From: Oscillospiraceae bacterium
Lineage (GTDB): Bacteria; Bacillota; Clostridia; Oscillospirales; Acutalibacteraceae
NCBI GenBank assembly: GCA_910574935.1
Contig: CAJTCU010000003.1
Location: 186,001-250,000 of the forward strand
Reading direction: 5' to 3'
DNA length: 64,000 nt
Shown piece by piece: positions 1 to 64,000 of this stretch. The notes below the pieces were generated by a model, which saw nothing but the letters and a program-made list of their open reading frames with translations, was not told the origin of the DNA and did not search any database. The translations under genes and the position numbers were made by a program. Numbering within the stretch: position 1 is the first letter of the stretch; each line of letters starts with the position of its first letter.

Positions 1-967
1 CCAGACTGCGCTGGGTGTAGACTTCCTCATACACGCGGGTGATTTTTTCTATTATCTTAGCGGGCACCTCCCCGCTTGTATAGACAAAATCTTTGTCCTC
101 TCCCATAATATGGTCGCTCTGCTCTTGGTACAAGTCATAAGATTCCCCAGTAAGGGCCTGGCGCCGCTCCATAATGGACATGCTCCGGCATAGCACCAAA
201 AGCGCTAAAACCACAGCCAAAGGCACACAGCACCAGCGCATACGTCCTCCGGCAATAAGCACAAGAGCCAAGAAGCCCGCGGCCACCAGGATTGCCGAAT
301 AGTATGCCAATCGAGTGCCGGTAAAGTACAGCAGTCCAAACCCCGCCGCACATCCCAGCGAGAACACCCACACCCGCCCAGTGCGGTAAGCCCACAGCAG
401 CAAGCAGGGGGTGAGCATAGAGACAATGGCACTTTGGGTATTGGGAACTCCAAACCACCCCAGCAGCCCCATCTTGACCCCCAGCGCTGGAATGTCATAG
501 GTGTATTCCGGCCGGCCGGCGGCATAGGAAAGGCCGATAATCAGTAAAATAACGCCAAAATTCGCCGCCAGTATTCCCACCACCCGCAAATCCAGCCTGT
601 CATGGCCCTTAAAAAAGGTGATGAAAGCCAGGGTCCACAGAGGGAACTGCACCAGCTTCAGGTACTCGGCTGCATCTCCTACTGGGTCCCGATAACCAAG
701 ACGCAGGCAGTTTAGCATATGCAGCAGCCAAAAGCCGCCAATGACCCCATAGAACACCCAATACACCCGTCTTTTTCCGCTAACCGCCAGCCCGTATAGG
801 CTAACAGCCATCAGCAAAACCGTGCGCAGGGTGGTTGTCACCGCAGTGGTCCCGGTCTCCCGCATAAAATAGGAAAGCACGTCCAGCAGGGGCTGAATCA
901 AGAGCAGCGCTGCCATAAAATCTCCTATATGCGGCGCGAGTTTTTCTTTAAGGTGGATTTCCTTCAT
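1..967 (-). CDS. O-antigen-ligase-like polytopic membrane protein (C-terminus cut by window edge)
   Basis: An open minus-strand frame starts at ATG 967 and runs off the left edge, giving 322 visible codons that begin MKEIHLKEKLAPHIGDFMAA. It is dominated by hydrophobic helices, with a hydrophilic stretch near the visible end (SYDLYQEQSDHIMGEDKDF). The alternation of many helices with one larger outer loop resembles O-antigen ligase/Wzy-type proteins, which join or polymerise lipid-linked glycans on the outer membrane face. No catalytic residue can be assigned by eye. The nearby glycopolymer genes (5778-15539) fit this role. A promoter-like pair lies about 65 bases upstream. Another polytopic glycan-handling protein cannot be excluded. 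Confidence 0.6.
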   Translation of the reverse strand, partial: MKEIHLKEKLAPHIGDFMAALLLIQPLLDVLSYFMRETGTTAVTTTLRTVLLMAVSLYGLAVSGKRRVYWVFYGVIGGFWLLHMLNCLRLGYRDPVGDAAEYLKLVQFPLWTLAFITFFKGHDRLDLRVVGILAANFGVILLIIGLSYAAGRPEYTYDIPALGVKMGLLGWFGVPNTQSAIVSMLTPCLLLWAYRTGRVWVFSLGCAAGFGLLYFTGTRLAYYSAILVAAGFLALVLIAGGRMRWCCVPLAVVLALLVLCRSMSIMERRQALTGESYDLYQEQSDHIMGEDKDFVYTSGEVPAKIIEKITRVYEEVYTQRSL

Positions 968-1032
968 GTCAGTTTCCTTTTCCAGTCAAAAAAATGCCGG
1001 CGCGTTCTTCTTTGCAAATTCTGTTCCGAGTC

Positions 1033-1061
1033 ATTATAGCATATTTTTCGACAGCACACAA
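1033..1061 (-). promoter_or_regulatory. Sigma-A-type promoter for the 967 gene
   Basis: On the minus strand TTGTGT (1056-1061) is followed after exactly 17 bases by TATAAT (1033-1038). It lies 66 bases before the ATG at 967, with AGGAAA just before that start. Confidence 0.55.
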
Positions 1062-1161
1062 GCATAAATACATGGCTTTCTTAGGCGCCCAGTCTTTACC
1101 CTACCCATCCAGCCTGTCTCATAATGGCAAGCTTCCGCGCCCACATTCCTCTATCCTCAAA

Positions 1162-1188
1162 CAAAAAAGACCGGCACGCCTGTGCCGG
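1162..1188 (-). terminator. Rho-independent terminator of the oad operon
   Basis: A 7-bp stem CCGGCAC/GTGCCGG with a four-base loop (1171-1188) is followed on the minus strand by a run of T (1163-1168). It lies 34 bases after the oadA stop codon. Confidence 0.8.
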
Positions 1189-1221
1189 CCTTTCTTATTC
1201 TGTCCATTTTTATCAGGTCAA

Positions 1222-2691
1222 TCAAAAATTACCGCCAGTTAAGTCCTCTACCACCAAGGTACGAGGGCTATTGTCATTGGCTACAGCAGCCGGAGCAGCC
1301 GCAGGTGCTGCTACAGCCGGAGCGGCGCTTGTCTCGGGCTCAGCCGGATGGGGATGGTCCCGCCAGGCGAAAAACTTGCTGGCCACCTGGGGGAACAAGG
1401 CGTAGCTTAGGGTGTCCTCTTCGCAGTGGCCCAAACCCTTCTCCTTGCACTCGGCCCTCAGCTTCTCCATCTCAGGCTCCAGCAGGTCCGCAGGACGGCA
1501 GGTAATCACCTCATCGTTGCCAATGCACTTCTTGCGCACTTCCTCGTTCACCTGGCCGGGCAGGTTGCCATATTCACCCCGGAGCAGACCCTTGGACTCC
1601 TTAGAGACCATCTTGTACCGCTCGCCGGAAAGCACGTTCAGCACCGCCTGAGAGCCCACAATTTGGCTGGTGGGGGTGACCAGAGGCGGATACCCAAAGT
1701 CCTGGCGGACACGGGGCACCTCTTCCAGTACCTGATAATATTTGTCCTCGGCGTTGGCCTGCTTCAACTGGCTGATCAGGTTCGAGAGCATGCCGCCGGG
1801 CACCTGGTACAGCAGGGTATTTACATCCACCTTCAGCACCTTGGGGTTAATGTCCAGCTTCTGGGCCACATCCCGGAAGTGGGCGGCAGCCTCGGAAAGC
1901 TTGCCCATGTCCAGGCCAGTATCCCGGCTGGTACCCTGCAAGGTGGCCACCATAGCCTCGGTAGCGGGCTGGCTGGTGCCGTTGGCCAAGGGAGACAATG
2001 CGCAGTCCACAATGTCCACGCCCGCCTGGGCGGCCATCAGATTCGTCATGTCGCCAGTACCAGTGGTGTTATGAGTATGCAAGTGAATGGGCACACCCAC
2101 ATTCTCCTTCAGCTTCTTTACCAGGGAGTAGGCGTCATAGGGCAGCAACAGGTTCGCCATATCCTTAATACAGATGGAATCAGCCCCCATCTTCTCCAGC
2201 TCCATAGAAAGCTTTACAAAGTAGTCCTCGCTGTGCACAGGGCTCTTGGTATAGCTGATGGCCACCTCGGCAAAACCGCCGTATTCTTTGACGAATTTTA
2301 CCGCCGCCTGGACGTTCCGGGGATCGTTAAGGGCGTCGAAAATGCGCACTACGTCAATGCCGTTTTCCAGGGACTTCTTCACAAAGGCCTCTACCACATC
2401 GTCCGCATAGTGCCGGTAGCCCAGCAGGTTCTGGCCTCGCAGCAGCATTTGCAGCTTTGTGTTAGGCAGGCCTTTCTTCAGGGTACGCAAGCGCTCCCAG
2501 GGGTCCTCGTTCAAAAAACGCATGCACACGTCAAAGGTGGCGCCGCCCCAGCACTCTAGAGACCAGTAGCCAATGCTGTCCAGCAGGGGCAGCACGGGCA
2601 CCATGTCCTCCAGCTTCATCCGGGTAGCCGCCTGAGACTGGTGGGCGTCGCGCAGGATGGTATCCATAATCTTCAGGGGATTTTTAGCCAT
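1222..2691 (-). CDS. oadA: Oxaloacetate decarboxylase alpha subunit (carboxyltransferase)
   Basis: This 489-aa carboxyltransferase moves the carboxyl group of oxaloacetate to biotin on the carrier protein, the first step of the sodium-exporting decarboxylase. It opens with the family motif LRDAHQS (residues 13-19) and contains KDMANLL and the metal-binding HLHTHNTTG stretch of the TIM barrel. The Ala/Pro-rich tail ends in VVEDLTGGNF with no AMKM biotin site, so the biotin domain found at the C-terminus of enterobacterial OadA is missing here and supplied by the gene at 3930. It is the last gene of the operon, 18 bases after oadB. A pyruvate carboxylase B role is less likely because of the linked membrane subunits. 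Confidence 0.92.
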   Translation of the reverse strand: MAKNPLKIMDTILRDAHQSQAATRMKLEDMVPVLPLLDSIGYWSLECWGGATFDVCMRFLNEDPWERLRTLKKGLPNTKLQMLLRGQNLLGYRHYADDVVEAFVKKSLENGIDVVRIFDALNDPRNVQAAVKFVKEYGGFAEVAISYTKSPVHSEDYFVKLSMELEKMGADSICIKDMANLLLPYDAYSLVKKLKENVGVPIHLHTHNTTGTGDMTNLMAAQAGVDIVDCALSPLANGTSQPATEAMVATLQGTSRDTGLDMGKLSEAAAHFRDVAQKLDINPKVLKVDVNTLLYQVPGGMLSNLISQLKQANAEDKYYQVLEEVPRVRQDFGYPPLVTPTSQIVGSQAVLNVLSGERYKMVSKESKGLLRGEYGNLPGQVNEEVRKKCIGNDEVITCRPADLLEPEMEKLRAECKEKGLGHCEEDTLSYALFPQVASKFFAWRDHPHPAEPETSAAPAVAAPAAAPAAVANDNSPRTLVVEDLTGGNF

Positions 2692-2709
2692 AATTCAGTA
2701 TCCTCCTTC

Positions 2710-3876
2710 TTAGCCGAACAGAGACATCAGCACACCGGCCGCTACAGCCGAGCCAATCACACCGGCCACGTTGGGGCCCATGGCATGCATTAGCAGGAAG
2801 TTGCTGGGGTCCTCTTTCTGGCCCACCACCTGGGAAACCCGGGCGGCCATGGGCACAGCGGAGACGCCGGCGGAACCAATGAGGGGGTTGACCTTCTCTT
2901 TGCTGAACACGTTCATCAGCTTGGCCAGCAACACGCCGCCGGCAGTACCAAAGCCAAAAGCAACCACGCCCATAGCCAGAATCGCCAGGGTCTTTAGGTC
3001 CAGGAAGTTCTTGGCCGTAGCGGTAGCGCCCACAGAGATCCCCAGGAAAATAGTGACAATGTTCATCAGCTCGTTCTGCACAGTCTTGTTCAGGCGCTCT
3101 ACCACGCCGCACTCGCGCATCAGGTTGCCCAACATCAAGCAGCCCACCAGGGGAGCCGCGGAGGGCAGCATGAAGGACACGAAAATGGTCACGACGATGG
3201 GGAACAGAATCTTTTCGGTCTTGCTTACATTGCGCAACTGCTTCATCTTAATCCTGCGCTCTTCCTTGGTGGTCAGCGCCTTCATGATGGGCGGCTGAAT
3301 TACCGGCACCAGGGCCATGTAGCTATAGGCTGCCACAGCGATGGGGCCCAGCAGATGTGCCGCCAGGTTGGCGGTGGTATAAATAGCCGTAGGACCGTCC
3401 GCACCGCCAATAATGCCGATGGACGCGGCTTCCTCCGGGGTAAAGCTTAGCAGGTTTGCGCCAATATAAGTAATGAAAATGCCCAGCTGGGCCGCAGCGC
3501 CCAGCAGCAAGGTCTTGGGATTGGCAATCAGCGGGGCAAAGTCCGTGCCCGCGCCCACACCGATGAAGATCAGGCAGGGATAAATGCCCAGCTTGACCCC
3601 CAGGTACAGGTAGTCCAAAAGGCCGCCGTGGCCGGTGCCCAGCTCCTGCCAGTTAATAACGCCGTCCGCGAAAAACTCGGCATGGTACATGCCAGCACCC
3701 GGCAGGTTGGTCAGCAGCATGCCAAAGGCAATGGGCAAAAGCAGCAAGGGTTCGAATTTTTTAACAATGGCCAAGTAAAGCAGTACGCAGGAGATGAGAA
3801 TCATTACCAGGTCCAGCGGCTCCTTGACCACCTGGGCAAAGCCGGTGCTTTGCAAAAAACTGTTAATTGCTTCCAT
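2710..3876 (-). CDS. oadB: Oxaloacetate decarboxylase beta subunit, sodium pump
   Basis: This 388-aa integral membrane protein decarboxylates carboxybiotin and couples the reaction to sodium export. The conserved segment [19 protein letters not shown], typical of OadB/MmdB/GcdB, is present, and the protein has many hydrophobic helices throughout. The length matches small clostridial beta subunits. It lies between the biotin carrier and the alpha subunit. The sequence alone cannot separate OadB from MmdB; the pyruvate-carboxylase-like alpha subunit favours oxaloacetate as substrate. Confidence 0.93.
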
Positions 3877-3929
3877 TCAGGTTACACTCCTTTTCTATTT
3901 GTCTGCGGTTGCGCAGGGGAGTTTTCCCC

Positions 3930-4283
3930 TTAAGCAATGGTGCAGAGGAGCGCGCCGCTCTCTACAGAAGCGCCCTTGGAGGCGGCCACAGAGGTCACAG
4001 TGCCGTCCTTGGGGGCCATAATCTCGTTTTCCATCTTCATGGCTTCCAAGATCATAAGCACGTCGCCGGACTTTACCGCCTGACCAGCAGTGACCTTCAC
4101 GTCCAGGATGGTACCGGGCATGGGGGCGTTAACGGGCTCACCCGCGCCAGCCGCGGCCGGAGCAGGGGCCGGCGCGGGGGCGGCCACAGGCGCGGGAGCG
4201 GCTACGGGGGCTGCGCCGCCCTTTACCTCTTCTACGGTAACTTCATAAGCAGTGCCGTTTACGTTCACATTATATTTTCTCAT
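3930..4283 (-). CDS. Biotin carboxyl carrier protein of the sodium-pumping decarboxylase
   Basis: This 117-aa protein carries the biotin that shuttles CO2 from the alpha to the beta subunit. It has an N-terminal segment MRKYNVNVNGTAYEV, an Ala/Pro linker at about residues 24-48, and a lipoyl/biotinyl domain ending in ILEAMKMENEI with the biotinylated lysine at residue 83. The frame is open further upstream, but the ATG at 4283 has AAAGGAAA before it and matches the usual N-terminus of this family. The alternating Ala-Pro linker is typical of glutaconyl-, methylmalonyl- and oxaloacetate-decarboxylase carriers. Confidence 0.92.
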   Translation of the reverse strand: MRKYNVNVNGTAYEVTVEEVKGGAAPVAAPAPVAAPAPAPAPAAAGAGEPVNAPMPGTILDVKVTAGQAVKSGDVLMILEAMKMENEIMAPKDGTVTSVAASKGASVESGALLCTIA

Positions 4284-4411
4284 AGCGATTATTTTCCTTT
4301 CTAAATAGATGCCGGGGCGGCTCTTCTGGGCCAACGCCCGCTGGATTTTAGGGGCGGACAGCCGCAACGGCCCCTGCCCGGACTAAACTGGCAAAAACAG
4401 CAAGGCCTTGT

Positions 4412-4720
4412 TTACAGCCTTTTGATGGAATGAATCTTAATGTGGTTCACGTCGCTGCCCATCTCTTCCGCTATGGCGGCAGAGATAGCGGCCACCAGCT
4501 GCTGCTTATTGGGCTGGGCGGCAGGCGCGGGCACAACCCGCTGGGGCACTGGCGCAGGAGCCGGGGCGCTGGAACTGGCCGAAGCGCCACCTATGAGCGC
4601 TCCCATTATTTTGATCAGGATGATCAGGCAAATGAGCACCACGAACACCGTGATAAGGCCCATGGCCACCACCTGCAAATAGCCGGGGGTCGCCGCCGTG
4701 GACAATAAGAACTGATTCAT
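4412..4720 (-). CDS. oadG: Small membrane anchor subunit of the decarboxylase (OadG/MmdD type)
   Basis: This 102-aa protein has one N-terminal membrane helix (about residues 14-42), then a Ser/Ala/Pro-rich linker and a short soluble tail ending in MGSDVNHIKIHSIKRL. This layout is that of the gamma/delta subunit that holds the complex together at the membrane. GAAAGGAGGTC lies upstream of the ATG. It is the first gene of the operon. Sequence conservation in this family is low, so the assignment relies on topology and position. Confidence 0.8.
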   Translation of the reverse strand: MNQFLLSTAATPGYLQVVAMGLITVFVVLICLIILIKIMGALIGGASASSSAPAPAPVPQRVVPAPAAQPNKQQLVAAISAAIAEEMGSDVNHIKIHSIKRL

Positions 4721-4828
4721 TGCTTCTTGACCTCCTTTCGCAAGATATTATAAGAAATATAGCTATAGCAAAACATTTTTAGATCCTGAAAAAACACCAT
4801 TCTCCGGCATTTTATCAAAATCAAGTAA

Positions 4829-4857
4829 ATCATACCACGGACCAGGCTTTTTTACAA
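4829..4857 (-). promoter_or_regulatory. Promoter of the oad operon
   Basis: TTGTAA (4852-4857) and TATGAT (4829-4834) on the minus strand are separated by 17 bases. The inferred start site leaves an AT-rich leader of about 100 bases before the first gene. Confidence 0.5.
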
Positions 4858-4906
4858 GAGGTCATTCACAATTTTTTAAAAATGTATTCCAGAAAAATTC
4901 AGAAAG

Positions 4907-5473
4907 CTATTGTGCCCGTACCAGCCCCGCCGCCCGTTCTCGGGCCGCCTCATAGACGAATTTGTCAATGAGATAGGGTTTGGTGGGGCGCTCTGCCTCC
5001 GGGTCCCTGGGCGAAAGGCTGTAATACATGGCCACCGCCTCGTTTCCGCCCGCCTGTGGGGTAAAACCCATGGCGGAAAAGAAGCCCTGGGCCGCGGCAT
5101 TTTCCCGATTGAAATAAGCCAAAACCCGCCGCCGGTCCCCTTCCTCCATAATGTCCCGCATCAGGCTCCACAAAGCTGTACCCACCCCCTTGCGCTGCCA
5201 TTCCCTGGCCACATAGAGCTGGAACTCTACAGAAAAAAGGTCCTTGGGGGCCAAACGGTTCTCGGTTAGGTGGGCAAAACCCACCGGATGGCAGTCCACC
5301 TCACAAAGCAGCCACCCCAGGCCATAAGTATATGTATCAATACGCTGAATATACGCCTGAAGATCCGGCGCTTCTTTTTCCGGCGCGGCCGGCGTGCCCG
5401 TAAAGGACGCGTAAATTTTCAGCATGGACGGCCCGTCCCATTCATTGACCCGCCGCACAGCCACCAGTGACAT
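4907..5473 (-). CDS. GNAT-family N-acetyltransferase
   Basis: This 188-aa protein has the acetyl-CoA-binding motif A as REWQRKGVGTALW near residues 93-105, followed by a helix and the AAAQGFFSAMGFTP segment usual for GNAT enzymes. The substrate is unknown. The C-terminal 40 residues (PYLIDKFVYEAARERAAGL) extend past the core domain. It stands alone between the oad operon and the glycopolymer block, with a family A repeat just upstream. Confidence 0.8.
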   Translation of the reverse strand: MSLVAVRRVNEWDGPSMLKIYASFTGTPAAPEKEAPDLQAYIQRIDTYTYGLGWLLCEVDCHPVGFAHLTENRLAPKDLFSVEFQLYVAREWQRKGVGTALWSLMRDIMEEGDRRRVLAYFNRENAAAQGFFSAMGFTPQAGGNEAVAMYYSLSPRDPEAERPTKPYLIDKFVYEAARERAAGLVRAQ

Positions 5474-5596
5474 TTCATCTACTCCTCTCTATAAGGCCGC
5501 GAGACGCTGTCTCGCGCTCTGCAAACTTTTTGAAAAAAGTTTTACTCCGACTTTTTCCAGATGCCGTCCAGTCAGCCCCTTCCCCGAGCCGTCAGC

Positions 5597-5761
5597 TAGG
5601 CCTTGTTTGAAAATAGATGAAACGAGGTCCTTTTGCCCAGAAGAGGTCCATTTCAAGGAAAAAACGCAAGTTCATCTTCCGATTCACGAGGATTTTGGAC
5701 GGGGAAAGGGGCCGCTTATGGGCATAAAGACGGCGTTTTCCATGGTTCAAACAGGGACTAG
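5597..5761. repeat. Family A intergenic repeat, copy A1
   Basis: This 165-bp element fills most of the space between 5474 and 5777. Its left end is TAGGCCTTGTTTGAA and the complement of its right end is TAGTCCCTGTTTGAA, so the ends are inverted repeats that start with TA. The interior shares blocks such as TTTGCCCAGAAGAGG and GACGGCGTTTTCCAT with the other seven copies in the window. It encodes no protein. Confidence 0.85.
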
Positions 5762-5777
5762 GTGGAAGGTGGACATC

Positions 5778-7814
5778 CTAGGCCACCCGAATCGGGGCTT
5801 TGGCCTCGCCAAATACTTCTGTTACCCTGCCCTCTTCGTCAAAGGCGTTGTTGTACTGCATCACCGCGTACTCGTTCAACAGTTCCCTATACGGCGTGGC
5901 CGCCCCCTGGCGGTACAGGTTGCCCTGGCTGTCCATGTGCCCAATGGCCGTAACTACTGGCAGGGTCTGGCGCAGCTGCTCTAGGTAGTTGGTATAGGCA
6001 TTGCCTTCCAGCCCAGCAGCCCTTAGCAACAGGCCCGAGAGATAGTTTAGGCTCACCGCCTCGATTTCCTCTCCCTCCAGGGGGTAGTTCGCCCAAATGA
6101 AAAAGGGCACCTGGTACTGGCTCATGGTATACTCAAAGCCATTCTTGTCCTTGAGCAGCGCCCGGGTAAATCCCTCCTCCAGCTTGGGCCAGTGATCCCC
6201 AAAGTACAGCACCACCACCGGGTCCGGCTGTCTCTCAAAATAGGACAAAAGGTCCGAAAGGGCCTGGTCCGCACGGTTGGTCAAGGTCAGGTACTGCTCC
6301 GCCTGGGGCCACTTGCCCTCGTGCCCCTTTACCTGCACATGGCGCACCCGGGCCCGGTAGGCCTCGTCCTCATAGCCGCCGTGGTTCTGGATGGTCACTC
6401 CAAACAGAAACAGCGGTTCCCCCCGCCAGCGCTCGTACTCATAAATCAGCTGGTCATAACAGGACTTGTCACTGGTCAGCCGGTGCTCAAAGGTTCTCTT
6501 TACGTCAAAGATCTCCGCGTCTACAAACTCGTCAAATCCCAGGCACGGGTAGGCGTCCACCCTTTCCCAGGCCTTGCGGTCTCCGGGGTGCACCGCCACA
6601 CTGTGGTAGCCGTACTCCTTGAGGATAGAGGGCAGCGCGGTCTGGGGGCTGTCCACATACTGCTGGTAGGGTTTGCTGCCCGCAGGCAAAAATGCCATGC
6701 TGTTGCTGGTAAGAAACTCATATTCGCTGTTGCAGGTATTGCCCCCGTAAACCGACGAGTAGGCCTTGCCAAAAATGCAGTTTCCTGTGTTTTGCAAAGC
6801 ATGAAGCATAGGCTGGTTGTCCTGGGAAAACTCCAGGGTGCCAAAGCTGCCAAAGTCTGTTGTAGACTCGTTCATAATGGCTACAATGGTGGGCAGGCCT
6901 GAGGGGCTGCCCACCAGCCGGGGGGCAGGCGCCCCGGCCGCCAATTCTTCTACTTTGGCTGGGGAGTATCCCTCGGGCTTATCCACCAGCATGAACTGCA
7001 CATTGGCAAAAAAGCCCGCCGCAATGCCCGTTAGCTCAGAGCTGGCCTTTTGGTTCCAGGCCCATACCGAGATGCCCAGGTTTTCCAGGCCGTTCAGGGG
7101 GAACAGCACAAAGGCCAGCGCCGCCGATACCCCAAAGGCTGTCAGCCGCTCGGTCAGGCGAAAACGACGAGTGGTGGTAAGCCCATCCTTTGGCACCAGC
7201 TTGGCGCAGAGAATCACTGAGCAGATATATCCCAGGGCCGCCACAGCCATTTTTCGGGTAGGCGCATACTCATACCCGCCGGAGACCATCAGGGCAGTGG
7301 CAAAAGACGTGAAGTCCCAGGGCAGAATGGGCTGGCCTCGGAACTGCACCACAAAATAATTGGCAATACCGAAAATAATTGACACCGCCCCGCCAATGGC
7401 CGCCGCCGCCCAGGCCCGCCGGGTCAGCCCAAAGGCCAGAGCAAACACCAAAAGGTAGCACAGGTAGTTGGCCAGCCACCGGGCCTGAGGAAACTCCCAC
7501 AAGCGGGTGCCGTTAATGGCGTCCACCGCGATGAAAGAACCTAAAGGGAGAACCAGCAGCATCAGCCAGCCCAAAGACTGGCGTATGCCCGGGGGCAGGT
7601 CCACGCCCGTTAGGCACAGCACAGCACTGGCGGCGGTAAGGCCGCTGTAGGTAAATATGTACCACCAGGCCGGCGTCTGCTTTCCCGCGCCATCCTCCAT
7701 AAAGGCCAGAGGCCACTCTACTGCGAAAAAGGCCACCGAGACCACCAGCAATGCCCCGGCAGCAAATAGGTTCCTTCGGCTGCGCTCTAAGCGCAGATGT
7801 ACTTTTCCCTTCAT
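5778..7814 (-). CDS. LtaS-like membrane sulfatase-fold enzyme (glycerophosphate transferase type)
   Basis: This 678-aa protein has about five N-terminal membrane helices and a large extracellular alkaline-phosphatase/sulfatase-type domain. Motifs match the lipoteichoic acid synthase group: MNES with an acidic metal ligand near residue 316, GGNTCNSEYEF with the probable nucleophilic Thr near residue 360, and GDHWPK near the end of the domain. LtaS-type enzymes move glycerol phosphate from phosphatidylglycerol onto a growing polymer. The ATG at 7814 is chosen over 7820 because AAAGGGGG lies six bases before it. Neighbouring teichoic-acid-type genes fit. A phosphoethanolamine or phosphoglycerol transferase acting on another glycan is the main alternative. 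Confidence 0.82.
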   Translation of the reverse strand: MKGKVHLRLERSRRNLFAAGALLVVSVAFFAVEWPLAFMEDGAGKQTPAWWYIFTYSGLTAASAVLCLTGVDLPPGIRQSLGWLMLLVLPLGSFIAVDAINGTRLWEFPQARWLANYLCYLLVFALAFGLTRRAWAAAAIGGAVSIIFGIANYFVVQFRGQPILPWDFTSFATALMVSGGYEYAPTRKMAVAALGYICSVILCAKLVPKDGLTTTRRFRLTERLTAFGVSAALAFVLFPLNGLENLGISVWAWNQKASSELTGIAAGFFANVQFMLVDKPEGYSPAKVEELAAGAPAPRLVGSPSGLPTIVAIMNESTTDFGSFGTLEFSQDNQPMLHALQNTGNCIFGKAYSSVYGGNTCNSEYEFLTSNSMAFLPAGSKPYQQYVDSPQTALPSILKEYGYHSVAVHPGDRKAWERVDAYPCLGFDEFVDAEIFDVKRTFEHRLTSDKSCYDQLIYEYERWRGEPLFLFGVTIQNHGGYEDEAYRARVRHVQVKGHEGKWPQAEQYLTLTNRADQALSDLLSYFERQPDPVVVLYFGDHWPKLEEGFTRALLKDKNGFEYTMSQYQVPFFIWANYPLEGEEIEAVSLNYLSGLLLRAAGLEGNAYTNYLEQLRQTLPVVTAIGHMDSQGNLYRQGAATPYRELLNEYAVMQYNNAFDEEGRVTEVFGEAKAPIRVA

Positions 7815-7863
7815 AGGCATCCCCCTTTGCCGCGGTTTCTGTTTCCGCGAGTTTTGTTACAGT

Positions 7864-8994
7864 TTACTGGGCCCGACCCTTCATATATTCCACAATGGCG
7901 TCCGCAATGCGCCTGCTGGCCTGGCCGTCGCCATAGGGGTTCCCTGCCTGGCTCATGCGTTTGTATTCGGCCCCGTCCGTCAGCAGCTGGCGCACCAGCC
8001 CATAGATGGACTCCTCTTCTGTGCCCGCCAGCTTTAGGGTCCCCGCCGTCACCCCCTCGGGACGCTCCGTGGTGTCCCGCAGCACAATTACAGGTTTGCC
8101 CAAAGACGGCGCCTCCTCCTGGATGCCGCCGCTGTCGGTTAAAATCAAGTAGGACCTGGCCAGCAGGTTGTGGAACTCCACCACCTCCATGGGCTCAATG
8201 AGCCGGATGCTCTGGCAGCCGCCCAGCTCCTCTTCCGCAGCCTGGCGTACCAGGGGGTTCAGGTGCACAGGGTATACCACCTTTACGTCTGGGAATTCTT
8301 CCGCTACCCGGCGGATGGCCCGGAACATGCGGTGCATGGGCTGGCCCAGATTTTCCCGGCGGTGGGCGGTGAGCACGATCAGCCGGGAGTCCTTGGCCCA
8401 TTCCAGCACTGGGTCCAGCGCCGGGGCACAATAGTCCTCCCGCACTGTGGTGGAAAGGGCGTCAATGGCCGTGTTTCCCGTCACTACAATGGACTCCGCC
8501 TTCTTGCCCTCGTCCAGCAGGTTCTGGCGGCTCTGCTGGGTGGGGGAAAAGTGCAGGTCCGCCATGCAGCCCACAAACTGCCGGTTCATTTCCTCCGGGT
8601 AGGGGGAATACTTGTTGTGGGTGCGCAGCCCAGCCTCCACATGGCCCACCGCGGTCTGGCAGTAGTAAGCGGCCAGGGCTCCGGCAAAGGTAGTGGTGGT
8701 GTCCCCGTGGACCAGTACCATGTGGGGCTTCTCCTTTTGGATAACCTCTTCCAGGCCCTTCAGCACCCGGGCGGTGATGTCTGAAAGAGTCTGGCCCGGG
8801 CGCATAATATCCAGGTCGTAATCTGGTACAATATGAAAGGCCTCCAGCACCTGGTCCAGCATCTGCCTGTGCTGGGCAGTCACACAAACTTTGCAGTCAA
8901 ACTCAGGCCGGGCGGAGAGCTCCTTTACCAGAGGGGCCATCTTAATGGTTTCGGGTCGGGTACCGAACACTAACATTACTTTAATCTTATCCAT
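7864..8994 (-). CDS. wecB: UDP-N-acetylglucosamine 2-epimerase (non-hydrolysing)
   Basis: This 376-aa enzyme interconverts UDP-GlcNAc and UDP-ManNAc, the donor used by the TagA/WecG enzyme encoded just upstream. The motifs FGTRPETIKMAPL, HGDTTTT, GHVEAGLRTHN and TDSGGIQEEAPSLGKPV are all present and the length is normal. The ATG at 8994 is preferred over 9009 because GAAGGAGG lies just before it. In teichoic acid pathways the same enzyme is called MnaA. Confidence 0.95.
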   Translation of the reverse strand: MDKIKVMLVFGTRPETIKMAPLVKELSARPEFDCKVCVTAQHRQMLDQVLEAFHIVPDYDLDIMRPGQTLSDITARVLKGLEEVIQKEKPHMVLVHGDTTTTFAGALAAYYCQTAVGHVEAGLRTHNKYSPYPEEMNRQFVGCMADLHFSPTQQSRQNLLDEGKKAESIVVTGNTAIDALSTTVREDYCAPALDPVLEWAKDSRLIVLTAHRRENLGQPMHRMFRAIRRVAEEFPDVKVVYPVHLNPLVRQAAEEELGGCQSIRLIEPMEVVEFHNLLARSYLILTDSGGIQEEAPSLGKPVIVLRDTTERPEGVTAGTLKLAGTEEESIYGLVRQLLTDGAEYKRMSQAGNPYGDGQASRRIADAIVEYMKGRAQ

Positions 8995-9027
8995 TGCGTC
9001 CTCCTTCATCTACGAAATAATGCATTA

Positions 9028-9209
9028 TTAAGGCAACCCCGCACAATTCGCAGCTAAGGCCTTAAGCACCGTCTCGCTTGCGTAGTTTCCGTCATATCTC
9101 CCAGATCCCCGTGTCCATCTCCAGCTTGACCGCCCTCAATCTGTACAATTTAACAAAAAATCTGGCTGCGCAATACAGTACTTAGAGCGGCGCGGCATTG
9201 CCGCCTTAA
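9028..9209. repeat. Family B intergenic repeat, copy B1
   Basis: This 182-bp element lies in the gap 8995-9324. It starts TTAAGGCAACCCCGCACAAT and ends GCCGCCTTAA. Over its full length it matches the reverse complement of the element at 24751-24930, including the shared internal blocks TTAAGCACCGTCT and CTCAATCTGTAC. The rest of the gap shows no other feature. Confidence 0.85.
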
Positions 9210-9324
9210 AACAAGTTTCGGTGGCACACGGTCTGCCAACATTTTCCCCCACACCCAGACCGCGCCATGCGCCCAAGCCCGCTGCTTTATGGCGGAAGCC
9301 TGCCGGGTTGGACCCAAAAGCCCC

Positions 9325-10062
9325 TTAGCGGGGACTAGAGGCGGAGTTTGCGGCGCTCTTTTTCACTTGGCGCAGAAACTGAATATTGTTCCGGTAAAAC
9401 CGCCCTAGCCGGGAGGGCTCACGTGCAATACGGTACAGCCACTCGGTGTTGGTTTTTACAAACAGGGCCGGGGCCCGGCGCTTACTGCCGCTAAGCACGT
9501 CAAAGGAGCCCCCCACCCCCATAAACACCCCTTTGGAAAACTCCTTTAGGTGCCGGTAAATGAGCAGCTCCTGGGCCGGAACTCCCAAGGCCACCAGCGT
9601 AAGGTCCGGGGCCTGGGCAGCAATCTGGTCAAAAATGCCGTCCTTATCCTTTTCATAACCGTTGCGGTAGCGTACCGTCATGGCGGGGTAGGTCTTTCTC
9701 AGCTTCTCCGCCAGGGCCGAGACCACCTCTTCCTTTGCGCCCAACAAAAAGACGCTTTTCCCTGCCCGTCCGGCCTCCCGCAGCAGCTTTTCCGCCAGGT
9801 CCACCCCAGTAATGCGTTCTTTCGCGGGCAGCCCCAGCATCTCCATGGCTTTTACCACACTGATGCCGTCCGGAACGATCTCCGCCTGATCCCAGAGCAG
9901 CAGTTCCCGGATGGCGGGGTCTTTTTCGGCATGCATAATAATTTCGGGGTTCGCGGTTACAATGAACTTCTTTTCCCCGGCCAGCATCGCTCTGGCGGCC
10001 TCTTTCGCGTAGTCATCCGCCGTGCCGCCATAGGCCCGGCACAGATAATCCTCAATCGCCAT
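9325..10062 (-). CDS. tagA: TagA/WecG/CpsF-family N-acetylmannosaminyltransferase
   Basis: This 245-aa GT26 glycosyltransferase adds ManNAc (or a related sugar) to undecaprenyl-diphospho-GlcNAc, the linkage-unit step of wall teichoic acid synthesis. Family signatures are TANPEIIMHAEKD near the N-terminus, PDGISVVKA, ERITGVDL, FLLGAKEEV and the GVGGSFDVLSGSKRRAP segment. It lies downstream of a polyprenyl-phosphate sugar transferase and upstream of the UDP-GlcNAc epimerase that would make its donor. The acceptor cannot be read from the sequence. Confidence 0.93.
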   Translation of the reverse strand: MAIEDYLCRAYGGTADDYAKEAARAMLAGEKKFIVTANPEIIMHAEKDPAIRELLLWDQAEIVPDGISVVKAMEMLGLPAKERITGVDLAEKLLREAGRAGKSVFLLGAKEEVVSALAEKLRKTYPAMTVRYRNGYEKDKDGIFDQIAAQAPDLTLVALGVPAQELLIYRHLKEFSKGVFMGVGGSFDVLSGSKRRAPALFVKTNTEWLYRIAREPSRLGRFYRNNIQFLRQVKKSAANSASSPR

Positions 10063-10329
10063 ATCCTAAAAATCCCCTTTCTTTATATTCTTCATTTTCT
10101 TGGCTTTTTGGCCCCATCCACTGTGGGAAAGCGTCTGCTTTCCGGCCGTTTCAAGCCCAGCATACCGTGTCCATCCGCTTCCTGTTCACGCGGTGGCGCG
10201 CCTAGCAAGGTCAGCTGCCTACAGGGCCGGTCCAGGAACGCTGTTTTAAAGCTGCCGCTTCCCCCATTCAAGGCAGCTTTCGCTATCCTCAAAAGCTCTT
10301 TCTGCCGCTGGGTGGTTCTCTTTTTTTAG

Positions 10330-11745
10330 TTAGTCCGCTTCTTTTTCTGCTTTCTTCTTTTTTCGGTCCCGTTCCCGGTCTGTGTCAAAATCATATAGCT
10401 CCTCCTGGCCAAAGGCCTCTGTACTCTCCGAGGCTTTCAAAAACACGGTAATGGTCTGGAAGATCAGCTTAAAGTCCTGCCAGATGCTATAGTTCTCAAT
10501 ATACATCAGGTCCATCACCAGCTTGTCCTTGGGCGAAGTATTATACTTGCCGGAGATCTGCGCCAGGCCTGTCAGTCCTGCCTTCATCCGCAGCCGGTAG
10601 GAAAACTCCGGCAGCTCACTGGTGTATTTTTCTACATTTTCCAGCATCTCCGGACGAGGCCCCACCACGGTCATGTCTCCATTCAGGATATTCAGCAGCT
10701 GGGGCAGCTCGTCCAGCCGGAACTTCCGCAGCACCTTACCTACCCGGGTAATCCGGTCATCGTTGGCTGTTACTGACTTATGGATGGAGTTCTCTTCCTT
10801 CATGGTGCGGAACTTGTACACCTCAAACACCCGGCCGTATTTGGTCAAGCGTTTTTGCTTATAGAACACCTTCCCGTGGTCGTCTAGCTTGATGGCCACA
10901 GCGCAGGCCAGCATAATAGGGCTGGCCACTACCAAACCCACCACAGCCACGGCCAGGTCTGTCAACCGTTTGATGATGCGCTGTTCCATGGTCAGGTCCT
11001 TGGCAGTATACATCACCAGGGATTTGTCGTCTAGCGCCACGTACTTTGCCCCTTGGGCCACCACATCAATGGTCTCGAAATTATAATAAATATTTTTTTG
11101 GGTCTGGTAACAGAAGGAGATCAGATCATTGCGCTCTTTGGCAGGCACGTCATACAGAAACACGGTGTCATTGCGCAGGATAACGTCCAGCACCTTTGGG
11201 TCGTCATAGCGGATGATCTCGTCAATCTGGTACTGCTTTGGGAACCGCTTAATCTTTGGGATAATACTGCCCAGGCTCTGCCTGGAGGAGGAGATAACGC
11301 AGCAGTTCTCCGGCGGCTCCAAAGAAAAATAGACATAGTTGCCAAAATAGGCGAAAAAGATAATCACAAGAACCTGCAAAATCATCACCAGTAGGAGAAG
11401 GTGGGGGGTTTCGTAGACAAAGTGGTCGTTATTAAACTGGCTGGTGTTCATAATAGACAGCTGCAAATGGGTAACCAGGTCTGTAATAATAGTGGCTAAG
11501 GCCATGGAGTGAATAATCGGTTTACTCTTCTGGGTACCCACCGCGTAACCGCCGTATACGGACATCAGCGAAATGCCCAGCACCACAAAGGTAACCATGG
11601 TAACACCCGTGGTACGGGAGAGGTTGAAAAGCCATGGGTTGTGTATGCTAAAAATGCCGAAAAAAATGCCAAAAAGGGAGGCGAACAGGGCCATCTTCAG
11701 TAAAAAGACCACGGTTCGTTTTAGTTTCTTTATCATTCCATGCAA
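10330..11745 (-). CDS. Polyprenyl-phosphate hexose-1-phosphate transferase (exopolysaccharide priming)
   Basis: This protein of about 470 aa has several N-terminal membrane helices, a CoA-binding-like middle region and a C-terminal bacterial sugar transferase domain with FYKQKRLTKYGRVFEVYKF, RKFRLDELPQLLNILNGDM and VVGPRPEM. It would start a lipid-linked glycan by loading a sugar phosphate onto undecaprenyl phosphate. The start is uncertain: a TTG at 11745 lies 11 bases after AAAGGA, while the ATG at 11736 has no good spacing. It heads a probable operon with tagA after a long leader. The charged tail (RERDRKKKKAEKEAD) is unusual but plausible. Confidence 0.9.
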   Translation of the reverse strand: MHGMIKKLKRTVVFLLKMALFASLFGIFFGIFSIHNPWLFNLSRTTGVTMVTFVVLGISLMSVYGGYAVGTQKSKPIIHSMALATIITDLVTHLQLSIMNTSQFNNDHFVYETPHLLLLVMILQVLVIIFFAYFGNYVYFSLEPPENCCVISSSRQSLGSIIPKIKRFPKQYQIDEIIRYDDPKVLDVILRNDTVFLYDVPAKERNDLISFCYQTQKNIYYNFETIDVVAQGAKYVALDDKSLVMYTAKDLTMEQRIIKRLTDLAVAVVGLVVASPIMLACAVAIKLDDHGKVFYKQKRLTKYGRVFEVYKFRTMKEENSIHKSVTANDDRITRVGKVLRKFRLDELPQLLNILNGDMTVVGPRPEMLENVEKYTSELPEFSYRLRMKAGLTGLAQISGKYNTSPKDKLVMDLMYIENYSIWQDFKLIFQTITVFLKASESTEAFGQEELYDFDTDRERDRKKKKAEKEAD

Positions 11746-11958
11746 AGTAACATCATTCCTTTATATATAAACCACCCTTACGGTGGAGTATTCTAGAAAG
11801 TATCCAAAGGCAGACACATCGCACGGTCAAGGGGCGGCCTTTTGCTGGGAACCCACATATTACACGGCATGATGGCTTTGAGCAACATTAGAACGCCGGT
11901 CTCGCCCAACGCCAGGTTCCGTGATAGGGCCTTTATTTACCAACTTCCCAAATATTCT
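11746..11958 (-). promoter_or_regulatory. Long untranslated leader of the glycan-priming operon
   Basis: About 210 bases separate the promoter at 11965-11993 from the first codon. The leader contains short inverted repeats, for example CCACC/GGTGG near 11773-11786, and no convincing reading frame apart from MMLLCME, which overlaps the start of the downstream gene. This is long for a simple leader and could hold a regulatory RNA. No known riboswitch core was recognised. Confidence 0.35.
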
Positions 11959-11964
11959 TTGGAC

Positions 11965-11993
11965 ATTATAGCACATACTGCCCGTAAATGCAA
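11965..11993 (-). promoter_or_regulatory. Promoter of the glycan-priming operon
   Basis: TTGCAT (11988-11993) and TATAAT (11965-11970) on the minus strand are separated by 17 bases. Confidence 0.65.
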
Positions 11994-12071
11994 AACACTG
12001 TTTATTAACATTTCTTTAATATGGCTTTTTCCTGTCTATTTTGCGGGGAAAAGCTAGAACTATACTAGACC

Positions 12072-12108
12072 AAGGGGCAAAACGGCGGCCTTTATCCGTT
12101 TTGCCCCT
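12072..12108 (-). terminator. Terminator-like hairpin overlapping the TagF-like stop codon
   Basis: The arms AGGGGCAAAACGG and CCGTTTTGCCCCT form a perfect 13-bp stem around the end of the gene that stops at 12092. The minus-strand sequence after it is only weakly T-rich, so termination is probable but not certain. Confidence 0.6.
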
Positions 12109-13222
12109 CCAGCCAGTCCGCCACTCTGCTGGCGGCATGGCCGGCCTCTTTGATGCCAAACTCCTTACAAAATGCTCGGGTCCTTTCTAGCTGGGCCTTC
12201 TGATCAAACGTCAGAATCGCCTGCTCCAGCCCCTGGTTGTCCTCTGCCCGGGCAAAGGGCAGCTTGTCCAGATCAAAGTAGAAATTCCGGTCGCTTTTAT
12301 AGTCCTCCAAATCATTCACGTACAAAAAGCAAGGCTTGCCTGTATTCATATAGTCAAACATCACAGAGGAATAGTCTGTCACCAGCCCGTCACAGGCCAT
12401 ATAGAGCTCTTGAATGTCTGGGTAGTCCGAGGCGTTCACTACCAAAGCTGGGTCCAGGTGCATCTCCCGGGCTTTTTCCGCAATGTTGGGATGCAGCTTC
12501 GCCACCACCAGCCACTGCCCCCCAAAGCGCTGCCCCAGGGCCGCTGCGCACCGGGCGTAGTCCATATCATAAACGGAAAGGCCCTTATCCTTGCGGAAGG
12601 TGGGGGCATATAGCACCAGGCGCTTGTCTCCTTTAATTCCCAGAACTTTTCGCACCCGGGCAGCAGCCTCTTCTTTTGGGCCAAAGAGCTGGTCGTTGCG
12701 GGGAAAGCCGCACTCCAGCACCTGGCCCCCATACCAAAAGGCCCTATGGTAGATCTCTGTGAGGAAGCTGCTATTAGAGATAAACAGATCACACATCGCA
12801 GAGTCCCTTTTCGCTGCTTGCAGGTAGTCCTCTGGCAAAGCTCCGGCGGCATCCCCCTCAATACGCTTCAAGGGGAATCCATGCCAGGTTTGTACATAAC
12901 GGGTAGCTCCCCGCTTCTGGGTATAGGCCCATTTGCGGCAGTTGTCCACCCAAACCCCAGCGGTACAAAGGTGATAAATGGCTTTCGGGCTGTCCAGCAG
13001 GACAGGCTTTACCCCCTGGGGAAGGCTGACGGCGTCCCCGGGGGAGCCCACCACCCAATAAACTTTCCAGTCCCGGCGGAGCAGCTCTTCAGCAATAGCC
13101 CGGGGGCTGTCAGAAAAACCCCGGCCATAGAAGCTTTGGCATACAACCTTGCGGGGGTCTTTGGGCAGGAAGGAAAGAGTCTTCCAAAGCGTGTTACGAA
13201 GAATTTTCTGAAATAGGTTCAT
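12092..13222 (-). CDS. CDP-glycerol glycerophosphotransferase family protein (TagB/TagF-like)
   Basis: This 376-aa member of the Glyphos_transf family transfers glycerol phosphate or a similar unit from a CDP-activated donor to a wall polymer or its linkage unit. Family landmarks are RYVQTWHGFPLKRI, FISNSSFLTEIY, GFPRNDQLF, LYAPTFR and the DGLVTDYSSVMFDYMNTGKP block with its conserved Asp/Ser residues. It lacks the extra N-terminal domain of long TagF polymerases, so a TagB-like primase or a short polymerase are both possible. It follows the HAD gene by 12 bases, with GGGAGAA before the ATG. Confidence 0.88.
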   Translation of the reverse strand: MNLFQKILRNTLWKTLSFLPKDPRKVVCQSFYGRGFSDSPRAIAEELLRRDWKVYWVVGSPGDAVSLPQGVKPVLLDSPKAIYHLCTAGVWVDNCRKWAYTQKRGATRYVQTWHGFPLKRIEGDAAGALPEDYLQAAKRDSAMCDLFISNSSFLTEIYHRAFWYGGQVLECGFPRNDQLFGPKEEAAARVRKVLGIKGDKRLVLYAPTFRKDKGLSVYDMDYARCAAALGQRFGGQWLVVAKLHPNIAEKAREMHLDPALVVNASDYPDIQELYMACDGLVTDYSSVMFDYMNTGKPCFLYVNDLEDYKSDRNFYFDLDKLPFARAEDNQGLEQAILTFDQKAQLERTRAFCKEFGIKEAGHAASRVADWLEGQNG

Positions 13223-13234
13223 AGTGGATTCTCC

Positions 13235-14092
13235 CTATAGATGATAGGATCGGTTTGGGCAGATAGAGGAGCCCAGCTCCAGCAGAAATCTGGCCACCCC
13301 GTTTTCTTCATTACTGCCGATTATCCCGGTGGCCGCAGCCTTTACCGGGTCCATGGCGTTGGCCACCGCATAGGCTTCGTCCGCTGCGGCAAACAGCGGC
13401 AGGTCGTTCATGGCGTCCCCAAAAGCCACCAGCCGCCCGCAGCCCAAGTCTTTCTTTAGCCGCAGCGCCGCCTGGGCCTTAGTGGCCAGTTTTGGGGTTA
13501 GCTCCAGCCAGTATTCCTCCCGGTACAGCTCCTGCTGAAAGGTCCCGTTGGCCCAGCTCAACCCGCCTAACTGGTCCCAAAGGGGAGCCAGCGCGGCCTC
13601 ATCCTCAATAAACGTAAAATAATAGGTCTCTCCCGCCAGCAGTTCTTCCGGGGAATATACCGGCCGCAGGCGCTGGTCCGTACGGCGGCTATCCAGATAG
13701 TGCCTCATCCCCGGATGGTCTGTCTTACTGGTTAAATATAGCACCCGCTCTTTCCCCTCTACCACAGCGTACACCAGGGGCCAAAGTCCCAGCTTTCTGC
13801 TAGCGGAGAGAATATACCCCCGCTGGTCTGGGGTGAAAAAGGTTTCGAATACCCGCCGGCCACTGCTGCCCTCCACCATAAACGCGCCGTTGTGGACAAT
13901 CCATGGAATTCGGGGCGCCAGCCCTTTTGCCACCACCCTGGCCGAATGATAGGACCGGGCTGTGGCAAAGGTAAACAGCACCCCCTGGTCCACCAGCCGG
14001 TTCAAGACCTCCAGTGTAAAAGGCGGCAGACGGTCCCTTTGGTCTAATAGCGTGCCATCCAGGTCACTGATAAAAAGAGTTCTTTCCATCAT
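13235..14092 (-). CDS. Cof-type HAD phosphatase
   Basis: This 285-aa protein has HAD motif I as FISDLDGTLL at residues 6-15, motif II FATARS, and the late GDAMNDLPLFAAAD block typical of Cof/YidA-type sugar-phosphate phosphatases, with a C2-type cap between. The substrate is unknown. The ATG at 14092 overlaps the TGA of the upstream SDR gene (ATGA), which argues for translational coupling; the open frame upstream of it is not used in this reading. Confidence 0.88.
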   Translation of the reverse strand: MMERTLFISDLDGTLLDQRDRLPPFTLEVLNRLVDQGVLFTFATARSYHSARVVAKGLAPRIPWIVHNGAFMVEGSSGRRVFETFFTPDQRGYILSASRKLGLWPLVYAVVEGKERVLYLTSKTDHPGMRHYLDSRRTDQRLRPVYSPEELLAGETYYFTFIEDEAALAPLWDQLGGLSWANGTFQQELYREEYWLELTPKLATKAQAALRLKKDLGCGRLVAFGDAMNDLPLFAAADEAYAVANAMDPVKAAATGIIGSNEENGVARFLLELGSSICPNRSYHL

Positions 14093-14814
14093 ATGAGGTA
14101 TCCCCCGTTCACTCCCAGCACCTGACCGGTGATGAAAGGATTTTCGGCCAAAAATACCGCTGCCTGGGCCACCTCCTCCGGCCTGCCTAGCCGCAGCAGG
14201 GGAGTGTCCTGGCACAGAGCCGCCTTTTCTTCTGGAGAGAGGTGGCTGTTCATAGGCGTGTCAATAGCCCCTGGGGCAATACAGTTTACCCGAATGCCCG
14301 AAGGACCCTCCTCCTGGGCCAAAGCCTGGGTCAAGCCAATCAGCGCTGCCTTAGAAGCGGAATAGGCCGCCTCGCAAGAGGCCCCCGACTGCCCCCACAT
14401 AGAGCTGACATTTATAATACTGCCCCGTTTTGCCTGGATCATGGGCTCCAAAGCCCTGCGGCAGCAGAGGAATGCGCTGGTACAATTGGCGTCCATCACC
14501 CGCCGCCAGTCCGAAAGACTCATGTCTGTTAGCAGGCCCACCCAAGAGACGCCCGCATTATTCACCAATACCTCCACAGGTCCCAAAGAGCCCTCCACCT
14601 GCGCAAACAGTTCCGCTACCTGGTCCTCATGGGTCAGGTCCGCCCCAAAGGCCTGGGCCCGCCCACCGTCCTCTATAATTTGTTTTACGGTTGATACAGC
14701 CTCTGCCCGGCGACTGTTATAGTGGACGGCCACCGAATATCCCTTTTTGGCAAAAGCCAAAGCCAGCGCCTGGCCAATGCCCCCGGACGCCCCTGTGACC
14801 AGCACGGTGCTCAT
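14089..14814 (-). CDS. Short-chain dehydrogenase/reductase (FabG-like)
   Basis: This 241-aa NAD(P)-dependent oxidoreductase has the Rossmann motif VTGASGGIGQALA, the NNAG motif, and catalytic Ser-Tyr-Lys in NVSSM...AAYSASKAA. It ends in the common SDR tail GQVLGVNGGYLI. It is FabG-like, but the true fatty-acid fabG is at 63708, so another keto substrate is likely. It overlaps rsmE upstream and the HAD gene downstream by four bases each. Confidence 0.88.
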   Translation of the reverse strand: MSTVLVTGASGGIGQALALAFAKKGYSVAVHYNSRRAEAVSTVKQIIEDGGRAQAFGADLTHEDQVAELFAQVEGSLGPVEVLVNNAGVSWVGLLTDMSLSDWRRVMDANCTSAFLCCRRALEPMIQAKRGSIINVSSMWGQSGASCEAAYSASKAALIGLTQALAQEEGPSGIRVNCIAPGAIDTPMNSHLSPEEKAALCQDTPLLRLGRPEEVAQAAVFLAENPFITGQVLGVNGGYLI

Positions 14815-15539
14815 CGTTCCCAGTCTCCCTTCTCATAAAAAATCGCGGCCAGCGCGGCCAACGGCGCGGTCTCTGCACGTAAAATCCGGGGCCCAAGGCT
14901 GAGTACCTTTGCCCCCAGGGATCGGGCCAGCGCAGCCTCTTCTGGGGCAAATCCCCCCTCTGGCCCCACAAAGAGAAAGAGCTTTTGCCCCGCGGTTTGC
15001 AGCGCCGTCTTAAAGCTGTCCATCCCCTCTTCATAGAGAAACAGGGCCTCTCCCTGGGCCGCGGCAGCTTTTAAAGCGGCCTTTAGTGGGGCCGGAGGCA
15101 GAATTTCCGGCACAATTCCCCGGCCGCTCTGCATGGCTGCCTCCAGGGCGATCTTTTGCAGGCGGGCGGTTTTCTTTTCCACCGCTTCCGGGCTCCATCT
15201 GGCCACGCAGCGGCTGCTCTCAATGGGCCAAACCGCAGCGGCGCCCAATTCCACAGACTTCTGTACCACAGTTTCCAGCTTGTCCCCCTTCGGCAGGCAT
15301 TGGCAGACTGTGACCCAGGCGGCAGGTTCCCCCCGGCTGGGCGTGGGTGGGGCAACATCCAGCAAAAGACCCCCAGGGGCAGTTTCCAGGACCACGGCGG
15401 GATAGTCCTGCCCCTGGCCATTGCACAGCGTAACCGCCTCGCCTGGGCGCAGGCGCAGAACTTTGGCCGCATGACGTCCGGCTTCGCCCTCCAGCAAGAA
15501 AGGGGAGGCCGGTGGGCCGGAGATAAAGAATCTGGGCAT
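14811..15539 (-). CDS. rsmE: 16S rRNA (uracil-1498-N3)-methyltransferase
   Basis: This 242-aa SPOUT methyltransferase modifies U1498 of 16S rRNA. It has the N-terminal PUA-like region (MPRFFISG...HAAKVLRLRPGEAVTLCNGQG) and the knot-forming motifs LFLFVGPEGGFAPEE and LGPRILRAETAPLAALA, the hallmark of RsmE. It is the first gene of a four-gene overlapping set with the SDR, HAD and TagF-like genes. Confidence 0.95.
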   Translation of the reverse strand: MPRFFISGPPASPFLLEGEAGRHAAKVLRLRPGEAVTLCNGQGQDYPAVVLETAPGGLLLDVAPPTPSRGEPAAWVTVCQCLPKGDKLETVVQKSVELGAAAVWPIESSRCVARWSPEAVEKKTARLQKIALEAAMQSGRGIVPEILPPAPLKAALKAAAAQGEALFLYEEGMDSFKTALQTAGQKLFLFVGPEGGFAPEEAALARSLGAKVLSLGPRILRAETAPLAALAAIFYEKGDWER

Positions 15540-15753
15540 AGGGAACTCCTTGTCTTGTTTTTTTCATAGCCTATAGGCCCACAGGGGATTGTTTACCGGC
15601 TTGGTAGAGGCATTGCGCTTATCCGCCCGCTTTCCCCAGACCCACACCGTCCTCCTGGTCCCCCCTGTCTTATGCTGCTTTGTGCGATCATTCAGATAAA
15701 ACCCGTGTATCGGGTGTTCCACTGGCTCTATGGTCAAGCCGGAAAGCTTCTCT

Positions 15754-15917
15754 TAGGCCTTTGTTTGAACATAGGGAGAATGGCGGATTTTTAACCAGGG
15801 GAGGTCCATTACAAGGAGAATTCCGCAAGTCAACCCAGCGGTTGACCCGGATTTTTCACGCGGAACGGGGCCTCTTCTGGGAAAAAACGGCGTTTTCCAT
15901 GTTTCAAACAATCCCTA
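15754..15917. repeat. Family A intergenic repeat, copy A2
   Basis: This 164-bp copy has left end TAGGCCTTTGTTTGAACAT and a right end whose complement is TAGGGATTGTTTGAAACAT. The interior contains GGAGGTCCATTACAAGGAG and AAACGGCGTTTTCCATG. It is immediately followed by a second, more diverged copy. Confidence 0.88.
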
Positions 15918-16081
15918 GAATCTGTTTTTCAAATCGGAAAAATGCTGGATTTTTGCTCAGAAACAAGTGGGTTCCAGGAAACAACCGCAAGAAATGCTGG
16001 CGCCTTTCCAGGATTTTTGACGCCGAAGCCACCATTTCTGGGCAAAACTGACCCTGTTTCGGCGTTTTCTAACAGACTCTG
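15916..16081. repeat. Family A intergenic repeat, diverged copy A3 in tandem
   Basis: This element starts TAGAATCTGTTTTTCAAAT where A2 ends, and the complement of its right end is CAGAGTCTGTTAGAAAACGC. Shared family blocks include a TTTTTGCTCAGAAAC segment and an inverted copy of GGCGTTTT. The two elements together fill most of the gene-free interval 15540-16086. Confidence 0.65.
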
Positions 16082-16086
16082 GCCCT

Positions 16087-16749
16087 TTACAAAACACAAT
16101 ATTTTTCCATATACCCCTCCATGGCCGCCACCAGGGCAGGGTCTGCGCCATTCTCCTTTAGATATTCGTGAATATCCACCACTGTCACAATGGGGTGCAC
16201 CTTCAGGCCAAACTCCTCTTCCACCTCCATAATAGCGGTCTTGCCCGGGGTTTGGCCCACCTCGCAACGGTTTACGCTGATGAACACATCCGAAACCCTC
16301 ACGTCCCCGCAAGCCTTTAAAATGGACATGGACTCCCGCACCGCGGTGCCCGCTGTAATCACGTCTTCAATAATTATTAGGCGGTCGCCGTCTTTGGGCT
16401 GATACCCCACCGTGACGCCGCCCTCGCCGTGGTCTTTGGCCTCTTTTCGGTTGAAGAAGTACGGCTTGTCCACCTGGTGGTCCCGCCACAGGGCTGTAGC
16501 GCAGGCTGTGGCCAAAGGGATTCCCTTATAGGCCGGGCCGAACAGTGCGTCAAAGCGGCCGCCTGTGGCCTCCATTACCAAAGCGGCATAGTAGCTTCCC
16601 AAGCGCGAGATCTGGGCCCCAGTGCGGTACAGGCCGGTGTTGACAAAGTACTGGGTATTCCTGCCGCTTTTTGTAACAAACTCTCCAAAGCGCAGTACAT
16701 TGGCGGAAAGCATAAACTCGATAAATTCCTTTTTCTTTTGGGTAAGCAT
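16087..16749 (-). CDS. pyrE: Orotate phosphoribosyltransferase
   Basis: This 220-aa enzyme joins orotate to PRPP to make OMP in pyrimidine synthesis. The PRPP loop RLIIIEDVITAGTAV is intact and FGPAYKGIPLA is also present. It starts 22 bases after the phosphodiesterase gene upstream and is probably transcribed with it. No other pyr gene is nearby. Confidence 0.95.
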   Translation of the reverse strand: MLTQKKKEFIEFMLSANVLRFGEFVTKSGRNTQYFVNTGLYRTGAQISRLGSYYAALVMEATGGRFDALFGPAYKGIPLATACATALWRDHQVDKPYFFNRKEAKDHGEGGVTVGYQPKDGDRLIIIEDVITAGTAVRESMSILKACGDVRVSDVFISVNRCEVGQTPGKTAIMEVEEEFGLKVHPIVTVVDIHEYLKENGADPALVAAMEGYMEKYCVL

Positions 16750-16771
16750 CCGTAGGCTCTCCTTTTCACAA

Positions 16772-17239
16772 TTATGATAATTTCATGATATTGGTGACAA
16801 TGCCCTGGGGCGTAATGTCCAGAATGCCGTAGGTGGCCCCCCAGCCGTTGAGCCGCCCGGGGTTCATAATGTACAGGCCGTCCTCATAGTCCTCCCGGGG
16901 CAAATGGGTGTGGCCAAAAAGCAGCACCTGGGCCTTGTGTTCCCGGGCCGCCGCAAGGATATGGTAGTCTCCAGACTTTACCCCGTACAGGTGGCCATGG
17001 GTGTAGAAGATTTTCACGCCCTGGGCCTCGAACTCTCCGGTTACCGGCAGGGTGGAGCCCCAATCGCAGTTGCCCCGCACCGGCAGAAAGGTCTTTTCTG
17101 GAAAGTTCCGCCGGGCCCGTTCCATTTCTTCTTCTCCGTCTCCCAGGTGGATAACAGCCTCGGCCTTGGGCTGGGCAAGAATGGCCCGGCGCAGGCTTTC
17201 ACTGTCCCCATGGGTATCGGACATCACTAAAATACGCAT
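16772..17239 (-). CDS. YfcE-family metallophosphoesterase
   Basis: This 155-aa protein has the dinuclear metal motifs in order: MSDTHGD at its N-terminus, HLGDGEEE, RGNCDW and FGHTHLPRE. YfcE/MJ0936-type enzymes hydrolyse phosphodiesters; the natural substrate is usually unknown. The ATG at 17239 is preferred over 17254 because GGGAGGAG ends five bases before it. It is probably the first gene of an operon with pyrE. Confidence 0.88.
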   Translation of the reverse strand: MRILVMSDTHGDSESLRRAILAQPKAEAVIHLGDGEEEMERARRNFPEKTFLPVRGNCDWGSTLPVTGEFEAQGVKIFYTHGHLYGVKSGDYHILAAAREHKAQVLLFGHTHLPREDYEDGLYIMNPGRLNGWGATYGILDITPQGIVTNIMKLS

Positions 17240-17554
17240 TTCTACTCCTCCCAAATTTTCGTCAGGCGACGATTCCGCCTGTTCTGTGTTCCGTCGGATG
17301 AATCAAACCCGCCGCAGACGCATAGTATGGAAAGGGCCAGCATCCTCTTTAATAGCTGGAACATTTGCCAAAATCCCTTTTTCAGCAGCAGACAGCGTCA
17401 AAATATCTATCTGCCTATTATCTCTATTCTAACCAAACCCCAGAAAAAACAGATGGAAGCCGCAAGAGGGACAAGTGACGCTTTTAAAGCGGGCGATCAA
17501 ACTGGCTCTTCACCATATGTTCTCCCATTTCCATGAGAAAAGGAGGTTTTCCCA
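17240..17554. other. Divergent intergenic region without a recognised element
   Basis: This interval separates the minus-strand phosphoesterase gene from the plus-strand small-protein cassette. It must contain promoters for both directions, but no strong sigma-A pair or repeat was recognised. The only clear signal is AAAAGGAGG at the right end, the ribosome site of the next gene. Confidence 0.5.
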
Positions 17555-17803
17555 ATGGACAATAATGGCTCCAACAACCGGCTGGAAGCCCTGTTAAAAA
17601 TAACCGCCCAGCGCATGGGGTCCACTCCCGAAGCGCTGAAAGAGGCAGCCCAAAACGGCCAGCTGGCCAAACTGCTGGGCAATGTAAGCGCCCCAGAGAG
17701 TGAAGCCATGCAAAAGGTACTCTCAGACCCCCAGGCGGCCCAAAAGCTTCTATCCAGCCCCCAGGCCCAAAAGCTGCTACAGATGCTGCAAGGAGGAAAG
17801 TAA
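17555..17803 (+). CDS. Small hypothetical protein, Gln/Lys-rich repeats
   Basis: This 82-aa soluble protein of unknown function has a very strong AAAAGGAGG site. It is mostly predicted helix with three related segments (AQNGQLAKLLGN, SDPQAAQKLLSS and SPQAQKLLQMLQGGK). Similar short proteins occur in clostridial genomes as uncharacterised genes, by my recollection rather than a search. The third and second genes of the cassette also contain a 'SDP' segment or Leu-rich helices, so the three may act together. Confidence 0.75.
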   Translation: MDNNGSNNRLEALLKITAQRMGSTPEALKEAAQNGQLAKLLGNVSAPESEAMQKVLSDPQAAQKLLSSPQAQKLLQMLQGGK

Positions 17804-17809
17804 GTCTGG

Positions 17810-17916
17810 TATAGTTAACACAGTTCAAAAGAGGCATTTTACCTCTTTTGAGCCAGGCAGCGTAGCTGCCTAGCTTTAAAATCGGTATCTACCGATTTTA
17901 AAGTGGGGTTACTATA
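17810..17916. repeat. Family E intergenic element E1 with three tandem hairpins
   Basis: Between two genes of the small-protein cassette lie three consecutive near-perfect hairpins: CAAAAGAGG/CCTCTTTTG (17826-17850), AGGCAGC/GCTGCCT (17855-17871), and the 13-bp CTTTAAAATCGGT/ACCGATTTTAAAG with loop ATCT (17874-17903). The outer ends TATAGTTAAC and GTTACTATA are also inverted. The element resembles 32820-32917. Confidence 0.75.
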
Positions 17917-17940
17917 TAATCAGGAAAGGGGGCGGTCCGC

Positions 17941-18393
17941 CTGGACGACCTGAATCAACAAATCACGCAATTTCTGTCCGATCCCAATAGTATGCGTCAG
18001 CTGCAAAGCGTCATGAGTTCTCTAGGCCTTTCCCAAGACGCGGCCCAGGCTGCCCCTGCCGCCCAAAGCGCTCCGGCCAGCGGAGGCGGCGGGCCAGACC
18101 TCTCTGCTTTAGCAGGGATGCTGGGCTCTTTGGCCGGCGGGGGCAGTACGCCCCAGGATCACCCCAGCCAGAACTCCACAAGCGCTCTGGGGCCGCCAGA
18201 CACCCTGGCCCTGGTGGCCAGGCTGGCCCCCCTGCTAAGCCAGGTTAACCGGGAAGACGATTCCACCCGGCTGCTACAGGCCCTGCGGCCCCTGCTTAGC
18301 GGAGCCCGACAGCAGAAGATCGACGAAGCGGTAAAAATTTTACAGCTCATGCGTCTGCTCCCTCTGTTGGGCAGCGCGGGGCTGGGAAAGTAA
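17941..18393 (+). CDS. Hypothetical protein, probably starting at CTG
   Basis: The product is 150 aa if translation starts at CTG 17941 (reading MDDLNQQITQFLSDP if initiated with Met), or 133 aa from the ATG at 17992. The CTG is preferred because GGAAAGGGGG ends eight bases before it, the frame is open, and no ribosome site precedes 17992. The protein has a helical N-terminus, a low-complexity Ala/Gly/Pro middle with GGGGPDLSALAGMLGSLAGGG, and a Leu-rich helical C-terminus. No known domain was recognised. Confidence 0.65.
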   Translation: MDDLNQQITQFLSDPNSMRQLQSVMSSLGLSQDAAQAAPAAQSAPASGGGGPDLSALAGMLGSLAGGGSTPQDHPSQNSTSALGPPDTLALVARLAPLLSQVNREDDSTRLLQALRPLLSGARQQKIDEAVKILQLMRLLPLLGSAGLGK

Positions 18394-18408
18394 AAGGAGG
18401 TCCCTGCC

Positions 18409-18741
18409 ATGCCCGAGATGGATCTGCGCCGTATGCAAGAGGAAGCCGCCCGCCGCGCCCGGGAGATGCAGTCTCGGGCACGGCAGCAGGGCCGAAACCG
18501 CTCCCCACAGCCCATGCCAACTACGCCTCACCAGGAGCCGCCCCAGCCGGAGCCTTCGCCGCCACCCCCTGCAGAGCCCCCCCAGCCGGCCGCCCCTGCC
18601 ACTCCTCCAGCCACTCCCAGCCTGCTGGACGAACTTTTCCAAGATCGGGAGCGCACCCTGCTTTTGGCGCTTCTCCTCCTGCTGGGGGGCGACGGGGGAA
18701 ACAACGAGCTTATGTTTGCTCTCCTTTTCCTGCTGATGTAA
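18409..18741 (+). CDS. Hypothetical protein with Pro-rich middle and hydrophobic C-terminus
   Basis: This 110-aa protein has a charged Arg/Glu N-terminus (MPEMDLRRMQEEAARRAREM), a Pro/Ala/Glu-rich spacer at about residues 35-70, and a Leu-rich C-terminus of two short hydrophobic stretches separated by GGDGGNNE. AAAGGAGG gives a strong start. Its last 32 bases overlap the 3' end of mnmA on the other strand. A membrane-associated role is possible; the function is unknown. Confidence 0.72.
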   Translation: MPEMDLRRMQEEAARRAREMQSRARQQGRNRSPQPMPTTPHQEPPQPEPSPPPPAEPPQPAAPATPPATPSLLDELFQDRERTLLLALLLLLGGDGGNNELMFALLFLLM

Positions 18742-19819
18742 TAGTGCCCCCACCCACCACCACGTCTCCCTGGTACAGCACCACTGCCTGGCCCCTGGTA
18801 ATGGCCCGCTGGGGCTCGTCAAACACCACTTGCAGGGTGTCAGGAGCGGTCTGCACTACATGGGCAGGCTGGGCGCCGTGCCGGTAGCGGATTTTCGCCT
18901 GGACCCGCATGGGTTCTTGAATGTCCGCCACGGAGATAAAGTTCAGGTCCCGGGCGGTTAGGCGGTCTGAAAAAAGCTCCTTGTGTTCCCCCAGCACCAC
19001 CTGGTTGGCTACGGGGTCCACCTCGCATACATACATGGGCTGGGGGAAAGACAGCCCCAGGCCCTTCCGCTGGCCTACGGTATAGTGGATAATCCCCCTG
19101 TGCCGTCCATAGACCTGCCCCGCCGTGCCAGTAAAATCTCCAGCGGGAAAAGTCCTGCCTGCATGCCGCTGGATAAATCCGGCGTAGTCTCCGTCTGGCA
19201 CAAAGCAGATGTCCTGGCTCTCCTGGCGGTGAGCGTTGACAAAGCCCGCCTGGTGGGCCAGTTCCCGTACCTGGGCTTTGGACAAGCCTCCTAGGGGCAA
19301 AAGCAGCATCGAAAGCTGCTTTTGGGTCAGGTTATAGAGCACATAGCTCTGGTCTTTGTCTGGGTCCAGGCCTGTTTTCAGCAGCCAGCGCCCAGTTTCT
19401 GGGCAGCACTCTACCCGGGCATAGTGGCCAGTGGCAACATACCGGCACCCAATCTCCTCCGCCCGATGAAAGAGCTTTCCCAGCTTCACGTAACGGTTGC
19501 AGTCAATGCAGGGATTGGGGGTTTCTCCCCGGGCGTAGGCCCCTACAAAGCGGTCCATCACCTGGCGGCGGAATTCCTCTGAGAAGTTGAACACATAAAA
19601 GGGCATCTTCAGCCGTGCACACACCGCTCGGGCATCGTTAACGCTGTCTATAGAGCAGCAGGCCTTTTCCCCTGGGTCCGCCAGTGCGTCCTCATTAGAA
19701 AAAAGCTTCAAGGTTACGCCCATCAAGTCATAGCCCTCCCGGGCCAGCAGCAGGGCGGCTACGCTGGAATCCACCCCACCGCTCATAGCCACTAGGGCCT
19801 TTGGCTTCCCCCTGGTCAT
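18710..19819 (-). CDS. mnmA: tRNA-specific 2-thiouridylase
   Basis: This 369-aa enzyme makes 2-thiouridine at the wobble position of Lys, Glu and Gln tRNAs. It has the PP-loop MSGGVDSSVA (residues 12-21), the first catalytic Cys in NPCIDCNRY (C104), the second in QESQDICFVPDGDY, and VGQRKGLG in the C-terminal domain. The start ATG overlaps the stop of the upstream phosphohexomutase gene by four bases. Confidence 0.96.
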   Translation of the reverse strand: MTRGKPKALVAMSGGVDSSVAALLLAREGYDLMGVTLKLFSNEDALADPGEKACCSIDSVNDARAVCARLKMPFYVFNFSEEFRRQVMDRFVGAYARGETPNPCIDCNRYVKLGKLFHRAEEIGCRYVATGHYARVECCPETGRWLLKTGLDPDKDQSYVLYNLTQKQLSMLLLPLGGLSKAQVRELAHQAGFVNAHRQESQDICFVPDGDYAGFIQRHAGRTFPAGDFTGTAGQVYGRHRGIIHYTVGQRKGLGLSFPQPMYVCEVDPVANQVVLGEHKELFSDRLTARDLNFISVADIQEPMRVQAKIRYRHGAQPAHVVQTAPDTLQVVFDEPQRAITRGQAVVLYQGDVVVGGGTITSAGKGEQT

Positions 19820-21318
19820 AGCTTTGCCAAGTCCAGGCCCTGGCTGTGCTGTGCGAAGAACCGCCGCAGCCGGCCCCGGATCATCTCCACCCCATCCAGG
19901 GCGTCGCTCTCAATATTGATGGGCAAAATGGGGTCGTGGACCGACAGCCGCACCAAGAACCAGCCCTCGCCCTGGCCCTTGGAAAAGGACACCCGGATCC
20001 CCTCGAAGTTGTCTGGAGCAACCTGCCAGCCCTTTTCTTTGGCATAGGCCTCCAGGTCCCCGATGAGCCGGTTACCCCGGGCCCGGAAGTCCGTCTCTAA
20101 AATGGGCACCCGCACCTCCAAAGTTTCCACAGGTTCTTTTAAGGGAGCCAGCAGGTCCTCCAGGTCCCGGCCCTCTTGGCGCAGGGCCGCCATCTTGATA
20201 ATAATTTTTGTCACCAGGTAGGCCCCATCGTCTAAAAAGTAGTTTTCCCGCAGGGCCGCGTGGCCGCTGGTCTCAATGGCCAGAGGGCAATCCACCCCCT
20301 GGGCGTTCATACGCAGGGCCTCGTTAATAACGTTTTTGTACCCCCGCTGAAACCGCCGGTGCTTTCCCCTCAGGGCGGTCTCGATATACTCGTGGAGTCC
20401 GTCCGAAGTAATGGAGTCTGTGACCACCATGCCCCCAGGGGCGTTTTCCAGGGCAATGGCCGAGGCCAAAGCCACCAGCCGGTTGCGATTGATTTCCCGG
20501 CCCTGGCGGTCCACCACAGCGGCCCGGTCCACATCCGTGTCAAAGATCACCCCCAGGTCCGCGCCAGAGGAGAGCACGGCCTGAGAGGCTGCGTCCATGG
20601 CTTTGGCATCCTCCGGGTTGGGAATATGGTTGGGGAAGTGGCCGTCCGGCTCCAGAAACTGGCTGCCAGACACGTCCGCGCCCAGGGGAGCCAGCACCTG
20701 ACTGGCGTAGAAGCCACCAGCTCCGTTGCCCGCATCCACCGCAATTTTAAAGCCAGTCAAGGGATGTTCATAGTCCACCGCTCTAATGCCGGACATAATC
20801 AGCTGCCGCAGGTGGGCGGCGTACTGGGCCATATGGTCCGACTGGTTCCAACTGCCCCCAGGGGCGGGCCGGGGGGCGGCGCCCGTATTGGCGGCCTCTA
20901 GAATTTCTGTAATGTCTCCACTGTCCAGGCCCCCGTCCTGGGTAAAAAACTTTAGCCCATTGCGGTGAAAGGGATGGTGGCTGGCTGTCACCTGGATGGC
21001 GCAGTGGCACGGCAGGTCCAGGACCGCCATGAACATGGAGGGGGTAGAAGCCAGGCCGCAGTCAAAGCATGTACAGCCGTAGCGGGTTAGGGCTTCTTGA
21101 AGAGCGGCGACTATGCGCGGCCCAGAAAGCCGGGAATCCCGGCCCACAGCCACCCGCAGGCCGCTGGCTGGCTGGCCCAGCCTTTTTTCGCACCAGCACA
21201 AAAAGGCTGCGGCAATGTCTCCCACAGCCTGGTCTGTCAGCTGCACGGGCCCATCTTTTTCTGTTTCTATGGCGGCCCCACGCACGTCGGTGCCGCTTTT
21301 TAGTTTTAGATAATCCAC
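19816..21318 (-). CDS. Phosphomannomutase/phosphoglucomutase family protein
   Basis: This 500-aa alpha-D-phosphohexomutase moves phosphate between C1 and C6 of a hexose. The phosphoserine loop is VTASHHPFHRNGLKF with Ser113, the metal loop is FDTDVDRAAVVD, and the sugar loop is present as IETSGHAALRENYFLDDGAY. It would supply sugar-1-phosphate for the surface glycans encoded nearby. Glc versus Man preference cannot be decided by eye. GATAATCCACC marks the start region; no strong AGGAGG is seen. Confidence 0.9.
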   Translation of the reverse strand: MDYLKLKSGTDVRGAAIETEKDGPVQLTDQAVGDIAAAFLCWCEKRLGQPASGLRVAVGRDSRLSGPRIVAALQEALTRYGCTCFDCGLASTPSMFMAVLDLPCHCAIQVTASHHPFHRNGLKFFTQDGGLDSGDITEILEAANTGAAPRPAPGGSWNQSDHMAQYAAHLRQLIMSGIRAVDYEHPLTGFKIAVDAGNGAGGFYASQVLAPLGADVSGSQFLEPDGHFPNHIPNPEDAKAMDAASQAVLSSGADLGVIFDTDVDRAAVVDRQGREINRNRLVALASAIALENAPGGMVVTDSITSDGLHEYIETALRGKHRRFQRGYKNVINEALRMNAQGVDCPLAIETSGHAALRENYFLDDGAYLVTKIIIKMAALRQEGRDLEDLLAPLKEPVETLEVRVPILETDFRARGNRLIGDLEAYAKEKGWQVAPDNFEGIRVSFSKGQGEGWFLVRLSVHDPILPINIESDALDGVEMIRGRLRRFFAQHSQGLDLAKL

Positions 21319-21399
21319 CGGAAAGACTCCCTTGCGTTAATTTGTTTTGATTATACCAAAAACCTGAAGAGGACGCAAGATCAATCGGTGGAAGCGCAA

Positions 21400-21442
21400 A
21401 AAAAAGCAGGCTTGCCCATAAGGGTCACAAGTCTGCTTTTTG
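21400..21442 (-). terminator. Rho-independent terminator after murF
   Basis: AAAAAGCAG.CTTG and CAAG.CTGCTTTTT pair around a short loop. On the minus strand the second arm ends in a T-rich run, nine bases after the murF stop. Confidence 0.75.
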
Positions 21443-21450
21443 TCACAAAT

Positions 21451-22785
21451 TTAACCTTCTGCCAATATTTGGGCTACAATCTCCTCGGTCCGCATCCCCC
21501 GGGAGCCTTTCACCAGTACACTGTCCCCAGACTTCAGCGTCCCTTTCAGCAGATCTGCCGCCTCCTGGTTGGTGGAAGCCCACCCCGCCCCTGGGCCATA
21601 GCCTTCTGCAATCTCCCGGCCCAGCTCGCCTACCGCCAGCAGTTCTACCCCCTTCTCCTTGGCGTAGCGGCCAGTGTCCAGGTGTCCCTGCCGGGAATAG
21701 CTGCCCAGCTCAAGCATACCGGCTAAAACGGCGATCCGCCGCCCCCCTACCCGGGAAGCCAGCACGTCTATGGAACTGCGCATAGAGTCCGGGCTCGCGT
21801 TATAGCTGTCGTCGATTATGGTGACGCCCCGCCTCTCTTTCATCTGCTGGCGCATGGCCGGGGGCTCATAGGCGGTCAGGGCCCGGGCCGCGTTCTCCAG
21901 GGGGACTCCCAGGTGTGCGGCCACCGCCAGGGCGGCCAGGGCGTTGCGCACATTGTGTTCCCCAGCCACTGGCAGCTGTACCGGCACCCGCTCTCCCCCG
22001 GGACCCAGGCAGGTAAAGGCCTGGCCCTCTGGGGTGCTGGCCAGGTCCACGCCCTGCCACTGGCAGCTTTTTCCCAGGCCGAACCGCACGGCGCCAGGCA
22101 GGCCTGCCAGCAGCGGGTCGTCGCCGTTGACGAACAGCGCGCCCGCCCCGGACAGGTAGCCGGCAATACGGGCTTTCTCGGCCAAAATATTTTCCTGGGT
22201 TTTCATGAACTCTATGTGGGACGTGCCGATATTGGTCATCACCACGCAGGTAGGCTTCACCACCCGGGCAATACGCTCCATTTCCCCGGGCATACTGACG
22301 CCCATCTCAATCACTGCGGCAGTGTGCTCCGGCCCCATGCCGCACACAGTGATGGGCACCCCCACCTGGCTGTTCTGGTTGCCGGCGGTCCTGTGCACCT
22401 GGAATCCGGCGGAAAGGGCCTGGGCCACCATCTCCTTGGCAGTGGTTTTTCCCACGCTGCCCGTGATACCCACAATGGGAATATCAAAGCCCTCCCGGTA
22501 CCAGGCCGCGGTCCGCTGTAAGGCGGCACGGCAGTCCTCCACCAAAACCAGGGCCCCAGCCTCAGGGGGCAGGGGATGGTCTGTAAAGGCGGCACAGGCC
22601 CTGGCAGAGATGGCCGCCCCAATAAAGGCGTGACCGTCCACCTTCTCACCCCGGACCGGCACAAACATGGCCCCGGCCCCGGCCTGGCGGCTGTCTGTAA
22701 TAAAATGGGTAACCCTGGTCTCTTCCCTGCCGCAAAGCAGCCGGCCGCCTGTGGCGGACAGGATCTGGGCTATGCTGAGATTCAT
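21451..22785 (-). CDS. murF: UDP-MurNAc-tripeptide--D-Ala-D-Ala ligase
   Basis: This 444-aa Mur ligase adds D-Ala-D-Ala to the UDP-MurNAc tripeptide, the last cytoplasmic step of the peptidoglycan precursor. The ATP loop is GITGSVGKTTAKEM (residues 107-120). The middle domain has MEIMGVSMPGEM-type residues (IEMGVSMPGEMERI) and the C-terminal domain has DDSYNASPDSM. The length is normal. It sits 30 bases after pepC, unlike the usual place next to murE in the dcw cluster. Confidence 0.95.
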   Translation of the reverse strand: MNLSIAQILSATGGRLLCGREETRVTHFITDSRQAGAGAMFVPVRGEKVDGHAFIGAAISARACAAFTDHPLPPEAGALVLVEDCRAALQRTAAWYREGFDIPIVGITGSVGKTTAKEMVAQALSAGFQVHRTAGNQNSQVGVPITVCGMGPEHTAAVIEMGVSMPGEMERIARVVKPTCVVMTNIGTSHIEFMKTQENILAEKARIAGYLSGAGALFVNGDDPLLAGLPGAVRFGLGKSCQWQGVDLASTPEGQAFTCLGPGGERVPVQLPVAGEHNVRNALAALAVAAHLGVPLENAARALTAYEPPAMRQQMKERRGVTIIDDSYNASPDSMRSSIDVLASRVGGRRIAVLAGMLELGSYSRQGHLDTGRYAKEKGVELLAVGELGREIAEGYGPGAGWASTNQEAADLLKGTLKSGDSVLVKGSRGMRTEEIVAQILAEG

Positions 22786-22815
22786 GAAAAAACACCTCTT
22801 TGTTTTCTTACGCGC

Positions 22816-24150
22816 TTACGCCAGCGAGCCCATGGGATCCCAAGGCTCCAGCTGAATAGGCTCCTGCTCCAGTTCCTTCTGCTGTTCCTCGCAGAGGTAC
22901 TTTTTATGTACCACCACCTGGTAGGTATACTCCGTAAACCATTGGTCGCTCATCACATAGTAGCCGTCTACACCGGCATCCTTGCCCCAGCTGTTTTCTA
23001 CCCGCCAGCGGGTGGGCTTACCCTCCTCGTCCAGGTTTACTCCCTGGAACACCATGGCGTGGGTCATCAGGCTGTCTCCATAGTCCAGACGTTGGGCTTT
23101 GTTCATGCCAAACTCGGTGCCGAAGAGCTCGTTCACCTTCAGGGCTTCCAGGTCCATAATGCCTCCATCCCGCGTGGAGCATTTGCCCACGTCACAGCCA
23201 AACCACACCGGGCTTCCGTCCTGCATCTGGCGGATGGCGGCCTGCTTTAGGTCCTCCACCGGCAGGTTTAGGTACTTCACAGGCCGGCCCTCTATCACAT
23301 TGCCTAGCAGCTTCACTGTAAACGTCTTGTGGAAGGGCTTATCGGCAGTGGTCGCGTTGATCAAGCTCACATAGTTCGAAAGGTCCCAGCCCACATACTT
23401 TTCATAGAAATCCTTACCCGTCAGGCACGTATCGCGAATAAATTTCTTGTCCTTGTCCCGGACTTCCAGGGTGAAGGTCTTGGGAGGCTGCCCCAAAGCA
23501 ACGCACAACATATTGTAAATGGTAGCCAGCATAGCCTCTTTCTGTTCCCGCAGCTCTCCGGCGGTCTTGCCCGCGGCGTGACCCTCCCGCAGAACGCAGG
23601 CGAACTCCCGCAGTTTGCGGGTCATATAGGAGGTCACCTCTCCTGTGGCGGAGGAGCACACGGTTTCGGGCATGGCGTCTTTGGGCACCACGCCATATTT
23701 TTCCACCAGGTTACACAGCATATCCCATTGGCCTCCATCGTTCAGGGGGGCCATCAGCAGATGGGCAATCAGCCGGCCGTTCGTGGGCTCATCCAGGGTT
23801 TCCAGAATGGCCTCTAAAAAATAGTTGGACTTTTCCAGCTTATCGAAGAAGAGCAGGTAGTTTTGAGAGAGCTCAAAGGTTTCCAAGTTCAGCTTTTTCA
23901 TCACTTCCATCCGCATGGTATTCATAGCGGCGAACATCCAGCAGCGGCCAGAGGCCTTTTGGTTGGTGATTTTGCCTCCCTCCAGCTGAACAGAAAACTG
24001 GTATCTGTCCTCCCGCTGGGTAAAGGGGTTTAGGGCAGCTTTGCCAATCCCGTTGGCAGTAGCGGCCCGCTGGGCAACGCGCTTAGCGGGATCGGCGGCA
24101 AAATTCCTCTCAAAGGATTCCAGCAAAGCGGCTTCGATGATTTTGTTCAT
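22816..24150 (-). CDS. pepC: C1-family aminopeptidase (bleomycin hydrolase type)
   Basis: This 444-aa cytoplasmic cysteine aminopeptidase probably acts as a hexameric peptidase in peptide turnover. The catalytic residues are visible: Cys70 in KASGRCWMFAA, His in THAMVFQGV, and Asn in RVENSWGKD. The ATG at 24150 is chosen because GGAGGG precedes it by seven bases, although the frame extends to 24165. Length fits PepC/BLH proteins. It is probably cotranscribed with the upstream GyrI-like gene and murF. Confidence 0.95.
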   Translation of the reverse strand: MNKIIEAALLESFERNFAADPAKRVAQRAATANGIGKAALNPFTQREDRYQFSVQLEGGKITNQKASGRCWMFAAMNTMRMEVMKKLNLETFELSQNYLLFFDKLEKSNYFLEAILETLDEPTNGRLIAHLLMAPLNDGGQWDMLCNLVEKYGVVPKDAMPETVCSSATGEVTSYMTRKLREFACVLREGHAAGKTAGELREQKEAMLATIYNMLCVALGQPPKTFTLEVRDKDKKFIRDTCLTGKDFYEKYVGWDLSNYVSLINATTADKPFHKTFTVKLLGNVIEGRPVKYLNLPVEDLKQAAIRQMQDGSPVWFGCDVGKCSTRDGGIMDLEALKVNELFGTEFGMNKAQRLDYGDSLMTHAMVFQGVNLDEEGKPTRWRVENSWGKDAGVDGYYVMSDQWFTEYTYQVVVHKKYLCEEQQKELEQEPIQLEPWDPMGSLA

Positions 24151-24189
24151 GTGCATTCCCTCCATTTTTATTTTCCCAGATCGCTGGGT

Positions 24190-24690
24190 TTATATTTTCC
24201 AAATGGGCACCCATACCTCGTAGCGGCTGCCCTGGGGCGTGTTTGCGTTCTCCTTCTCTATCCGAAATATCAAGGACTCTGGCCCGTCGGCCCGCACCCA
24301 GCCCGCGGGTATCTCTACCGTGTCGGCATACTCGTTACAGCGGCCGTTTCCAGCGTCCCCCACAGCTTCCTCGTTGGTCTCCATCCACTCCGTGGTGACG
24401 GCCAGATAGTCGCCGCCGGGGAAGTCCATCAAAGTGTAGCCTTCAGGCGTATGGTCCACATTCTTTACAAAGAGGCCCTGGCAGTAGACCCGCTGGCCCT
24501 GGGGGCCATGGAACCACACATTAATGGGTTTTTCATCCACCGCGTAGGGCAGGATGGGCTCATACCCGCCCATTTGAAAAAAATTATCCCATATCGCGGC
24601 AAAGTCAGAGCTGTCGTCTACAACATTTGTGTTTCCAAGGAAGCAAAAATCGTCCAAGTGCCGTTGATAGGTCACGATGTCCTTGTCCAT
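24190..24690 (-). CDS. GyrI-like/AraC-effector-type small-molecule-binding protein
   Basis: This 166-aa protein starts at ATG 24690, eight bases after GGAGAGG. There is no DNA-binding domain. The sequence ends SRYEVWVPIWKI, the typical last strand of the GyrI-like/SOUL-like effector-binding fold, and contains FPGGDYLAV in the expected middle strand. Stand-alone members bind hydrophobic small molecules and may give drug tolerance. Its ligand is unknown. Confidence 0.68.
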   Translation of the reverse strand: MDKDIVTYQRHLDDFCFLGNTNVVDDSSDFAAIWDNFFQMGGYEPILPYAVDEKPINVWFHGPQGQRVYCQGLFVKNVDHTPEGYTLMDFPGGDYLAVTTEWMETNEEAVGDAGNGRCNEYADTVEIPAGWVRADGPESLIFRIEKENANTPQGSRYEVWVPIWKI

Positions 24691-24750
24691 TAGAAATTCC
24701 TCTCCATTTTTGTATTCCCTTATCCGAAGGGAGCGGTACTGTAAACGCAT

Positions 24751-24930
24751 TTAAGGCAACACCGCACAATTCTAAGTACCGTATTGGGCAGTCAGATTTT
24801 TCTTCAGAGGGTACAGATTGAGCGCCGTCCATCTCACCATTGACAAGCGAAAGCTGTGCCCTATCACGGAAAATCTGCAAGCAAGACGGTGCTTAAGGCG
24901 CCAGCCGCGAATGGTGCGGGGTTGCCTTAA
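24751..24930. repeat. Family B intergenic repeat, copy B2
   Basis: This 180-bp element lies in the gap 24691-25026. It has left end TTAAGGCAACACCGCACAAT and a right end whose complement is TTAAGGCAACCCCGCACCAT, so its ends match with only two differences over 20 bases. The whole element matches 9028-9209 in the opposite orientation. No other feature is seen in the gap. Confidence 0.9.
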
Positions 24931-25026
24931 AAATCCGCAAAGCCAAGTTGCGGGTGCGGGGCTGCCACCTTGGATCCAAACAATCATTCTGATTCCTTTG
25001 AACCATATTCACTGTTTAAAGTCCGT

Positions 25027-26484
25027 TTATTGGCTAAGGCAATTCAGAATTTCCCGGATGACCGCCCGCTCGTCAAAGGGATGCTTCACCCCCTGAATCT
25101 CCTGGTAGTCCTCATGGCCCTTGCCCGCCAGCACAATGATGTCTCCCTCCTGGGCATTCTCCAGACACCACCGAATCGCCTCTCGACGGTCCGGAATCAC
25201 CATATATTCCCCGCTGGTCTTGCCCAAACCTACCTTTATATCCTCTATAATGTCCAGCACGTCCTCAAACCGGGAATTGTCCGCCGTAACCACTGACAGG
25301 TCCGCCAGCCTTCCGCTGGCCTCCCCCATCTCATACCTGCGCACCTTGGGGCGGTTGCCTCCCGCGCCGAACAGGCAGATGAGCCGCCGGGGCTCATACT
25401 CCCGCAGGGTGCGCAGCAGACTCTCCATACTTACGGCGTTATGGGCATAGTCCAGCAGCAGGGTATAGGGGCCGGGCACCGGCACCGGCTCCACCCGGCC
25501 CTTGACCCGCACCGCGCGCAGCCCCTCTTTCATGGCTTCTACAGAAATCCCCAGCTGATGGCAGCAGCCAATAGCTGCCAAGGCGTTGTAAGCGTTGAAT
25601 TTCCCGGGAACCCCCACCTGGACGGTAAAGCTTAGGTCCCCGGCCGCCTCAAAGGCCACCCCCAGCATCCCGGGCCGGCTCAGATGGCGGCAGTTTTCCC
25701 CCCGCAGCTGGGCGGCGGGGGAGAAGCCGTAGCGGTACGCCGTGCAGGCGCTTTGGGCCAAAAGCTCCTCTGCGGCCGGGTCGTCGGCGTTCACCACCCC
25801 CACCGGACACATGCGGAACAGCATAGCCTTGCAGGCCAGATACTCCGCCATATCCTTGTGCTCCACACCGCCGATGTGGTCCTCGGAGAAGTTGGTAAAC
25901 ACCCCCAGGGCAAAGGGCAGGCCGTAGACCCGGTCGTCCTTCAGACCGATGGAGCTGACCTCCATTACCGCATATTCGCAGCCCCTGTCCGCCATCCGGC
26001 GCAGGTGCTTTTGCACCTCGTAGCTGATGGGGGTGGTGTTGGGCAGTGGGGTCACCTCCTCCCCGATTACCGCGCCAATGGTGCCCATCACCCCGGTCTT
26101 GTGCCCGGCGGCTTCTAGGATGGAACGGATCATATAGGCCGTGGTGGTCTTGCCCTTGGTGCCCGTAATGCCAATGACCTTTAGGGCGTTCTTGGCGGGA
26201 TCGCCGAAAAAGGCGGCGCTCATTAGAGACAGGGCCTTTTTCGTGTCCTCCACCAGGATCACCTGGGTTCCAGGGGCCTCTACCGGTTCCTGGGCAATCA
26301 CCACCGCGGCCCCAGCCCCGGCCGCCCCGGCGGCAAACCGGTGGCCATCCGAGGCGGATCCCCGCAGGCAGAAAAACGCGCAGCCAGGGCAGGCCCTGCG
26401 GGAATCGTAGACCAAGTCGGTTATTTCCACATCCTGAAAGCCCCCGGTCAGGCCCAGGGAAGCCAGCAGCTTTGAGAGAAGCAT
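25027..26484 (-). CDS. murE: UDP-MurNAc-L-Ala-D-Glu--2,6-diaminopimelate ligase
   Basis: This 485-aa Mur ligase adds the third residue of the stem peptide. It has the ATP loop GITGTKGKTTTAY at residues 105-117, the central YAVMEVSSIGLKDDRV segment, and the C-terminal LFGAGGNRPKVRRYEMG block. The amino-acid specificity loop reads DNSRFED rather than the common DNPR; the Arg that contacts meso-diaminopimelate is kept, so DAP is the likely substrate. The ATG at 26484 is preferred because AAAGAAAGGA precedes it and it matches the usual N-terminus. Confidence 0.93.
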   Translation of the reverse strand: MLLSKLLASLGLTGGFQDVEITDLVYDSRRACPGCAFFCLRGSASDGHRFAAGAAGAGAAVVIAQEPVEAPGTQVILVEDTKKALSLMSAAFFGDPAKNALKVIGITGTKGKTTTAYMIRSILEAAGHKTGVMGTIGAVIGEEVTPLPNTTPISYEVQKHLRRMADRGCEYAVMEVSSIGLKDDRVYGLPFALGVFTNFSEDHIGGVEHKDMAEYLACKAMLFRMCPVGVVNADDPAAEELLAQSACTAYRYGFSPAAQLRGENCRHLSRPGMLGVAFEAAGDLSFTVQVGVPGKFNAYNALAAIGCCHQLGISVEAMKEGLRAVRVKGRVEPVPVPGPYTLLLDYAHNAVSMESLLRTLREYEPRRLICLFGAGGNRPKVRRYEMGEASGRLADLSVVTADNSRFEDVLDIIEDIKVGLGKTSGEYMVIPDRREAIRWCLENAQEGDIIVLAGKGHEDYQEIQGVKHPFDERAVIREILNCLSQ

Positions 26485-26531
26485 AAAAAATAAGTCCTTT
26501 CTTTCCATTTTTAGTGAGATGCGTTCCACTT

Positions 26532-26695
26532 TAGGGCTGGTTAGAAAATAGAGAAAGTGCCGTCTTTTTGCCCTGGCCGGTGCGGTTTGACGAAGAAAGC
26601 CGCAAGGAATCCTTTCGTATTACGAGGATTTTCCACACACCAATCCGCCCGGACCGGGAAAAAGACAGTGTTTGCGATTTTTCAAACAAGCCTTA
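26532..26695. repeat. Family A intergenic repeat, copy A4
   Basis: This 164-bp copy begins 48 bases upstream of murE. Its left end is TAGGGCTGGTTAGAAAATAG and the complement of its right end is TAAGGCTTGTTTGAAAAAT. It shares GAAAGCCGCAAGGAATCCTT with A6. Confidence 0.85.
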
Positions 26696-26948
26696 GCCAG
26701 TGTGGTGCGATTTCAAGCAATTTCCGCTTTCTTTCCTTTTGCATCCCGCTTTTTAAAGCGGGGCGGCCCCCCTTCGATTGTGTGCCCGGTTGTGTATATT
26801 CGTGCCTTAGAAAGTGTATTTCGTAGCCTCCCGCAAATCCCCTTCTGTCCTACAATCCCAAGGCGAACCCAGGCGCTCCTGTACTTTTGCATACCAAGCC
26901 TCTGGACCAATTACAGTCCAAAAGGCTTCAGTGGGGCTTTAGCTTTTC

Positions 26949-27114
26949 TAAGGCTTGTTTGAAACATGGAAAACGCCGTCTTTTCACCCAGAAGCGGCCC
27001 TCTTCCGCGTCGAAAGTCCTCGTAATACCGCAAGGATTTCTTGTGGTTTTCTCCTGGAAGCTGACCACTTCTGGTCAAGAATCCGTCATTCCCTCTATGT
27101 TCAAACAAGCCCTA
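26949..27114. repeat. Family A intergenic repeat, copy A5 (least degraded ends)
   Basis: This 166-bp copy has left end TAAGGCTTGTTTGAAACAT and a right end whose complement is TAGGGCTTGTTTGAACAT. A4 and A5 together occupy most of the gene-free interval 26485-27147; the 250 bases between them show no recognised feature. Confidence 0.9.
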
Positions 27115-27147
27115 AACAGCAAGGAGAAAACTTTTCACCACCTGTTC

Positions 27148-27795
27148 TTATCTGCCCCAAAGAGGCGCTGCGATCAGGTATAGAGCCGCCCAGTACAGGA
27201 GCATCACTGGCTTATGCCAAAAGTCCGGCAAGTGGCTCAGCTCTCCCTTGGCTACCATCATGTCCGAGACGAAAAAGCACGCCGTCCCCACAGCCAGGGG
27301 CCAGTATTCTGCCCCTGCTGTAAAGGGCAGCACCACCCCCAGGGCCAGCGAGGCCCCCAGCAGTGCTGGGTACAGACAAAAGGGCAGGGTCAGCCTGCCC
27401 AGGGTGGGCAGCTCTTTTCGGAACAGCCAGGCCACCCCCAGATAGGCCGCCGCCCACACCGCCAGACTCCAGGGACTCACCGGGGCCAGGCCCCAAAGCC
27501 ACACCACCAGGCAGACATGGGCCCCGCCAAACACCAGCATCCCCAAGACAAATTGCAGCTCTAAAAGAGCGTCCGCCGCCGTACACAGCAGAAAAAACCA
27601 GAACACCGGTTGTGTCATGGGATTTTCCCCACCCAGGCACAGGGCCAGGCCTGCCGAACCCACAGCCAAAAAACTGGCCGCGCACTTGGCAATCAGACTT
27701 TCCCGCGCCAACTTGGCTCCACGCAGAATAAAATAAAGGGCGAACAGCGCCCCCCAAAGGGGCAGCGCAAGGCAGGAATAGGTCAGCAGGCTCAT
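27148..27795 (-). CDS. YhhN/TMEM86-family membrane protein (possible lysoplasmalogenase)
   Basis: This 215-aa protein has about eight membrane helices. The segments ACFFVSDMMVAKGEL and PVMLLYWAALYLIA match the conserved end of the YhhN family; animal members hydrolyse the vinyl ether bond of lysoplasmalogens. The ATG at 27795 lies seven bases after AAGGGAGA. Clostridia can make plasmalogens, so a lipid role is reasonable, but bacterial activity is inferred. Confidence 0.78.
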   Translation of the reverse strand: MSLLTYSCLALPLWGALFALYFILRGAKLARESLIAKCAASFLAVGSAGLALCLGGENPMTQPVFWFFLLCTAADALLELQFVLGMLVFGGAHVCLVVWLWGLAPVSPWSLAVWAAAYLGVAWLFRKELPTLGRLTLPFCLYPALLGASLALGVVLPFTAGAEYWPLAVGTACFFVSDMMVAKGELSHLPDFWHKPVMLLYWAALYLIAAPLWGR

Positions 27796-27942
27796 GTCCA
27801 CGTCTCCCTTTTTCAATATTCCATAATCAATATGATTATAGGCTTCTTTTCAGTCTAACGCAAGAGGAAAATTGTTGTAGTACGGCACCCGCTCCACAGG
27901 GGCAGATCCATCTCCTGGATAGCTCTCAAAGGGCCTTCCCTT

Positions 27943-28110
27943 TTAGAACCTGTACCAATAGGATATTGCGTATGCCTTTCCGGCAGATTTTTCCATTGGA
28001 CTGCGTTACAAAACCTTATCAATCGTCAGATTGTCGGCGGTTCCGCGCCTTGCCACTGACAAAATCTGCTCGAAAATCCATACACCAATCTTATCGGTGC
28101 AGGTTCTTAG
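27943..28110. repeat. Family C intergenic element with 25-bp imperfect inverted ends
   Basis: This 168-bp element has left end TTAGAACCTGTACCAATAGG and a right end whose complement is CTAAGAACCTGCACCGATAA. It fills most of the gap between the YhhN gene and the MATE gene. The design is like families A and B, but the sequence is different. Only one copy was seen in this window. Confidence 0.7.
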
Positions 28111-28130
28111 TTTCGCTTGCTTCTTCGTTC

Positions 28131-29468
28131 CTATAGCCTCTTTACCCTGATATAATAGGCCGAGACCAGCAGCACCGCAGCGCCGGTCCAAGCCCCTACC
28201 TCCGCATAGAAAATACCCTCCTGCTCCAGCACCAAGGGCAGAAGCAGCGCGATGCCCACACGCATGACCATCTCCACAAAGCCCGAGGCCATAGGCACCA
28301 CCGTATCCCCCAGCCCCATCAGGGCCGAGCGGTAAATGTGCAGCATGTACAGAATAGGCAGGCAAAGGCTCATCACCGCCAGGTAGTGGTAGGCAATGGC
28401 CATGGAAGCCTCCACCTCCTCCGGCGTGCCGGAGATGAATAGCCCCAAAAATCCCTTGCCCAAAAGCAGCATGGCCACCGCGATAACGGCGGCTGTGATC
28501 AGGGCAATAATGGCCGCCGCGCGCATTCCCTGTTTAATGCGCTTAATCAGCCGTGCTCCCAGGTTCTGCCCCACAAAAGAGGTCACCGCGTAGCCGTAAG
28601 AGGTAGCGGCAATCTCCAGCAGGCCGTACAGCTTGTTGGTAGCTGTGAACCCGGCGATAAACAGCATGCCGTAGCGGTTCACCACAGACTGCACCACCAT
28701 GCCCCCGGCGGAGATAATGGCGTTTTGCAACGCCACCGGCGAGCCCAGCTTCAGCAGGGTGGCCGTCATCTCCCGCTGGGGCCAAAAGTCGCTCTTTTCC
28801 AGCTGAATGATGGTCAGCCTGCGCACATTCTGGTAACAGTAGACAGTAGATACCGCCTGGGCAATCAGCGTGGCCCCCGCCGCTCCAGCAATGCCCCAGT
28901 GCAGGCCCATCACAAAGAGCAGGTCCAGAACGATATTCACCACAGTGGCCACAATCACCGCGTACAAAGGGGTTTTGCTGTCCCCCAGGGCCCGCAGGAT
29001 AGAGGCCAGCAGGTTATATGCCGCTACAATAGGAATGCCGCTGAAAATAATCCGTAAATACAGGATGGAATTTCCAATGATGTCGTCCGGGGTGTTCAGC
29101 AGCCGCAAAACCGGGTGCGCGGCCAGCTGGCTGACCGCCAACATCACCACAGCGCCAATGCCGCACAGGGTTACCGAAACCCCCACCGACCGGGAGAGCT
29201 GGCGGTAGTCCTTAGCGCCAAAGTACTGGGCCATCAGGATAGAGAACCCCTGGGCCAAGCCCTGCACTACGCTAAGCACCAGCCAGTTCAGCCAGTCGGC
29301 CGCGCCCAGGGCCGCCAGTGCCTGAACCCCCACCACCTGGCCCACCACAGCGGTATCCACTACAGTATATAGTTGTTGAAAAACGTTTCCCACCATCAGA
29401 GGTAGAGCGAAAGAGATCAGCAATTTGACCGGGCTGCCCTCGGTCATGTTCCGGATTCGTTGTGCCAT
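28131..29468 (-). CDS. MATE-family multidrug/sodium antiporter
   Basis: This 445-aa protein has twelve expected helices and starts MAQRIRNMTEGSPVKLLISF, typical of the DinF/NorM-like MATE branch common in Clostridia. The segments PLMVGNVFQQLYTVVDTAVVG and FVGQNLGARL are family features. It would export cationic compounds using a Na+ or H+ gradient. The substrate is not predictable. GAGAGGAAC precedes the ATG. Confidence 0.92.
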   Translation of the reverse strand: MAQRIRNMTEGSPVKLLISFALPLMVGNVFQQLYTVVDTAVVGQVVGVQALAALGAADWLNWLVLSVVQGLAQGFSILMAQYFGAKDYRQLSRSVGVSVTLCGIGAVVMLAVSQLAAHPVLRLLNTPDDIIGNSILYLRIIFSGIPIVAAYNLLASILRALGDSKTPLYAVIVATVVNIVLDLLFVMGLHWGIAGAAGATLIAQAVSTVYCYQNVRRLTIIQLEKSDFWPQREMTATLLKLGSPVALQNAIISAGGMVVQSVVNRYGMLFIAGFTATNKLYGLLEIAATSYGYAVTSFVGQNLGARLIKRIKQGMRAAAIIALITAAVIAVAMLLLGKGFLGLFISGTPEEVEASMAIAYHYLAVMSLCLPILYMLHIYRSALMGLGDTVVPMASGFVEMVMRVGIALLLPLVLEQEGIFYAEVGAWTGAAVLLVSAYYIRVKRL

Positions 29469-29771
29469 GATTGTTCCTCTCTATAATAACTTAGTCGGTA
29501 ATCTATCTTATTTGGTATGATCTCCGGCTGGGGCCGCCTTTCCGCCCATTTTTGCGGTATGGGCTGGCGGGCCGCTGCCCCAGCCCTGCCTTTTTGCCTA
29601 AGAGGCGGGTTAGGCTTTGTGAAACTTTGCTTGTTTCTTCGCGTTACTTGACAGGGCAAGGCCGCGGAACTCTGGTTTCGTCTGCCGGCCCGGTCGGTTC
29701 ATATGGCAGACCCCACATCCTGAAAGGGGCCCAAGGCCCTTTCACCGCGAAATGCGCCCCTCTCTCTTGGC
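29469..29771. other. Intergenic region with one hairpin, no gene
   Basis: This gap between the MATE and phosphoesterase genes contains one hairpin, TGAAAGGG/CCCTTTCA at 29721-29744, 28 bases after the phosphoesterase stop codon. It may act as a terminator although no T run follows. No repeat family member or promoter could be recognised in the rest. Confidence 0.4.
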
Positions 29772-30671
29772 TTATGGATATAGCTCCACGCCGTATTCCC
29801 CCGCCGCTTTTCGCCAGTATTCCTCCGGCACTTGGGGCCAGGGCAGCAGCTGCCCGCACTCTTTCTGGTACAGCTGTGCCGCCCAGGCCGGCACAGCCCC
29901 GCAGGGGTCGTTGCCCGTTAGCACGTTATACCGCAGCATAGCAGCCCAAACCGGCGCGCGTGCTGCCAGGCCAGAGGTCTCCAGCTCTCGGAGCGTTCTC
30001 TGCCAGTCATAGGGGATGCGCAAAAATTCCGGCCTCCAGCGGCCTTCCTCCAAGTGGAGCAGCGTCATCTGCGCCACCTTTGCCAGCTCGGTGGCCTGGG
30101 CTGTTCCCGGCCGGGCTCTTCTGCATACCGGGTTGCCCACCGACCCCACGCAAACCAACCGCTTGCCTTGGTGAAAAAGGCTCCACTGTTTGTGGTTGTG
30201 GCCCTTTAACAGTAGGTCTGGGCCCAGGACCGCCAACTGCTGTAAGGTGCCGTCCTCTCCCCGCATAGCGGCCCGGGTTTTTTGGGGCGAACCGTGGCAA
30301 AGAGCCACCGCCGGGGCCCCGGCTGGCCGCCATTCATCATAAATAGGCAGGCTTTGAAACCAAGCCAGGTCCTTTTCGGTGAGATTCTCATAGCAGTGCA
30401 GCAGCGCCCCCTGGGAAGAGCACTCCCGCCATTCCCCGGGGTTCTCCCGGTGGGCCAGCATATACTCCTCCCGGTTGCCCCGGATAAACCGGCAGGCATA
30501 ACGGCTTTTTACCTGGTAGAGCAGCTCCAGCACCCGCTGGGGGTAGGGATGGTCTGTGACGTAGTCTCCTAAAAACAGATAATTCTCCACGCCCCGGGTC
30601 TGGGCATAGTCCAGGCAGGCCTTCAGGGCCAGGTAATTGCCATGCACGTCCGCCAGTACCGCCGCCCTCAT
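29772..30671 (-). CDS. Metallophosphoesterase (calcineurin-like), YfcE/serine-threonine phosphatase type
   Basis: This 299-aa protein has the two-metal motifs LADVHGN at residues 6-12, FLGDYVTD, RGNREE, CHGSP and KGHNH. The C-terminal 90 residues beyond the core contain an additional helical region. The substrate is unknown. Its ATG overlaps the stop of the upstream RNA methyltransferase gene by four bases, so the two are coupled. Confidence 0.85.
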   Translation of the reverse strand: MRAAVLADVHGNYLALKACLDYAQTRGVENYLFLGDYVTDHPYPQRVLELLYQVKSRYACRFIRGNREEYMLAHRENPGEWRECSSQGALLHCYENLTEKDLAWFQSLPIYDEWRPAGAPAVALCHGSPQKTRAAMRGEDGTLQQLAVLGPDLLLKGHNHKQWSLFHQGKRLVCVGSVGNPVCRRARPGTAQATELAKVAQMTLLHLEEGRWRPEFLRIPYDWQRTLRELETSGLAARAPVWAAMLRYNVLTGNDPCGAVPAWAAQLYQKECGQLLPWPQVPEEYWRKAAGEYGVELYP

Positions 30672-31399
30672 GGCCGCGCCCCCCTTCTATTGGTGAATAG
30701 GTAGGTCCCCACCGCCACGGCGACCGCCAGGTTCAGGGAGTCTACCATCTCGCTTTGGGCAATGAACAAGCTCTTCCCATAGCGCTGAAATTCTGGGGGC
30801 AAGCCGGTGGCCTCGTTGCCGAACACAAGGGTATACAGCCCCGGCTGGGGACAAGTTTCCGGGGTCAGTACTGTGGCGCCGTCCAGCATAAAGGGAAATA
30901 TCTCCCGCCCTTTGCCATAGGCGGCAAGATAGGCGGGAAAATCCGCAAACTCCTCTATTTCCAGCCGGAAAGCCGCGCCCATGGAGGCCCGCAGGGTCTT
31001 GGGGTGCCAGCGGTCCGCCCCACCGCCAATGAGGGCCAGGTTCCGGATGCCAAAGCCCAACAGCGTGCGCTGAATGGTGCCTAGGTTACCCATATCTGAG
31101 GGCTGCACCAGGGCCACATGGGGCGCTGCGGGGTTTAAGCAGCCGGGGTACTTGTACAGCTCTCCGGCGGCGTAGCAGACCTCTTTTTGGGCAATGCGTT
31201 CCAGAACCTTTTGGGCACAGTGGAAGGGCACCCCCAGCTCTTCACAAAGGGCACAAAGCTTGTCCTTCTCGCGAAAATCCTCCCGGTAATACACCGCCCG
31301 TACTGCCTGGGGGCGGCTTTTCAGCAGCTCGAAAGTGGGGAAAGGCCCCAGGGCATAGCTGTGGCTAAATTCTTTTTTATATTTTTTGGGTAATTCCAT
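30668..31399 (-). CDS. SpoU/TrmH-family RNA 2'-O-methyltransferase
   Basis: This 243-aa SPOUT-class methyltransferase shows the three knot motifs: VQPSDMGNLGTIQRTLLGFG, LVFGNEATGLPPEF and SEMVDSLNLAVAVAVGTY. Unlike most members it has a long N-terminal part (about 90 residues) without a clear substrate-binding domain. The target, rRNA or tRNA, is unknown. It is the first gene of a two-gene unit. Confidence 0.9.
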   Translation of the reverse strand: MELPKKYKKEFSHSYALGPFPTFELLKSRPQAVRAVYYREDFREKDKLCALCEELGVPFHCAQKVLERIAQKEVCYAAGELYKYPGCLNPAAPHVALVQPSDMGNLGTIQRTLLGFGIRNLALIGGGADRWHPKTLRASMGAAFRLEIEEFADFPAYLAAYGKGREIFPFMLDGATVLTPETCPQPGLYTLVFGNEATGLPPEFQRYGKSLFIAQSEMVDSLNLAVAVAVGTYLFTNRRGARP

Positions 31400-31528
31400 G
31401 TTGCCTCCTAAGGGAGCCTCCCTGCTGAAGTTATAAATAATGCGAAATATGACCAGGGACAGGCCGCAAAGGTTTCGTCAGTCTTTCCAAAGGCGTTAAA
31501 AAGCCCAGGCCTTGTCCAAAAAGGCCCC

Positions 31529-32056
31529 TTAATGCCGGGCCTTATAGCCAGTCTGGCGGCGGTTTGGCTCCGAAGGAGTCCGCAGCAGCAGGCCCGGCAG
31601 AAAAATCAACGCCGCGCCCACCACGCCCAGCGCCGCGATGCCGCCCGGGCTGCACAAAAGCGCAGCCGCACCCCCAAACCCCGGCAGATAGGTAACCAGC
31701 ACCTGGTCTGTGGCGGCAGGGTCCATAAGCAGGGCCTTGCTTTCGGAAACATTATCGGCTTGGATGATACTCTGTCCCTGGCTGGTCCCCACGATCCGTC
31801 CCAGGGCCGGACCCTGGGGACCCTTATAGAAGATCACATCCCCGGGCTGGGCGGCTTTGCCCTTTTTAATAAGGGCCAGGTCGCCGCTGTGCAGCTCCGG
31901 CTCCATCGCGGCATCCCCCACAGTAAAGAACATATAGCCAAAGGCCTCTGGCGGATCGCTCTGGCTGGTAAAAAGAAGCAGGTCCCCTGCCAGCAGAAAA
32001 ATCCACAAAAGGGCCAAAAGGCCCCGTAGAATCTGTATTACGGCTTTCATTTTCAT
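31529..32056 (-). CDS. SipW-like signal peptidase fold lacking catalytic residues
   Basis: This 175-aa protein has an N-terminal membrane helix (about residues 8-30), an S26-type core and a C-terminal helix (about 135-160), the layout of the archaeal/SipW branch of signal peptidases. The usual SMEP motif reads AMEP, with Ala50 at the nucleophile site, and the usual HRI motif reads GRIVG, with Gly86 where the general base belongs. The structural motifs HSGDL and PGDVIFY remain. It is therefore probably a non-catalytic relative. AAGGAGA precedes the ATG. It is divergent from an XRE regulator gene. Confidence 0.72.
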   Translation of the reverse strand: MKMKAVIQILRGLLALLWIFLLAGDLLLFTSQSDPPEAFGYMFFTVGDAAMEPELHSGDLALIKKGKAAQPGDVIFYKGPQGPALGRIVGTSQGQSIIQADNVSESKALLMDPAATDQVLVTYLPGFGGAAALLCSPGGIAALGVVGAALIFLPGLLLRTPSEPNRRQTGYKARH

Positions 32057-32175
32057 CGCGTCTCCTTTTGCCGGCGCTGATTCTATATTTTTTTATTATA
32101 CATCCAAGTCCCCGCCCTTCGCAAGCTTTTTTTGCCTGTGCAACTCCCCGTTGACACATTACCAGCCCTGGGTGG

Positions 32176-32204
32176 TAGCCTAGCAACCGCTTGCGTGCTA
32201 TAAT
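32176..32204 (+). promoter_or_regulatory. Extended -10 promoter of the XRE gene
   Basis: TGCTATAAT (32196-32204) is an extended -10 element 25 bases before the ATG; no good -35 is present at the usual distance. A TTGACA at 32151-32156 is too far away to pair with it. Confidence 0.4.
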
Positions 32205-32228
32205 AGGCACAAACGAAAGGAGTGTTTT

Positions 32229-32822
32229 ATGATGAATATCGCGGACCGTATTCAAGCCCTGCGAAAAGCCCGGGGCATCTCTCAAGAAGAGCTGGCCGAC
32301 CGGGTGGGGGTGTCCCGCCAAGCGGTTTCCAAATGGGAGGGCGAGCAGAGCACGCCCGACTTGGACAAGGTACTCCTCCTTAGCGACTACTTCCAAGTGA
32401 GTACCGACTACCTGTTGAAGGGAATCGAGCCTCCTCCCTCTGCCGGCGGCGACACCCGGCTGGGTAGCCGCATTCTGTACATTGCCTCAGTGGGGTTCAT
32501 TTTTATCGGCCTTTTTCTGGGCCTGGGGGGTTGGTACGAGGAGCAGAGCCTGTCTAATGTCTTAGGGGGCGCAGTCATACAGGCAGTGGGCGTGGCCGCT
32601 TACTTTATCGGCCGGGCCATTTCTGCCGAAAAGCCTGGCCTGTGGGTAAAGCTTCTGGACCTGCTGGGTATGGCCTTTATGCCCGCATCTATGGCAGTGG
32701 GGGCGCTGCTGCGCCAGATGGCCGCTCCATACCCCATCGGTCTGTTCCATTGGATGGTGTTTTTAGCATTGTACGCCGCAATAGGGGCCGCCGGATTTGC
32801 CGTGTTGAAAAGAGATCGTTAA
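32229..32822 (+). CDS. XRE-family regulator with C-terminal membrane domain
   Basis: This 197-aa protein has an N-terminal helix-turn-helix (about residues 6-62, RGISQEELADRVGVSRQAVSKWEGEQSTPDL) and about four membrane helices after residue 80. Such membrane-tethered XRE proteins are common in Firmicutes and usually act as local repressors. It is transcribed away from the signal-peptidase-like gene, so that gene and its own promoter are the likely targets. AAAGGAG precedes two adjacent ATG codons; the first is used here. Confidence 0.88.
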   Translation: MMNIADRIQALRKARGISQEELADRVGVSRQAVSKWEGEQSTPDLDKVLLLSDYFQVSTDYLLKGIEPPPSAGGDTRLGSRILYIASVGFIFIGLFLGLGGWYEEQSLSNVLGGAVIQAVGVAAYFIGRAISAEKPGLWVKLLDLLGMAFMPASMAVGALLRQMAAPYPIGLFHWMVFLALYAAIGAAGFAVLKRDR

Positions 32823-32917
32823 CACAGTCAAAAGCCATTTTGATTCCTTTGAATCAGGGTAGCAAAGCCGGCTCACTTAAAAATCAGCTTGGCCGGTTTT
32901 CCTGTGTGTTTCCTATA
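32820..32917. repeat. Family E intergenic element E3
   Basis: This element begins at the XRE stop codon with TTAACACAGTCAAAAG, matching the start of E1. The complement of its right end (TATAGGAAACACACAGG) resembles the same end sequence. It has weaker hairpins than E1. Confidence 0.5.
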
Positions 32918-33004
32918 GGGGTACACCGCCGGGCCTGTCCTCATTACAAAATGAGACCGAAGCGCAGCCATGTTTCCGCGCCCGGTCTTTTTTGTCTTTG
33001 GGAG

Positions 33005-33172
33005 TAGAGCCTGTTTGAACATAGAGGAAGTGCCGGATTTTCGCGCAAGACGCGGCGGTTTCAAGGAGAAATCCGCGGGGAATCCTTTCTGGTATTTCGA
33101 GAATTTCCCACACAAAAATCCACCCATATGGGGCGGAAAGAACGGCGTTTCCGATGTTTCAGACAAGCCCTA
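33005..33172. repeat. Family A intergenic repeat, copy A6
   Basis: This 168-bp copy has left end TAGAGCCTGTTTGAACATAG and a right end whose complement is TAGGGCTTGTCTGAAACAT. With E3 it fills most of the gene-free interval 32823-33267. Confidence 0.88.
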
Positions 33173-33267
33173 GATAAAGCAAATGGCTTCTGAATTGCAT
33201 GATGCGGAATGGTCTTTGCAGGCATAAAGTCTCTTCCTACCGGCTCGGGTCCTGTGCCTAGCGGCCC

Positions 33268-34779
33268 TTACATATCCCGGAACTTTCGAACCCGCCGCAG
33301 CTGCCGCTGTTTCCTCTTATAAAAGACCACCAGAATGAGATAAACCAAAATTAGCGCGCCAATGGCGGCCATTACCGCGATAAACCAGGGGGCGGTTAGT
33401 AAGGATTTTCCCTGTTCCCACCCGGCGATCAGGTCGCTGCGGGCCACCGACTCGGTAGCTACCACGTCTACTGTGGCAATCTCCTCATTGGCATAGCTGA
33501 GCACCACGGTGCCAATGACCTCGCCTTTGCGGATCGGAGCCTGGACGCTTTCCGGCTTGGTCACGGTTTTTATAATCGATTCCGGCTCCACGCTTTTGGG
33601 CAGCATTACACTGACATTCCGGTCTGCCGCCAGCTGAAGCTCGTCCTTTTGAAAAGCGTACTCCAGCTTCACCGAGCTGAGGATGTCCCCTTGGGAGACC
33701 ACAGTCTTTTTCTCCAGCTCGGTTAGGGCCCAGCGAAACAAGGTACGCAAGTCCCGCATCTCGTTATGGACGTCCTGCTGGTAGCCCTCCATGTCCCCCA
33801 TGGCCACCCCGATATAGGTGTAGCCATAGGCTGTAGCCGAGGCCGTTAGGCAAAATCCCGCCTGGTCGTGGGACCCGGTTTTAATGCCGTTTGCGTAGGT
33901 ATAAAAGTAGCTGTTGCCCAGGTGGTCCGGATAGTTCAGCAGCATTTTGTTGGTGGTGGTGGCGCCGTCTGGGTCCGGGTCCAGGTTGGTGGGCTCCTTG
34001 GGGTAGTAGTCCTGCTTGACGATGCTGGAAAAGTTGGGCAGGCTCATGGCGTACTTGGCAATAGTGGCCATGTCCCGGGCAGTGGAGTAGTGGTCCGGGT
34101 GGTGCAGGCCGTGAGGATTCGTAAAGTGGGTGTTCTTACAGCCCAGCTCTTTGGCCTTGGCATTCATCTGCTGCACAAAAAAGCTGCTTTTGCTGTAATC
34201 GATCATCTCCCCCTCCACCTGGTCATCCTGGCTGACCGAGGGCTTCGCCTCCTCCCCAGAAGAGGGCGTGCCCGGGTCCTCGGGGTTGGGCAGGTTCTCA
34301 GCGCTTAGCCGGCCGCTTTCGTAAAGGCCGTCTACGTAGTACATAAAGGTTAGGGCCGCGTCGTTGCCAGAGGGCACCATCATCAGGTTCAGCATTTGAA
34401 GCCCGGAGAGCTCCTCCCCCACCAAGATGCCCGCCAACGAGCTGCCCGTGCCCTCCAGGTCGTCCTCCACCTGTTGGGGCACGGTAATCAAGGCGTGCTC
34501 AATGTCTGGAATTAGCTCGTAGGCCACAATGTAGGTCATGATTTTTGTCATGGAGGCCATGGGCAGCTGTTCGTCGGGGTTATAGGTATACACCACCGTG
34601 TCGGTGTCCAGGTTCAAAAGGAACAAGGACTTGCAGTGGGGCTCAGTGCTCTCGTCCAGGTTGCCCAGATCCAGGTCCCAGTTGAAGGTAAAGCCCTCGG
34701 CAAAGCCAGGGGGCGCTGTAACAAATATTAGGGTCAGTACGGCCAAAAACGCCGCCGCAAATTTTTTCCATCTTTTCAT
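33268..34779 (-). CDS. D-alanyl-D-alanine carboxypeptidase (S11 family)
   Basis: This 503-aa penicillin-binding protein trims the terminal D-Ala of stem peptides. It has an N-terminal signal sequence (MKRWKKFAAAFLAVLTLIFV), catalytic SMTK at residues 76-79, SGNDAAL for the SxN motif and KTGSHDQAG for KTG. After the SxN motif there is an insert rich in Pro, Glu and Ser (about residues 160-200). A C-terminal helix anchors it in the membrane, replacing the amphipathic helix of PBP5. The ATG at 34779 follows GAGAGGAGC and gives the signal peptide; the frame extends further upstream. Confidence 0.94.
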   Translation of the reverse strand: MKRWKKFAAAFLAVLTLIFVTAPPGFAEGFTFNWDLDLGNLDESTEPHCKSLFLLNLDTDTVVYTYNPDEQLPMASMTKIMTYIVAYELIPDIEHALITVPQQVEDDLEGTGSSLAGILVGEELSGLQMLNLMMVPSGNDAALTFMYYVDGLYESGRLSAENLPNPEDPGTPSSGEEAKPSVSQDDQVEGEMIDYSKSSFFVQQMNAKAKELGCKNTHFTNPHGLHHPDHYSTARDMATIAKYAMSLPNFSSIVKQDYYPKEPTNLDPDPDGATTTNKMLLNYPDHLGNSYFYTYANGIKTGSHDQAGFCLTASATAYGYTYIGVAMGDMEGYQQDVHNEMRDLRTLFRWALTELEKKTVVSQGDILSSVKLEYAFQKDELQLAADRNVSVMLPKSVEPESIIKTVTKPESVQAPIRKGEVIGTVVLSYANEEIATVDVVATESVARSDLIAGWEQGKSLLTAPWFIAVMAAIGALILVYLILVVFYKRKQRQLRRVRKFRDM

Positions 34780-35011
34780 TGGGCTTTGCTCCTCTCTTAA
34801 GGTCATGGACCTGGTCTCATCCGCCGTCTTGGCCGGCGCACCTTGTGGGGAGTTTCTTCCGCGGGCGCGGAAACGTCCGCCGCGCCCCTGTTTCTCGGCC
34901 TTTTCGGTTTCCCTCATATCCGTTTATATGTGCAAGGGCACAAACCCGTGGCCACAGGCCTGCATCACCATAATAATAAAAAATTATTATAGAAAAACAC
35001 CCCGGTAAAAT

Positions 35012-37390
35012 TCACTCCACCACTACTCGATTTCCCTCTAACAGCTGGTAGTACTCTTCCCGGCAGGTCAGAAAAATTACCTGGTGCCGCTTTCCACACT
35101 CCCGCACCAGCCCGCAGGCCTGCTCCATCCGTTCCTGGTCCATATCGGTAAAAGGGTCGTCCAGTATCAGTACACCGCCCCCCTGGGGAAACAGCTGGTC
35201 CAGGGCCGCCAGCCGGAACGCCAGAGAAACCGTTTCTTTTGTGCCCTGAGAGAGCTTTCCATAGTCCACCAGCCGCTCTTTGCTATATAGGTCCAGGTCC
35301 AGCCTGTCTCCCTGTAGAAACTCGGTCTGCACCTGCCCTTTGGAGAGGACCTCTAGGTAATAGGCAAAATTTTGGGCCAGCCTCTGCATGGGGTTGGCCG
35401 ACAGGGCCTCTTTCCGGCCAAGAAACACCTCTTCTATATGCAGCCAGTGGCCAAGCAGCTCCTTTTGCGCCTCAAAATCTTCCACAGCCCGGGTCATGGC
35501 GGCGGCAGGGTCCTCTTCCAGGTTTTCCTTGTAGGCTTCCAGGCGGCTTTGGGCAGCAGCCTTTGCGGTCAGGGCCATTTCTCGGGCGGCGCGCCTTTCT
35601 TCCCGCAGGGTTTCCAGTCTTTTCAGGTGTGCCTGGGGGTCCGGGATGTCTAGAAACCCCTCTGGAATATTCTCCGTTTCCTTTAGGGCCTGGCGGACTT
35701 TTTCCAGCTTTTCTTCCACCGCCGCGCTTTCATTCTTTAGGGCGTTCCAGCTTCCATATTCCTTTATATAGCCCTCCAATACCGTTTCCCGAGCCGCGAT
35801 AAAACCGCCCAGGTCCCGGCCTGCACAAAGGGTTTGGGCCTCTGCCTCCACCTCTTCTTTAGACCGGACGTCAGGGGCCGCTTTGGCCGCTTCCTTCAGC
35901 TCCTGATACTCTTGTCCGTCCAGGGCTCTCTCCAGCCGGTATTCCGCTTCTCCCATCTCCCGGTCCAGCCGGGCCCGGTCTTTCAAAAACGCTTCTAGCT
36001 CCTCCAGGCTCTTTGCCCGGTATTTTTCTAAAATCACCGCTTCCGCCTGGCGCTCTTCCGCCAGCCGCGCCTGAACCCGGGCCGCGTCTACCTGGCCGGG
36101 GGCCAGCCGCAGCTTCATTACTCCTGGTATGGTGATCTCCACAGCCTCGGTCAAAGTTACCGCCCCGCTGGGCAGCTCCACCCTCTCTCCAGTGCGCAGA
36201 GACTTAATCCACGCCTTGTGGCCTTCCAGCAGATCTAGGCCCCCACTCAGGTTCATGCCGCCCAGGCTATTTTCCAGCTGGGCCACACACCGCTGGGCTT
36301 TTCTCACCCGGTCCAGCTCCTCTTCCAGGGGGCAGGGGGTCTTTTCCGCCTGGCTCCGCAGGGCCGCCAGGGCCCCTGCCCGCGCCTCTGCTTCTTGAAA
36401 CCGCTCCAGCGCTTCCCGGGCCTGCCTTTCTTTGTCCAGGTTTTTGGCTCGTTCCAGCTCCTGTTTCTTTTGAGGCCAATCTTCCAGCGCATGCTTCTGT
36501 CTTGTCCAGTCTGCTTCCAGCCGTTTCTCTGCCTCCCGCCGTTCGCTCAGCGCCTCCAGCCGGCCGGCCAGCTCCCCAAACCGGCGGCAGTCCTCCTCGG
36601 CCGGCAGAAAAAGCCTTTCCGCCTCCACATACCGCGCGCTGGCCTCGTCGGCCTCCTTTTCCAGCCGGGAAACCTCTTCCAGCACAGCCCGGGCGTCCTC
36701 CATCCTATAATAGCCCTTTAAAACGCTCCCCAGGTCCTTAGACCATCGTCCGCTTCTGCCCCGGGCCGGCTCGCCTCGCTGGGAATCCCAGTGCTTTCCC
36801 GCAATTTCTTCAATCTTCCCCCGAATGCCCCGTTCTATGGCCTCTAAAGAGGCCCCACCGCTTTCGGCAAAGGCCTGGGCTGCCACAGCGGCCAGCTCCT
36901 GCTTGGCCTCGCCGCTCTCTTTATGGCTTAGCAGACTTTGCAGCGCCGGCTCCAGATTCTTTTGAGAAGGAGACAGCAGATCGCTATACACCCCTTCGCC
37001 ATATCGGAGCACATCCTTAAGAATCCCATCAATGGCATTTTGGTCGCGCAGCACTCCCTGGGGTGTGGAAAGGGTGCAGCAGGGCCGGGGGCCCCACTCC
37101 TTTTCCAAGCGGTAGGGGCCCGCTTCTGTCTCTATACACACCGTTCCATCGGCAAAATCCCCCGCCTGCCCGCCGTCCCGGCGCTCACTGGGAAAGTAAA
37201 GGCTGCGAAACTCCTTGTCCCGGCGGTTATCCAACTTAGGGCTTTGGAACAGGGTGCGCAGCAAAAGATTCACCAAGGTCGTTTTGCCCGTCTCGTTTTT
37301 GCCGAAAAGGACATTCACCCCGTCCTCCAGCTCCACCCGCCGGTCCCTCATTCCCGCAAACTGAGTGCAGGAAATACTTGTTATCTTCAT
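35012..37390 (-). CDS. SMC/Rad50-like AAA ATPase (YhaN/SbcC type)
   Basis: This 792-aa protein has a Walker A motif in LFGKNETGKTTLVNLLLR, long coiled-coil arms rich in Glu, Arg and Ala, an ABC-like signature KLSQGTKETVSLAFRLAAL, and Walker B GGGVLILDDPFTDMDQ. It is shorter than SbcC and no CxxC zinc hook was seen, which points to the YhaN branch. It starts one base after the nuclease-like gene upstream, so the pair probably forms one DNA-processing complex. Confidence 0.88.
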   Translation of the reverse strand: MKITSISCTQFAGMRDRRVELEDGVNVLFGKNETGKTTLVNLLLRTLFQSPKLDNRRDKEFRSLYFPSERRDGGQAGDFADGTVCIETEAGPYRLEKEWGPRPCCTLSTPQGVLRDQNAIDGILKDVLRYGEGVYSDLLSPSQKNLEPALQSLLSHKESGEAKQELAAVAAQAFAESGGASLEAIERGIRGKIEEIAGKHWDSQRGEPARGRSGRWSKDLGSVLKGYYRMEDARAVLEEVSRLEKEADEASARYVEAERLFLPAEEDCRRFGELAGRLEALSERREAEKRLEADWTRQKHALEDWPQKKQELERAKNLDKERQAREALERFQEAEARAGALAALRSQAEKTPCPLEEELDRVRKAQRCVAQLENSLGGMNLSGGLDLLEGHKAWIKSLRTGERVELPSGAVTLTEAVEITIPGVMKLRLAPGQVDAARVQARLAEERQAEAVILEKYRAKSLEELEAFLKDRARLDREMGEAEYRLERALDGQEYQELKEAAKAAPDVRSKEEVEAEAQTLCAGRDLGGFIAARETVLEGYIKEYGSWNALKNESAAVEEKLEKVRQALKETENIPEGFLDIPDPQAHLKRLETLREERRAAREMALTAKAAAQSRLEAYKENLEEDPAAAMTRAVEDFEAQKELLGHWLHIEEVFLGRKEALSANPMQRLAQNFAYYLEVLSKGQVQTEFLQGDRLDLDLYSKERLVDYGKLSQGTKETVSLAFRLAALDQLFPQGGGVLILDDPFTDMDQERMEQACGLVRECGKRHQVIFLTCREEYYQLLEGNRVVVE

Positions 37391-37391
37391 C

Positions 37392-38522
37392 TCAGCCGCC
37401 TCTCTTTAGGGATTTTAATAGTTCATAGGCCAGCTGGGCCTCTTTGGGCTGTGGCAAAAGTTCCTCCAGCAGGCCCGCCGCAAAAGAAGTCTCTGGGAAC
37501 TCCGCCCGGATCAGCTCCCGGGAAATCAGCCGGCTTAAATCGTGGTCATGATAACTACCCTCTAAAAAACGTGCCAAGACCTGGTCCAGCAGCTCTTCCC
37601 GGCGGTCGTATTCTTCAGCGGTTACCGCCCCGCTCAAAACCAGTTCCACCACCGAACCGTTCCCCATGCCCTCCAGTTCCCGGGCCAGCCGGGCTTCCAG
37701 CTCCCCGGCAGAAACCGCCAGCTCCTTGCGGTAAAACCGCAGCTCCCCTGGGGCCGCCTTTTTGGCTCTAGGCTTTTTATTTTCGTCTATTTCTATGATA
37801 AAGCAGCAGCCCTCGGCCCCACAGGCCACGTCCTTTTGCACATGGACCCCGGCATTGAAGATCCTTCCGGCTTCGGTAAAAACCTCCTTCTTCAGGCCTC
37901 GGGGAAAGGGCACGTGGGTGTGGCCTAAAAGCCACAGGTCCATGGGCAGGGCTTCCAGTTCTTCCCGGGTCATCAAAAAATATTTTCCCTCGCTGTCAAT
38001 GGTCTCTCCCTCTACCGCGCCGTGGGCAATGCCAATATGGTACGCGCCCTGGGGCAGGGCAGGCAGGGCCTTGATCCAGCCCAGGTTATTTTCCCCTGGG
38101 GCCGAGTGCAGGGAAGTACACCCCGCCGGGTAGAGCACCACCTCTTGGCCATCTATGTTCAGGCAATAGGGTCTATACTGGCTAAGCAGCAGAACATTGT
38201 CCCTAGCCCCCAGCTCTGCCTCAAAATACTGCCAGAGCTTCGCGTCCTTATCATAATAATCATGGTTTCCCGGCAAGACTGCCACGGTGCCGCGAAAAGC
38301 GGAAAGCATATCCAAAACAGCGGCTACGTCCCGTCTCAATACACCATAAACGTTCTCAAACAGGTCCCCGGCCACTGCCAGCAGGGCGCAGTCCTCCTGG
38401 TTGGCAGTATCCACCAGGGTCTTGACCGCAGACAGCCGGGCCTGGGCCAAAGCCGCTGCCTGGGGGTGTCCGGCGTATTTCAGGCCAATGTGGTTATCCC
38501 CGGTAAGTAGTATCCTTAGCAT
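37392..38522 (-). CDS. SbcD/YhaO-like exonuclease-type metallophosphoesterase
   Basis: This 376-aa protein begins MLRILLTGDNHIG and contains VAGDLFENV, LPGNHDYYDKD, IGIAHG and LLGHTHVPF, the metal ligands of Mre11/SbcD nucleases. The C-terminal 130 residues form the helical capping region. The start at 38522 is preferred to 38561 because the protein family begins at this Met. It partners the ATPase downstream. End processing or recombination repair is the likely role. Confidence 0.88.
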   Translation of the reverse strand: MLRILLTGDNHIGLKYAGHPQAAALAQARLSAVKTLVDTANQEDCALLAVAGDLFENVYGVLRRDVAAVLDMLSAFRGTVAVLPGNHDYYDKDAKLWQYFEAELGARDNVLLLSQYRPYCLNIDGQEVVLYPAGCTSLHSAPGENNLGWIKALPALPQGAYHIGIAHGAVEGETIDSEGKYFLMTREELEALPMDLWLLGHTHVPFPRGLKKEVFTEAGRIFNAGVHVQKDVACGAEGCCFIIEIDENKKPRAKKAAPGELRFYRKELAVSAGELEARLARELEGMGNGSVVELVLSGAVTAEEYDRREELLDQVLARFLEGSYHDHDLSRLISRELIRAEFPETSFAAGLLEELLPQPKEAQLAYELLKSLKRGG

Positions 38523-38526
38523 CCTG

Positions 38527-39216
38527 TCACACCTCGAAAGCCTGCCCCGGAGCAGACACATCCATCACCTTTTCCGCATACTGCCGGTAGGTGGGGGTAC
38601 TTTTAAACAGCGGTACCACGGAATAGTCTCCCCACATGTGCATGGGAAAGACCTTCTCCGCCTGGGCCGCCTCTAAAAAGTACTTCATGCCCAAGTCAAA
38701 GTCTGCCTCCTGCCGGGGGTCCAAGGGTACAAAGGCCACATCAATGTCCTTTCCCTCCAGCAGTGCCAGCTCATCTCTGTACTGGCGGGTCATCTGGTCG
38801 TTTTGGTAGCGGGGCGCGCCATCCCATACCCAGCAGTTCAGGTCGCCAGCGTGATACAGAGTCTTGCCCTCACACTCGACCAGGAAAGCCACTCCCTGGT
38901 CTGTGGACTGCAGCGTGGCGATCTTCAGCCCATCTATCTGATAAGCCCTGCGGGGGGATACAAAGAGAGTATGCTCCCGCAGCCCCTCTGGCACGCGGCT
39001 CTCCCAGATATCGTCAGAGAGCAGAAACCGCACCTGGCGGCCGTTCTTTGCCAGGCTGAATACAGCGGGAGAGAAATGGTCGCCGTGACAGTGGCTGGCA
39101 AAGACATAGAGGGGCTTGGTGCTCTCCGGCACGTCTCCCTCGTAGTAGTCAAACAGCAGACAGCAGGCATCCAGTTCCACATGGTAGCAGCTGTGCAGGA
39201 TAAAGGTGACTTTCAT
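38527..39216 (-). CDS. MBL-fold metal-dependent hydrolase
   Basis: This 229-aa protein has a degenerate beta-lactamase-fold metal motif ASHCHGDHF, a later LYHAGDLNCWVW and a C-terminal FPMHMWGD, typical of the UlaG-like/lactonase-type MBL proteins of unknown substrate. AAGGAGG lies six bases before the ATG at 39216. It comes four bases before the SbcD-like gene and may be cotranscribed. Confidence 0.85.
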   Translation of the reverse strand: MKVTFILHSCYHVELDACCLLFDYYEGDVPESTKPLYVFASHCHGDHFSPAVFSLAKNGRQVRFLLSDDIWESRVPEGLREHTLFVSPRRAYQIDGLKIATLQSTDQGVAFLVECEGKTLYHAGDLNCWVWDGAPRYQNDQMTRQYRDELALLEGKDIDVAFVPLDPRQEADFDLGMKYFLEAAQAEKVFPMHMWGDYSVVPLFKSTPTYRQYAEKVMDVSAPGQAFEV

Positions 39217-39314
39217 AGCGAACCTCCTTAATAAACAATTGAGTAAACCGCAAAAATTAAAGAGCCAGAGCGTGGGAAGCGCCAAAGGGGCCCAGAAGAG
39301 CCGATTCCTAAATG

Positions 39315-40967
39315 CTACAGATACCGCATATGCTTGCCCTTTCCAGGGCGGGTTTCCGTGGTTTTGCTCATCATGTGCCGGGGCCGGAACTTTCTTCGCA
39401 CGTGCAGCAGGCGGGCAATGGCCTGTCCCTTTGGCAGAACCACCACGTCGTCATAGGTCACCGCTTTAAAGAGCACCACGCACACTCCGTAAACCGCTAC
39501 CGCCGCAGCAATGGCGAACACTACCGCCATTCGAGGAGAGATCACCAGGCACAGCCCCCAGTAGGCGGCGTAGGACACCGCCCCCATTATCCCTGAGGAC
39601 AGCAGGATGGGCAGTGCCGTGACAATGATTCCGTCCAGGTCCGGCAGGGTTTCCCGCACGGCCAAAAGGTTCAGCACCATGATCAAAAGATACGAGGCCA
39701 CCGTACTGATGGCCGAACCCATTACGTTCATCTCCGGAATCGCGATCAGAAAATAAGAAATGGCAATCTTTACCACGCCGCCAATGGCCATGTCTACCAC
39801 CGGGCGAGTGGTCCGGCCAAAGGATTGTAGGATCGCATTGGTGGTCAGCAGCGTACTGTTAAAGGCAATGGCTGTGGAGAGTACCATAAGCAGCTGGGCG
39901 GCCCCAGCCGCCTCTTCCGGCTTATTGAACAGCAGCAGCTGGCAGATGGGCCCCGCGAACACGGACATACCCACACTGGCGGGAATGGCAATAATCATTG
40001 TAACCCGCATGGAAATGGAGGCGATATGATATACCGAGCGCTTGTCCCGGGAAGCAATGGCCCCCGAAAGTACGGGTAAAAGGCTGGTGGAGATGGGCAC
40101 CACAAAGGCGGTGGGCAGGTCAAAAAACTTACGGGCGTGGCCCAGCACCCCGCTGAACCAGTCCGCCTGGGCCTGTGAAAAACCCGCGCCAAAGATCATC
40201 CGGTCCATCAGCACGGCGTTATCCACAAAGTCCAGCACACTTAAGAAGCAGGAACCAATGGTAATGGGCACCGCGAAGCGCACCAGGGACAAAAGCATGT
40301 CCCTGCGGGGGGGCACCAGGTCGTCGCCAGGGGGCATATCCCGGTCCCGGCGCTTTTGGCGCAGCTTATAGACCGTCAGGTATAAAAGGCCCAGCGCGGC
40401 ACTGATGGACACACCCGTGATGGCCCCCACCGCCGCCCAGGCGTCGGAATCGTATCGGCTGATAATATAGGCTGCCAGACCTACGCCAATGGCCACTTTT
40501 GTCACCGCTTCGATAACCTGGGAAAGGGCTGTGGGAACCATATTGGACCGCCCCTGGAAGTAGCCCCGCAAAGCAGAGGTGATGGCAATAAAGAACGAGG
40601 TGGGGGCCAGGGCGATGATGGTATAGGCCGCGCCAGGCTTGTTCATCAGGGCCGCGATCTGGTGGGAGCCAAAGAACATCACCAGGCTGCCCAAAAGGCC
40701 GATGCCGAAAAACAGCCAAAAGGCCACGGAAAACACCTGGTCAGCCTCTTTACGCCGGCCCCGGACATAGGCGGTGCTCACCATGCGGGACACAGCAATG
40801 GGCAGGCCGGCGGTGGAGAGCATGAGGAACACAGTGAAAATATCATAAGCGCCGTAAAAGTAAGACATTCCTTCCGCGCTGATGAAATTTGCCAGGGGAA
40901 TGGAGAACAGCAGCCCCAGCACCTTGACCAAAAGAGTGGAGGCGGAAAGGATGGCCGCACCCATCAT
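39315..40967 (-). CDS. SpoVB/MurJ-like lipid-linked oligosaccharide flippase
   Basis: This 550-aa member of the MVF/PST superfamily has about 14 membrane helices and moves lipid-linked cell wall or polysaccharide precursors. The ATG at 40967 is the first standard start, but the best ribosome site, AAAAGGAGGTG at 41001-41010, is about 35 bases upstream. An in-frame ACG at 40994-40992 is eight bases after it and would add nine residues (TAQEKKNGF), giving the usual basic N-terminus of this family. The C-terminus is rich in basic residues. Spore cortex or peptidoglycan precursor export are both possible. Confidence 0.85.
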   Translation of the reverse strand: MMGAAILSASTLLVKVLGLLFSIPLANFISAEGMSYFYGAYDIFTVFLMLSTAGLPIAVSRMVSTAYVRGRRKEADQVFSVAFWLFFGIGLLGSLVMFFGSHQIAALMNKPGAAYTIIALAPTSFFIAITSALRGYFQGRSNMVPTALSQVIEAVTKVAIGVGLAAYIISRYDSDAWAAVGAITGVSISAALGLLYLTVYKLRQKRRDRDMPPGDDLVPPRRDMLLSLVRFAVPITIGSCFLSVLDFVDNAVLMDRMIFGAGFSQAQADWFSGVLGHARKFFDLPTAFVVPISTSLLPVLSGAIASRDKRSVYHIASISMRVTMIIAIPASVGMSVFAGPICQLLLFNKPEEAAGAAQLLMVLSTAIAFNSTLLTTNAILQSFGRTTRPVVDMAIGGVVKIAISYFLIAIPEMNVMGSAISTVASYLLIMVLNLLAVRETLPDLDGIIVTALPILLSSGIMGAVSYAAYWGLCLVISPRMAVVFAIAAAVAVYGVCVVLFKAVTYDDVVVLPKGQAIARLLHVRRKFRPRHMMSKTTETRPGKGKHMRYL

Positions 40968-41167
40968 AAAACCATTTTTCTTTTCCTGTGCCGTGACGCC
41001 ACCTCCTTTTTATGATAAGGGCAAAGACCTAAGGACCGCCCGCTAGACATAGTTTCTGATGTCTATTGGACAATTATAACAAACCCAAGAAAAAAACGCA
41101 AGGGTGGCGGGCCAGCTCTTTACCACCGGCACGCAGCGGCCTCTAAAGCCCTTTCCGCGCTCCGCTC

Positions 41168-41965
41168 CTATCTTCCACCGAACTTCACCCAGCATCGGAA
41201 AAGGCAGAGCCACTGCACATATTCCAGGTTGGCGTCCCGGCCCGGCTGGGGCAGGCCTGCCAGCCCTAGGGCTGTGGAGACCTGCTTTTTTGTTAAAAGC
41301 CCCCTCAACCCCTGCCGCCGGGCTCTGGCTAAAAAGCTCTTATACAGCGCTTGTTGTTCCCAGGGCAAGTCCGGCTGGTCCAGCCGCCGCAGCTCCAAAA
41401 GAGCCGCGTCCACCCGGGGCATGGGGTGGAACTCTTTTCTGGCCACCCGCGCCGCCACTTTTGCCCCAAAAAAGGGCCGCAGGCTTAGGGAGGTCAGGTT
41501 CTCTCCGGGCAGCCCTGCAAACCGTTTGGCCGCCCCCAGCTCTACCACCAGCCACGCGGCCTGGGGCGGGTTCTTGGCCTCTGTCAGCCGCCGGATAATC
41601 TGGGTGGTGCAGGAAAACGGAATATTCGCAAACACCTTGTAGGGTTCTTGTGGCAGGGGCATTTTTAAAAAGTCTCCCCGATATAAGGAGAACCCGGAAA
41701 TTGCCCCAAACCGCTCCTGTAGACACCCCCACAAGGCGGGGTCCAGCTCCGCGCAGCGCAGGGCCCCGCACCGGAGCAGAAGCTGACGGGTAATATGGCC
41801 CTTACCCGGCCCGATTTCCAGCACCAAGTCCCGGCTGTTTATATCAGAGATTTCCAGCAAACGGCGGATCACCGCCTGGCTGGTCAAAAAGTTCTGAGAA
41901 GCCCACAGGGGCACAGAACCCCCAGGACCGCTGGATGTTTTATGGACATGACTATTTTTGGACAT
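41168..41965 (-). CDS. Erm-type 23S rRNA adenine-N6 dimethyltransferase (KsgA/Erm family)
   Basis: This 265-aa enzyme probably dimethylates an adenine of rRNA with S-adenosylmethionine. It has SQNFLTS, the SAM loop VLEIGPGKGHITR (GPGKG at 52-56) and the catalytic motif NIPFSCTTQIIRRL (NIPF at 114-117). KsgA proteins have NLPYYITTP, whereas NIPF followed by (S)TTxII is the Erm pattern, which implies macrolide-lincosamide-streptogramin resistance. The ATG at 41965 has CGGGAGAGG ten bases before it. It is quite diverged and has its own strong promoter and a 164-base leader. Confidence 0.83.
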   Translation of the reverse strand: MSKNSHVHKTSSGPGGSVPLWASQNFLTSQAVIRRLLEISDINSRDLVLEIGPGKGHITRQLLLRCGALRCAELDPALWGCLQERFGAISGFSLYRGDFLKMPLPQEPYKVFANIPFSCTTQIIRRLTEAKNPPQAAWLVVELGAAKRFAGLPGENLTSLSLRPFFGAKVAARVARKEFHPMPRVDAALLELRRLDQPDLPWEQQALYKSFLARARRQGLRGLLTKKQVSTALGLAGLPQPGRDANLEYVQWLCLFRCWVKFGGR

Positions 41966-42052
41966 GAAAAAAGCACCTCTCCCGTTGAGAAAATAAACAC
42001 AGAAGAAGGGTATAGCAAACAAAACCTCTTTAAGGCCTGGCTATCCCCTTAT

Positions 42053-42094
42053 TCAATCCTCAAACGCGCAAAGATGCAAATCAGCAAAATACAA
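42053..42094 (-). CDS. Candidate leader peptide of the erm-type gene
   Basis: Within the transcribed leader, AGGAGG (42099-42104 complement) is followed after four bases by TTG, then 13 codons reading MYFADLHLCAFED and TGA. Erm genes in Gram-positive bacteria are often controlled by ribosome stalling on short leader peptides. The match is positional; the peptide does not contain a known stalling motif, and the spacing is short. Confidence 0.35.
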   Translation of the reverse strand: MYFADLHLCAFED

Positions 42095-42135
42095 CGAGCC
42101 TCCTGTCTCGCCCCAATGGGGCTTTCAATGCATAT

Positions 42136-42164
42136 ATTATAGTGTAGGAGGATGGGCTTGTCAA
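42136..42164 (-). promoter_or_regulatory. Consensus sigma-A promoter of the erm-type gene
   Basis: TTGACA (42159-42164) and TATAAT (42136-42141) on the minus strand are separated by exactly 17 bases, a perfect consensus. The inferred start near 42129 leaves a 164-base leader that begins with a GCCCC/GGGGC hairpin. Confidence 0.85.
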
Positions 42165-42193
42165 GGACCAGGGTTTTGAAAAGCGCCTTTCTC

Positions 42194-42207
42194 TACCATC
42201 TATGGTA
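42194..42207. promoter_or_regulatory. Palindrome TACCAT-N2-ATGGTA between divergent genes
   Basis: A perfect 6+6 inverted repeat with a two-base centre lies between the -35 of the erm promoter and the promoter of the lipoprotein gene. It could be an operator for either, with no regulator assigned. Confidence 0.3.
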
Positions 42208-42276
42208 TAGTATTGGCGGCCTTGCCACTTCCGATACATTTTTTTTAAAAAAAGAAAGAAAATTCGCAAAAAGTAC

Positions 42277-42305
42277 TTCCATTTTTCGTTTGACTGTGCT
42301 ATACT
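42277..42305 (+). promoter_or_regulatory. Weak promoter of the transglutaminase-like gene
   Basis: TTCCAT (42277-42282) and TATACT (42300-42305) are separated by 17 bases, about 85 bases before the ATG. Confidence 0.4.
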
Positions 42306-42389
42306 TAATGCAGTCAGAAAGGAACGCCCCCGGTTTCTCTGAATTTATATGAACGAATTCCAGTACCTAAAGAAAGGAAAGTGGTCGCA

Positions 42390-43460
42390 ATGACGAAAAT
42401 TTTCAAGAGGGCCCTCCCGCTACTACTGGCCATTACGCTTCTTACGGGCTGCGGCCAAACTGGGAACCCCTCTGAGGCCGGTACAGGCTCTGAAACCGCT
42501 CAGTCCGGCGTGGGCGCGGAGGAAGATCTGGACACTGCCAGCGGACTAGACTTTGAAGGCGCGGAGAACGAAGCCTATGTGGAAGAAGTGGACATGGGCG
42601 AAGTGGAGCTGGCGGAGGAGATTATCGCTCTTTCCAGCGGCAGCGCCGCCGTAATGAAAAAGGTAAAGCCCGTGGCTTCTGGCACAAAGGTGGCAAAGCA
42701 GCAGAAAGCTACCATCGATTATTCTAATACCACCGATGGCTACTTTATGGTGAAATACACCGCTACAACCAGCAAGCGCCTGCGGGTTAAGGTGACTGGC
42801 CCCCAAAGCGAATATATTCATGACATCAAGGCTGGCCAGTGGGAGACCTTTACCCTGGCGGACGGCAACGGCAGTTATACCGTAAAGGTATATGAGAACA
42901 CTACCGGCAGCAAATATGCCGTGGTGTGCACCGCCACCTTTACCGCCAAGCTAAAGGATGAGTTTGGCCCCTTCCTGTACTCCAACCAGTATGTGAACTA
43001 TGAGGACGCCAAAAACACCGTGGCCCAGGCCGAAAAGCTGGCGGGCAAGCAGAAAGACGCCATGAAGAAGGTAGAGGCTGTGTACAACTATGTGGTAAAG
43101 AACCTGAAGTATGACAACGCCTTTGCGGACGCGGTACGCCGTGGCGAGAAGAACGGCTATATGCCGGACCTGGACAGTGTGCTGAAGAGCAAGAAGGGCG
43201 TCTGTTTTGACTACGCCGCCCTAATGGCTGGTATGCTCCGCAGCCAGGGTGTTCCCTGTAAGCTGGTGATGGGTTATGCGAGCAACAGCGAGTACCATGC
43301 CTGGATCAACGTCTATTCCGAGAAGGACGGCTGGATTAACGGCGCGGTGCGGTTTAATGGCAAAAAATGGATGCTGATGGATCCCACCTGGGCCTCTGGC
43401 AACAATAATATCAAGTACCAGGCAAAGGCACAGTCTTATCAAGCCACCAGTATTTATTAA
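42390..43460 (+). CDS. Lipoprotein with transglutaminase-like cysteine protease domain
   Basis: This 356-aa exported lipoprotein has a signal peptide and lipobox LLTGC (Cys about residue 20), an acidic low-complexity stretch to about residue 70, a beta-rich middle and a C-terminal transglutaminase-like fold. The catalytic triad is visible as Cys in KKGVCFDYAAL, His in SEYHAWINV and Asp in LMDPTW. Such proteins act as peptidases or cross-linkers at the cell surface. The ATG at 42390 is preferred because AAGAAAGGAAAG precedes it and it starts the signal peptide. Confidence 0.88.
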   Translation: MTKIFKRALPLLLAITLLTGCGQTGNPSEAGTGSETAQSGVGAEEDLDTASGLDFEGAENEAYVEEVDMGEVELAEEIIALSSGSAAVMKKVKPVASGTKVAKQQKATIDYSNTTDGYFMVKYTATTSKRLRVKVTGPQSEYIHDIKAGQWETFTLADGNGSYTVKVYENTTGSKYAVVCTATFTAKLKDEFGPFLYSNQYVNYEDAKNTVAQAEKLAGKQKDAMKKVEAVYNYVVKNLKYDNAFADAVRRGEKNGYMPDLDSVLKSKKGVCFDYAALMAGMLRSQGVPCKLVMGYASNSEYHAWINVYSEKDGWINGAVRFNGKKWMLMDPTWASGNNNIKYQAKAQSYQATSIY

Positions 43461-43494
43461 ACTTCAGAGTACAAGGGTAAGTCCCCCATAATAA

Positions 43495-43534
43495 GAGGAA
43501 GGGCGTGCCGCGCAACAGCGGTGCGCCTTTCCTC
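43495..43534 (+). terminator. Strong hairpin after the transglutaminase-like gene
   Basis: The arms 43495-43511 and 43518-43534 pair over 17 positions with three G-T wobbles around a six-base loop. There is no T run after it, so it may stabilise the transcript end rather than terminate. Confidence 0.5.
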
Positions 43535-43547
43535 TATATCAAAATCG

Positions 43548-43607
43548 GGCGTGTCCGAAATGAAGCGTTGACAAGCGAGGCTTTGGGGAACGAATTTTGG
43601 ACACGCC
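43548..43607. repeat. Family D short repeat, copy D1
   Basis: This 60-bp element has ends GGCGTGTCCGAAAT and ATTTTGGACACGCC, which are inverted. It shares GAAGCGTT and GGCGAGGCT-like blocks with D2. It ends 16 bases before the strong promoter at 43624. Confidence 0.65.
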
Positions 43608-43623
43608 TCCGTCATCCCTGGGC

Positions 43624-43652
43624 TTGACTTTCTCTCCGCCATGCGTTATAAT
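43624..43652 (+). promoter_or_regulatory. Near-consensus promoter of the structured RNA
   Basis: TTGACT (43624-43629) and TATAAT (43647-43652) are separated by 17 bases. The inferred transcription start is about 43659, at the base of the first hairpin. Confidence 0.8.
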
Positions 43653-43658
43653 GGTTCC

Positions 43659-43836
43659 CGCGGCATGAAGCCGCATTCCAGGGGCCGAAGCCTCTGAATT
43701 CTTTAGAGATGATACTGCTTCATCTAATTAAACGCTATGAATGCTTCTTAAAAAGAGGCTGCTGTCTCTTTGTTAACTTTTTATGTGTGCATAGAAGGCA
43801 CGCGCTCCCTCCCAGAGGGAACGTGTGCTTTTTTGT
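43659..43836 (+). ncRNA. Candidate independently transcribed structured RNA, about 178 nt
   Basis: A near-consensus promoter and an excellent terminator bracket this segment, with no plausible coding frame inside. Visible hairpins in order are GCGGC/GCCGC (43660-43675), ATTC.AGGGGC/GCCTCTGAAT with a CGAA tetraloop (43674-43690), a TTAGAGATGA/TCATCTAA stem near 43693-43717, GCTTCTT/AAGAGGC near 43743-43759, and the terminator stem 43798-43828. CTATG near 43735 can pair with CATAG near 43790. I do not recognise it as 6S, SRP, RNase P or tmRNA. It could also be a 5' attenuator of the ABC operon that begins 250 bases downstream. Confidence 0.55.
43798..43834 (+). terminator. Rho-independent terminator of the structured RNA
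   Basis: GCACGCG.TCCCT pairs with AGGGA.CGTGTGC over 12 positions with one mismatch and is followed by TTTTTT. Confidence 0.88.
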
Positions 43837-44086
43837 TGGGCGGAATCTAGCCGCCCTGCCGGTTCCTTGGGGCCGTGGAAGGACATTTTGGGCTGTACAG
43901 AAGGATCCCCACTGGCGCCGGGTTTCATCTACCGGGCCCAGCCGCCGCATGTAAGGTCACGCCTTGCTCTTTATCACTGGCACACAGCAGCCCCACACCG
44001 TGCCAGGGGAAAATAAACCGCGTTCCCTATAAGTTTCCCCTGGTTCCTGCTGTTTTCTCCATTATTTGATTGAAAGGACTCCTCCT

Positions 44087-45619
44087 ATGAAAAAATTTCT
44101 CTGTCTTTTGCTCTCCCTGGGCCTTTGCCTGGCCCTCTGCTCCTGTAATTCCGCTGCCGGCCCCGCCGCTTCCACGCTTGTCTACGGCAGCGGGGACTAT
44201 ACCCGCATCAACCCGGCTATGGACGAACATTGCGAGATCAACCTGCTGCTGTTTAATGGCCTAACCGCCCACGATGGGCAAAACCAGATTGTCCCCGGCC
44301 TGGCCGAAAGCTGGGACTATGACCCCGCCTCTTATACTTACACCTTCCACCTGCGGCAAGGCGTCCTCTGGCACGACGGCGAGCCCTTTACCGCCCAGGA
44401 TGTGAAATTCACCATAGAAGCCATCATGAATCCAGAGAATGGCTCGGAAAACGCCCCTAATTATGAGGATGTTCAGGAGATTACTGTGGTGGACAGCCAC
44501 ACTGTGGCCTTTCGTCTTAGCGGTCCCAACGCGGCATTTCTGGAATATATGACCATGGCCGTGCTCCCCCGGCACCGGCTGGAAGGGGAGGATATGCAGG
44601 AATCTGCTTTCTTCCGGGCCCCGGTGGGCACTGGCCCCTACCGGCTGGAGAGCTGGGACCCGGGCCAATCCATTGTCCTTACAAAAAATGAGGAGTATTT
44701 TCAGGGCATGGCCCAGATTGACCAAATTATTTTTAAGATTGTCCCCGATGACAATGCCCAGGCCCTTCAACTACAGTCTGGGGAACTGGACCTGGCCCTT
44801 TTGGACCCCCAGAACGCCCAAGACTTTGTGGAAAAAAAGGGCTTTGTCCGCTATGACATGACCACCGCGGACTACAGAGGCATTCTTTTCAACTTTCAGA
44901 ATCCATATTGGACCGAAAACCGAGACCTGATCCCAGCCATTTGCTGCGCGATAGACCGGCAGGCTATTATTGACTCTGTGCTTTTAGGCCAGGGTATGGC
45001 CGCCTATGGTCCCTTGCAGCGGAACATCTACCACCTGGAGGACGTGGACCACTATGAGTATGACCCCGCCCGGGCCCAGCGGATTTTAGAAGAAGCCGGG
45101 TGTGTTATGGGGCCCGAGGGCTTCTACCAGCGGAACGGGGAAGAGGTGGGCTTTGTAATCAGCGTTATGCCTGGAGAACAGGACCGCATCGACATTGCCC
45201 AGGCCGCCGCCCAGCAGCTGCGGGACGTTGGCATCCGCTGCGTTGTGGAACTGCCCGCACAGATGGATTGGGCCGGGCAAATGGCCTGCCTGATTGGCTG
45301 GGGAAGTCCCTTTGACGCAGACGATCATACCTATAAAGTGTTCGGCACCGGCAAAGGAGCCAACTACTCCGGCTACTCCAACCCCCAGGTGGACCAGTTC
45401 CTGACCCAGGCCCGCCAGACCCAGGACACCGAACAGCGGAAAGAAGCTTACGCCCAGTTTCAGCAGGCCCTGGCCCAGGACCCGCCCTATGCCTTTATCT
45501 GCTACATAGATGCCAACTATGTGGCAAAAGACACCGTGCAGGGGATTGCGGCCGATACGGTGATGGGCCACCACGGGGTGGGTATTTTCTGGAATATAAC
45601 AGAGTGGCGGATGGCCTAG
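44087..45619 (+). CDS. Family 5 substrate-binding lipoprotein (peptide/nickel ABC importer)
   Basis: This 510-aa lipoprotein begins with a signal peptide MKKFLCLLLSLGLCLALCSC, and the lipid-modified Cys is that at about residue 20. The body has SBP_bac_5 hallmarks: LAESWDYDPASYTYTFHLRQGVLWHDGEPFTAQDV split over residues 80-115, the usual VGTGPYRL segment, and a C-terminal GWGSPFDADD stretch. It binds a peptide or another oligomeric ligand outside the cell and delivers it to the permeases encoded downstream. The ATG at 44087 follows GAAAGGA. The region 45620-45794 after it contains a GAGCAG/CTGCTC hairpin. Confidence 0.92.
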   Translation: MKKFLCLLLSLGLCLALCSCNSAAGPAASTLVYGSGDYTRINPAMDEHCEINLLLFNGLTAHDGQNQIVPGLAESWDYDPASYTYTFHLRQGVLWHDGEPFTAQDVKFTIEAIMNPENGSENAPNYEDVQEITVVDSHTVAFRLSGPNAAFLEYMTMAVLPRHRLEGEDMQESAFFRAPVGTGPYRLESWDPGQSIVLTKNEEYFQGMAQIDQIIFKIVPDDNAQALQLQSGELDLALLDPQNAQDFVEKKGFVRYDMTTADYRGILFNFQNPYWTENRDLIPAICCAIDRQAIIDSVLLGQGMAAYGPLQRNIYHLEDVDHYEYDPARAQRILEEAGCVMGPEGFYQRNGEEVGFVISVMPGEQDRIDIAQAAAQQLRDVGIRCVVELPAQMDWAGQMACLIGWGSPFDADDHTYKVFGTGKGANYSGYSNPQVDQFLTQARQTQDTEQRKEAYAQFQQALAQDPPYAFICYIDANYVAKDTVQGIAADTVMGHHGVGIFWNITEWRMA

Positions 45620-45794
45620 CCGGGCCACCGGCGTGTTTCTGAAGAGGACGCATTACGCAGCCGCGAGCAGGGCTTTCAGCTCTGCTCTTTCCCACTGGGA
45701 TGCGGTACCTAAAGCGGTAGGAGAGACAGGCCCCCAGGCTGCGGGATGTTTTTCCCTTTCGGCCCTCACATCTCTCACCAGAAGGAGTGAGCCT

Positions 45795-46592
45795 ATGTCC
45801 GCCCTATTAGAAGTAAAAAATCTATCCGTTGCCTTTTCCACTCCCGCCGGAACCACACAAGTTCTGCGGCAGGTGGATCTTTCCCTAAAGGCGGGGGAAA
45901 CGCTGGCCGTAGTGGGCCCCTCTGGCTGCGGGAAGAGCACTCTGTGCAAGAGCATTCTCCGCCTACTGCCTAAAAACGCCCATACCAGCGGCCAAGTGAT
46001 GCTGGCAGGGGAGGACCTCATCCAAAAAAGCGAAAAAGAGTTGTGCCGCCTGCGGGGCCGGGCCATTGGGCTAGTATTCCAAGACCCTATGACCGCCCTG
46101 AACCCTAGCCGCACGATGGGTTCTCAGCTAGCGGAAGCAGTGCGGGCCCATGGTCCACGGCTGAGCAGACCGGCCCTTGGAGCCCGGGTGGAAGAGCTGC
46201 TGGCCCTGGTGGGCATTGAGCATCCGAAGGAACGGGCCCGGCTTTATCCCCACCATTTTTCCGGGGGAATGCGCCAGCGGGTTGTGCTGGCTATGGCCCT
46301 GGCGGGCGGGCCCCAAATCCTTTTGGCGGACGAGCCCACCAGCGCCCTGGATGTGACTACCCAAGCGCAAATTTTAGAACTGTTGAAGAACTTCCAGCGC
46401 CGCCAAGGCCTTGCCATGGTATTGGTCACCCATGACTGGGGCGTAGTGGCCCGGGTGGCGGACCGGGTGGCCGTGATGGAAGCGGGGAAGATTATACAGT
46501 GCGGCACGGCAGAGGAAATCTTCCGCGCCCTGCCCCCCGCTGCTTTTAGCCCGGAATTTGTTTATTGTAAGCATATTTCAAAAGCGGTTTAA
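45795..46592 (+). CDS. Peptide-type ABC transporter ATP-binding protein, short C-terminus
   Basis: This 265-aa ATPase has Walker A GPSGCGKST, the Q loop VFQDPMTALNP, signature FSGGMRQRV, Walker B LLADEPTSALD and the switch His in VTHDWG. It matches DppD/OppD up to about residue 240, then the usual C-terminal oligopeptide domain (HPYT..L region) is replaced by the AT-richer tail SPEFVYCKHISKAV, directly followed by a family A repeat remnant. AGAAGGAG marks the start. No second ATPase gene is present in the operon. Confidence 0.9.
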   Translation: MSALLEVKNLSVAFSTPAGTTQVLRQVDLSLKAGETLAVVGPSGCGKSTLCKSILRLLPKNAHTSGQVMLAGEDLIQKSEKELCRLRGRAIGLVFQDPMTALNPSRTMGSQLAEAVRAHGPRLSRPALGARVEELLALVGIEHPKERARLYPHHFSGGMRQRVVLAMALAGGPQILLADEPTSALDVTTQAQILELLKNFQRRQGLAMVLVTHDWGVVARVADRVAVMEAGKIIQCGTAEEIFRALPPAAFSPEFVYCKHISKAV

Positions 46593-46607
46593 AATGATGC
46601 AGAGTTT

Positions 46608-46714
46608 TAGGGCAACACCGCAAGCCAACCGAGCGGTGGACAAGGTTTTTTCCCGCGGAAAGGGGCCTCTTTTGGGCAAAAAGACGGCGTTTCCGATGTT
46701 TCATACCAGCCCTA
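46608..46714. repeat. Family A intergenic repeat, deleted copy A7
   Basis: This 107-bp form keeps the right half (its complement starts TAGGGCTGGTATGAAACAT) and both TA ends, but lacks about 60 central-left bases. It lies between the ATPase and permease genes, inside the operon. Confidence 0.75.
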
Positions 46715-46765
46715 GCCTCTTTTGAACCAACAGCTGCCCTATAATACGCCAAAGGAGCTGGCCCC

Positions 46766-47746
46766 ATGAAAAAAACGCGCCCTATCCTGATCCGCATTCT
46801 AAAGCAGGCTCTTGGCCTTTTGCTCAGCCTATTTCTTTTCTCCGTGCTGGTGTTTTGCCTTTCCCGGCTGGCCCCCGGGGACCCTTTGGCCTCTTATTTC
46901 GGGGACCGGATCAACCGGATGGGCCCAGAGGAGCGGGCCTGGGCGGAAAACCGCCTGGGTCTGAACGCGCCCCTGCCTGTCCAGTATCTGCGGTGGCTTC
47001 AAGGGGCTCTACAGGGGGACTTTGGCATCTCTTACAAATATAAGCAGGACGCTGCCCAGGTGATCTTCAGCCGGATTGGCAACACCCTGGCCTTGGGTGG
47101 GCTGGGCTTTGTGTTGACCTTTGGCCTGGCCCTGTTTTTAGCTGTGTTCTGCGTCTGGCATCAGGACCGGATGGTGGACCGGGTAATCTGCAAAGTGGGC
47201 ACTGCCGGGGGCTGCATACCAGAGTTTTGGCTTTCCCTTGTGCTCATTCTGGTCTTTTCTGTCCAGCTGCGCTGGCTGCCCAGCTCGGGGGCGTACACTG
47301 TGGGCGGGGGCGGCTTTTGGGACCGGCTGCGGCACCTGGTCCTGCCGTTGACCGTGGTGGTATGCAGTCATCTATGGTACTATGCCTACATGCTGCGCAA
47401 CCGCCTGGCAGAAGAAGCCCGGGCCGACTATGTGCTGCTGGCCCGGGCCAAGGGCCTGAACCGGGCCCAGGTGATGGTCCGGCATCTGCTGCCCAGCGCC
47501 CTGCCCTCGTACCTTAGCCTTATGGCCATTTCTGTGCCCCATATTCTGGGGGGCACCTATGTGGCGGAGACCGTGTTTTCTTACCCGGGCCTGGGCGCTC
47601 TGGCCTATGAGAGCGCCCGCTACCAGGACTACAATCTGCTTATGCTGCTGTGTCTGCTGACCGGCGGGCTGGTCATCCTGTGCGGCGCTATTTCCCGGGC
47701 CATCAGCCGCCGGCTGGACCCGCGCATGAAGGAGGGAACGCGGTGA
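46766..47746 (+). CDS. Peptide-type ABC permease (DppB/OppB family)
   Basis: This 326-aa membrane protein has about six helices and the DppB pattern: N-terminal LARLAPGDPL-like LSRLAPGDPLASYF and the EAA loop ARADYVLLARAKGLNRAQVMVRHLLPSALP. It forms the channel with the next gene's product. AAAGGAG precedes the ATG. Confidence 0.93.
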   Translation: MKKTRPILIRILKQALGLLLSLFLFSVLVFCLSRLAPGDPLASYFGDRINRMGPEERAWAENRLGLNAPLPVQYLRWLQGALQGDFGISYKYKQDAAQVIFSRIGNTLALGGLGFVLTFGLALFLAVFCVWHQDRMVDRVICKVGTAGGCIPEFWLSLVLILVFSVQLRWLPSSGAYTVGGGGFWDRLRHLVLPLTVVVCSHLWYYAYMLRNRLAEEARADYVLLARAKGLNRAQVMVRHLLPSALPSYLSLMAISVPHILGGTYVAETVFSYPGLGALAYESARYQDYNLLMLLCLLTGGLVILCGAISRAISRRLDPRMKEGTR

Positions 47747-48579
47747 AAGCCCTGTTGGCAAAAAAACAAGCTGGGCGGAAGTTTCCCCGTTTGGCTGCGG
47801 CTGTGCTGGGGAGCATTTTGTTTGGCTGCCTTTTCGCGGAGCTTCTCTCTTCCCACGACCCCACCTACATGGACTTGTCCCACTGCGCCCTGCCCCCAGG
47901 CCCAGTGTTCCTCTTTGGCACGGACGCCATGGGACGGGACATCTTTTCCATGATCTGGTCCGGTGGACGGGTGTCCCTGTTCATTGGCCTCACTGCCACA
48001 GCAGTATCAACCGGAGCCGCTGTGGTGTTCGGCACGGCTTGCGGCTGTGCGCCCTCCTGGCTAAACGCCCTGCTCACCCGGACGGCAGAGCTTCTGCTTA
48101 GTGTGCCGAGCCTGCTGGCCGTGGTGTTTCTCCAGGCTATTCTGGGGCAGAAGAACCCCCTGGCCCTGGCTTTTGTTTTAGGGCTTACCAGCTGGCCAGG
48201 CATGGCAAAACTGGTGGCCACAGAGGTACTGCGGATTCGCGGCAGTGAGTTCGTCGTGGCGGCCCGAGCCCTGGGCAGCGGGTTCTTCCGGGTGCTGGGG
48301 CGGCACCTGGCCCCAAACTTTCTCCCTTCTATTCTATTTATGGCTGTGATGGAAGTGCGCAGCGCAATGATGGCGGAAGCCACCCTTAGCTTTATGGGGC
48401 TTGGACTTCCGCCGGAATTCATCAGCTGGGGCGGGATGCTCTCTTTGGCGGAAAAGGCCCCGGGAGACTGGTGGGTGGTGGTCATTCCCGGGCTTTTTCT
48501 TACCGCTACGCTGCTGTGCGTCACCAGTCTAGGAAACTGGCTGCGGGAAAGCGGGCATGGGAAGATGAGCAATCTATAA
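47743..48579 (+). CDS. Peptide-type ABC permease (DppC/OppC family)
   Basis: This 278-aa permease starts at GTG 47743, overlapping the DppB stop by four bases (GTGA) after AAGGAGGG. The family motif HPLGTDAMGRD appears as LFGTDAMGRDIFS, and the EAA loop is VVAARALGSGFFRVLGRHLAPN. An upstream in-frame Met at 47650 lies inside the previous gene and is not needed. It completes the two-channel set. Confidence 0.93.
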   Translation: MKALLAKKQAGRKFPRLAAAVLGSILFGCLFAELLSSHDPTYMDLSHCALPPGPVFLFGTDAMGRDIFSMIWSGGRVSLFIGLTATAVSTGAAVVFGTACGCAPSWLNALLTRTAELLLSVPSLLAVVFLQAILGQKNPLALAFVLGLTSWPGMAKLVATEVLRIRGSEFVVAARALGSGFFRVLGRHLAPNFLPSILFMAVMEVRSAMMAEATLSFMGLGLPPEFISWGGMLSLAEKAPGDWWVVVIPGLFLTATLLCVTSLGNWLRESGHGKMSNL

Positions 48580-48609
48580 AAAGCATGAAACGCATTACAC
48601 GGAAAAGGA

Positions 48610-48765
48610 GGCGTGTTCCAAACGAAGCGTTTAAAGGCGAGGCTCCGACGAACAAACGGTAAAAGTTTCGTCCACCTTTTCAAAAGTTACGGGTTTTTTT
48701 AGGGGCAGAGCCCCTAAACCGCCTGAGGCCAAAATGTTGTCATAAGCTCTTCTTTTGGACACTCC
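48610..48765. repeat. Family D repeat, copy D2
   Basis: This 156-bp element has ends GGCGTGTTCCAAACGAAGCG and TTTTGGACACTCC, the same inverted ends as D1, with extra interior sequence including an AGGGGC/GCCCCT hairpin. It ends 16 bases before a TTGACT/TATAAT promoter. Confidence 0.6.
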
Positions 48766-48781
48766 TGGAAAAGGGGTAAGC

Positions 48782-48809
48782 TTGACTTCTCCTCTCGATT
48801 TGCTATAAT
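48782..48809 (+). promoter_or_regulatory. Promoter of the sugar isomerase operon
   Basis: TTGACT (48782-48787) and TATAAT (48804-48809) are separated by 16 bases. The stretch GCTTGACTT and the TCTC-rich spacer match the promoter that follows D1. Confidence 0.75.
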
Positions 48810-48841
48810 AAAGAAAATCCGCCTCGAAAGGATGCTTCTCT

Positions 48842-49711
48842 ATGAACAAACTGACGATTACCGGTTTCTCCGACGAAATTTCCCCCGCCTTTGACCAACA
48901 GCTGGCCGCCCTTGGGGAGTTCCAGGTCACCCACCTGGAGCTGCGGGGCGCGGACTCTGTCAATGTCTCAGACCTGACCCCTGCCCAGCTGCAAGAAATA
49001 AAGGCCAAGCTGGCAGCCGCGGGTATACAAGTATCCTCTATTGGTTCCCCCATCGGGAAAATTGGCATAGAAGAACCCTTTGCCCCCCACCTGGAAAAAC
49101 TGAAACGCACCCTGGAGATTCAGAAAGAGCTTTCCGCCCCCTATCTGCGCATGTTCAGTTTTTATCTCCCCCAAAACGCCCGGCCGGAAGATTACCGCTC
49201 CCAGGTGCTGGAGCGCCTGGGAGCCATGGTGGAGGAAGCCGCCCGCTGGGACGCGGTGCTTCTCCACGAAAACGAAAAGGGCATTTTCGGGGACGCCGCC
49301 CCCCGTTGTCTGGAACTGATGGAAGCTCTCTCTGGCCCCCACTTTGGGGCTGTGTTTGACTTTGCCAATTTTGTGGAGGTGGGCCAGTCTACCCTGGAGG
49401 CCTATCAGCTGCTAAGTCCCTACATCCGGTACATTCACATTAAGGATGCCACCGCGGAAAAGAAAATTGTGCCCGCCGGCCAGGGCGTGGGGCATGTGAA
49501 GGAGATTCTCAGCCAGCTGATTACCGGAGGTTGGCGGGGCTTCCTGTCTTTGGAGCCTCACCTCACCGACTTTGCCGGGCTGGCGGCACTGGAAAAGGAC
49601 CCGGCCAAAAGAGAGGGCGTTTTGGACGGAAAGTCTGCCTGGAAGCTGGCTCTAAATGCCTTACGGGAGATTCTGGAGGGCATTCCCGCCGCTAAGGAGG
49701 CAATGGCATGA
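48842..49711 (+). CDS. Sugar phosphate isomerase/epimerase (xylose isomerase-like TIM barrel)
   Basis: This 289-aa protein has the AP-endonuclease-2/xylose-isomerase-like barrel with metal-ligand positions HENEKG, FDFANF, YIHIKD and LSLEPHL. Members isomerise or epimerise keto-sugars and inositol derivatives. The exact substrate is unknown. GAAAGGA lies before the ATG. The next gene overlaps by four bases, so the two work in one pathway. Confidence 0.88.
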   Translation: MNKLTITGFSDEISPAFDQQLAALGEFQVTHLELRGADSVNVSDLTPAQLQEIKAKLAAAGIQVSSIGSPIGKIGIEEPFAPHLEKLKRTLEIQKELSAPYLRMFSFYLPQNARPEDYRSQVLERLGAMVEEAARWDAVLLHENEKGIFGDAAPRCLELMEALSGPHFGAVFDFANFVEVGQSTLEAYQLLSPYIRYIHIKDATAEKKIVPAGQGVGHVKEILSQLITGGWRGFLSLEPHLTDFAGLAALEKDPAKREGVLDGKSAWKLALNALREILEGIPAAKEAMA

Positions 49712-50697
49712 ACAAACTAACTTGCGCTGTGGTGGGATGCGGAGGTATCGCTCATGTACATAGCGGCGCGCTAACCCGCCAGGAAACCGCCCAGCTGGCG
49801 GCTTTTGCCGACATCCGTCTGGAGCGCGCCCAGGCCTTTGCCCAGGAATTCGGCGGCAAAGCCTACGGCTCTCTGGAAGAACTGCTGGACCAAGAAGCCC
49901 TTGACGTGCTACACATCTGCACACCCCACTACCTGCATGTTCCCATGGCCCAGGAGGCTGCCCGGCGGGGCATTCATGTGTTTACTGAAAAGCCCCCGGC
50001 CATGACCCGTGCCCAGTGGGAGGCTTTTCAACAAATAAAAGGGGTCCGTCTGGGGGTCTGCTTCCAGAACCGCTATAACCCCAGCGTGGCCTATGTACGG
50101 CAGCTATTCGACTCCGGCAGGCCTGGGGCTGTGCTGGGAGCCAGGGCCTTTGTCACTTGGCATCGGGACGCCCCCTATTATACCGAGAGCGGCTGGCGGG
50201 GCGCCCTCTCTACCGAGGGCGGCGGCGTGCTCATCAACCAGTCCATCCATACCCTGGACCTAATGGTACAGTTTTTAGGTCAGGGCCAGGTTCTGGGGGC
50301 CAGCCTAGCTAACCGGCACCTACAGGGAATCATCGAAGTGGAGGACACCCTGGAGGCTGCTATAGACTTTGGCGGCAAAACCGGTCTATTCTACGCCACC
50401 ACTGCCCACTGCACAGACTCTCCCGTCCTGCTGGAGCTGACTTGCGAAAACGCCACCCTGCGCCTGGAGGGCGAAGAGGTCACGGTCCGCTGGAAAGACG
50501 GCTCTATCGAGCGGCAAGATTTCTCCCAAGCCTCCCACTTGGGAGGCAAAACCTACTGGGGAGCCAGCCATGGACGCTGCATAGAGGACTTTTACCGCTG
50601 CGTCCTCAGCGGCGGGGCCTTTCGCAATGACATCTCCGGCGTGGCGGACACTGTGGAGCTGATGCTAAGGCTGTATGAGACCGCAAGAGCTTCTTAA
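49708..50697 (+). CDS. Gfo/Idh/MocA-family oxidoreductase
   Basis: This 329-aa NAD(P)-dependent sugar oxidoreductase has the Rossmann motif VVGCGGIAHVHSGA, the EKP motif FTEKPPAMT and a C-terminal barrel with GGGVLINQSIHTLDL. It oxidises a hydroxyl of a cyclic sugar or inositol. Its ATG overlaps the stop of the isomerase gene. A clear terminator follows 100 bases after the stop codon. Confidence 0.93.
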   Translation: MNKLTCAVVGCGGIAHVHSGALTRQETAQLAAFADIRLERAQAFAQEFGGKAYGSLEELLDQEALDVLHICTPHYLHVPMAQEAARRGIHVFTEKPPAMTRAQWEAFQQIKGVRLGVCFQNRYNPSVAYVRQLFDSGRPGAVLGARAFVTWHRDAPYYTESGWRGALSTEGGGVLINQSIHTLDLMVQFLGQGQVLGASLANRHLQGIIEVEDTLEAAIDFGGKTGLFYATTAHCTDSPVLLELTCENATLRLEGEEVTVRWKDGSIERQDFSQASHLGGKTYWGASHGRCIEDFYRCVLSGGAFRNDISGVADTVELMLRLYETARAS

Positions 50698-50797
50698 AAA
50701 GTCCACACGAATGCGAGTCCCCAGGGGACAGCGGACTGGTCTCTATCTCTCCCCTGGATGTACTGCCTGAAACACAGCCCCAAACCGGGGCTTACAC

Positions 50798-50828
50798 AAA
50801 AAAAGAGCCACCCAGGCGGCTCTTTTTT
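50798..50828 (+). terminator. Bidirectional Rho-independent terminator
   Basis: GAGCC (50805-50809) pairs with GGCTC (50818-50822), flanked by seven A on the left and six T on the right, so the A and T tracts extend the stem. Confidence 0.85.
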
Positions 50829-50916
50829 ATTTTTTGTTTATTCAAGTGCTGTCCAGAAGAAACCCGCCGGAAATGAGAGCCTCAGCTTTTCCAGGCCACT
50901 TAAAGCAAAAGAAGTT

Positions 50917-51022
50917 TAGGGCTTGTTTGAAATTGAAACATCCAAAACGCCGACTTTTTGCCCAGAAGAGGCCATCTTCCGCGTCAAAAATCCTCATTCC
51001 CTCTATGTTTCAATAAGCCCTA
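50917..51022. repeat. Family A intergenic repeat, deleted copy A8
   Basis: This 106-bp form has left end TAGGGCTTGTTTGAAATTG and a right end whose complement is TAGGGCTTATTGAAACAT. It keeps the left half and both ends but lacks about 60 central bases after AAAAATCCTC. It lies upstream of the promoter at 51039. Confidence 0.85.
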
Positions 51023-51038
51023 AGCGTGCTTTTGCCCC

Positions 51039-51067
51039 TTGCGGAAAAATTCCCTTTGTGCTATATT
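51039..51067 (+). promoter_or_regulatory. Promoter of the GlpA-like operon
   Basis: TTGCGG (51039-51044) and TATATT (51062-51067) are separated by 17 bases, about 80 bases before the ATG. Confidence 0.5.
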
Positions 51068-51147
51068 TATGCGGGAAAGAATTTTCATCAGTGATGTCGA
51101 AAGGCCAGCCTTATGGACTTGTGCTTTTCGGGAAAGGAACATAGACA

Positions 51148-52587
51148 ATGAAGCAATATGACGCGGCCATTATCGGTGCGGGCGTTACCGGCTGTGCTAT
51201 TGCCCGGGAACTCTCCCGGCGGCAGGGCAGCTTTCTGGTGGTGGAGCGGGCCTTAGACGTGTGCGAGGGGACCAGCAAGGCGAATTCCGCCATTGTCCAC
51301 GCAGGCTTTGACGCCCTGCCCGGCTCTCTAAAAGCCAAGATGAATGTGGAAGGCAGCCGGATGATGGACCAGATTGCAAAGGAACTGGACGTGCCCTTCC
51401 GGCGCATTGGGGCTCTGGTGGTTTGCCTGGACCCCGCCGGGCTGCCCCAGCTGGAGGCCCTGTACCAGCGGGGCATAGAAAACGGGGTGGAGGGCCTGTC
51501 CCTATTAACCGGAGAAGAGGCCCGAGCCCTGGAGCCCAACCTGACAGATGCCGTCTGCGGGGCGCTGCTGGCAAATACCTCGGGGGTGGTCTGCCCCTTT
51601 GAACTAACTCTTGGCCTGGCGGAAAACGCTGCCCACAACGGAGTAGAGTTTCGCTTTGACACAGAAGTTACCAGCCTGGAAGCAGTGCCGGAAGGCTGGC
51701 TGCTAAAAACCAACGGCGAGGACATTCTGGCTCGGGCAGTGGTCAACGCCGCCGGGGTCCATGGAGCTTGGCTGCACAATATGGTCTGTGAGAAGAAACT
51801 GAATATCATTCCCCGCAAAGGCGAGTACTGCCTTTTGGATAAGACTGCCGGGGGGCACGTGGGCCGCACCATCTTCCAACTGCCGGGGAAAATGGGCAAG
51901 GGGGTGCTGGTGACCCCCACTATCCATGGCAACCTGCTGATAGGCCCCACGGCGGAGGACTCCCCAGACCCAGAGGATACGGCCACCACGGCCCAGGGCC
52001 TAAGGGAGGTGGCGGAAAAGTCCGCCTGGGGGGTCAAGGGCGTTCCGATGCGCCAGGTAATTACCTCCTTTATGGGCCAGCGAGCCCATGAAGCTGGAGA
52101 CGACTTTGTTCTGGCCCAGTCCGCCCCTGGCTTTTTCGACGCGTCCGGCATCGAGTCCCCAGGCCTTTCCAGCGCTCCGGCCATTGGCGTGCACATGGCC
52201 GGGATGGTCGCTGAAGCCCTGAACTTAGCAGAAAAAGAGTCCTTTGACCCCATCCGCCGGGGTGTTCCAAAGTTGGCGGAGATGGACCTGGAGGAACGGG
52301 CTAAAAAAATTGCGGAGGACCCCCGGTACGGCAGCATTATCTGCCGCTGCGAAGAGGTCTCGGAAGGGGAGATATTAGACGCCATCCACAGCACCCTGGG
52401 CGCCAAAACCCTGGATGGAGTGAAACGCCGGACTCGGGCGGGCATGGGCCGCTGCCAAAGCGGCTTCTGCTCCCCTCGGGTCATGGAGATTTTAGCCCGG
52501 GAACTCTCCATGGACCTCACCCAAGTGCGCAAAAACGGTCCCCAGGCCCAAATCGTCTTAGAAAAAACCCGGAAGGAGGAGAACTAG
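51148..52587 (+). CDS. FAD-dependent glycerol-3-phosphate dehydrogenase-like oxidoreductase (GlpA-like)
   Basis: This 479-aa protein has an FAD-binding DAO domain (GAGVTGCAIARELSR at residues 10-24, SKANSAIVHAGFDA) and a C-terminal [2Fe-2S] BFD-like domain with the cysteine pattern CRCEEVSEGE...GMGRCQSGFC. GlpA-type enzymes oxidise glycerol 3-phosphate and pass electrons to partner subunits. The next two genes encode the usual partners of this clostridial set. The usual glycerol kinase and facilitator genes are not adjacent. Confidence 0.9.
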   Translation: MKQYDAAIIGAGVTGCAIARELSRRQGSFLVVERALDVCEGTSKANSAIVHAGFDALPGSLKAKMNVEGSRMMDQIAKELDVPFRRIGALVVCLDPAGLPQLEALYQRGIENGVEGLSLLTGEEARALEPNLTDAVCGALLANTSGVVCPFELTLGLAENAAHNGVEFRFDTEVTSLEAVPEGWLLKTNGEDILARAVVNAAGVHGAWLHNMVCEKKLNIIPRKGEYCLLDKTAGGHVGRTIFQLPGKMGKGVLVTPTIHGNLLIGPTAEDSPDPEDTATTAQGLREVAEKSAWGVKGVPMRQVITSFMGQRAHEAGDDFVLAQSAPGFFDASGIESPGLSSAPAIGVHMAGMVAEALNLAEKESFDPIRRGVPKLAEMDLEERAKKIAEDPRYGSIICRCEEVSEGEILDAIHSTLGAKTLDGVKRRTRAGMGRCQSGFCSPRVMEILARELSMDLTQVRKNGPQAQIVLEKTRKEEN

Positions 52588-53871
52588 GTGGAACACGACA
52601 TTGTGATTATCGGGGGGGGACCCGCCGGCCTGGCCGCCGCCATTGCCGCCCGGGAGGCCGGCGTCCAGGACGTACTGATCTTGGAGCGGGAAAAGGAACT
52701 GGGGGGCATTTTGAACCAGTGCATTCACAATGGGTTTGGCCTGCATACCTTTAAAGAGGAGCTTACTGGGCCCGAATACGCTGCCCGCTATATTGATAAA
52801 GCCCTGGCCCTTGGCATTCCCTATCAGTTAAGCGCCACCGTGGTGGACCTAAAGCAGGAGGGAAACCGGGTGAACGTAGTCTCTGTCAGCCGCCAGGAGG
52901 GCCTGCTGCAAACCAGAGCCAAGGCGGTGGTGCTGGCTATGGGCTGCCGGGAACGGCCCCGGGGAGCCCTGAATATTCCCGGCACCCGTCCGGCGGGTAT
53001 TTTTTCCGCTGGCACCGCCCAGCGGCTGGTAAACCTGGAGGGGTACCTGCCGGGCCGGCGTATTGTGATTTTGGGCAGCGGGGACATTGGGCTGATCATG
53101 GCCCGGCGCATGACCCTGGAAGGCGCTAAGGTTCTATGCGTGGCCGAGCTGATGCCCTACTCCGGCGGGCTGAAGCGGAACATTGTCCAGTGCCTACAGG
53201 ATTATGGCATTCCCCTAAAGCTTAGCCACACAGTAGTGGACATTCGGGGCAAAGAGCGGGTTACTGGGGTAACCATTGCCCAGGTGGACGAGCGCCTAAA
53301 GCCGGTCCCAGGCACGGAGGAGGACTTTGACTGCGACACCCTTCTGCTTTCCGTGGGGCTGCTGCCGGAAAACGAGCTCTCCAAGGCTGTGGGCGTAGAG
53401 CTGGTCCCAGCCACTGGCGGGCCAAAAGTTAACGAGAGCCTGGAGACTAACATTCCTGGGGTATTTGCCTGCGGCAACGTGCTGCATGTCCATGACCTGG
53501 TGGACTATGTTTCGGAGGAAGCGGTCCAGGCCGGGCGCAGTGCAGCCCGGTTTGTCCAGGGGACTGTGTCTGCCGCCCAGGAAGAGCTTTCTCTTGTCCC
53601 TGCCGGAGCGGTGCGCTACACGGTGCCCTGCACCATCTCCCCCCAGCGCATGGGGCCAGATGCCGTAGTGCGCTTTCGGGTGGGGCAGAACCTGCGGGAC
53701 GCGGTGGTCACTGTGCGCACCGCAGACAAAGAACTGCTGCGCCGCAAACGGCCTGTAATGGCCCCGGGGGAGATGGAGCAAGTCCTTTTGAAAAAAGAAT
53801 GGCTGGAAGGGGCGGAGGGCCCGATTATCATAGACGCAAACACTGTAAGCACTGAAAGGGAGGGCATGTAA
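52588..53871 (+). CDS. NAD(P)/FAD-dependent oxidoreductase (GlpB-like partner)
   Basis: This 427-aa pyridine-nucleotide-disulfide-type flavoprotein starts at GTG directly after the previous stop codon. It has GGGPAGLAAAIAAREAG at residues 9-25 for FAD and GSGDIGLIMARRM for the second nucleotide. It probably takes electrons from the GlpA-like subunit. It lacks a redox-active CxxC. Its function in a three-subunit complex is inferred from constant gene order in Firmicutes. Confidence 0.88.
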   Translation: MEHDIVIIGGGPAGLAAAIAAREAGVQDVLILEREKELGGILNQCIHNGFGLHTFKEELTGPEYAARYIDKALALGIPYQLSATVVDLKQEGNRVNVVSVSRQEGLLQTRAKAVVLAMGCRERPRGALNIPGTRPAGIFSAGTAQRLVNLEGYLPGRRIVILGSGDIGLIMARRMTLEGAKVLCVAELMPYSGGLKRNIVQCLQDYGIPLKLSHTVVDIRGKERVTGVTIAQVDERLKPVPGTEEDFDCDTLLLSVGLLPENELSKAVGVELVPATGGPKVNESLETNIPGVFACGNVLHVHDLVDYVSEEAVQAGRSAARFVQGTVSAAQEELSLVPAGAVRYTVPCTISPQRMGPDAVVRFRVGQNLRDAVVTVRTADKELLRRKRPVMAPGEMEQVLLKKEWLEGAEGPIIIDANTVSTEREGM

Positions 53872-54252
53872 ATGGCTATAATAGAATTGACCTGTATCAG
53901 CTGTCCCCTGGGCTGCCCCCTAAAGGTGGAGACCGACGGACAGGGCCAGGTGCTCTCTGTTAGCGGAAACACCTGCAAGCGGGGAGAGGCCTATGGAAAA
54001 AAGGAGGTTGCCGCCCCCACCCGGACCGTTACCTCTACGGTACGGCTGGTGGGCGGACGCGCTCCGGTGCTGCCGGTGCGCACCCGCACGGACGTCCCGA
54101 AAGACAAAATTTTTGACTGTATGAAAGCTATCCGCCGTGTTGCAGCCCAGGCCCCGGTGGCCATAGGTGATGTGATCTTGGCAGACATCGCTGGCACAGG
54201 GGTAGACCTAGTTGCCACCCGGGCGGTGGAAACGGAGGCGCCAGTTTGCTAA
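53872..54252 (+). CDS. DUF1667 cysteine-motif protein
   Basis: This 126-aa protein begins MAIIELTCISCPLGCPLKV and has four early Cys (CISCPLGC and NTCKRG) suitable for an iron-sulfur cluster or zinc. This is the DUF1667 family, regularly found third after GlpA-like and GlpB-like flavoproteins. It may serve as the electron-transfer subunit, although this has not been shown here. Its start directly follows the previous stop codon. Confidence 0.88.
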   Translation: MAIIELTCISCPLGCPLKVETDGQGQVLSVSGNTCKRGEAYGKKEVAAPTRTVTSTVRLVGGRAPVLPVRTRTDVPKDKIFDCMKAIRRVAAQAPVAIGDVILADIAGTGVDLVATRAVETEAPVC

Positions 54253-54965
54253 GAAAAAACATCAACACTATCCTCCTCGACCTGGACGGCACCCTGCTGC
54301 CCATGGAAACCCAGCGCTTTACCAACACCTATTTCCAGCTGCTGGCCCAAAAGGCCGCGCCCTTTGGCTATGAGGCCAAAAGTCTGGTGGCCGCGGTGTG
54401 GAAGGGCACAAAGGCCATGATACAGAACGATGGAAGCATGAAAAACGACGCCCGGTTCTGGCGGGTATTCGCCGGAGAACTGGGGGAACAGGTGCTGGAA
54501 ATGCGGCCTGTCTTTGACAGTTTCTATGCCAACGAGTTTCACGGGGCCCGGTCCGCCGTAGAGGAGAACCCCCTGGCTAAAATTGCGGTAGACAGCCTGA
54601 AAGCAAAGGGCTATCGGGTGGCGCTGGCCACAAATCCGCTGTTCCCCGCAGTGGGGGTGGCCACCCGGCTGAATTGGCTAGGGCTGCGGCCCCAGGACTT
54701 TACCCTGGTGACCAGCTACGAGGGCTGCTCTTACTGCAAGCCCAACCCCCTATATTTTCAGGAAGTTTTGCGCAATCTCTCCGCCCGGCCCGAAGAGTGC
54801 CTCATGGTGGGAAACGACGCCCTGGAGGACGCTGTAGCGGCAGGACAAGCCGGGATAGAGGCCTACCTTATTACCAACTGCCTGGAACATGAAGAGTACG
54901 TGGAGGCCTCGGGGGCGCAAATGGGCAGCTTTCAAGAATTTTTGAAATTCGCCGGGGTGGAATAA
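54246..54965 (+). CDS. HAD-family hydrolase
   Basis: This 239-aa protein starts at TTG 54246, overlapping the DUF1667 gene by seven bases. HAD motifs are LLDLDGTLLPM at residues 10-20, LATNPLFP, CKPNPLYF and VGNDALEDAVAAGQAG. The small alpha-helical cap suggests a phosphatase of a small metabolite, possibly glycerol phosphate given the context. The substrate is not known. Confidence 0.85.
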   Translation: MLRKNINTILLDLDGTLLPMETQRFTNTYFQLLAQKAAPFGYEAKSLVAAVWKGTKAMIQNDGSMKNDARFWRVFAGELGEQVLEMRPVFDSFYANEFHGARSAVEENPLAKIAVDSLKAKGYRVALATNPLFPAVGVATRLNWLGLRPQDFTLVTSYEGCSYCKPNPLYFQEVLRNLSARPEECLMVGNDALEDAVAAGQAGIEAYLITNCLEHEEYVEASGAQMGSFQEFLKFAGVE

Positions 54966-55216
54966 TGGCCCCCGCCCGCCCAATACTAAAACCACGGGCC
55001 TGTAGCCCCGGCAAAACCGTCTTGTGGGCCAGGCTGGTCCTGGGGCTCTCCTTCCTCTGCCACCTCCCCCTGCCGCTAAAGCAGAAGAACTTTCCGCCAC
55101 AGCCCGCTCTTTGGGCGCGCTACGGCTTTGTGGGGGTTCCGCTGGGGGATTCCTGGGCCTTTGCCTGGTTCCAGCGGCAGCGCTGGCGCATATGTTATTC
55201 AGCCCTTGCTTTTTAG
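54965..55216 (+). CDS. Doubtful small hypothetical membrane protein
   Basis: An 83-codon frame starts at ATG 54965, overlapping the HAD stop (TAATG). It has one hydrophobic stretch (TVLWARLVLGLSFLCHLPLPL) and then a Trp-rich tail. A second frame to the right (to TAG at 55341) is also hydrophobic (FLAAIEYNLIGGTLILLGIT). The two might be a single frameshifted membrane protein or neither may be real. A trxA promoter lies within this span. Confidence 0.3.
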   Translation: MAPARPILKPRACSPGKTVLWARLVLGLSFLCHLPLPLKQKNFPPQPALWARYGFVGVPLGDSWAFAWFQRQRWRICYSALAF

Positions 55217-55233
55217 CTGCTATAGAGTATAAT
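55206..55233 (+). promoter_or_regulatory. Promoter upstream of trxA
   Basis: TTGCTT (55206-55211) and TATAAT (55228-55233) are separated by 16 bases, leaving a leader of about 115 bases before trxA. Confidence 0.5.
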
Positions 55234-55353
55234 TTAATAGGTGGGACGCTAATTCTGCTGGGGATAACGGCAGCCCGCGGATTATCTCTTTTCGCCGCCC
55301 CGCTTTTCGTTCTTGCTTTGACCCCAATATTATTTTGTTAGGAGGCATCATTT

Positions 55354-55665
55354 ATGTCCGTGAAAACCTTTACAACCGATAATTTTGACCAGGAGGTCCT
55401 GGGCTCCTCTATCCCCGTCTTGGTGGATTTTTGGGCCGAGTGGTGCGGGCCCTGCCGCATGTTTTCCCCCATTGTGGACGAGTTCGCCCAGGAAAACCCC
55501 GAGGCCGTGGTGGTGGGCAAGGTCAACGTGGACCAGCAGCCCGACCTGGCCGGCCGCTACGGCGTGATGAGCATTCCCACCGCCATTCTCTTTAAAAACG
55601 GCCAGCCTGCCGCCACGCTGGTGGGTCTTCAGCCCAAGACCGCCCTGGAGGAGCTCATCAAATAG
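55354..55665 (+). CDS. trxA: Thioredoxin
   Basis: This 103-aa thioredoxin has the active site WAEWCGPCRM with Cys31 and Cys34, and the cis-Pro loop SIPTAILF. It reduces disulfides in cytoplasmic proteins using electrons from the adjacent reductase. TTAGGAGG precedes the ATG. Confidence 0.97.
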   Translation: MSVKTFTTDNFDQEVLGSSIPVLVDFWAEWCGPCRMFSPIVDEFAQENPEAVVVGKVNVDQQPDLAGRYGVMSIPTAILFKNGQPAATLVGLQPKTALEELIK

Positions 55666-56585
55666 TGGAAAACCAAGTATACGATATGCTCATTGTGGGC
55701 GGAGGCCCCGCAGGCTACACCGCCGCTCTATATGGGGCCCGGGCCGGGCTTTCTGTACTCTTGCTGGAAATGCTGGCCCCTGGGGGCCAGATGGGCACCA
55801 CGGACTGGATTGACAACTATCCGGGCTTTTCCCAGGGCATAAACGGCTTTGAACTGGCCATGCAGATGAAAGAGGGCGCCGAGCGCTTTGGCGCCAAAAC
55901 CCTGTTGGCCCAGGCCACCGGGCTGGAACTTAGCGAAAAGATAAAGACAGTCCGTACCGCCAAGGAGGCTTTCCAGGGCCGCACCGTGGTGCTTGCCACA
56001 GGGGCCAGCCCCCGGGAGCTGGGCCTCCCCAATGAGCGGGCTCTGCGGGGCCGGGGGGTGTCTTACTGCGCCACCTGCGACGGCATGTTCTACCGGGGCA
56101 AAACCGTGGCCGTAGTAGGCGGGGGCAATACCGCTGTGGCGGACGCCCTGTACCTGACCCGGCTATGTGAAAAGGTGTACCTCATCCACCGCAGAGACAA
56201 GCTGCGGGCCCCAAAAAGCCAGCAGGAGCTGCTGGAACAAACCCCGGGGGTAGAGATGATCCTTAACAGCCAAGTAAAGGAGCTCTTGGCCGGGGACCGG
56301 CTCACCGGGCTTTTGGTGGCGGATAATGCCACGGGCCTGCGCCGGGCTCTAACCTGCGCGGGGGTGTTTATGGCTGTGGGCCAACGGCCCAATTCAGAGC
56401 TGCTGAAGGGCCAGGTGGATCTGGACGCCCAGGGCTATGTGGCGGCGGACGAGACTACCCGCACCAACCTGCCGGGCGTATTCGCCGTAGGCGACCTGCG
56501 CCAAAAGCCCCTGCGCCAGGTGGTTACCGCCGCCGCGGACGGAGCGGTAGCGGCCCAGTTTGCCCAGGAATATTTAGGCGGATAA
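55665..56585 (+). CDS. trxB: Thioredoxin-disulfide reductase
   Basis: This 306-aa flavoenzyme has FAD motif GGGPAGYTAALYGARAG at residues 12-28, redox site CATC (Cys135, Cys138), NADPH motif GGGNTAVADALYL, and HRRDKLRA. The GTG start overlaps the last base of the trxA stop codon, so the two are coupled. In anaerobes some such proteins use ferredoxin, but the NADPH motif HRRxxxR supports NADPH here. Confidence 0.96.
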   Translation: MENQVYDMLIVGGGPAGYTAALYGARAGLSVLLLEMLAPGGQMGTTDWIDNYPGFSQGINGFELAMQMKEGAERFGAKTLLAQATGLELSEKIKTVRTAKEAFQGRTVVLATGASPRELGLPNERALRGRGVSYCATCDGMFYRGKTVAVVGGGNTAVADALYLTRLCEKVYLIHRRDKLRAPKSQQELLEQTPGVEMILNSQVKELLAGDRLTGLLVADNATGLRRALTCAGVFMAVGQRPNSELLKGQVDLDAQGYVAADETTRTNLPGVFAVGDLRQKPLRQVVTAAADGAVAAQFAQEYLGG

Positions 56586-56596
56586 GGACCCGCAAT

Positions 56597-56626
56597 AAAA
56601 GCCGCGCCCACCGGGGAGCGGCTTTT
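56597..56626 (+). terminator. Rho-independent terminator of trxAB
   Basis: AAAAGCCGC (56597-56605) pairs perfectly with GCGGCTTTT (56618-56626), starting 12 bases after trxB. Confidence 0.85.
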
Positions 56627-56693
56627 GGCTTTAGGGGCAGTGTGAAAGCGGAAAAGCATGGGGAAAACTGCGCCATTTCCCCAAAACTCAAGC

Positions 56694-56722
56694 TTTACAA
56701 AAGCTTTTAAGTATGCTAGAAT
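56694..56722 (+). promoter_or_regulatory. Promoter of rpsO-pnp
   Basis: TTTACA (56694-56699) and TAGAAT (56717-56722) are separated by 17 bases. The leader (56729-56833) ends with an AGAGGG/CCCTCT hairpin at 56793-56818 immediately before the ribosome site, a plausible S15 autoregulatory site. Confidence 0.65.
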
Positions 56723-56833
56723 AATGCGAGTACCCTTCCCTCGGACCAAACCGGGCCCCACCGACCCTGGCCTGTGGGTATGGGTGAATTTTTAAAGAGG
56801 GGCAGACCGCCCTCTTAAGAAAGGTGAATTGTT

Positions 56834-57097
56834 ATGACCAAATCCCAGAAAACCGAGATCATCCAAAAGTATGCCCGCCACGAGGGCGACACTGGCTCGC
56901 CCGAAGTGCAGATTGCTGTGCTGACGAAGCGTATCAACGACCTAACCGAGCACCTGCGCTCCAACAAGAAGGACCATCACTCCCGCCGGGGCCTGCTGAA
57001 AATGGTTGGCCAGCGCCGCAGCCTTTTGAACTATCTAATTAAAATCGACATTGAGCGCTACCGCTCTATCATTGCCGAGCTGGGCATTCGTAAGTAA
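56834..57097 (+). CDS. rpsO: Ribosomal protein S15
   Basis: This 87-aa protein is a standard S15 of the 30S subunit with [32 protein letters not shown] and the C-terminal [13 protein letters not shown]. It binds 16S rRNA and, in several bacteria, its own leader RNA. The rpsO-pnp order is widely conserved. Confidence 0.98.
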
Positions 57098-57174
57098 TTT
57101 TTCCACCCTCGAGGAATATTGGGTTGGGCGGCGGTATGCCCGCCGCTCTTCCTGTATTCTTACCGCAAAGACCG

Positions 57175-57263
57175 CGCCCTTTGATGGACCCCTGTTTTAC
57201 AAATAAACCAGCCGTAGACCTTGGGCCTGGGCTTGCTTATTTGTCAAACAGGACCATCGGGCG
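57175..57263 (+). promoter_or_regulatory. Long stem-loop between rpsO and pnp, likely RNase III target
   Basis: The arms 57175-57206 and 57237-57263 pair at about 28 positions with few defects: CGCCC/GGGCG, GATGG/CCATC, TGTTT/AAACA and ACAAATAA/TTATTTGT. In E. coli a comparable double-stranded RNA ahead of pnp is cut by RNase III and trimmed by PNPase for autocontrol. The sequence here is unrelated, so the role is inferred from position and shape. Confidence 0.7.
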
Positions 57264-57308
57264 TCAACGATAACCCGCCCCCTGACCGGGGGAGAAAGGA
57301 ATACCATC

Positions 57309-59501
57309 ATGTTTGAGAATTTCAAGCGGTTTGAAACAGACTTTGCCGGCCGGCCCCTTGTCATTGAAACCGGCAAAATGGCCCAGCTGGCCAACGGCGA
57401 GTGCCTGGTGCGCTATGGCGAGACCGTGGTGCATGTGGCCGCCACCGCCTCTGCCAAGCCCCGGGACGGCATCGACTTCTTCCCGCTTTCTGTAGACTTT
57501 GAGGAAAAGCTTTACTCTGTGGGAAAAATTCCTGGCTCTTTTTTAAAGCGGGAGGGCCGCCCCAGCGAAAAGGCCACCCTGGTCTGCCGGATGATTGACC
57601 GGCCCATCCGTCCCCTGTTCCCCAAGGATATGCGCAACGACGTAGCCATTGTCTGCACCGTAATGTCTGTGGACCAGGACTGTTCGCCGGAGATCGCCGC
57701 TATGGTGGGCACCTCCATTGCCCTGTCCATCTCAGATATTCCCTGGAACGGCCCCATTTCCGGGGTTTCCGTGGGCTTAATCGATGGAGAGTTCATTATA
57801 AATCCCAATGCCGCCCAGCGGAAGGTGAGCGAAATGGCCGTTACCGTGGCTTCCACCACCCAGCGCATTGCCATGATTGAGGCCGGAGCCAATGAGATCT
57901 CCGACGAGGTGATGTATAACGGCATTATGGCCGGCCACGAGGCCAACCAGCATATTTTACAGTTTATCCAGGGCATCCAGGCGGAGCTGGGCAAAGAGAA
58001 GTTCTCTTACCCCAGCAATGAGCCGGAGCCGGAGATGTTTGAGGCCATTAAGAGCTTTGCCGAGGACGACGTGCGCGCCGCTTTGGACACGGACGATAAG
58101 AACGTGCGGGATGAACGTTTAAAGCCCGTCTATGAGAAAGTGCACGAGCGTTTTGACCCGGAATATCCAGAGCAGGAGGCCAAAATTGACGAGTGCCTGT
58201 ATAAAACCCAGAAGTACGTGGTCCGCCGCTGGCTGCTGGACGAACAGAAGCGGGTGGACGGCCGTGGTATGGACGACATGCGGCCCTTGGCCGCCGAGGT
58301 AGCCCTGCTGCCCCGCACCCATGGCTCTGGCATGTTCACCCGGGGCCAGACCCAGGTGCTTACCGTGGCCACCCTGGGGTCCATCCGGGACAACCAGCTG
58401 CTGGACGGCATTGACGAGGAGGAGAGCAAGCGGTACATCCACCACTACAACTTCCCCTCCTATTCTGTAGGCGAAACGCGTCCCAGCCGTGGCCCTGGAC
58501 GCCGGGAGATCGGCCACGGCGCCCTGGCCGAGCGGGCTCTGGTGCCTGTGGTGCCCAGCGTTGAGCAGTTCCCCTATACCATCCGCCTGGTCAGCGAGGT
58601 GCTCTCTTCCAACGGCTCTACCTCTCAGGCCTCTATCTGCGGCTCCACCCTGGCGCTGATGGACGCGGGTGTGCCCATCAAGGCCCCAGTGGCGGGCATT
58701 TCCTGCGGCCTGATCACAGAAGGCGACCGCTGGATGACCATGGTGGACATCCAGGGCATTGAAGACTTTTTCGGAGATATGGACTTTAAAGTAGGTGGTA
58801 CTAAGAAGGGCATTACGGCCATTCAGATGGATCTGAAGATCAGCGGCCTGACCCCTGAGATGGTAAAAGAGGCCCTGGAAAAGACCCACAAGGCCCGAAA
58901 CTATATTATTGACGAGATCATGCTTAAAGCTATTCCGGGTGTTCGGCCCCAGCTCTCCGCTTACGCACCCAAGATGCTTTCCATGCAGATCCCTGTAGAC
59001 AAGATCCGCGAAGTTATCGGCACCGGCGGCAAGGTCATCCAGAAAATCTGCGCCGAGTGCGAGATTACCATGGATGTGGAAGAGGACGGCCATGTGTACA
59101 TCTCTGGTCTGGATATAGAGAAGTGCCACCGGGCTATGGATATTGTGGATACCATTGTTAACGACCCAGAGCCGGGCAGCTACTATAACGGCCGGGTGAC
59201 CAGGCTTATGGACTTTGGCGCGTTTGTAGAGATTGCCCCGGGTAAAGAGGGGCTGGTGCACATCTCCCGGCTGGACATTAAGCGCACCGAGAAGGTTACC
59301 GACGTGGTAAACGTGGGCGATGTGGTAAAGGTGAAAGTGCTGGAGATTGACGACAAGGGGCGGCTAAACCTCTCCCGCCGGGACGCTTTGATTGACCTGG
59401 ATGGCGCGGTGCCGGAAAACGACATCAGCAACGACCGGGGGCCCCGCCGGGACCGGGACCATGACCGCCGTCCTCCCCGCCGGGACCACGACCGCCGGTA
59501 A
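57309..59501 (+). CDS. pnp: Polyribonucleotide nucleotidyltransferase
   Basis: This 730-aa 3'-5' phosphorolytic exoribonuclease has two RNase PH domains, a helical linker, a KH domain with GTGGKVIQKI and an S1 domain with GRVTRLMDFGAFVEIAPGKEGLVHIS. The C-terminal tail is short and rich in Arg/Asp (RRDRDHDRRPPRRD), which is typical of Clostridia. It degrades mRNA as a trimer. AGAAAGGA lies before the ATG. A terminator follows at 59552. Confidence 0.98.
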   Translation: MFENFKRFETDFAGRPLVIETGKMAQLANGECLVRYGETVVHVAATASAKPRDGIDFFPLSVDFEEKLYSVGKIPGSFLKREGRPSEKATLVCRMIDRPIRPLFPKDMRNDVAIVCTVMSVDQDCSPEIAAMVGTSIALSISDIPWNGPISGVSVGLIDGEFIINPNAAQRKVSEMAVTVASTTQRIAMIEAGANEISDEVMYNGIMAGHEANQHILQFIQGIQAELGKEKFSYPSNEPEPEMFEAIKSFAEDDVRAALDTDDKNVRDERLKPVYEKVHERFDPEYPEQEAKIDECLYKTQKYVVRRWLLDEQKRVDGRGMDDMRPLAAEVALLPRTHGSGMFTRGQTQVLTVATLGSIRDNQLLDGIDEEESKRYIHHYNFPSYSVGETRPSRGPGRREIGHGALAERALVPVVPSVEQFPYTIRLVSEVLSSNGSTSQASICGSTLALMDAGVPIKAPVAGISCGLITEGDRWMTMVDIQGIEDFFGDMDFKVGGTKKGITAIQMDLKISGLTPEMVKEALEKTHKARNYIIDEIMLKAIPGVRPQLSAYAPKMLSMQIPVDKIREVIGTGGKVIQKICAECEITMDVEEDGHVYISGLDIEKCHRAMDIVDTIVNDPEPGSYYNGRVTRLMDFGAFVEIAPGKEGLVHISRLDIKRTEKVTDVVNVGDVVKVKVLEIDDKGRLNLSRRDALIDLDGAVPENDISNDRGPRRDRDHDRRPPRRDHDRR

Positions 59502-59551
59502 GGGATAATTGCCCTGGAAGCTTGGTATAATATTAAGAGAATTGTAAAATG

Positions 59552-59586
59552 ACCCCCGGCAGGTAAAAGCTTGCCGGGGGTTTTTG
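59552..59586 (+). terminator. Rho-independent terminator of pnp
   Basis: ACCCCCGGCA (59552-59561) pairs perfectly with TGCCGGGGGT (59572-59581), followed by TTTTT. Confidence 0.92.
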
Positions 59587-59723
59587 GGAAGGGATTTCCC
59601 TCCCATCCGCAGAAGACTCCATGTCTCCCTCTTTAACACTTCCATTTTCTTGGAAGCGGCACGTTTGGGTTGACCATTCTTTGTTGTGAAGCAATGAATG
59701 CTGTGTAAAATCGACAAAGTCTT

Positions 59724-59768
59724 TTGCTTAAAAACCGGCTCTATCGATTTTTAAGCGCCTTTACTATA
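59724..59768. repeat. Family E-like hairpin E2
   Basis: GCTTAAAAA.CG pairs with CG.TTTTTAAGC, followed by TTTACTATAG. Both the stem and the flank resemble the third hairpin of E1 (17874-17916). The left end of the family was not found, so this is a partial or diverged copy. Confidence 0.4.
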
Positions 59769-59772
59769 GTGA

Positions 59773-59801
59773 TTGACAAATCCGGTAAAATCCATTAAAA
59801 T
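59773..59801 (+). promoter_or_regulatory. Promoter of the fab operon
   Basis: TTGACA (59773-59778) and TAAAAT (59796-59801) are separated by 17 bases. The leader to fabH is about 125 bases. No FapR-type operator was recognised. Confidence 0.7.
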
Positions 59802-59934
59802 AATAAGGTATAGCATATTGGATATTTTTGGGCTGCTGAAAACGGGCCGCCCACAGGAACGCAAAAGAAAGCACACAGCGCTTATCTCAAACGCGGCGGC
59901 TTCCGGCCCCGTAAGAAAGGAAGAGGTCATAATC

Positions 59935-60897
59935 ATGAGCTTTAATATCCTTGGCACCGGCAGCTTTTTGCCCCAGCGGGTGGTAACAAACCAAGACCTG
60001 TCTGAAATGGTGGAGACCTCGGACCAGTGGATTACCCAGCGGGTGGGGGTAAAGGAGCGCAGAGTGTGCACCACCGAAACCGTCACGGATTTAGGGGCGG
60101 AGGCCGCCCGGCGGGCCCTGGAGGACGCGGGGGTTTCTGCCAGAGAGCTGGACCTGATTATTGCCGCGACCATCAGCGCAGACACCATTTCTCCTGGGCT
60201 GGCCGGGATGGTGCAGAACCGTCTTGGCGCCAGCTGCCCTGCTTTTGACATTAACGTAGCCTGTCCGGGCTTTCTTTTTGCCATGGATGTGGCCGCGGGT
60301 TTCTTTGTACGGAAAACTGTCCGGCGGGTGCTGGTGGTCAGCGCAGAACGAATGAGCGGCCTTCTGGACTGGACCGACCGGGGCACCTGCTGCATCTTCG
60401 GGGACGGCGCCGGGGCGGTGGTTCTGGGCGAGGGCAACGGCTATATAGCCAGTGAGCTGCACACCAAAGGCGGGGACGATGTGATCCATATTCCCACCGC
60501 GTGGGACAATTCCCCATTTTATCAGGTACAACGGGATAAAAACTGCGTTTTTATGAAAGGGCAGGATACCTATAAATTCGCCGTTACCTCTATGGTCAAT
60601 GACATCCGCTCAGTGATGGAAAAGGCCGGTATCACCGGGGAACAGGTGAAAGCCGTGATCCCCCACCAGGCCAACCTGCGTATTATTAACGAGGCGCGCC
60701 GGCGTCTGCCGGAAATTGCCCCAGAGCGTTTTCTTGTGAACATTGACCACTGCGGCAATACTTCCTCGGCCAGTGAGCCGATTCTTTTAGACGAGGCTGC
60801 CCGGGCGGGAACCTTCCAGCCTGGGGACTATATAGTAATGGCTGCCTTTGGCGGAGGCCTCTCCAGCGCGGCCTGTGTCCTGCGCTGGGCAAAATAG
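59935..60897 (+). CDS. fabH: Beta-ketoacyl-ACP synthase III
   Basis: This 320-aa enzyme condenses acetyl-CoA with malonyl-ACP to start fatty acid synthesis. The catalytic triad is Cys110 in FDINVACPGF, His in VIPHQANLRII and Asn in NIDHCGNTSSAS. The ATG at 59935 follows AAAGGAAGAGG; an upstream open frame overlaps the promoter and is not used. It is the first gene of the fab operon. Confidence 0.96.
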   Translation: MSFNILGTGSFLPQRVVTNQDLSEMVETSDQWITQRVGVKERRVCTTETVTDLGAEAARRALEDAGVSARELDLIIAATISADTISPGLAGMVQNRLGASCPAFDINVACPGFLFAMDVAAGFFVRKTVRRVLVVSAERMSGLLDWTDRGTCCIFGDGAGAVVLGEGNGYIASELHTKGGDDVIHIPTAWDNSPFYQVQRDKNCVFMKGQDTYKFAVTSMVNDIRSVMEKAGITGEQVKAVIPHQANLRIINEARRRLPEIAPERFLVNIDHCGNTSSASEPILLDEAARAGTFQPGDYIVMAAFGGGLSSAACVLRWAK

Positions 60898-60998
60898 GCT
60901 CGGGCGCGTGTTTTGCCTTTGGCGGCTGATTGGTTGGCGCCGTGCCTCTTTGCGTACAAGGCAGCAAAGCGGTGTTTGAATGTTTGGGGGAAAGAAAA

Positions 60999-61499
60999 GT
61001 GAATATTTCGTTATTTTCCAATCAATATCATGTTCGGAAGATGTGTGCCGATGATGTAGCTGAAATATACAAATTATGCTGTAAAAACAGTTTATACTAT
61101 CAATACTGTCCACCGTTTGTATCAGAACAGAGCATTATGGATGATATGAATGCGCTCCCTCCCAATAAGGAAATGTGCGATAAGTATTATCTGGGATTTT
61201 ATGATGGAGAAAAACTGATTGCTGTGATGGATTTCATCATGGCCTATCCGGATTCATCAACAGCCTTTATTGGATTTTTTATGACGGATGTGTCCATACA
61301 GAATTCTGGAACAGGGAGCAAGATCATCAACGACCTGTGTGCTTATCTGTCCTGTATCGGGATGGCGAATATCCGCCTTGGTTGGGTAAAAGGGAATCCT
61401 CAAGCAGAACATTTTTGGCACAAAAATGGTTTTAGGGAAACAGGAGTTACATATGATACGGAAAACTATACCGTAATTGTTGCCCAGCGAGGTTTATAA
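60999..61499 (+). CDS. GNAT-family acetyltransferase, low-GC insert in fab operon
   Basis: This 166-aa protein starts at GTG 60999 after GGGGGAAAG. The acetyl-CoA loop is SIQNSGTGSKIINDL and the C-terminal strand is FWHKNGFRETGV, as in GNAT enzymes. Codons are clearly richer in A and T (many AAA, AAT, TAT) than in fabH and fabK on both sides, so recent acquisition is likely. It occupies the place where acpP often lies. The substrate is unknown. Confidence 0.8.
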   Translation: MNISLFSNQYHVRKMCADDVAEIYKLCCKNSLYYQYCPPFVSEQSIMDDMNALPPNKEMCDKYYLGFYDGEKLIAVMDFIMAYPDSSTAFIGFFMTDVSIQNSGTGSKIINDLCAYLSCIGMANIRLGWVKGNPQAEHFWHKNGFRETGVTYDTENYTVIVAQRGL

Positions 61500-61625
61500 A
61501 TTCCAGTTTATCGGGGAGTTTGCAAAATCAGCAGAAGGCTGAATGTGACATGTCGGTCAGGACCAAGCCAGAGTTCTTAATTAATAAAGACTCATACATA
61601 ATGTTATATAGAAAGGAAACCCTTC

Positions 61626-62570
61626 ATGATCAAATCACCTCTTTGCGACCTTTTGGGCATCCAATACCCCATTTTCCAGGGCGGCATGGCCTGGATTTCC
61701 GATGGCAAGCTGGCCGCCGCTGTGTCCAATGCCGGGGGCCTGGGCATTATCTCTGCCATGAACGCCAACGCCCAGTACCTAAAGGAGCAAATCGACCTGG
61801 CCCGCAGCTTGACCGACAAGCCCTTTGGCGTGAACATTATGCTGATGTCTCCCTTTGCTCCAGAGGTGGCCGAGCTTACCGCTAAGGAGCGGGTGGCCGT
61901 GGTCACTACCGGCGCGGGAAACCCTGCCAAATATATGCCCGCTTGGCTGGATGCCGGGGTGAAGGTGGTCCCTGTGGTAGCCTCGGTGGGCATGGCCAAG
62001 CTGGTAACCAAAGCCGGGGCTTCGGCGGTAATTGCCGAGGGCGGCGAGTCTGGCGGCCACGTGGGGGAACTGACCACCATGGTACTGGTGCCCCAGGTGG
62101 TGGATGCCACCCCACTGCCTGTGCTGGCGGCGGGGGGCATTGGAGACGGCCGGGGCATTGCCGCCGCCTTTATGCTGGGGGCTGTTGGCGTGCAGGTGGG
62201 CACCCGGTTCCTGGTGGCTCATGAGTGCGGGGTCCATCAAAATTATAAAAACAAGATCCTAAAGGCCAATGATATTTCCACCATGGTTACAGGCAAGCGC
62301 CTGGGCCACCCAGTGCGGCAGATCAAGAATCCTTTTGCTAAGGAGTTTCTGAAGGCTGAGTACAGCCAGATCTCTGACGAAGAGCTGGAGGCCATGGGCC
62401 GCGGGGCCCTGTACCGGGCCGCTGTGGAGGGCGATGAGAAAACCGGCGACTTTTTGGCCGGGCAGATTGCTGGTATGGTGAACCGGGAGCAGCCCGCCGC
62501 CCAGATTATCCAGGAGATGTTCCAGGAGGCCGAGGATGTACTGAAAGGGGCGGAAAAATGGGTAAGATAG
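61626..62570 (+). CDS. fabK: Enoyl-ACP reductase II (FMN-dependent)
   Basis: This 314-aa flavin enzyme carries out the last reduction of each fatty acid cycle. It starts with the FabK motif CDLLGIQYPIFQGGMAWIS and includes GLGIIS, AGGIGDGRGIAAAF and QVGTRFL, the FMN phosphate-binding segments. Its presence instead of FabI is common in Clostridia and Streptococcus, which then resist triclosan. AGAAAGGA precedes the ATG. Confidence 0.96.
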   Translation: MIKSPLCDLLGIQYPIFQGGMAWISDGKLAAAVSNAGGLGIISAMNANAQYLKEQIDLARSLTDKPFGVNIMLMSPFAPEVAELTAKERVAVVTTGAGNPAKYMPAWLDAGVKVVPVVASVGMAKLVTKAGASAVIAEGGESGGHVGELTTMVLVPQVVDATPLPVLAAGGIGDGRGIAAAFMLGAVGVQVGTRFLVAHECGVHQNYKNKILKANDISTMVTGKRLGHPVRQIKNPFAKEFLKAEYSQISDEELEAMGRGALYRAAVEGDEKTGDFLAGQIAGMVNREQPAAQIIQEMFQEAEDVLKGAEKWVR

Positions 62571-63472
62571 CCTTTGTATTTGCGGGCCAGGGGGCCCAGT
62601 ATCCGGGTATGGGGCAGTCTTTGTACCAGTGCAGCCCTGCCGCCCGAACTGTGTTTGATCTGGCCGAAGAGCTGCGCCCCGGCACCCGGGAGCAGTGTTT
62701 TTCTGGCACAGCCGAGTTACTTTCCACCACTATAAATACTCAACCCTGCCTGTACTGCGTGGACCTGGCTGCCGCCAAGGCCCTGGAGGAAAAGGGCGTC
62801 CATGCGGACTTTGCCGCCGGGTTCTCCCTGGGGGAGATCCCGGCTCTGGCCTTTGGGGGTATTCTCAAGGAGCGGGATGGTTTTAGCTTTGTGTGTAAAC
62901 GGGCCCAGGCCATGCAGCAGGCTGCGGAGGAAAACCCCGGCGCTATGGCTGCCGTGCTGAAGCTGAGCCACCAGCAGGTGGAGGAGCTGTGCGGACAGTT
63001 TTCAAAGGTGTGGCCCGTAAACTACAACTGTCCCGGACAGCTGGTGGTGGCGGGCGAGCCGGCACAGCTGGCGGAGTTTCAACTAAAAGTAAAAGACGCG
63101 GGAGGGCGGGCTGCGCCTTTGGCAGTAAGCGGAGGATTCCATTCGCCCTTTATGGAGAGCGCCGCCATTCAGCTGGAAAAGGTCCTGGGTGAGACATCTT
63201 TTGCCCCGGGCCGCCTGCCTGTTTATGCCAACTATACAGCCCAGCCCTATGGAGAGGACCCGGCAAGATGGTTGGTGAACCAGGTAAAGAGCCCTGTGCG
63301 CTGGCAGGAAACCGTGGAGGCCCTAATCCTCCAAGGGGTCGATACCTTTATAGAATGCGGCCCGGGTAAAACCCTATGCGGGCTCATCAAGAAAACAGAC
63401 AAGACCGTACGAGCGCTGCCGGTACAGGATGAGGAGAGCCTAAAGGCCGCGCTGGACACTATGGGGATATAG
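62558..63472 (+). CDS. fabD: Malonyl-CoA:ACP transacylase
   Basis: This 304-aa enzyme loads malonate on acyl carrier protein. The start MGKIAFVFAGQGAQYPGMG is typical. The nucleophile elbow reads AGFSLGE (Ser90) rather than GHSLGE, with Phe89 in place of the usual His next to the Ser. The catalytic His in GGFHSPFM and the late QVKSPVRW segment are intact. It overlaps fabK by 13 bases. Confidence 0.95.
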   Translation: MGKIAFVFAGQGAQYPGMGQSLYQCSPAARTVFDLAEELRPGTREQCFSGTAELLSTTINTQPCLYCVDLAAAKALEEKGVHADFAAGFSLGEIPALAFGGILKERDGFSFVCKRAQAMQQAAEENPGAMAAVLKLSHQQVEELCGQFSKVWPVNYNCPGQLVVAGEPAQLAEFQLKVKDAGGRAAPLAVSGGFHSPFMESAAIQLEKVLGETSFAPGRLPVYANYTAQPYGEDPARWLVNQVKSPVRWQETVEALILQGVDTFIECGPGKTLCGLIKKTDKTVRALPVQDEESLKAALDTMGI

Positions 63473-63570
63473 GAATTACGCCTAACTGCTCAGCGCTGAG
63501 TGTATCCTGCCGAGACGCGGAGAAGTTCGCCAGGGAGACCGTTCTGACCCAGTTGAGTGGACGGACGAGA

Positions 63571-63652
63571 CCAGCGGAACCGGACAAAACATTTGCTGTG
63601 CGTCCCTTGGTGGGAGCCGTGAACCAGATGTGTTCTTTTTCGGTTCTCCTGG
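63571..63652 (+). promoter_or_regulatory. Structured spacer between fabD and fabG
   Basis: The 12-base arm at 63571-63582 pairs with 63641-63652 with one mismatch, enclosing about 58 bases. A CTCAGCGCTGAG palindrome is at 63488-63499. The 235-base spacer is unusual inside a fab operon and contains no acyl carrier gene; the function of the structure is unknown. Confidence 0.4.
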
Positions 63653-63707
63653 ATCTTCTTGGGCGTTTCTATATTATTATATTTTATTTTGGAGAGGAGT
63701 ACCCAAA

Positions 63708-64000
63708 ATGAAACTGGAAGGAAAAATTGCTCTTGTTACCGGCGGTTCTCAGGGCCTGGGCCGTGCCATTGCTTTGAAACTGGCGGAACATGGCGCGGAC
63801 ATTGCCATCGCGTATGTGGGCCCCGAGAAGCCTGCCCTGGACACCTGTGGGGAGATTGAGTCCATGGGCCGCCGGGCAAAGGCCTATATCTGCGACGTGC
63901 GGGACGAGGCTGCTGTGAACAACACCGTAAAGTCTGTGGTCCAAGACCTGGGCAAGGTGGATATTCTGGTAAATAACGCTGGTGTAACCCGGGACGGCCT
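63708..64000 (+). CDS. fabG: 3-oxoacyl-ACP reductase (cut by window edge)
   Basis: The first 97 codons of an SDR-family ketoreductase are visible: MKLEGKIALVTGGSQGLGRAIALKL with the NADP-binding GGSQGLG, then CDVRDEAA and ILVNNAGVTRDGL. It follows fabD and has GGAGAGGAG before the ATG. The order fabK-fabD-fabG is standard; fabF would be expected next. Confidence 0.93.
   Translation, partial: MKLEGKIALVTGGSQGLGRAIALKLAEHGADIAIAYVGPEKPALDTCGEIESMGRRAKAYICDVRDEAAVNNTVKSVVQDLGKVDILVNNAGVTRDG

Follow-up and report, generated by a model that had tools for sequence, protein, structure and literature searches.

A family of TA-flanked MITEs with a covarying hairpin core in an Oscillospiraceae genome, and a candidate IS5-family partner

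Copies of the element and their insertion sites

A 64,000-nucleotide stretch of DNA from an Oscillospiraceae bacterium (the window) holds eight dispersed, similar segments, and the question raised by this locus is what kind of element they are, by what they are moved and what their interior does. An earlier note had placed related elements at positions 5597, 15754, 15916, 26532, 26949, 33005, 46608 and 50917, and all eight were found at 83-180 bits with R1, a model built from 15 sequences that included these eight copies. R2, a core-only model, was built from 37 cores (two of them from the window) once the core had been seen; its E-values are rough and its match in genome G049 is by construction. 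Seven of the eight copies scored 36-68 bits with R2 and the one with a deleted centre 16.6, compared to a best score of 15.7 in 89 kb of control loci, mostly from unrelated organisms. The resemblance, which could have dissolved on proper alignment, held, with a mean column identity of 73-74% in the copy alignments.

Six copies are full length (164-168 bp) and matched by both models. These are 5597-5760 (minus strand, 164 bp; R1 158 bits, R2 62.4 bits; core hairpin 5647-5709), 15754-15917 (minus; core 15805-15868), 15916-16080 (minus; core 15967-16030), 26532-26695 (minus; core 26582-26645), 26949-27114 (plus; core 27000-27064), which is the top R1 match of the window (180 bits; R2 62.9 bits), and 33005-33172 (minus, 168 bp; core 33055-33120). 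The copies at 15754 and 15916 form a tandem pair with one common TA; the second belongs to a subfamily with TAGA(R)TCTGTT-type ends, and the copy closest to it is 94.5% identical. The two remaining copies are shortened. At 46567-46714 (minus; R1 start 46567 or 46608; R2 core match 46600-46663) the copy is shortened or rearranged, with clear homology confined to 46604-46714 (about 107-111 bp), and at 50917-51022 (plus, 106 bp) the centre is deleted and both ends are retained. All copies are intergenic, in agreement with the main ORFs of the window as judged by eye. The copy at 26532 lies 3 bp from an ORF with Mur ligase domains (25027-26529), and that at 46567 separates two ORFs of the same direction, of which the downstream ORF encodes an ABC-transporter permease. 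The window holds no transposase that was detectable by tblastn with two IS5-element ORFs and the two longest open frames of an IS630 locus, and no transposase domain was found in the ten window ORFs scanned.

Many further copies had been expected in the genome. R1 gave 148 matches, seven of them opposite-strand duplicates of the same place, corresponding to at least 141 places; this is a lower bound because 150 of 1859 candidates were scored. The 19-base end pattern, allowing up to three mismatches, occurred 241 times in the genome, compared to six times for the reversed control. Full-length genome copies (n=108) measured 122-187 bp, 76 of them 164-169 bp, and the size classes of 165 bp, 186 bp, about 113 bp and 51-59 bp are all non-coding. 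The inverted, TA-ended termini were borne out as well: the ends are about 17 bp long, and across 15 end pairs 90.5% of the cells were complementary in 37 diverse copies. Only 10 of the 108 full-length sites lay inside an ORF of at least 150 aa, compared to 1326 of 2596 YTAR sites of the same sequence, with crude ORF calling for both.

The target was found to be YTAR, with Y at 90% and R at 96% around the TA and weaker preferences for G at -3 (43%) and C at +3 (46%), as counted for 83 of the 108 full-length copies. Duplication of a TA target, as proposed earlier, predicts empty sites with a single TA, and these were observed in the close relative G014 at four of the five testable window sites. 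The tandem pair is absent there and one TA is present, the sites of the 26532 and 33005 copies are empty with a single TA, and the site of the 26949 copy has one TA plus one adjacent base difference. At the 50917 site G014 also carries an element, full length and oppositely oriented, and the G014 sequence does not span the site of the 5597 copy. The empty sites could be losses rather than sites that were never filled. Two nested insertions (C13:29052-29399 and C4:43228-43570) give the same picture, since the host elements, rejoined with one TA, agree by eye with other copies. Six head-to-tail pairs of full-length copies were found, each with one TA and all in the same orientation. Their number is near a rough expectation from the abundant YTAR ends, and the common orientation, with a two-sided chance of 1 in 32, is no more than suggestive. 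Short length, lack of a transposase gene, inverted ends, TA duplication and high copy number were thus all found, and the copies are MITEs.

The central hairpin and its recurrence in other bacteria

The strongest compensatory change in the elements is located in a central hairpin, which is absent from the earlier note. The 64-nt core has 14 pairs, of which eight are changed on both sides, and is 88% paired. Its outer helix consists of an A-tract and a U-tract with CC/GG, and its inner part of an asymmetric UC/UUGC internal loop, a 7-bp stem and a loop that is mostly GNNA with a closing C-G pair. Centres could be extracted from all but 14 of 137 unique copies; 79 of the 123 were exactly 22 nt long, and the tally was restricted to these. 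Among the 53 distinct ones, 37 had a GNNA loop (GNRA in 21), closed by C-G in 36 and by T-G in one. Compensatory pairs occur in both helices, and conservation extends to TGCGT and CCTTG on the flanks. Alignments A2 and A3 were drawn from 38 representatives below 90% identity, chosen among the 77 copies whose centre is 22 nt long (L050 of G049 is omitted from A2 and L104 from A3), and the shuffle controls ignore relatedness. The alignments show the interior of the element to be a base-paired module with many compensatory changes. In Rfam 15 the window had no match at gathering scores, and in 12 core loci searched at E<=1 the core was unmatched, the only matches being a T-box next to the core and a pair of weak miRNA matches that scored well under the gathering threshold. 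No description of the repeats or the core was found in the literature searched, in which few subscription journals were covered.

It had also been suggested that the two ends of an element would pair in a transcript. Single copies do fold in this way (z -6.1 and -3.8), and the ends are complementary as given above, but as a conserved RNA fold the idea was rejected: the RNAalifold consensus kept three pairs on 15 copies and 12 pairs on 37 copies (seven in the end helix, three central and two others). The proposed role in termination found no support, as the elements hold three of 46 terminator-like sites in 19.9 kb and about two are expected from length. With regard to neighbouring genes no clear orientation bias was observed, 31 of 95 classified sites being (+,+) and 28 being (-,-).

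With R2, elements were found in further genera and in further orders of the class; their terminal repeats are different. Alignment A4 comprised 25 of the 30 R2 loci (three of the own genome, L269 and L276 were omitted) and ten known cores, with six type III rows misaligned in the outer helix. In long elements of about 277 bp there are two hairpins, which mirror one another and lie about 80 bp in from their respective ends. Mirrored hairpins were present, at positions approximate to a base or two, in 12 of the 15 rows of A5, which were picked by eye as long-type from 10 of 17 new loci and five earlier loci. One of the 12, L290, was ended some 12 bp too far inward; of the three exceptions, L281 and L255 are mis-ended and L263 lacks hairpin 2. 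Hairpin 2 is 93.3% paired with six of seven pairs changed on both sides, and a 275-nt long element folded at z -8.6. The predicted fold of the long elements is Y-shaped, a qualitative result only as most rows were wrongly trimmed. Two pairs of loci outside A5 (L282/L293 and L283/L292) resemble short elements with a single hairpin and with ends that are different again. A tRNA origin of the 277-bp element ends, which carry a T-arm-like GGTTCGA, was rejected because ARAGORN, run on nine loci, placed no tRNA at the elements; it placed two elsewhere in these loci. The exact core pattern had no match in IMG/VR, a weak test of virus carriage. Among the core matches listed for the relative G140, seven of 17 are no more than 90 bases away from the start of a contig, as expected because repeats break assemblies.

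Most descriptions treat bacterial MITEs as what deletion has left of a single insertion sequence. As MITEs the elements are of a known kind; what is new, judging from the aligned loci, is a structured core common to elements irrespective of their ends. The covarying fold recurs in several orders of a large bacterial class among elements with different terminal repeats, and the long-lived part appears to be the interior and not the ends. We tentatively propose, at less than even odds, a class-wide MITE superfamily in which one structured core, as a single hairpin some 82 bp in from either end or as two mirrored ones, has been combined with exchanged terminal repeats and presumably an exchanged transposase partner. 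The structure of the core would then be needed by the element, acting as single strand or RNA in transposition or in survival in the host. If the core is needed in cis, a conserved structural module can be part of bacterial elements that are themselves non-autonomous.

What the core may do

The least certain part of the explanation is the function of the fold. An explanation could be that it serves the element itself, as a folded single strand or a cruciform during transposition; we lean towards this at a little short of even odds, because of the mirror-symmetric layout, the lack of a clear gene-orientation bias and the four of five testable sites that are not common to the close relative. Somewhat doubtful, although it deserves serious weight, is a core acting at the RNA level, as a processing site, a regulator or a protector of host transcripts, with selection on transcribed MITE RNA keeping the stems. 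The frequent GNNA and GNRA loops, the conserved asymmetric internal loop and the compensatory pairs in both helices fit such a device, whereas the absence of an orientation preference, the lack of an Rfam match and the placement of two hairpins in mirror image do not. An improbable third explanation is that the paired centre is a mutational by-product. Arm-to-arm correction by template switching is known in imperfect palindromes, of which the element is one, and by copying arm onto arm it would mimic compensation. Such correction leaves unexplained why the G and A of the loop, the UC/UUGC internal loop and the adjoining TGCGT and CCTTG show conservation as well; moreover, the outer arms have remained imperfect.

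The mobilising partner and known systems

The ends of the MITEs were found around genes of another insertion sequence family than the IS630/Tc1 type named in the earlier note. A matching end pair was present, within the genus, in five of 30 loci with the IS5-family domain PF13340. L203 (851 bp, two overlapping ORFs) and L204 (862 bp) have TA at both ends, match the MITE ends at 17-18 of 19 bases and gave matches to NF033580, PF13340 and PF01609; the cut-off of NF033580, the NCBIfam IS5 model, was passed by both ORFs of L203. The decayed L215, from the window's own genome, has one end at 17 of 19 bases and a left end at only 13 of 19. A second end type is carried by L219 and by L205, also of the window's own genome, and the left end of L205 is identical at 19 of 19 bases to the MITE copies L048, L049 and L116. 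An intact insertion sequence with matching ends was not found in the window's own draft genome, only the decayed or interrupted L215 and L205. The other 25 PF13340 loci had no matching end pair, several being fragments or cut by contig ends and others having other ends. Co-occurrence was poor: G022 has the intact-looking L203 and no R1 match, and G014, G013 and G027 have many or some MITE copies and no PF13340 match.

In the accessible part of PMC3281130, the IS427 group of the IS5 family, with IS1248 and ISPaes1 among its members, is described as having lengths of 832-865 bp, 2-bp repeats except in one element, and two ORFs with a frameshift motif. L203 and L204 resemble the group in length and TA ends and L203 also in its two-ORF layout, and L203 was placed there by length, ORF layout and TA rather than by a tree. 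The 17-bp inverted ends of L203 and L204 resemble the MITE ends, and the 2-bp TA repeat agrees; the MITE differs in having no transposase and, by eye, an interior unlike the subterminal sequence of the insertion sequence.

From these ends we infer that an IS5-family transposase is probably the mover of the MITEs. An IS427-like enzyme acting in trans would recognise the MITE ends and insert the element at Y-TA-R with duplication of the TA. Each insertion would leave two fresh YTAR junctions, so that further elements could land beside or inside it. The whole explanation, MITEs moved in trans by an IS5-family (IS427-like) transposase and carrying a base-paired interior module, is given a probability of about 85%.

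Mobilisation by an IS630/Tc1-type transposase is very improbable. Copies of that type are present in the window's genome, but no TAGGGCTTGTTTGAAA-type end pair flanked the transposase in any of 28 loci with the IS630 domain PF13358, which came from ten genomes and were in several cases contig-cut, and a YTAR target preference suits the IS5 family. What favours IS630 is the TA duplication and the TA-ended termini, features also of RUP, a 107-bp repeat of Streptococcus pneumoniae with 108 copies, whose presumed mover, according to the accessible part of PMC2229807, is IS630-Spn1. RUP is also alike in its about 100 or more intergenic copies and in ends common to an insertion sequence; it differs in its IS630 partner, compared to the candidate IS5 partner here, and that part of the source reports no common structured core for it.

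In their described features the MITEs also resemble the Correia/NEMIS elements of Neisseria, which occur in other hosts but share a length of 100-200 bp, TA termini, inverted ends, high copy number and size classes from an internal segment (PMC2229807 and PMC10969869, in their accessible parts). The slimmest chance is left to host-selected intergenic regulators that only seem mobile, such as terminator elements or REP/BIME sequences, which are likewise intergenic, hairpin-forming and present in many copies. The position of ORF ends within 50 bp of elements (29 of 101 3' ends, 18 of 89 5' ends) fits them, but the inverted ends and TA duplication argue against a REP/BIME identity, as do the nested insertions and the different site occupancy in the close relative, and REPs are not known to combine such ends with a target duplication.

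For the core, a likeness was found in eukaryotes, where, according to the accessible part of PMC6887750, CORE-SINEs and V-SINEs share a domain among non-autonomous elements with different ends over a wide taxonomic distance. SINEs are retroposons, whereas the elements described here are bacterial DNA-type MITEs with a covarying hairpin core, and the likeness is one of analogy only. If the superfamily reading is true, the core would be a prokaryotic counterpart of the conserved SINE domains.

Copy number, target sites and mobility

All eight related elements that the earlier note had described in the window (at 5597, 15754, 15916, 26532, 26949, 33005, 46608 and 50917) were found to align as one family. 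A covariance search of the window with R1, a whole-element model whose 15 source copies include these eight, recovered all of them at 83-180 bits. Six were full length, and 46608 and 50917 were truncated. The many further copies predicted in the genome were also observed. In G000, the 4.17-Mb genome (109 contigs) holding the window, R1 gave 148 matches, seven of them opposite-strand repeats of the same place. This leaves at least 141 places, the count being a minimum since scoring covered 150 of 1859 candidates. The 19-base end pattern occurred 241 times in G000 versus 6 times for a reversed control. R1 was also run on 60 genomes, G000 among them, with no more than 48 candidates scored in each. 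Matches at E<=1e-6 occurred in 14 of them: 13 of the 29 from the genus, and a single genome from elsewhere in the order. A pattern scan of named genomes gave 20 stretches, of which eight belonged to Acutalibacter sp. ABMPRH_146_1 or Neglectibacter sp. X58 and one to Candidatus Caccousia; the remainder, from unrelated organisms, look like chance matches.

Full-length copies (n=108) were mostly of 164-169 bp (76) or 186-187 bp (18). Shorter forms were seen as R1 matches of about 113 bp and as element-like stretches of 51-59 bp keeping both ends. The main end type was TAGGGCTTGTTTGAA with its complement, and a second, TAGAGTCTGTTTTAAAA, was carried by some copies and by one side of mixed copies. 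The 186-bp subfamily in G000, for example L130 (C5:162902-163087), has an extra perfect hairpin, GTAGTTAGC-GCA-GCTAACTAC, adjoining the central hairpin.

The proposed TA duplication was supported by an empty-site comparison with the relative G014, in which aligned stretches were 90-97% identical and 500-base flanks 87-97%, with one intergenic stretch at 78%. Four of five testable sites (the tandem pair 15754/15916, 26532, 26949 and 33005) were empty in G014, with a single TA in place of the element, corresponding to five of six copies; 5597 and 46608 lay outside the covered sequence. The fifth site, 50917, was occupied in G014 by a full-length element in opposite orientation. The deleted element at 50917-51022 and the reversed one at G014:C208:1860-2024 share an intergenic region with differing flanks, reflecting either independent insertion or rearrangement. 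Copies were diverse (mean column identity 73-74%), and the nearest relative of every full-length window copy, among the sequence fetched, lay elsewhere at 84-95% identity. The diversity of the copies, set beside the fact that most testable sites are not shared with G014, requires in this unpolarised comparison either mobility of several lineages or loss of some sites.

Among 83 copies that carry TA at both ends and do not abut another copy, C or T preceded the TA in 90% and A or G followed it in 96%. Position -3 was G in 43% of them and position +3 was C in 46%. Two nested insertions inside other copies were, by eye, consistent with TA duplication. Six abutting full-length pairs (one at window 15916-15917, five elsewhere in G000) each shared exactly one TA, all head to tail, an orientation bias that is suggestive only. 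After excision of the elements by script, 10 of 108 element sites fell inside an ORF of at least 150 aa, versus 1326 of 2596 YTAR sites.

Other repeats were present in the window. The repeat at 24753-24925 (AAGGCAACACCGC...GCGGGGTTGCCTTA, about 173 bp) is different and absent from G014; similar sequence was seen by eye within the decayed insertion sequence of L180 and on C13 near 26.6 kb. A third inserted element at 27944-28106, with ends TAGAACCTGTAC / GTGCAGGTTCTTA and a single TA at the G014 site, scored just 14.5 bits with R1. Another repeat at about 48610-48770, terminating in the inverted repeat TTTAGGGGCAGAGCCCCTAAA, had numerous partial matches in G026, G014 and G010.

Candidate transposase partner

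The IS630/Tc1-type partner guessed in the earlier note was not upheld. G000 carries IS630-type (PF13358) copies; none of 28 fetched PF13358 loci, several interrupted by contig ends, had matching ends on both sides of the transposase. Of 30 loci retrieved from the genus by the IS5-type domain PF13340, five had such end pairs. Three had the main type: L204, an 862-bp element of G017 that also appears as L188; L203, 851 bp long in G022, whose overlapping ORFs have 113 and 151 aa; and the decayed L215 (G000, 830 bp). The second end type was found at L205 (G000, 1025 bp, also appearing as L180, with stops in the transposase frame) and L219 (G010, 839 bp, also appearing as L193). Both ORFs of L203 scored above the threshold of NCBIfam IS5 model NF033580; PF13340 was matched by one and PF01609 by the other.

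IS5-family targets generally read YTAR. The termini, the TA and the copies standing in tandem or nested would be explained if an IS5-type transposase recognised the element ends and inserted at YTAR. PMC3281130 gives the IS427 group of the IS5 family as 832-865 bp, with two overlapping ORFs, a frameshift motif and 2-bp repeats save in one element. Some observations speak against close coupling of element and partner: G022 has the insertion sequence and zero R1 matches, and G014, G013 and G027 bear copies and zero PF13340 matches. No intact cognate insertion sequence was found in G000.

The family was classed as a MITE. It works like RUP or the Correia elements (PMC2229807, PMC10969869), with a candidate IS5 partner here where IS630 is proposed for RUP.

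A paired core shared by elements with different ends

In 37 copies below 90% identity, 86.9% of cells of the central 7-bp stem were paired, against 63.9% when shuffled, with a covariation score of 0.481 (shuffled 0.125, best slide 0.206); one pair takes the four forms CG, UA, GC and AU. The whole 64-nt core hairpin (alignment A3, 37 rows) had 14 pairs, 88.0% of cells formed and eight pairs altered on both sides, scoring 0.335 (shuffled 0.124, best slide 0.158). Shuffle controls ignore relatedness and slide controls retain it. Further pair types in A3 did not exceed shuffles (149 of 500 reached the count). A GNNA loop was present in 37 of 53 distinct 22-nt centres, drawn from 79 of 123 extracted. 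The core-only model R2 (37 cores, two from the window) gave 36-68 bits for the seven core-bearing window copies, 16.6 for the centre-deleted copy and at most 15.7 on 12 control loci. The core matched no Rfam family.

With strict filters and 13-17 candidates scored per genome, R2 had matches at E<=1e-5 in 14 of 295 genomes sampled from the order, spread over 11 of 148 genera; for the class the figures were 20 of 391 genomes and 14 of 223 genera. These samples overlap, and both counts include G000 and G049, the latter having supplied one R2 row. Ends of core-bearing elements differed across genomes: TAGGG types in G140, G049 and G120, GACTGATTGGCGGTAAGGACAA types in G083, G039 and G064, AGGGCGTGCGGATTAGGG in G272, and TA-ended long repeats such as TAAGCATTAGGGAGTCGA (L285), TAGGCAATGGGGAATCGA (L280) and TAGCCTAACAGTAATAAT (L289). 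Across types (A4, 35 rows) 84.9% of cells were paired and nine of 14 pairs were altered on both sides, with a score of 0.324 (shuffled 0.116, best slide 0.137); outer pair 19:47 occurred as CG, GC, AU and UG. The core is kept by pairing, and a mutational artefact as the source of the pairing is improbable.

No published description of the family or its core was found in the literature searched. The sharing of one core by elements with exchanged ends is analogous to the conserved domains of SINEs (PMC6887750). The core could be among the palindromic candidates (250 of 3161) of a human-microbiome structured-RNA survey (PMC8040213).

Possible role of the core

Elements showed no clear orientation preference relative to genes (n=95: (+,+) 31, (-,-) 28, (+,-) 21, (-,+) 15). 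Together with the pairing and the mostly unshared testable sites, this indicates that selection most likely acts on lineages still moving.

The long elements of about 277 bp hold two mirrored hairpins. In A5 (15 rows chosen as long type) the second hairpin had mostly a UGAC loop, 93.3% of cells paired and six of seven pairs altered on both sides; core columns averaged 79% identity against 52-67% elsewhere. For 12 of the 15 rows the ends could be placed along with both hairpins. In 11 of these, the distance between the left end and loop 1 was 80-84 bp, and that between loop 2 and the right end 78-83 bp; in L290, whose ends were set too far in, the distances were 68 and 71. In L039, of the 165-bp family, the loop is at the midpoint, 82.5 bp from each end. 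This mirror-image spacing suggests a role at the DNA or single-strand level, to which we assign a probability of somewhat under one half. Action of the core as RNA is a possible but weaker candidate, from which GNNA loops and the conserved internal loop would also be expected. Several long elements were predicted, by eye and qualitatively, to fold as a three-way junction based on the terminal repeats (L291 fold z = -8.6).

Some further features of core-bearing loci were observed. In six 277-bp elements (L280, L284, L289, L291, L295 and L296) the inner terminal repeat contains (G/A)GTTCG(A/G), resembling a tRNA T-arm; no tRNA was found at the elements in nine loci scanned, L296 among them. The class-level matches L282, L293, L283 and L292 have further end types (GGGCAC..., TAAACGCTGATTAAATA...) and look like short single-hairpin elements. 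Seven of 17 listed R2 matches in G140 (L251 and others) lay no more than 90 bases from a contig start, the pattern to be expected when near-identical repeats break assemblies. A T-box leader (RF00230) adjoins core-bearing elements at L252:1202-1424 and, below the gathering score, at L258:1621-1833.
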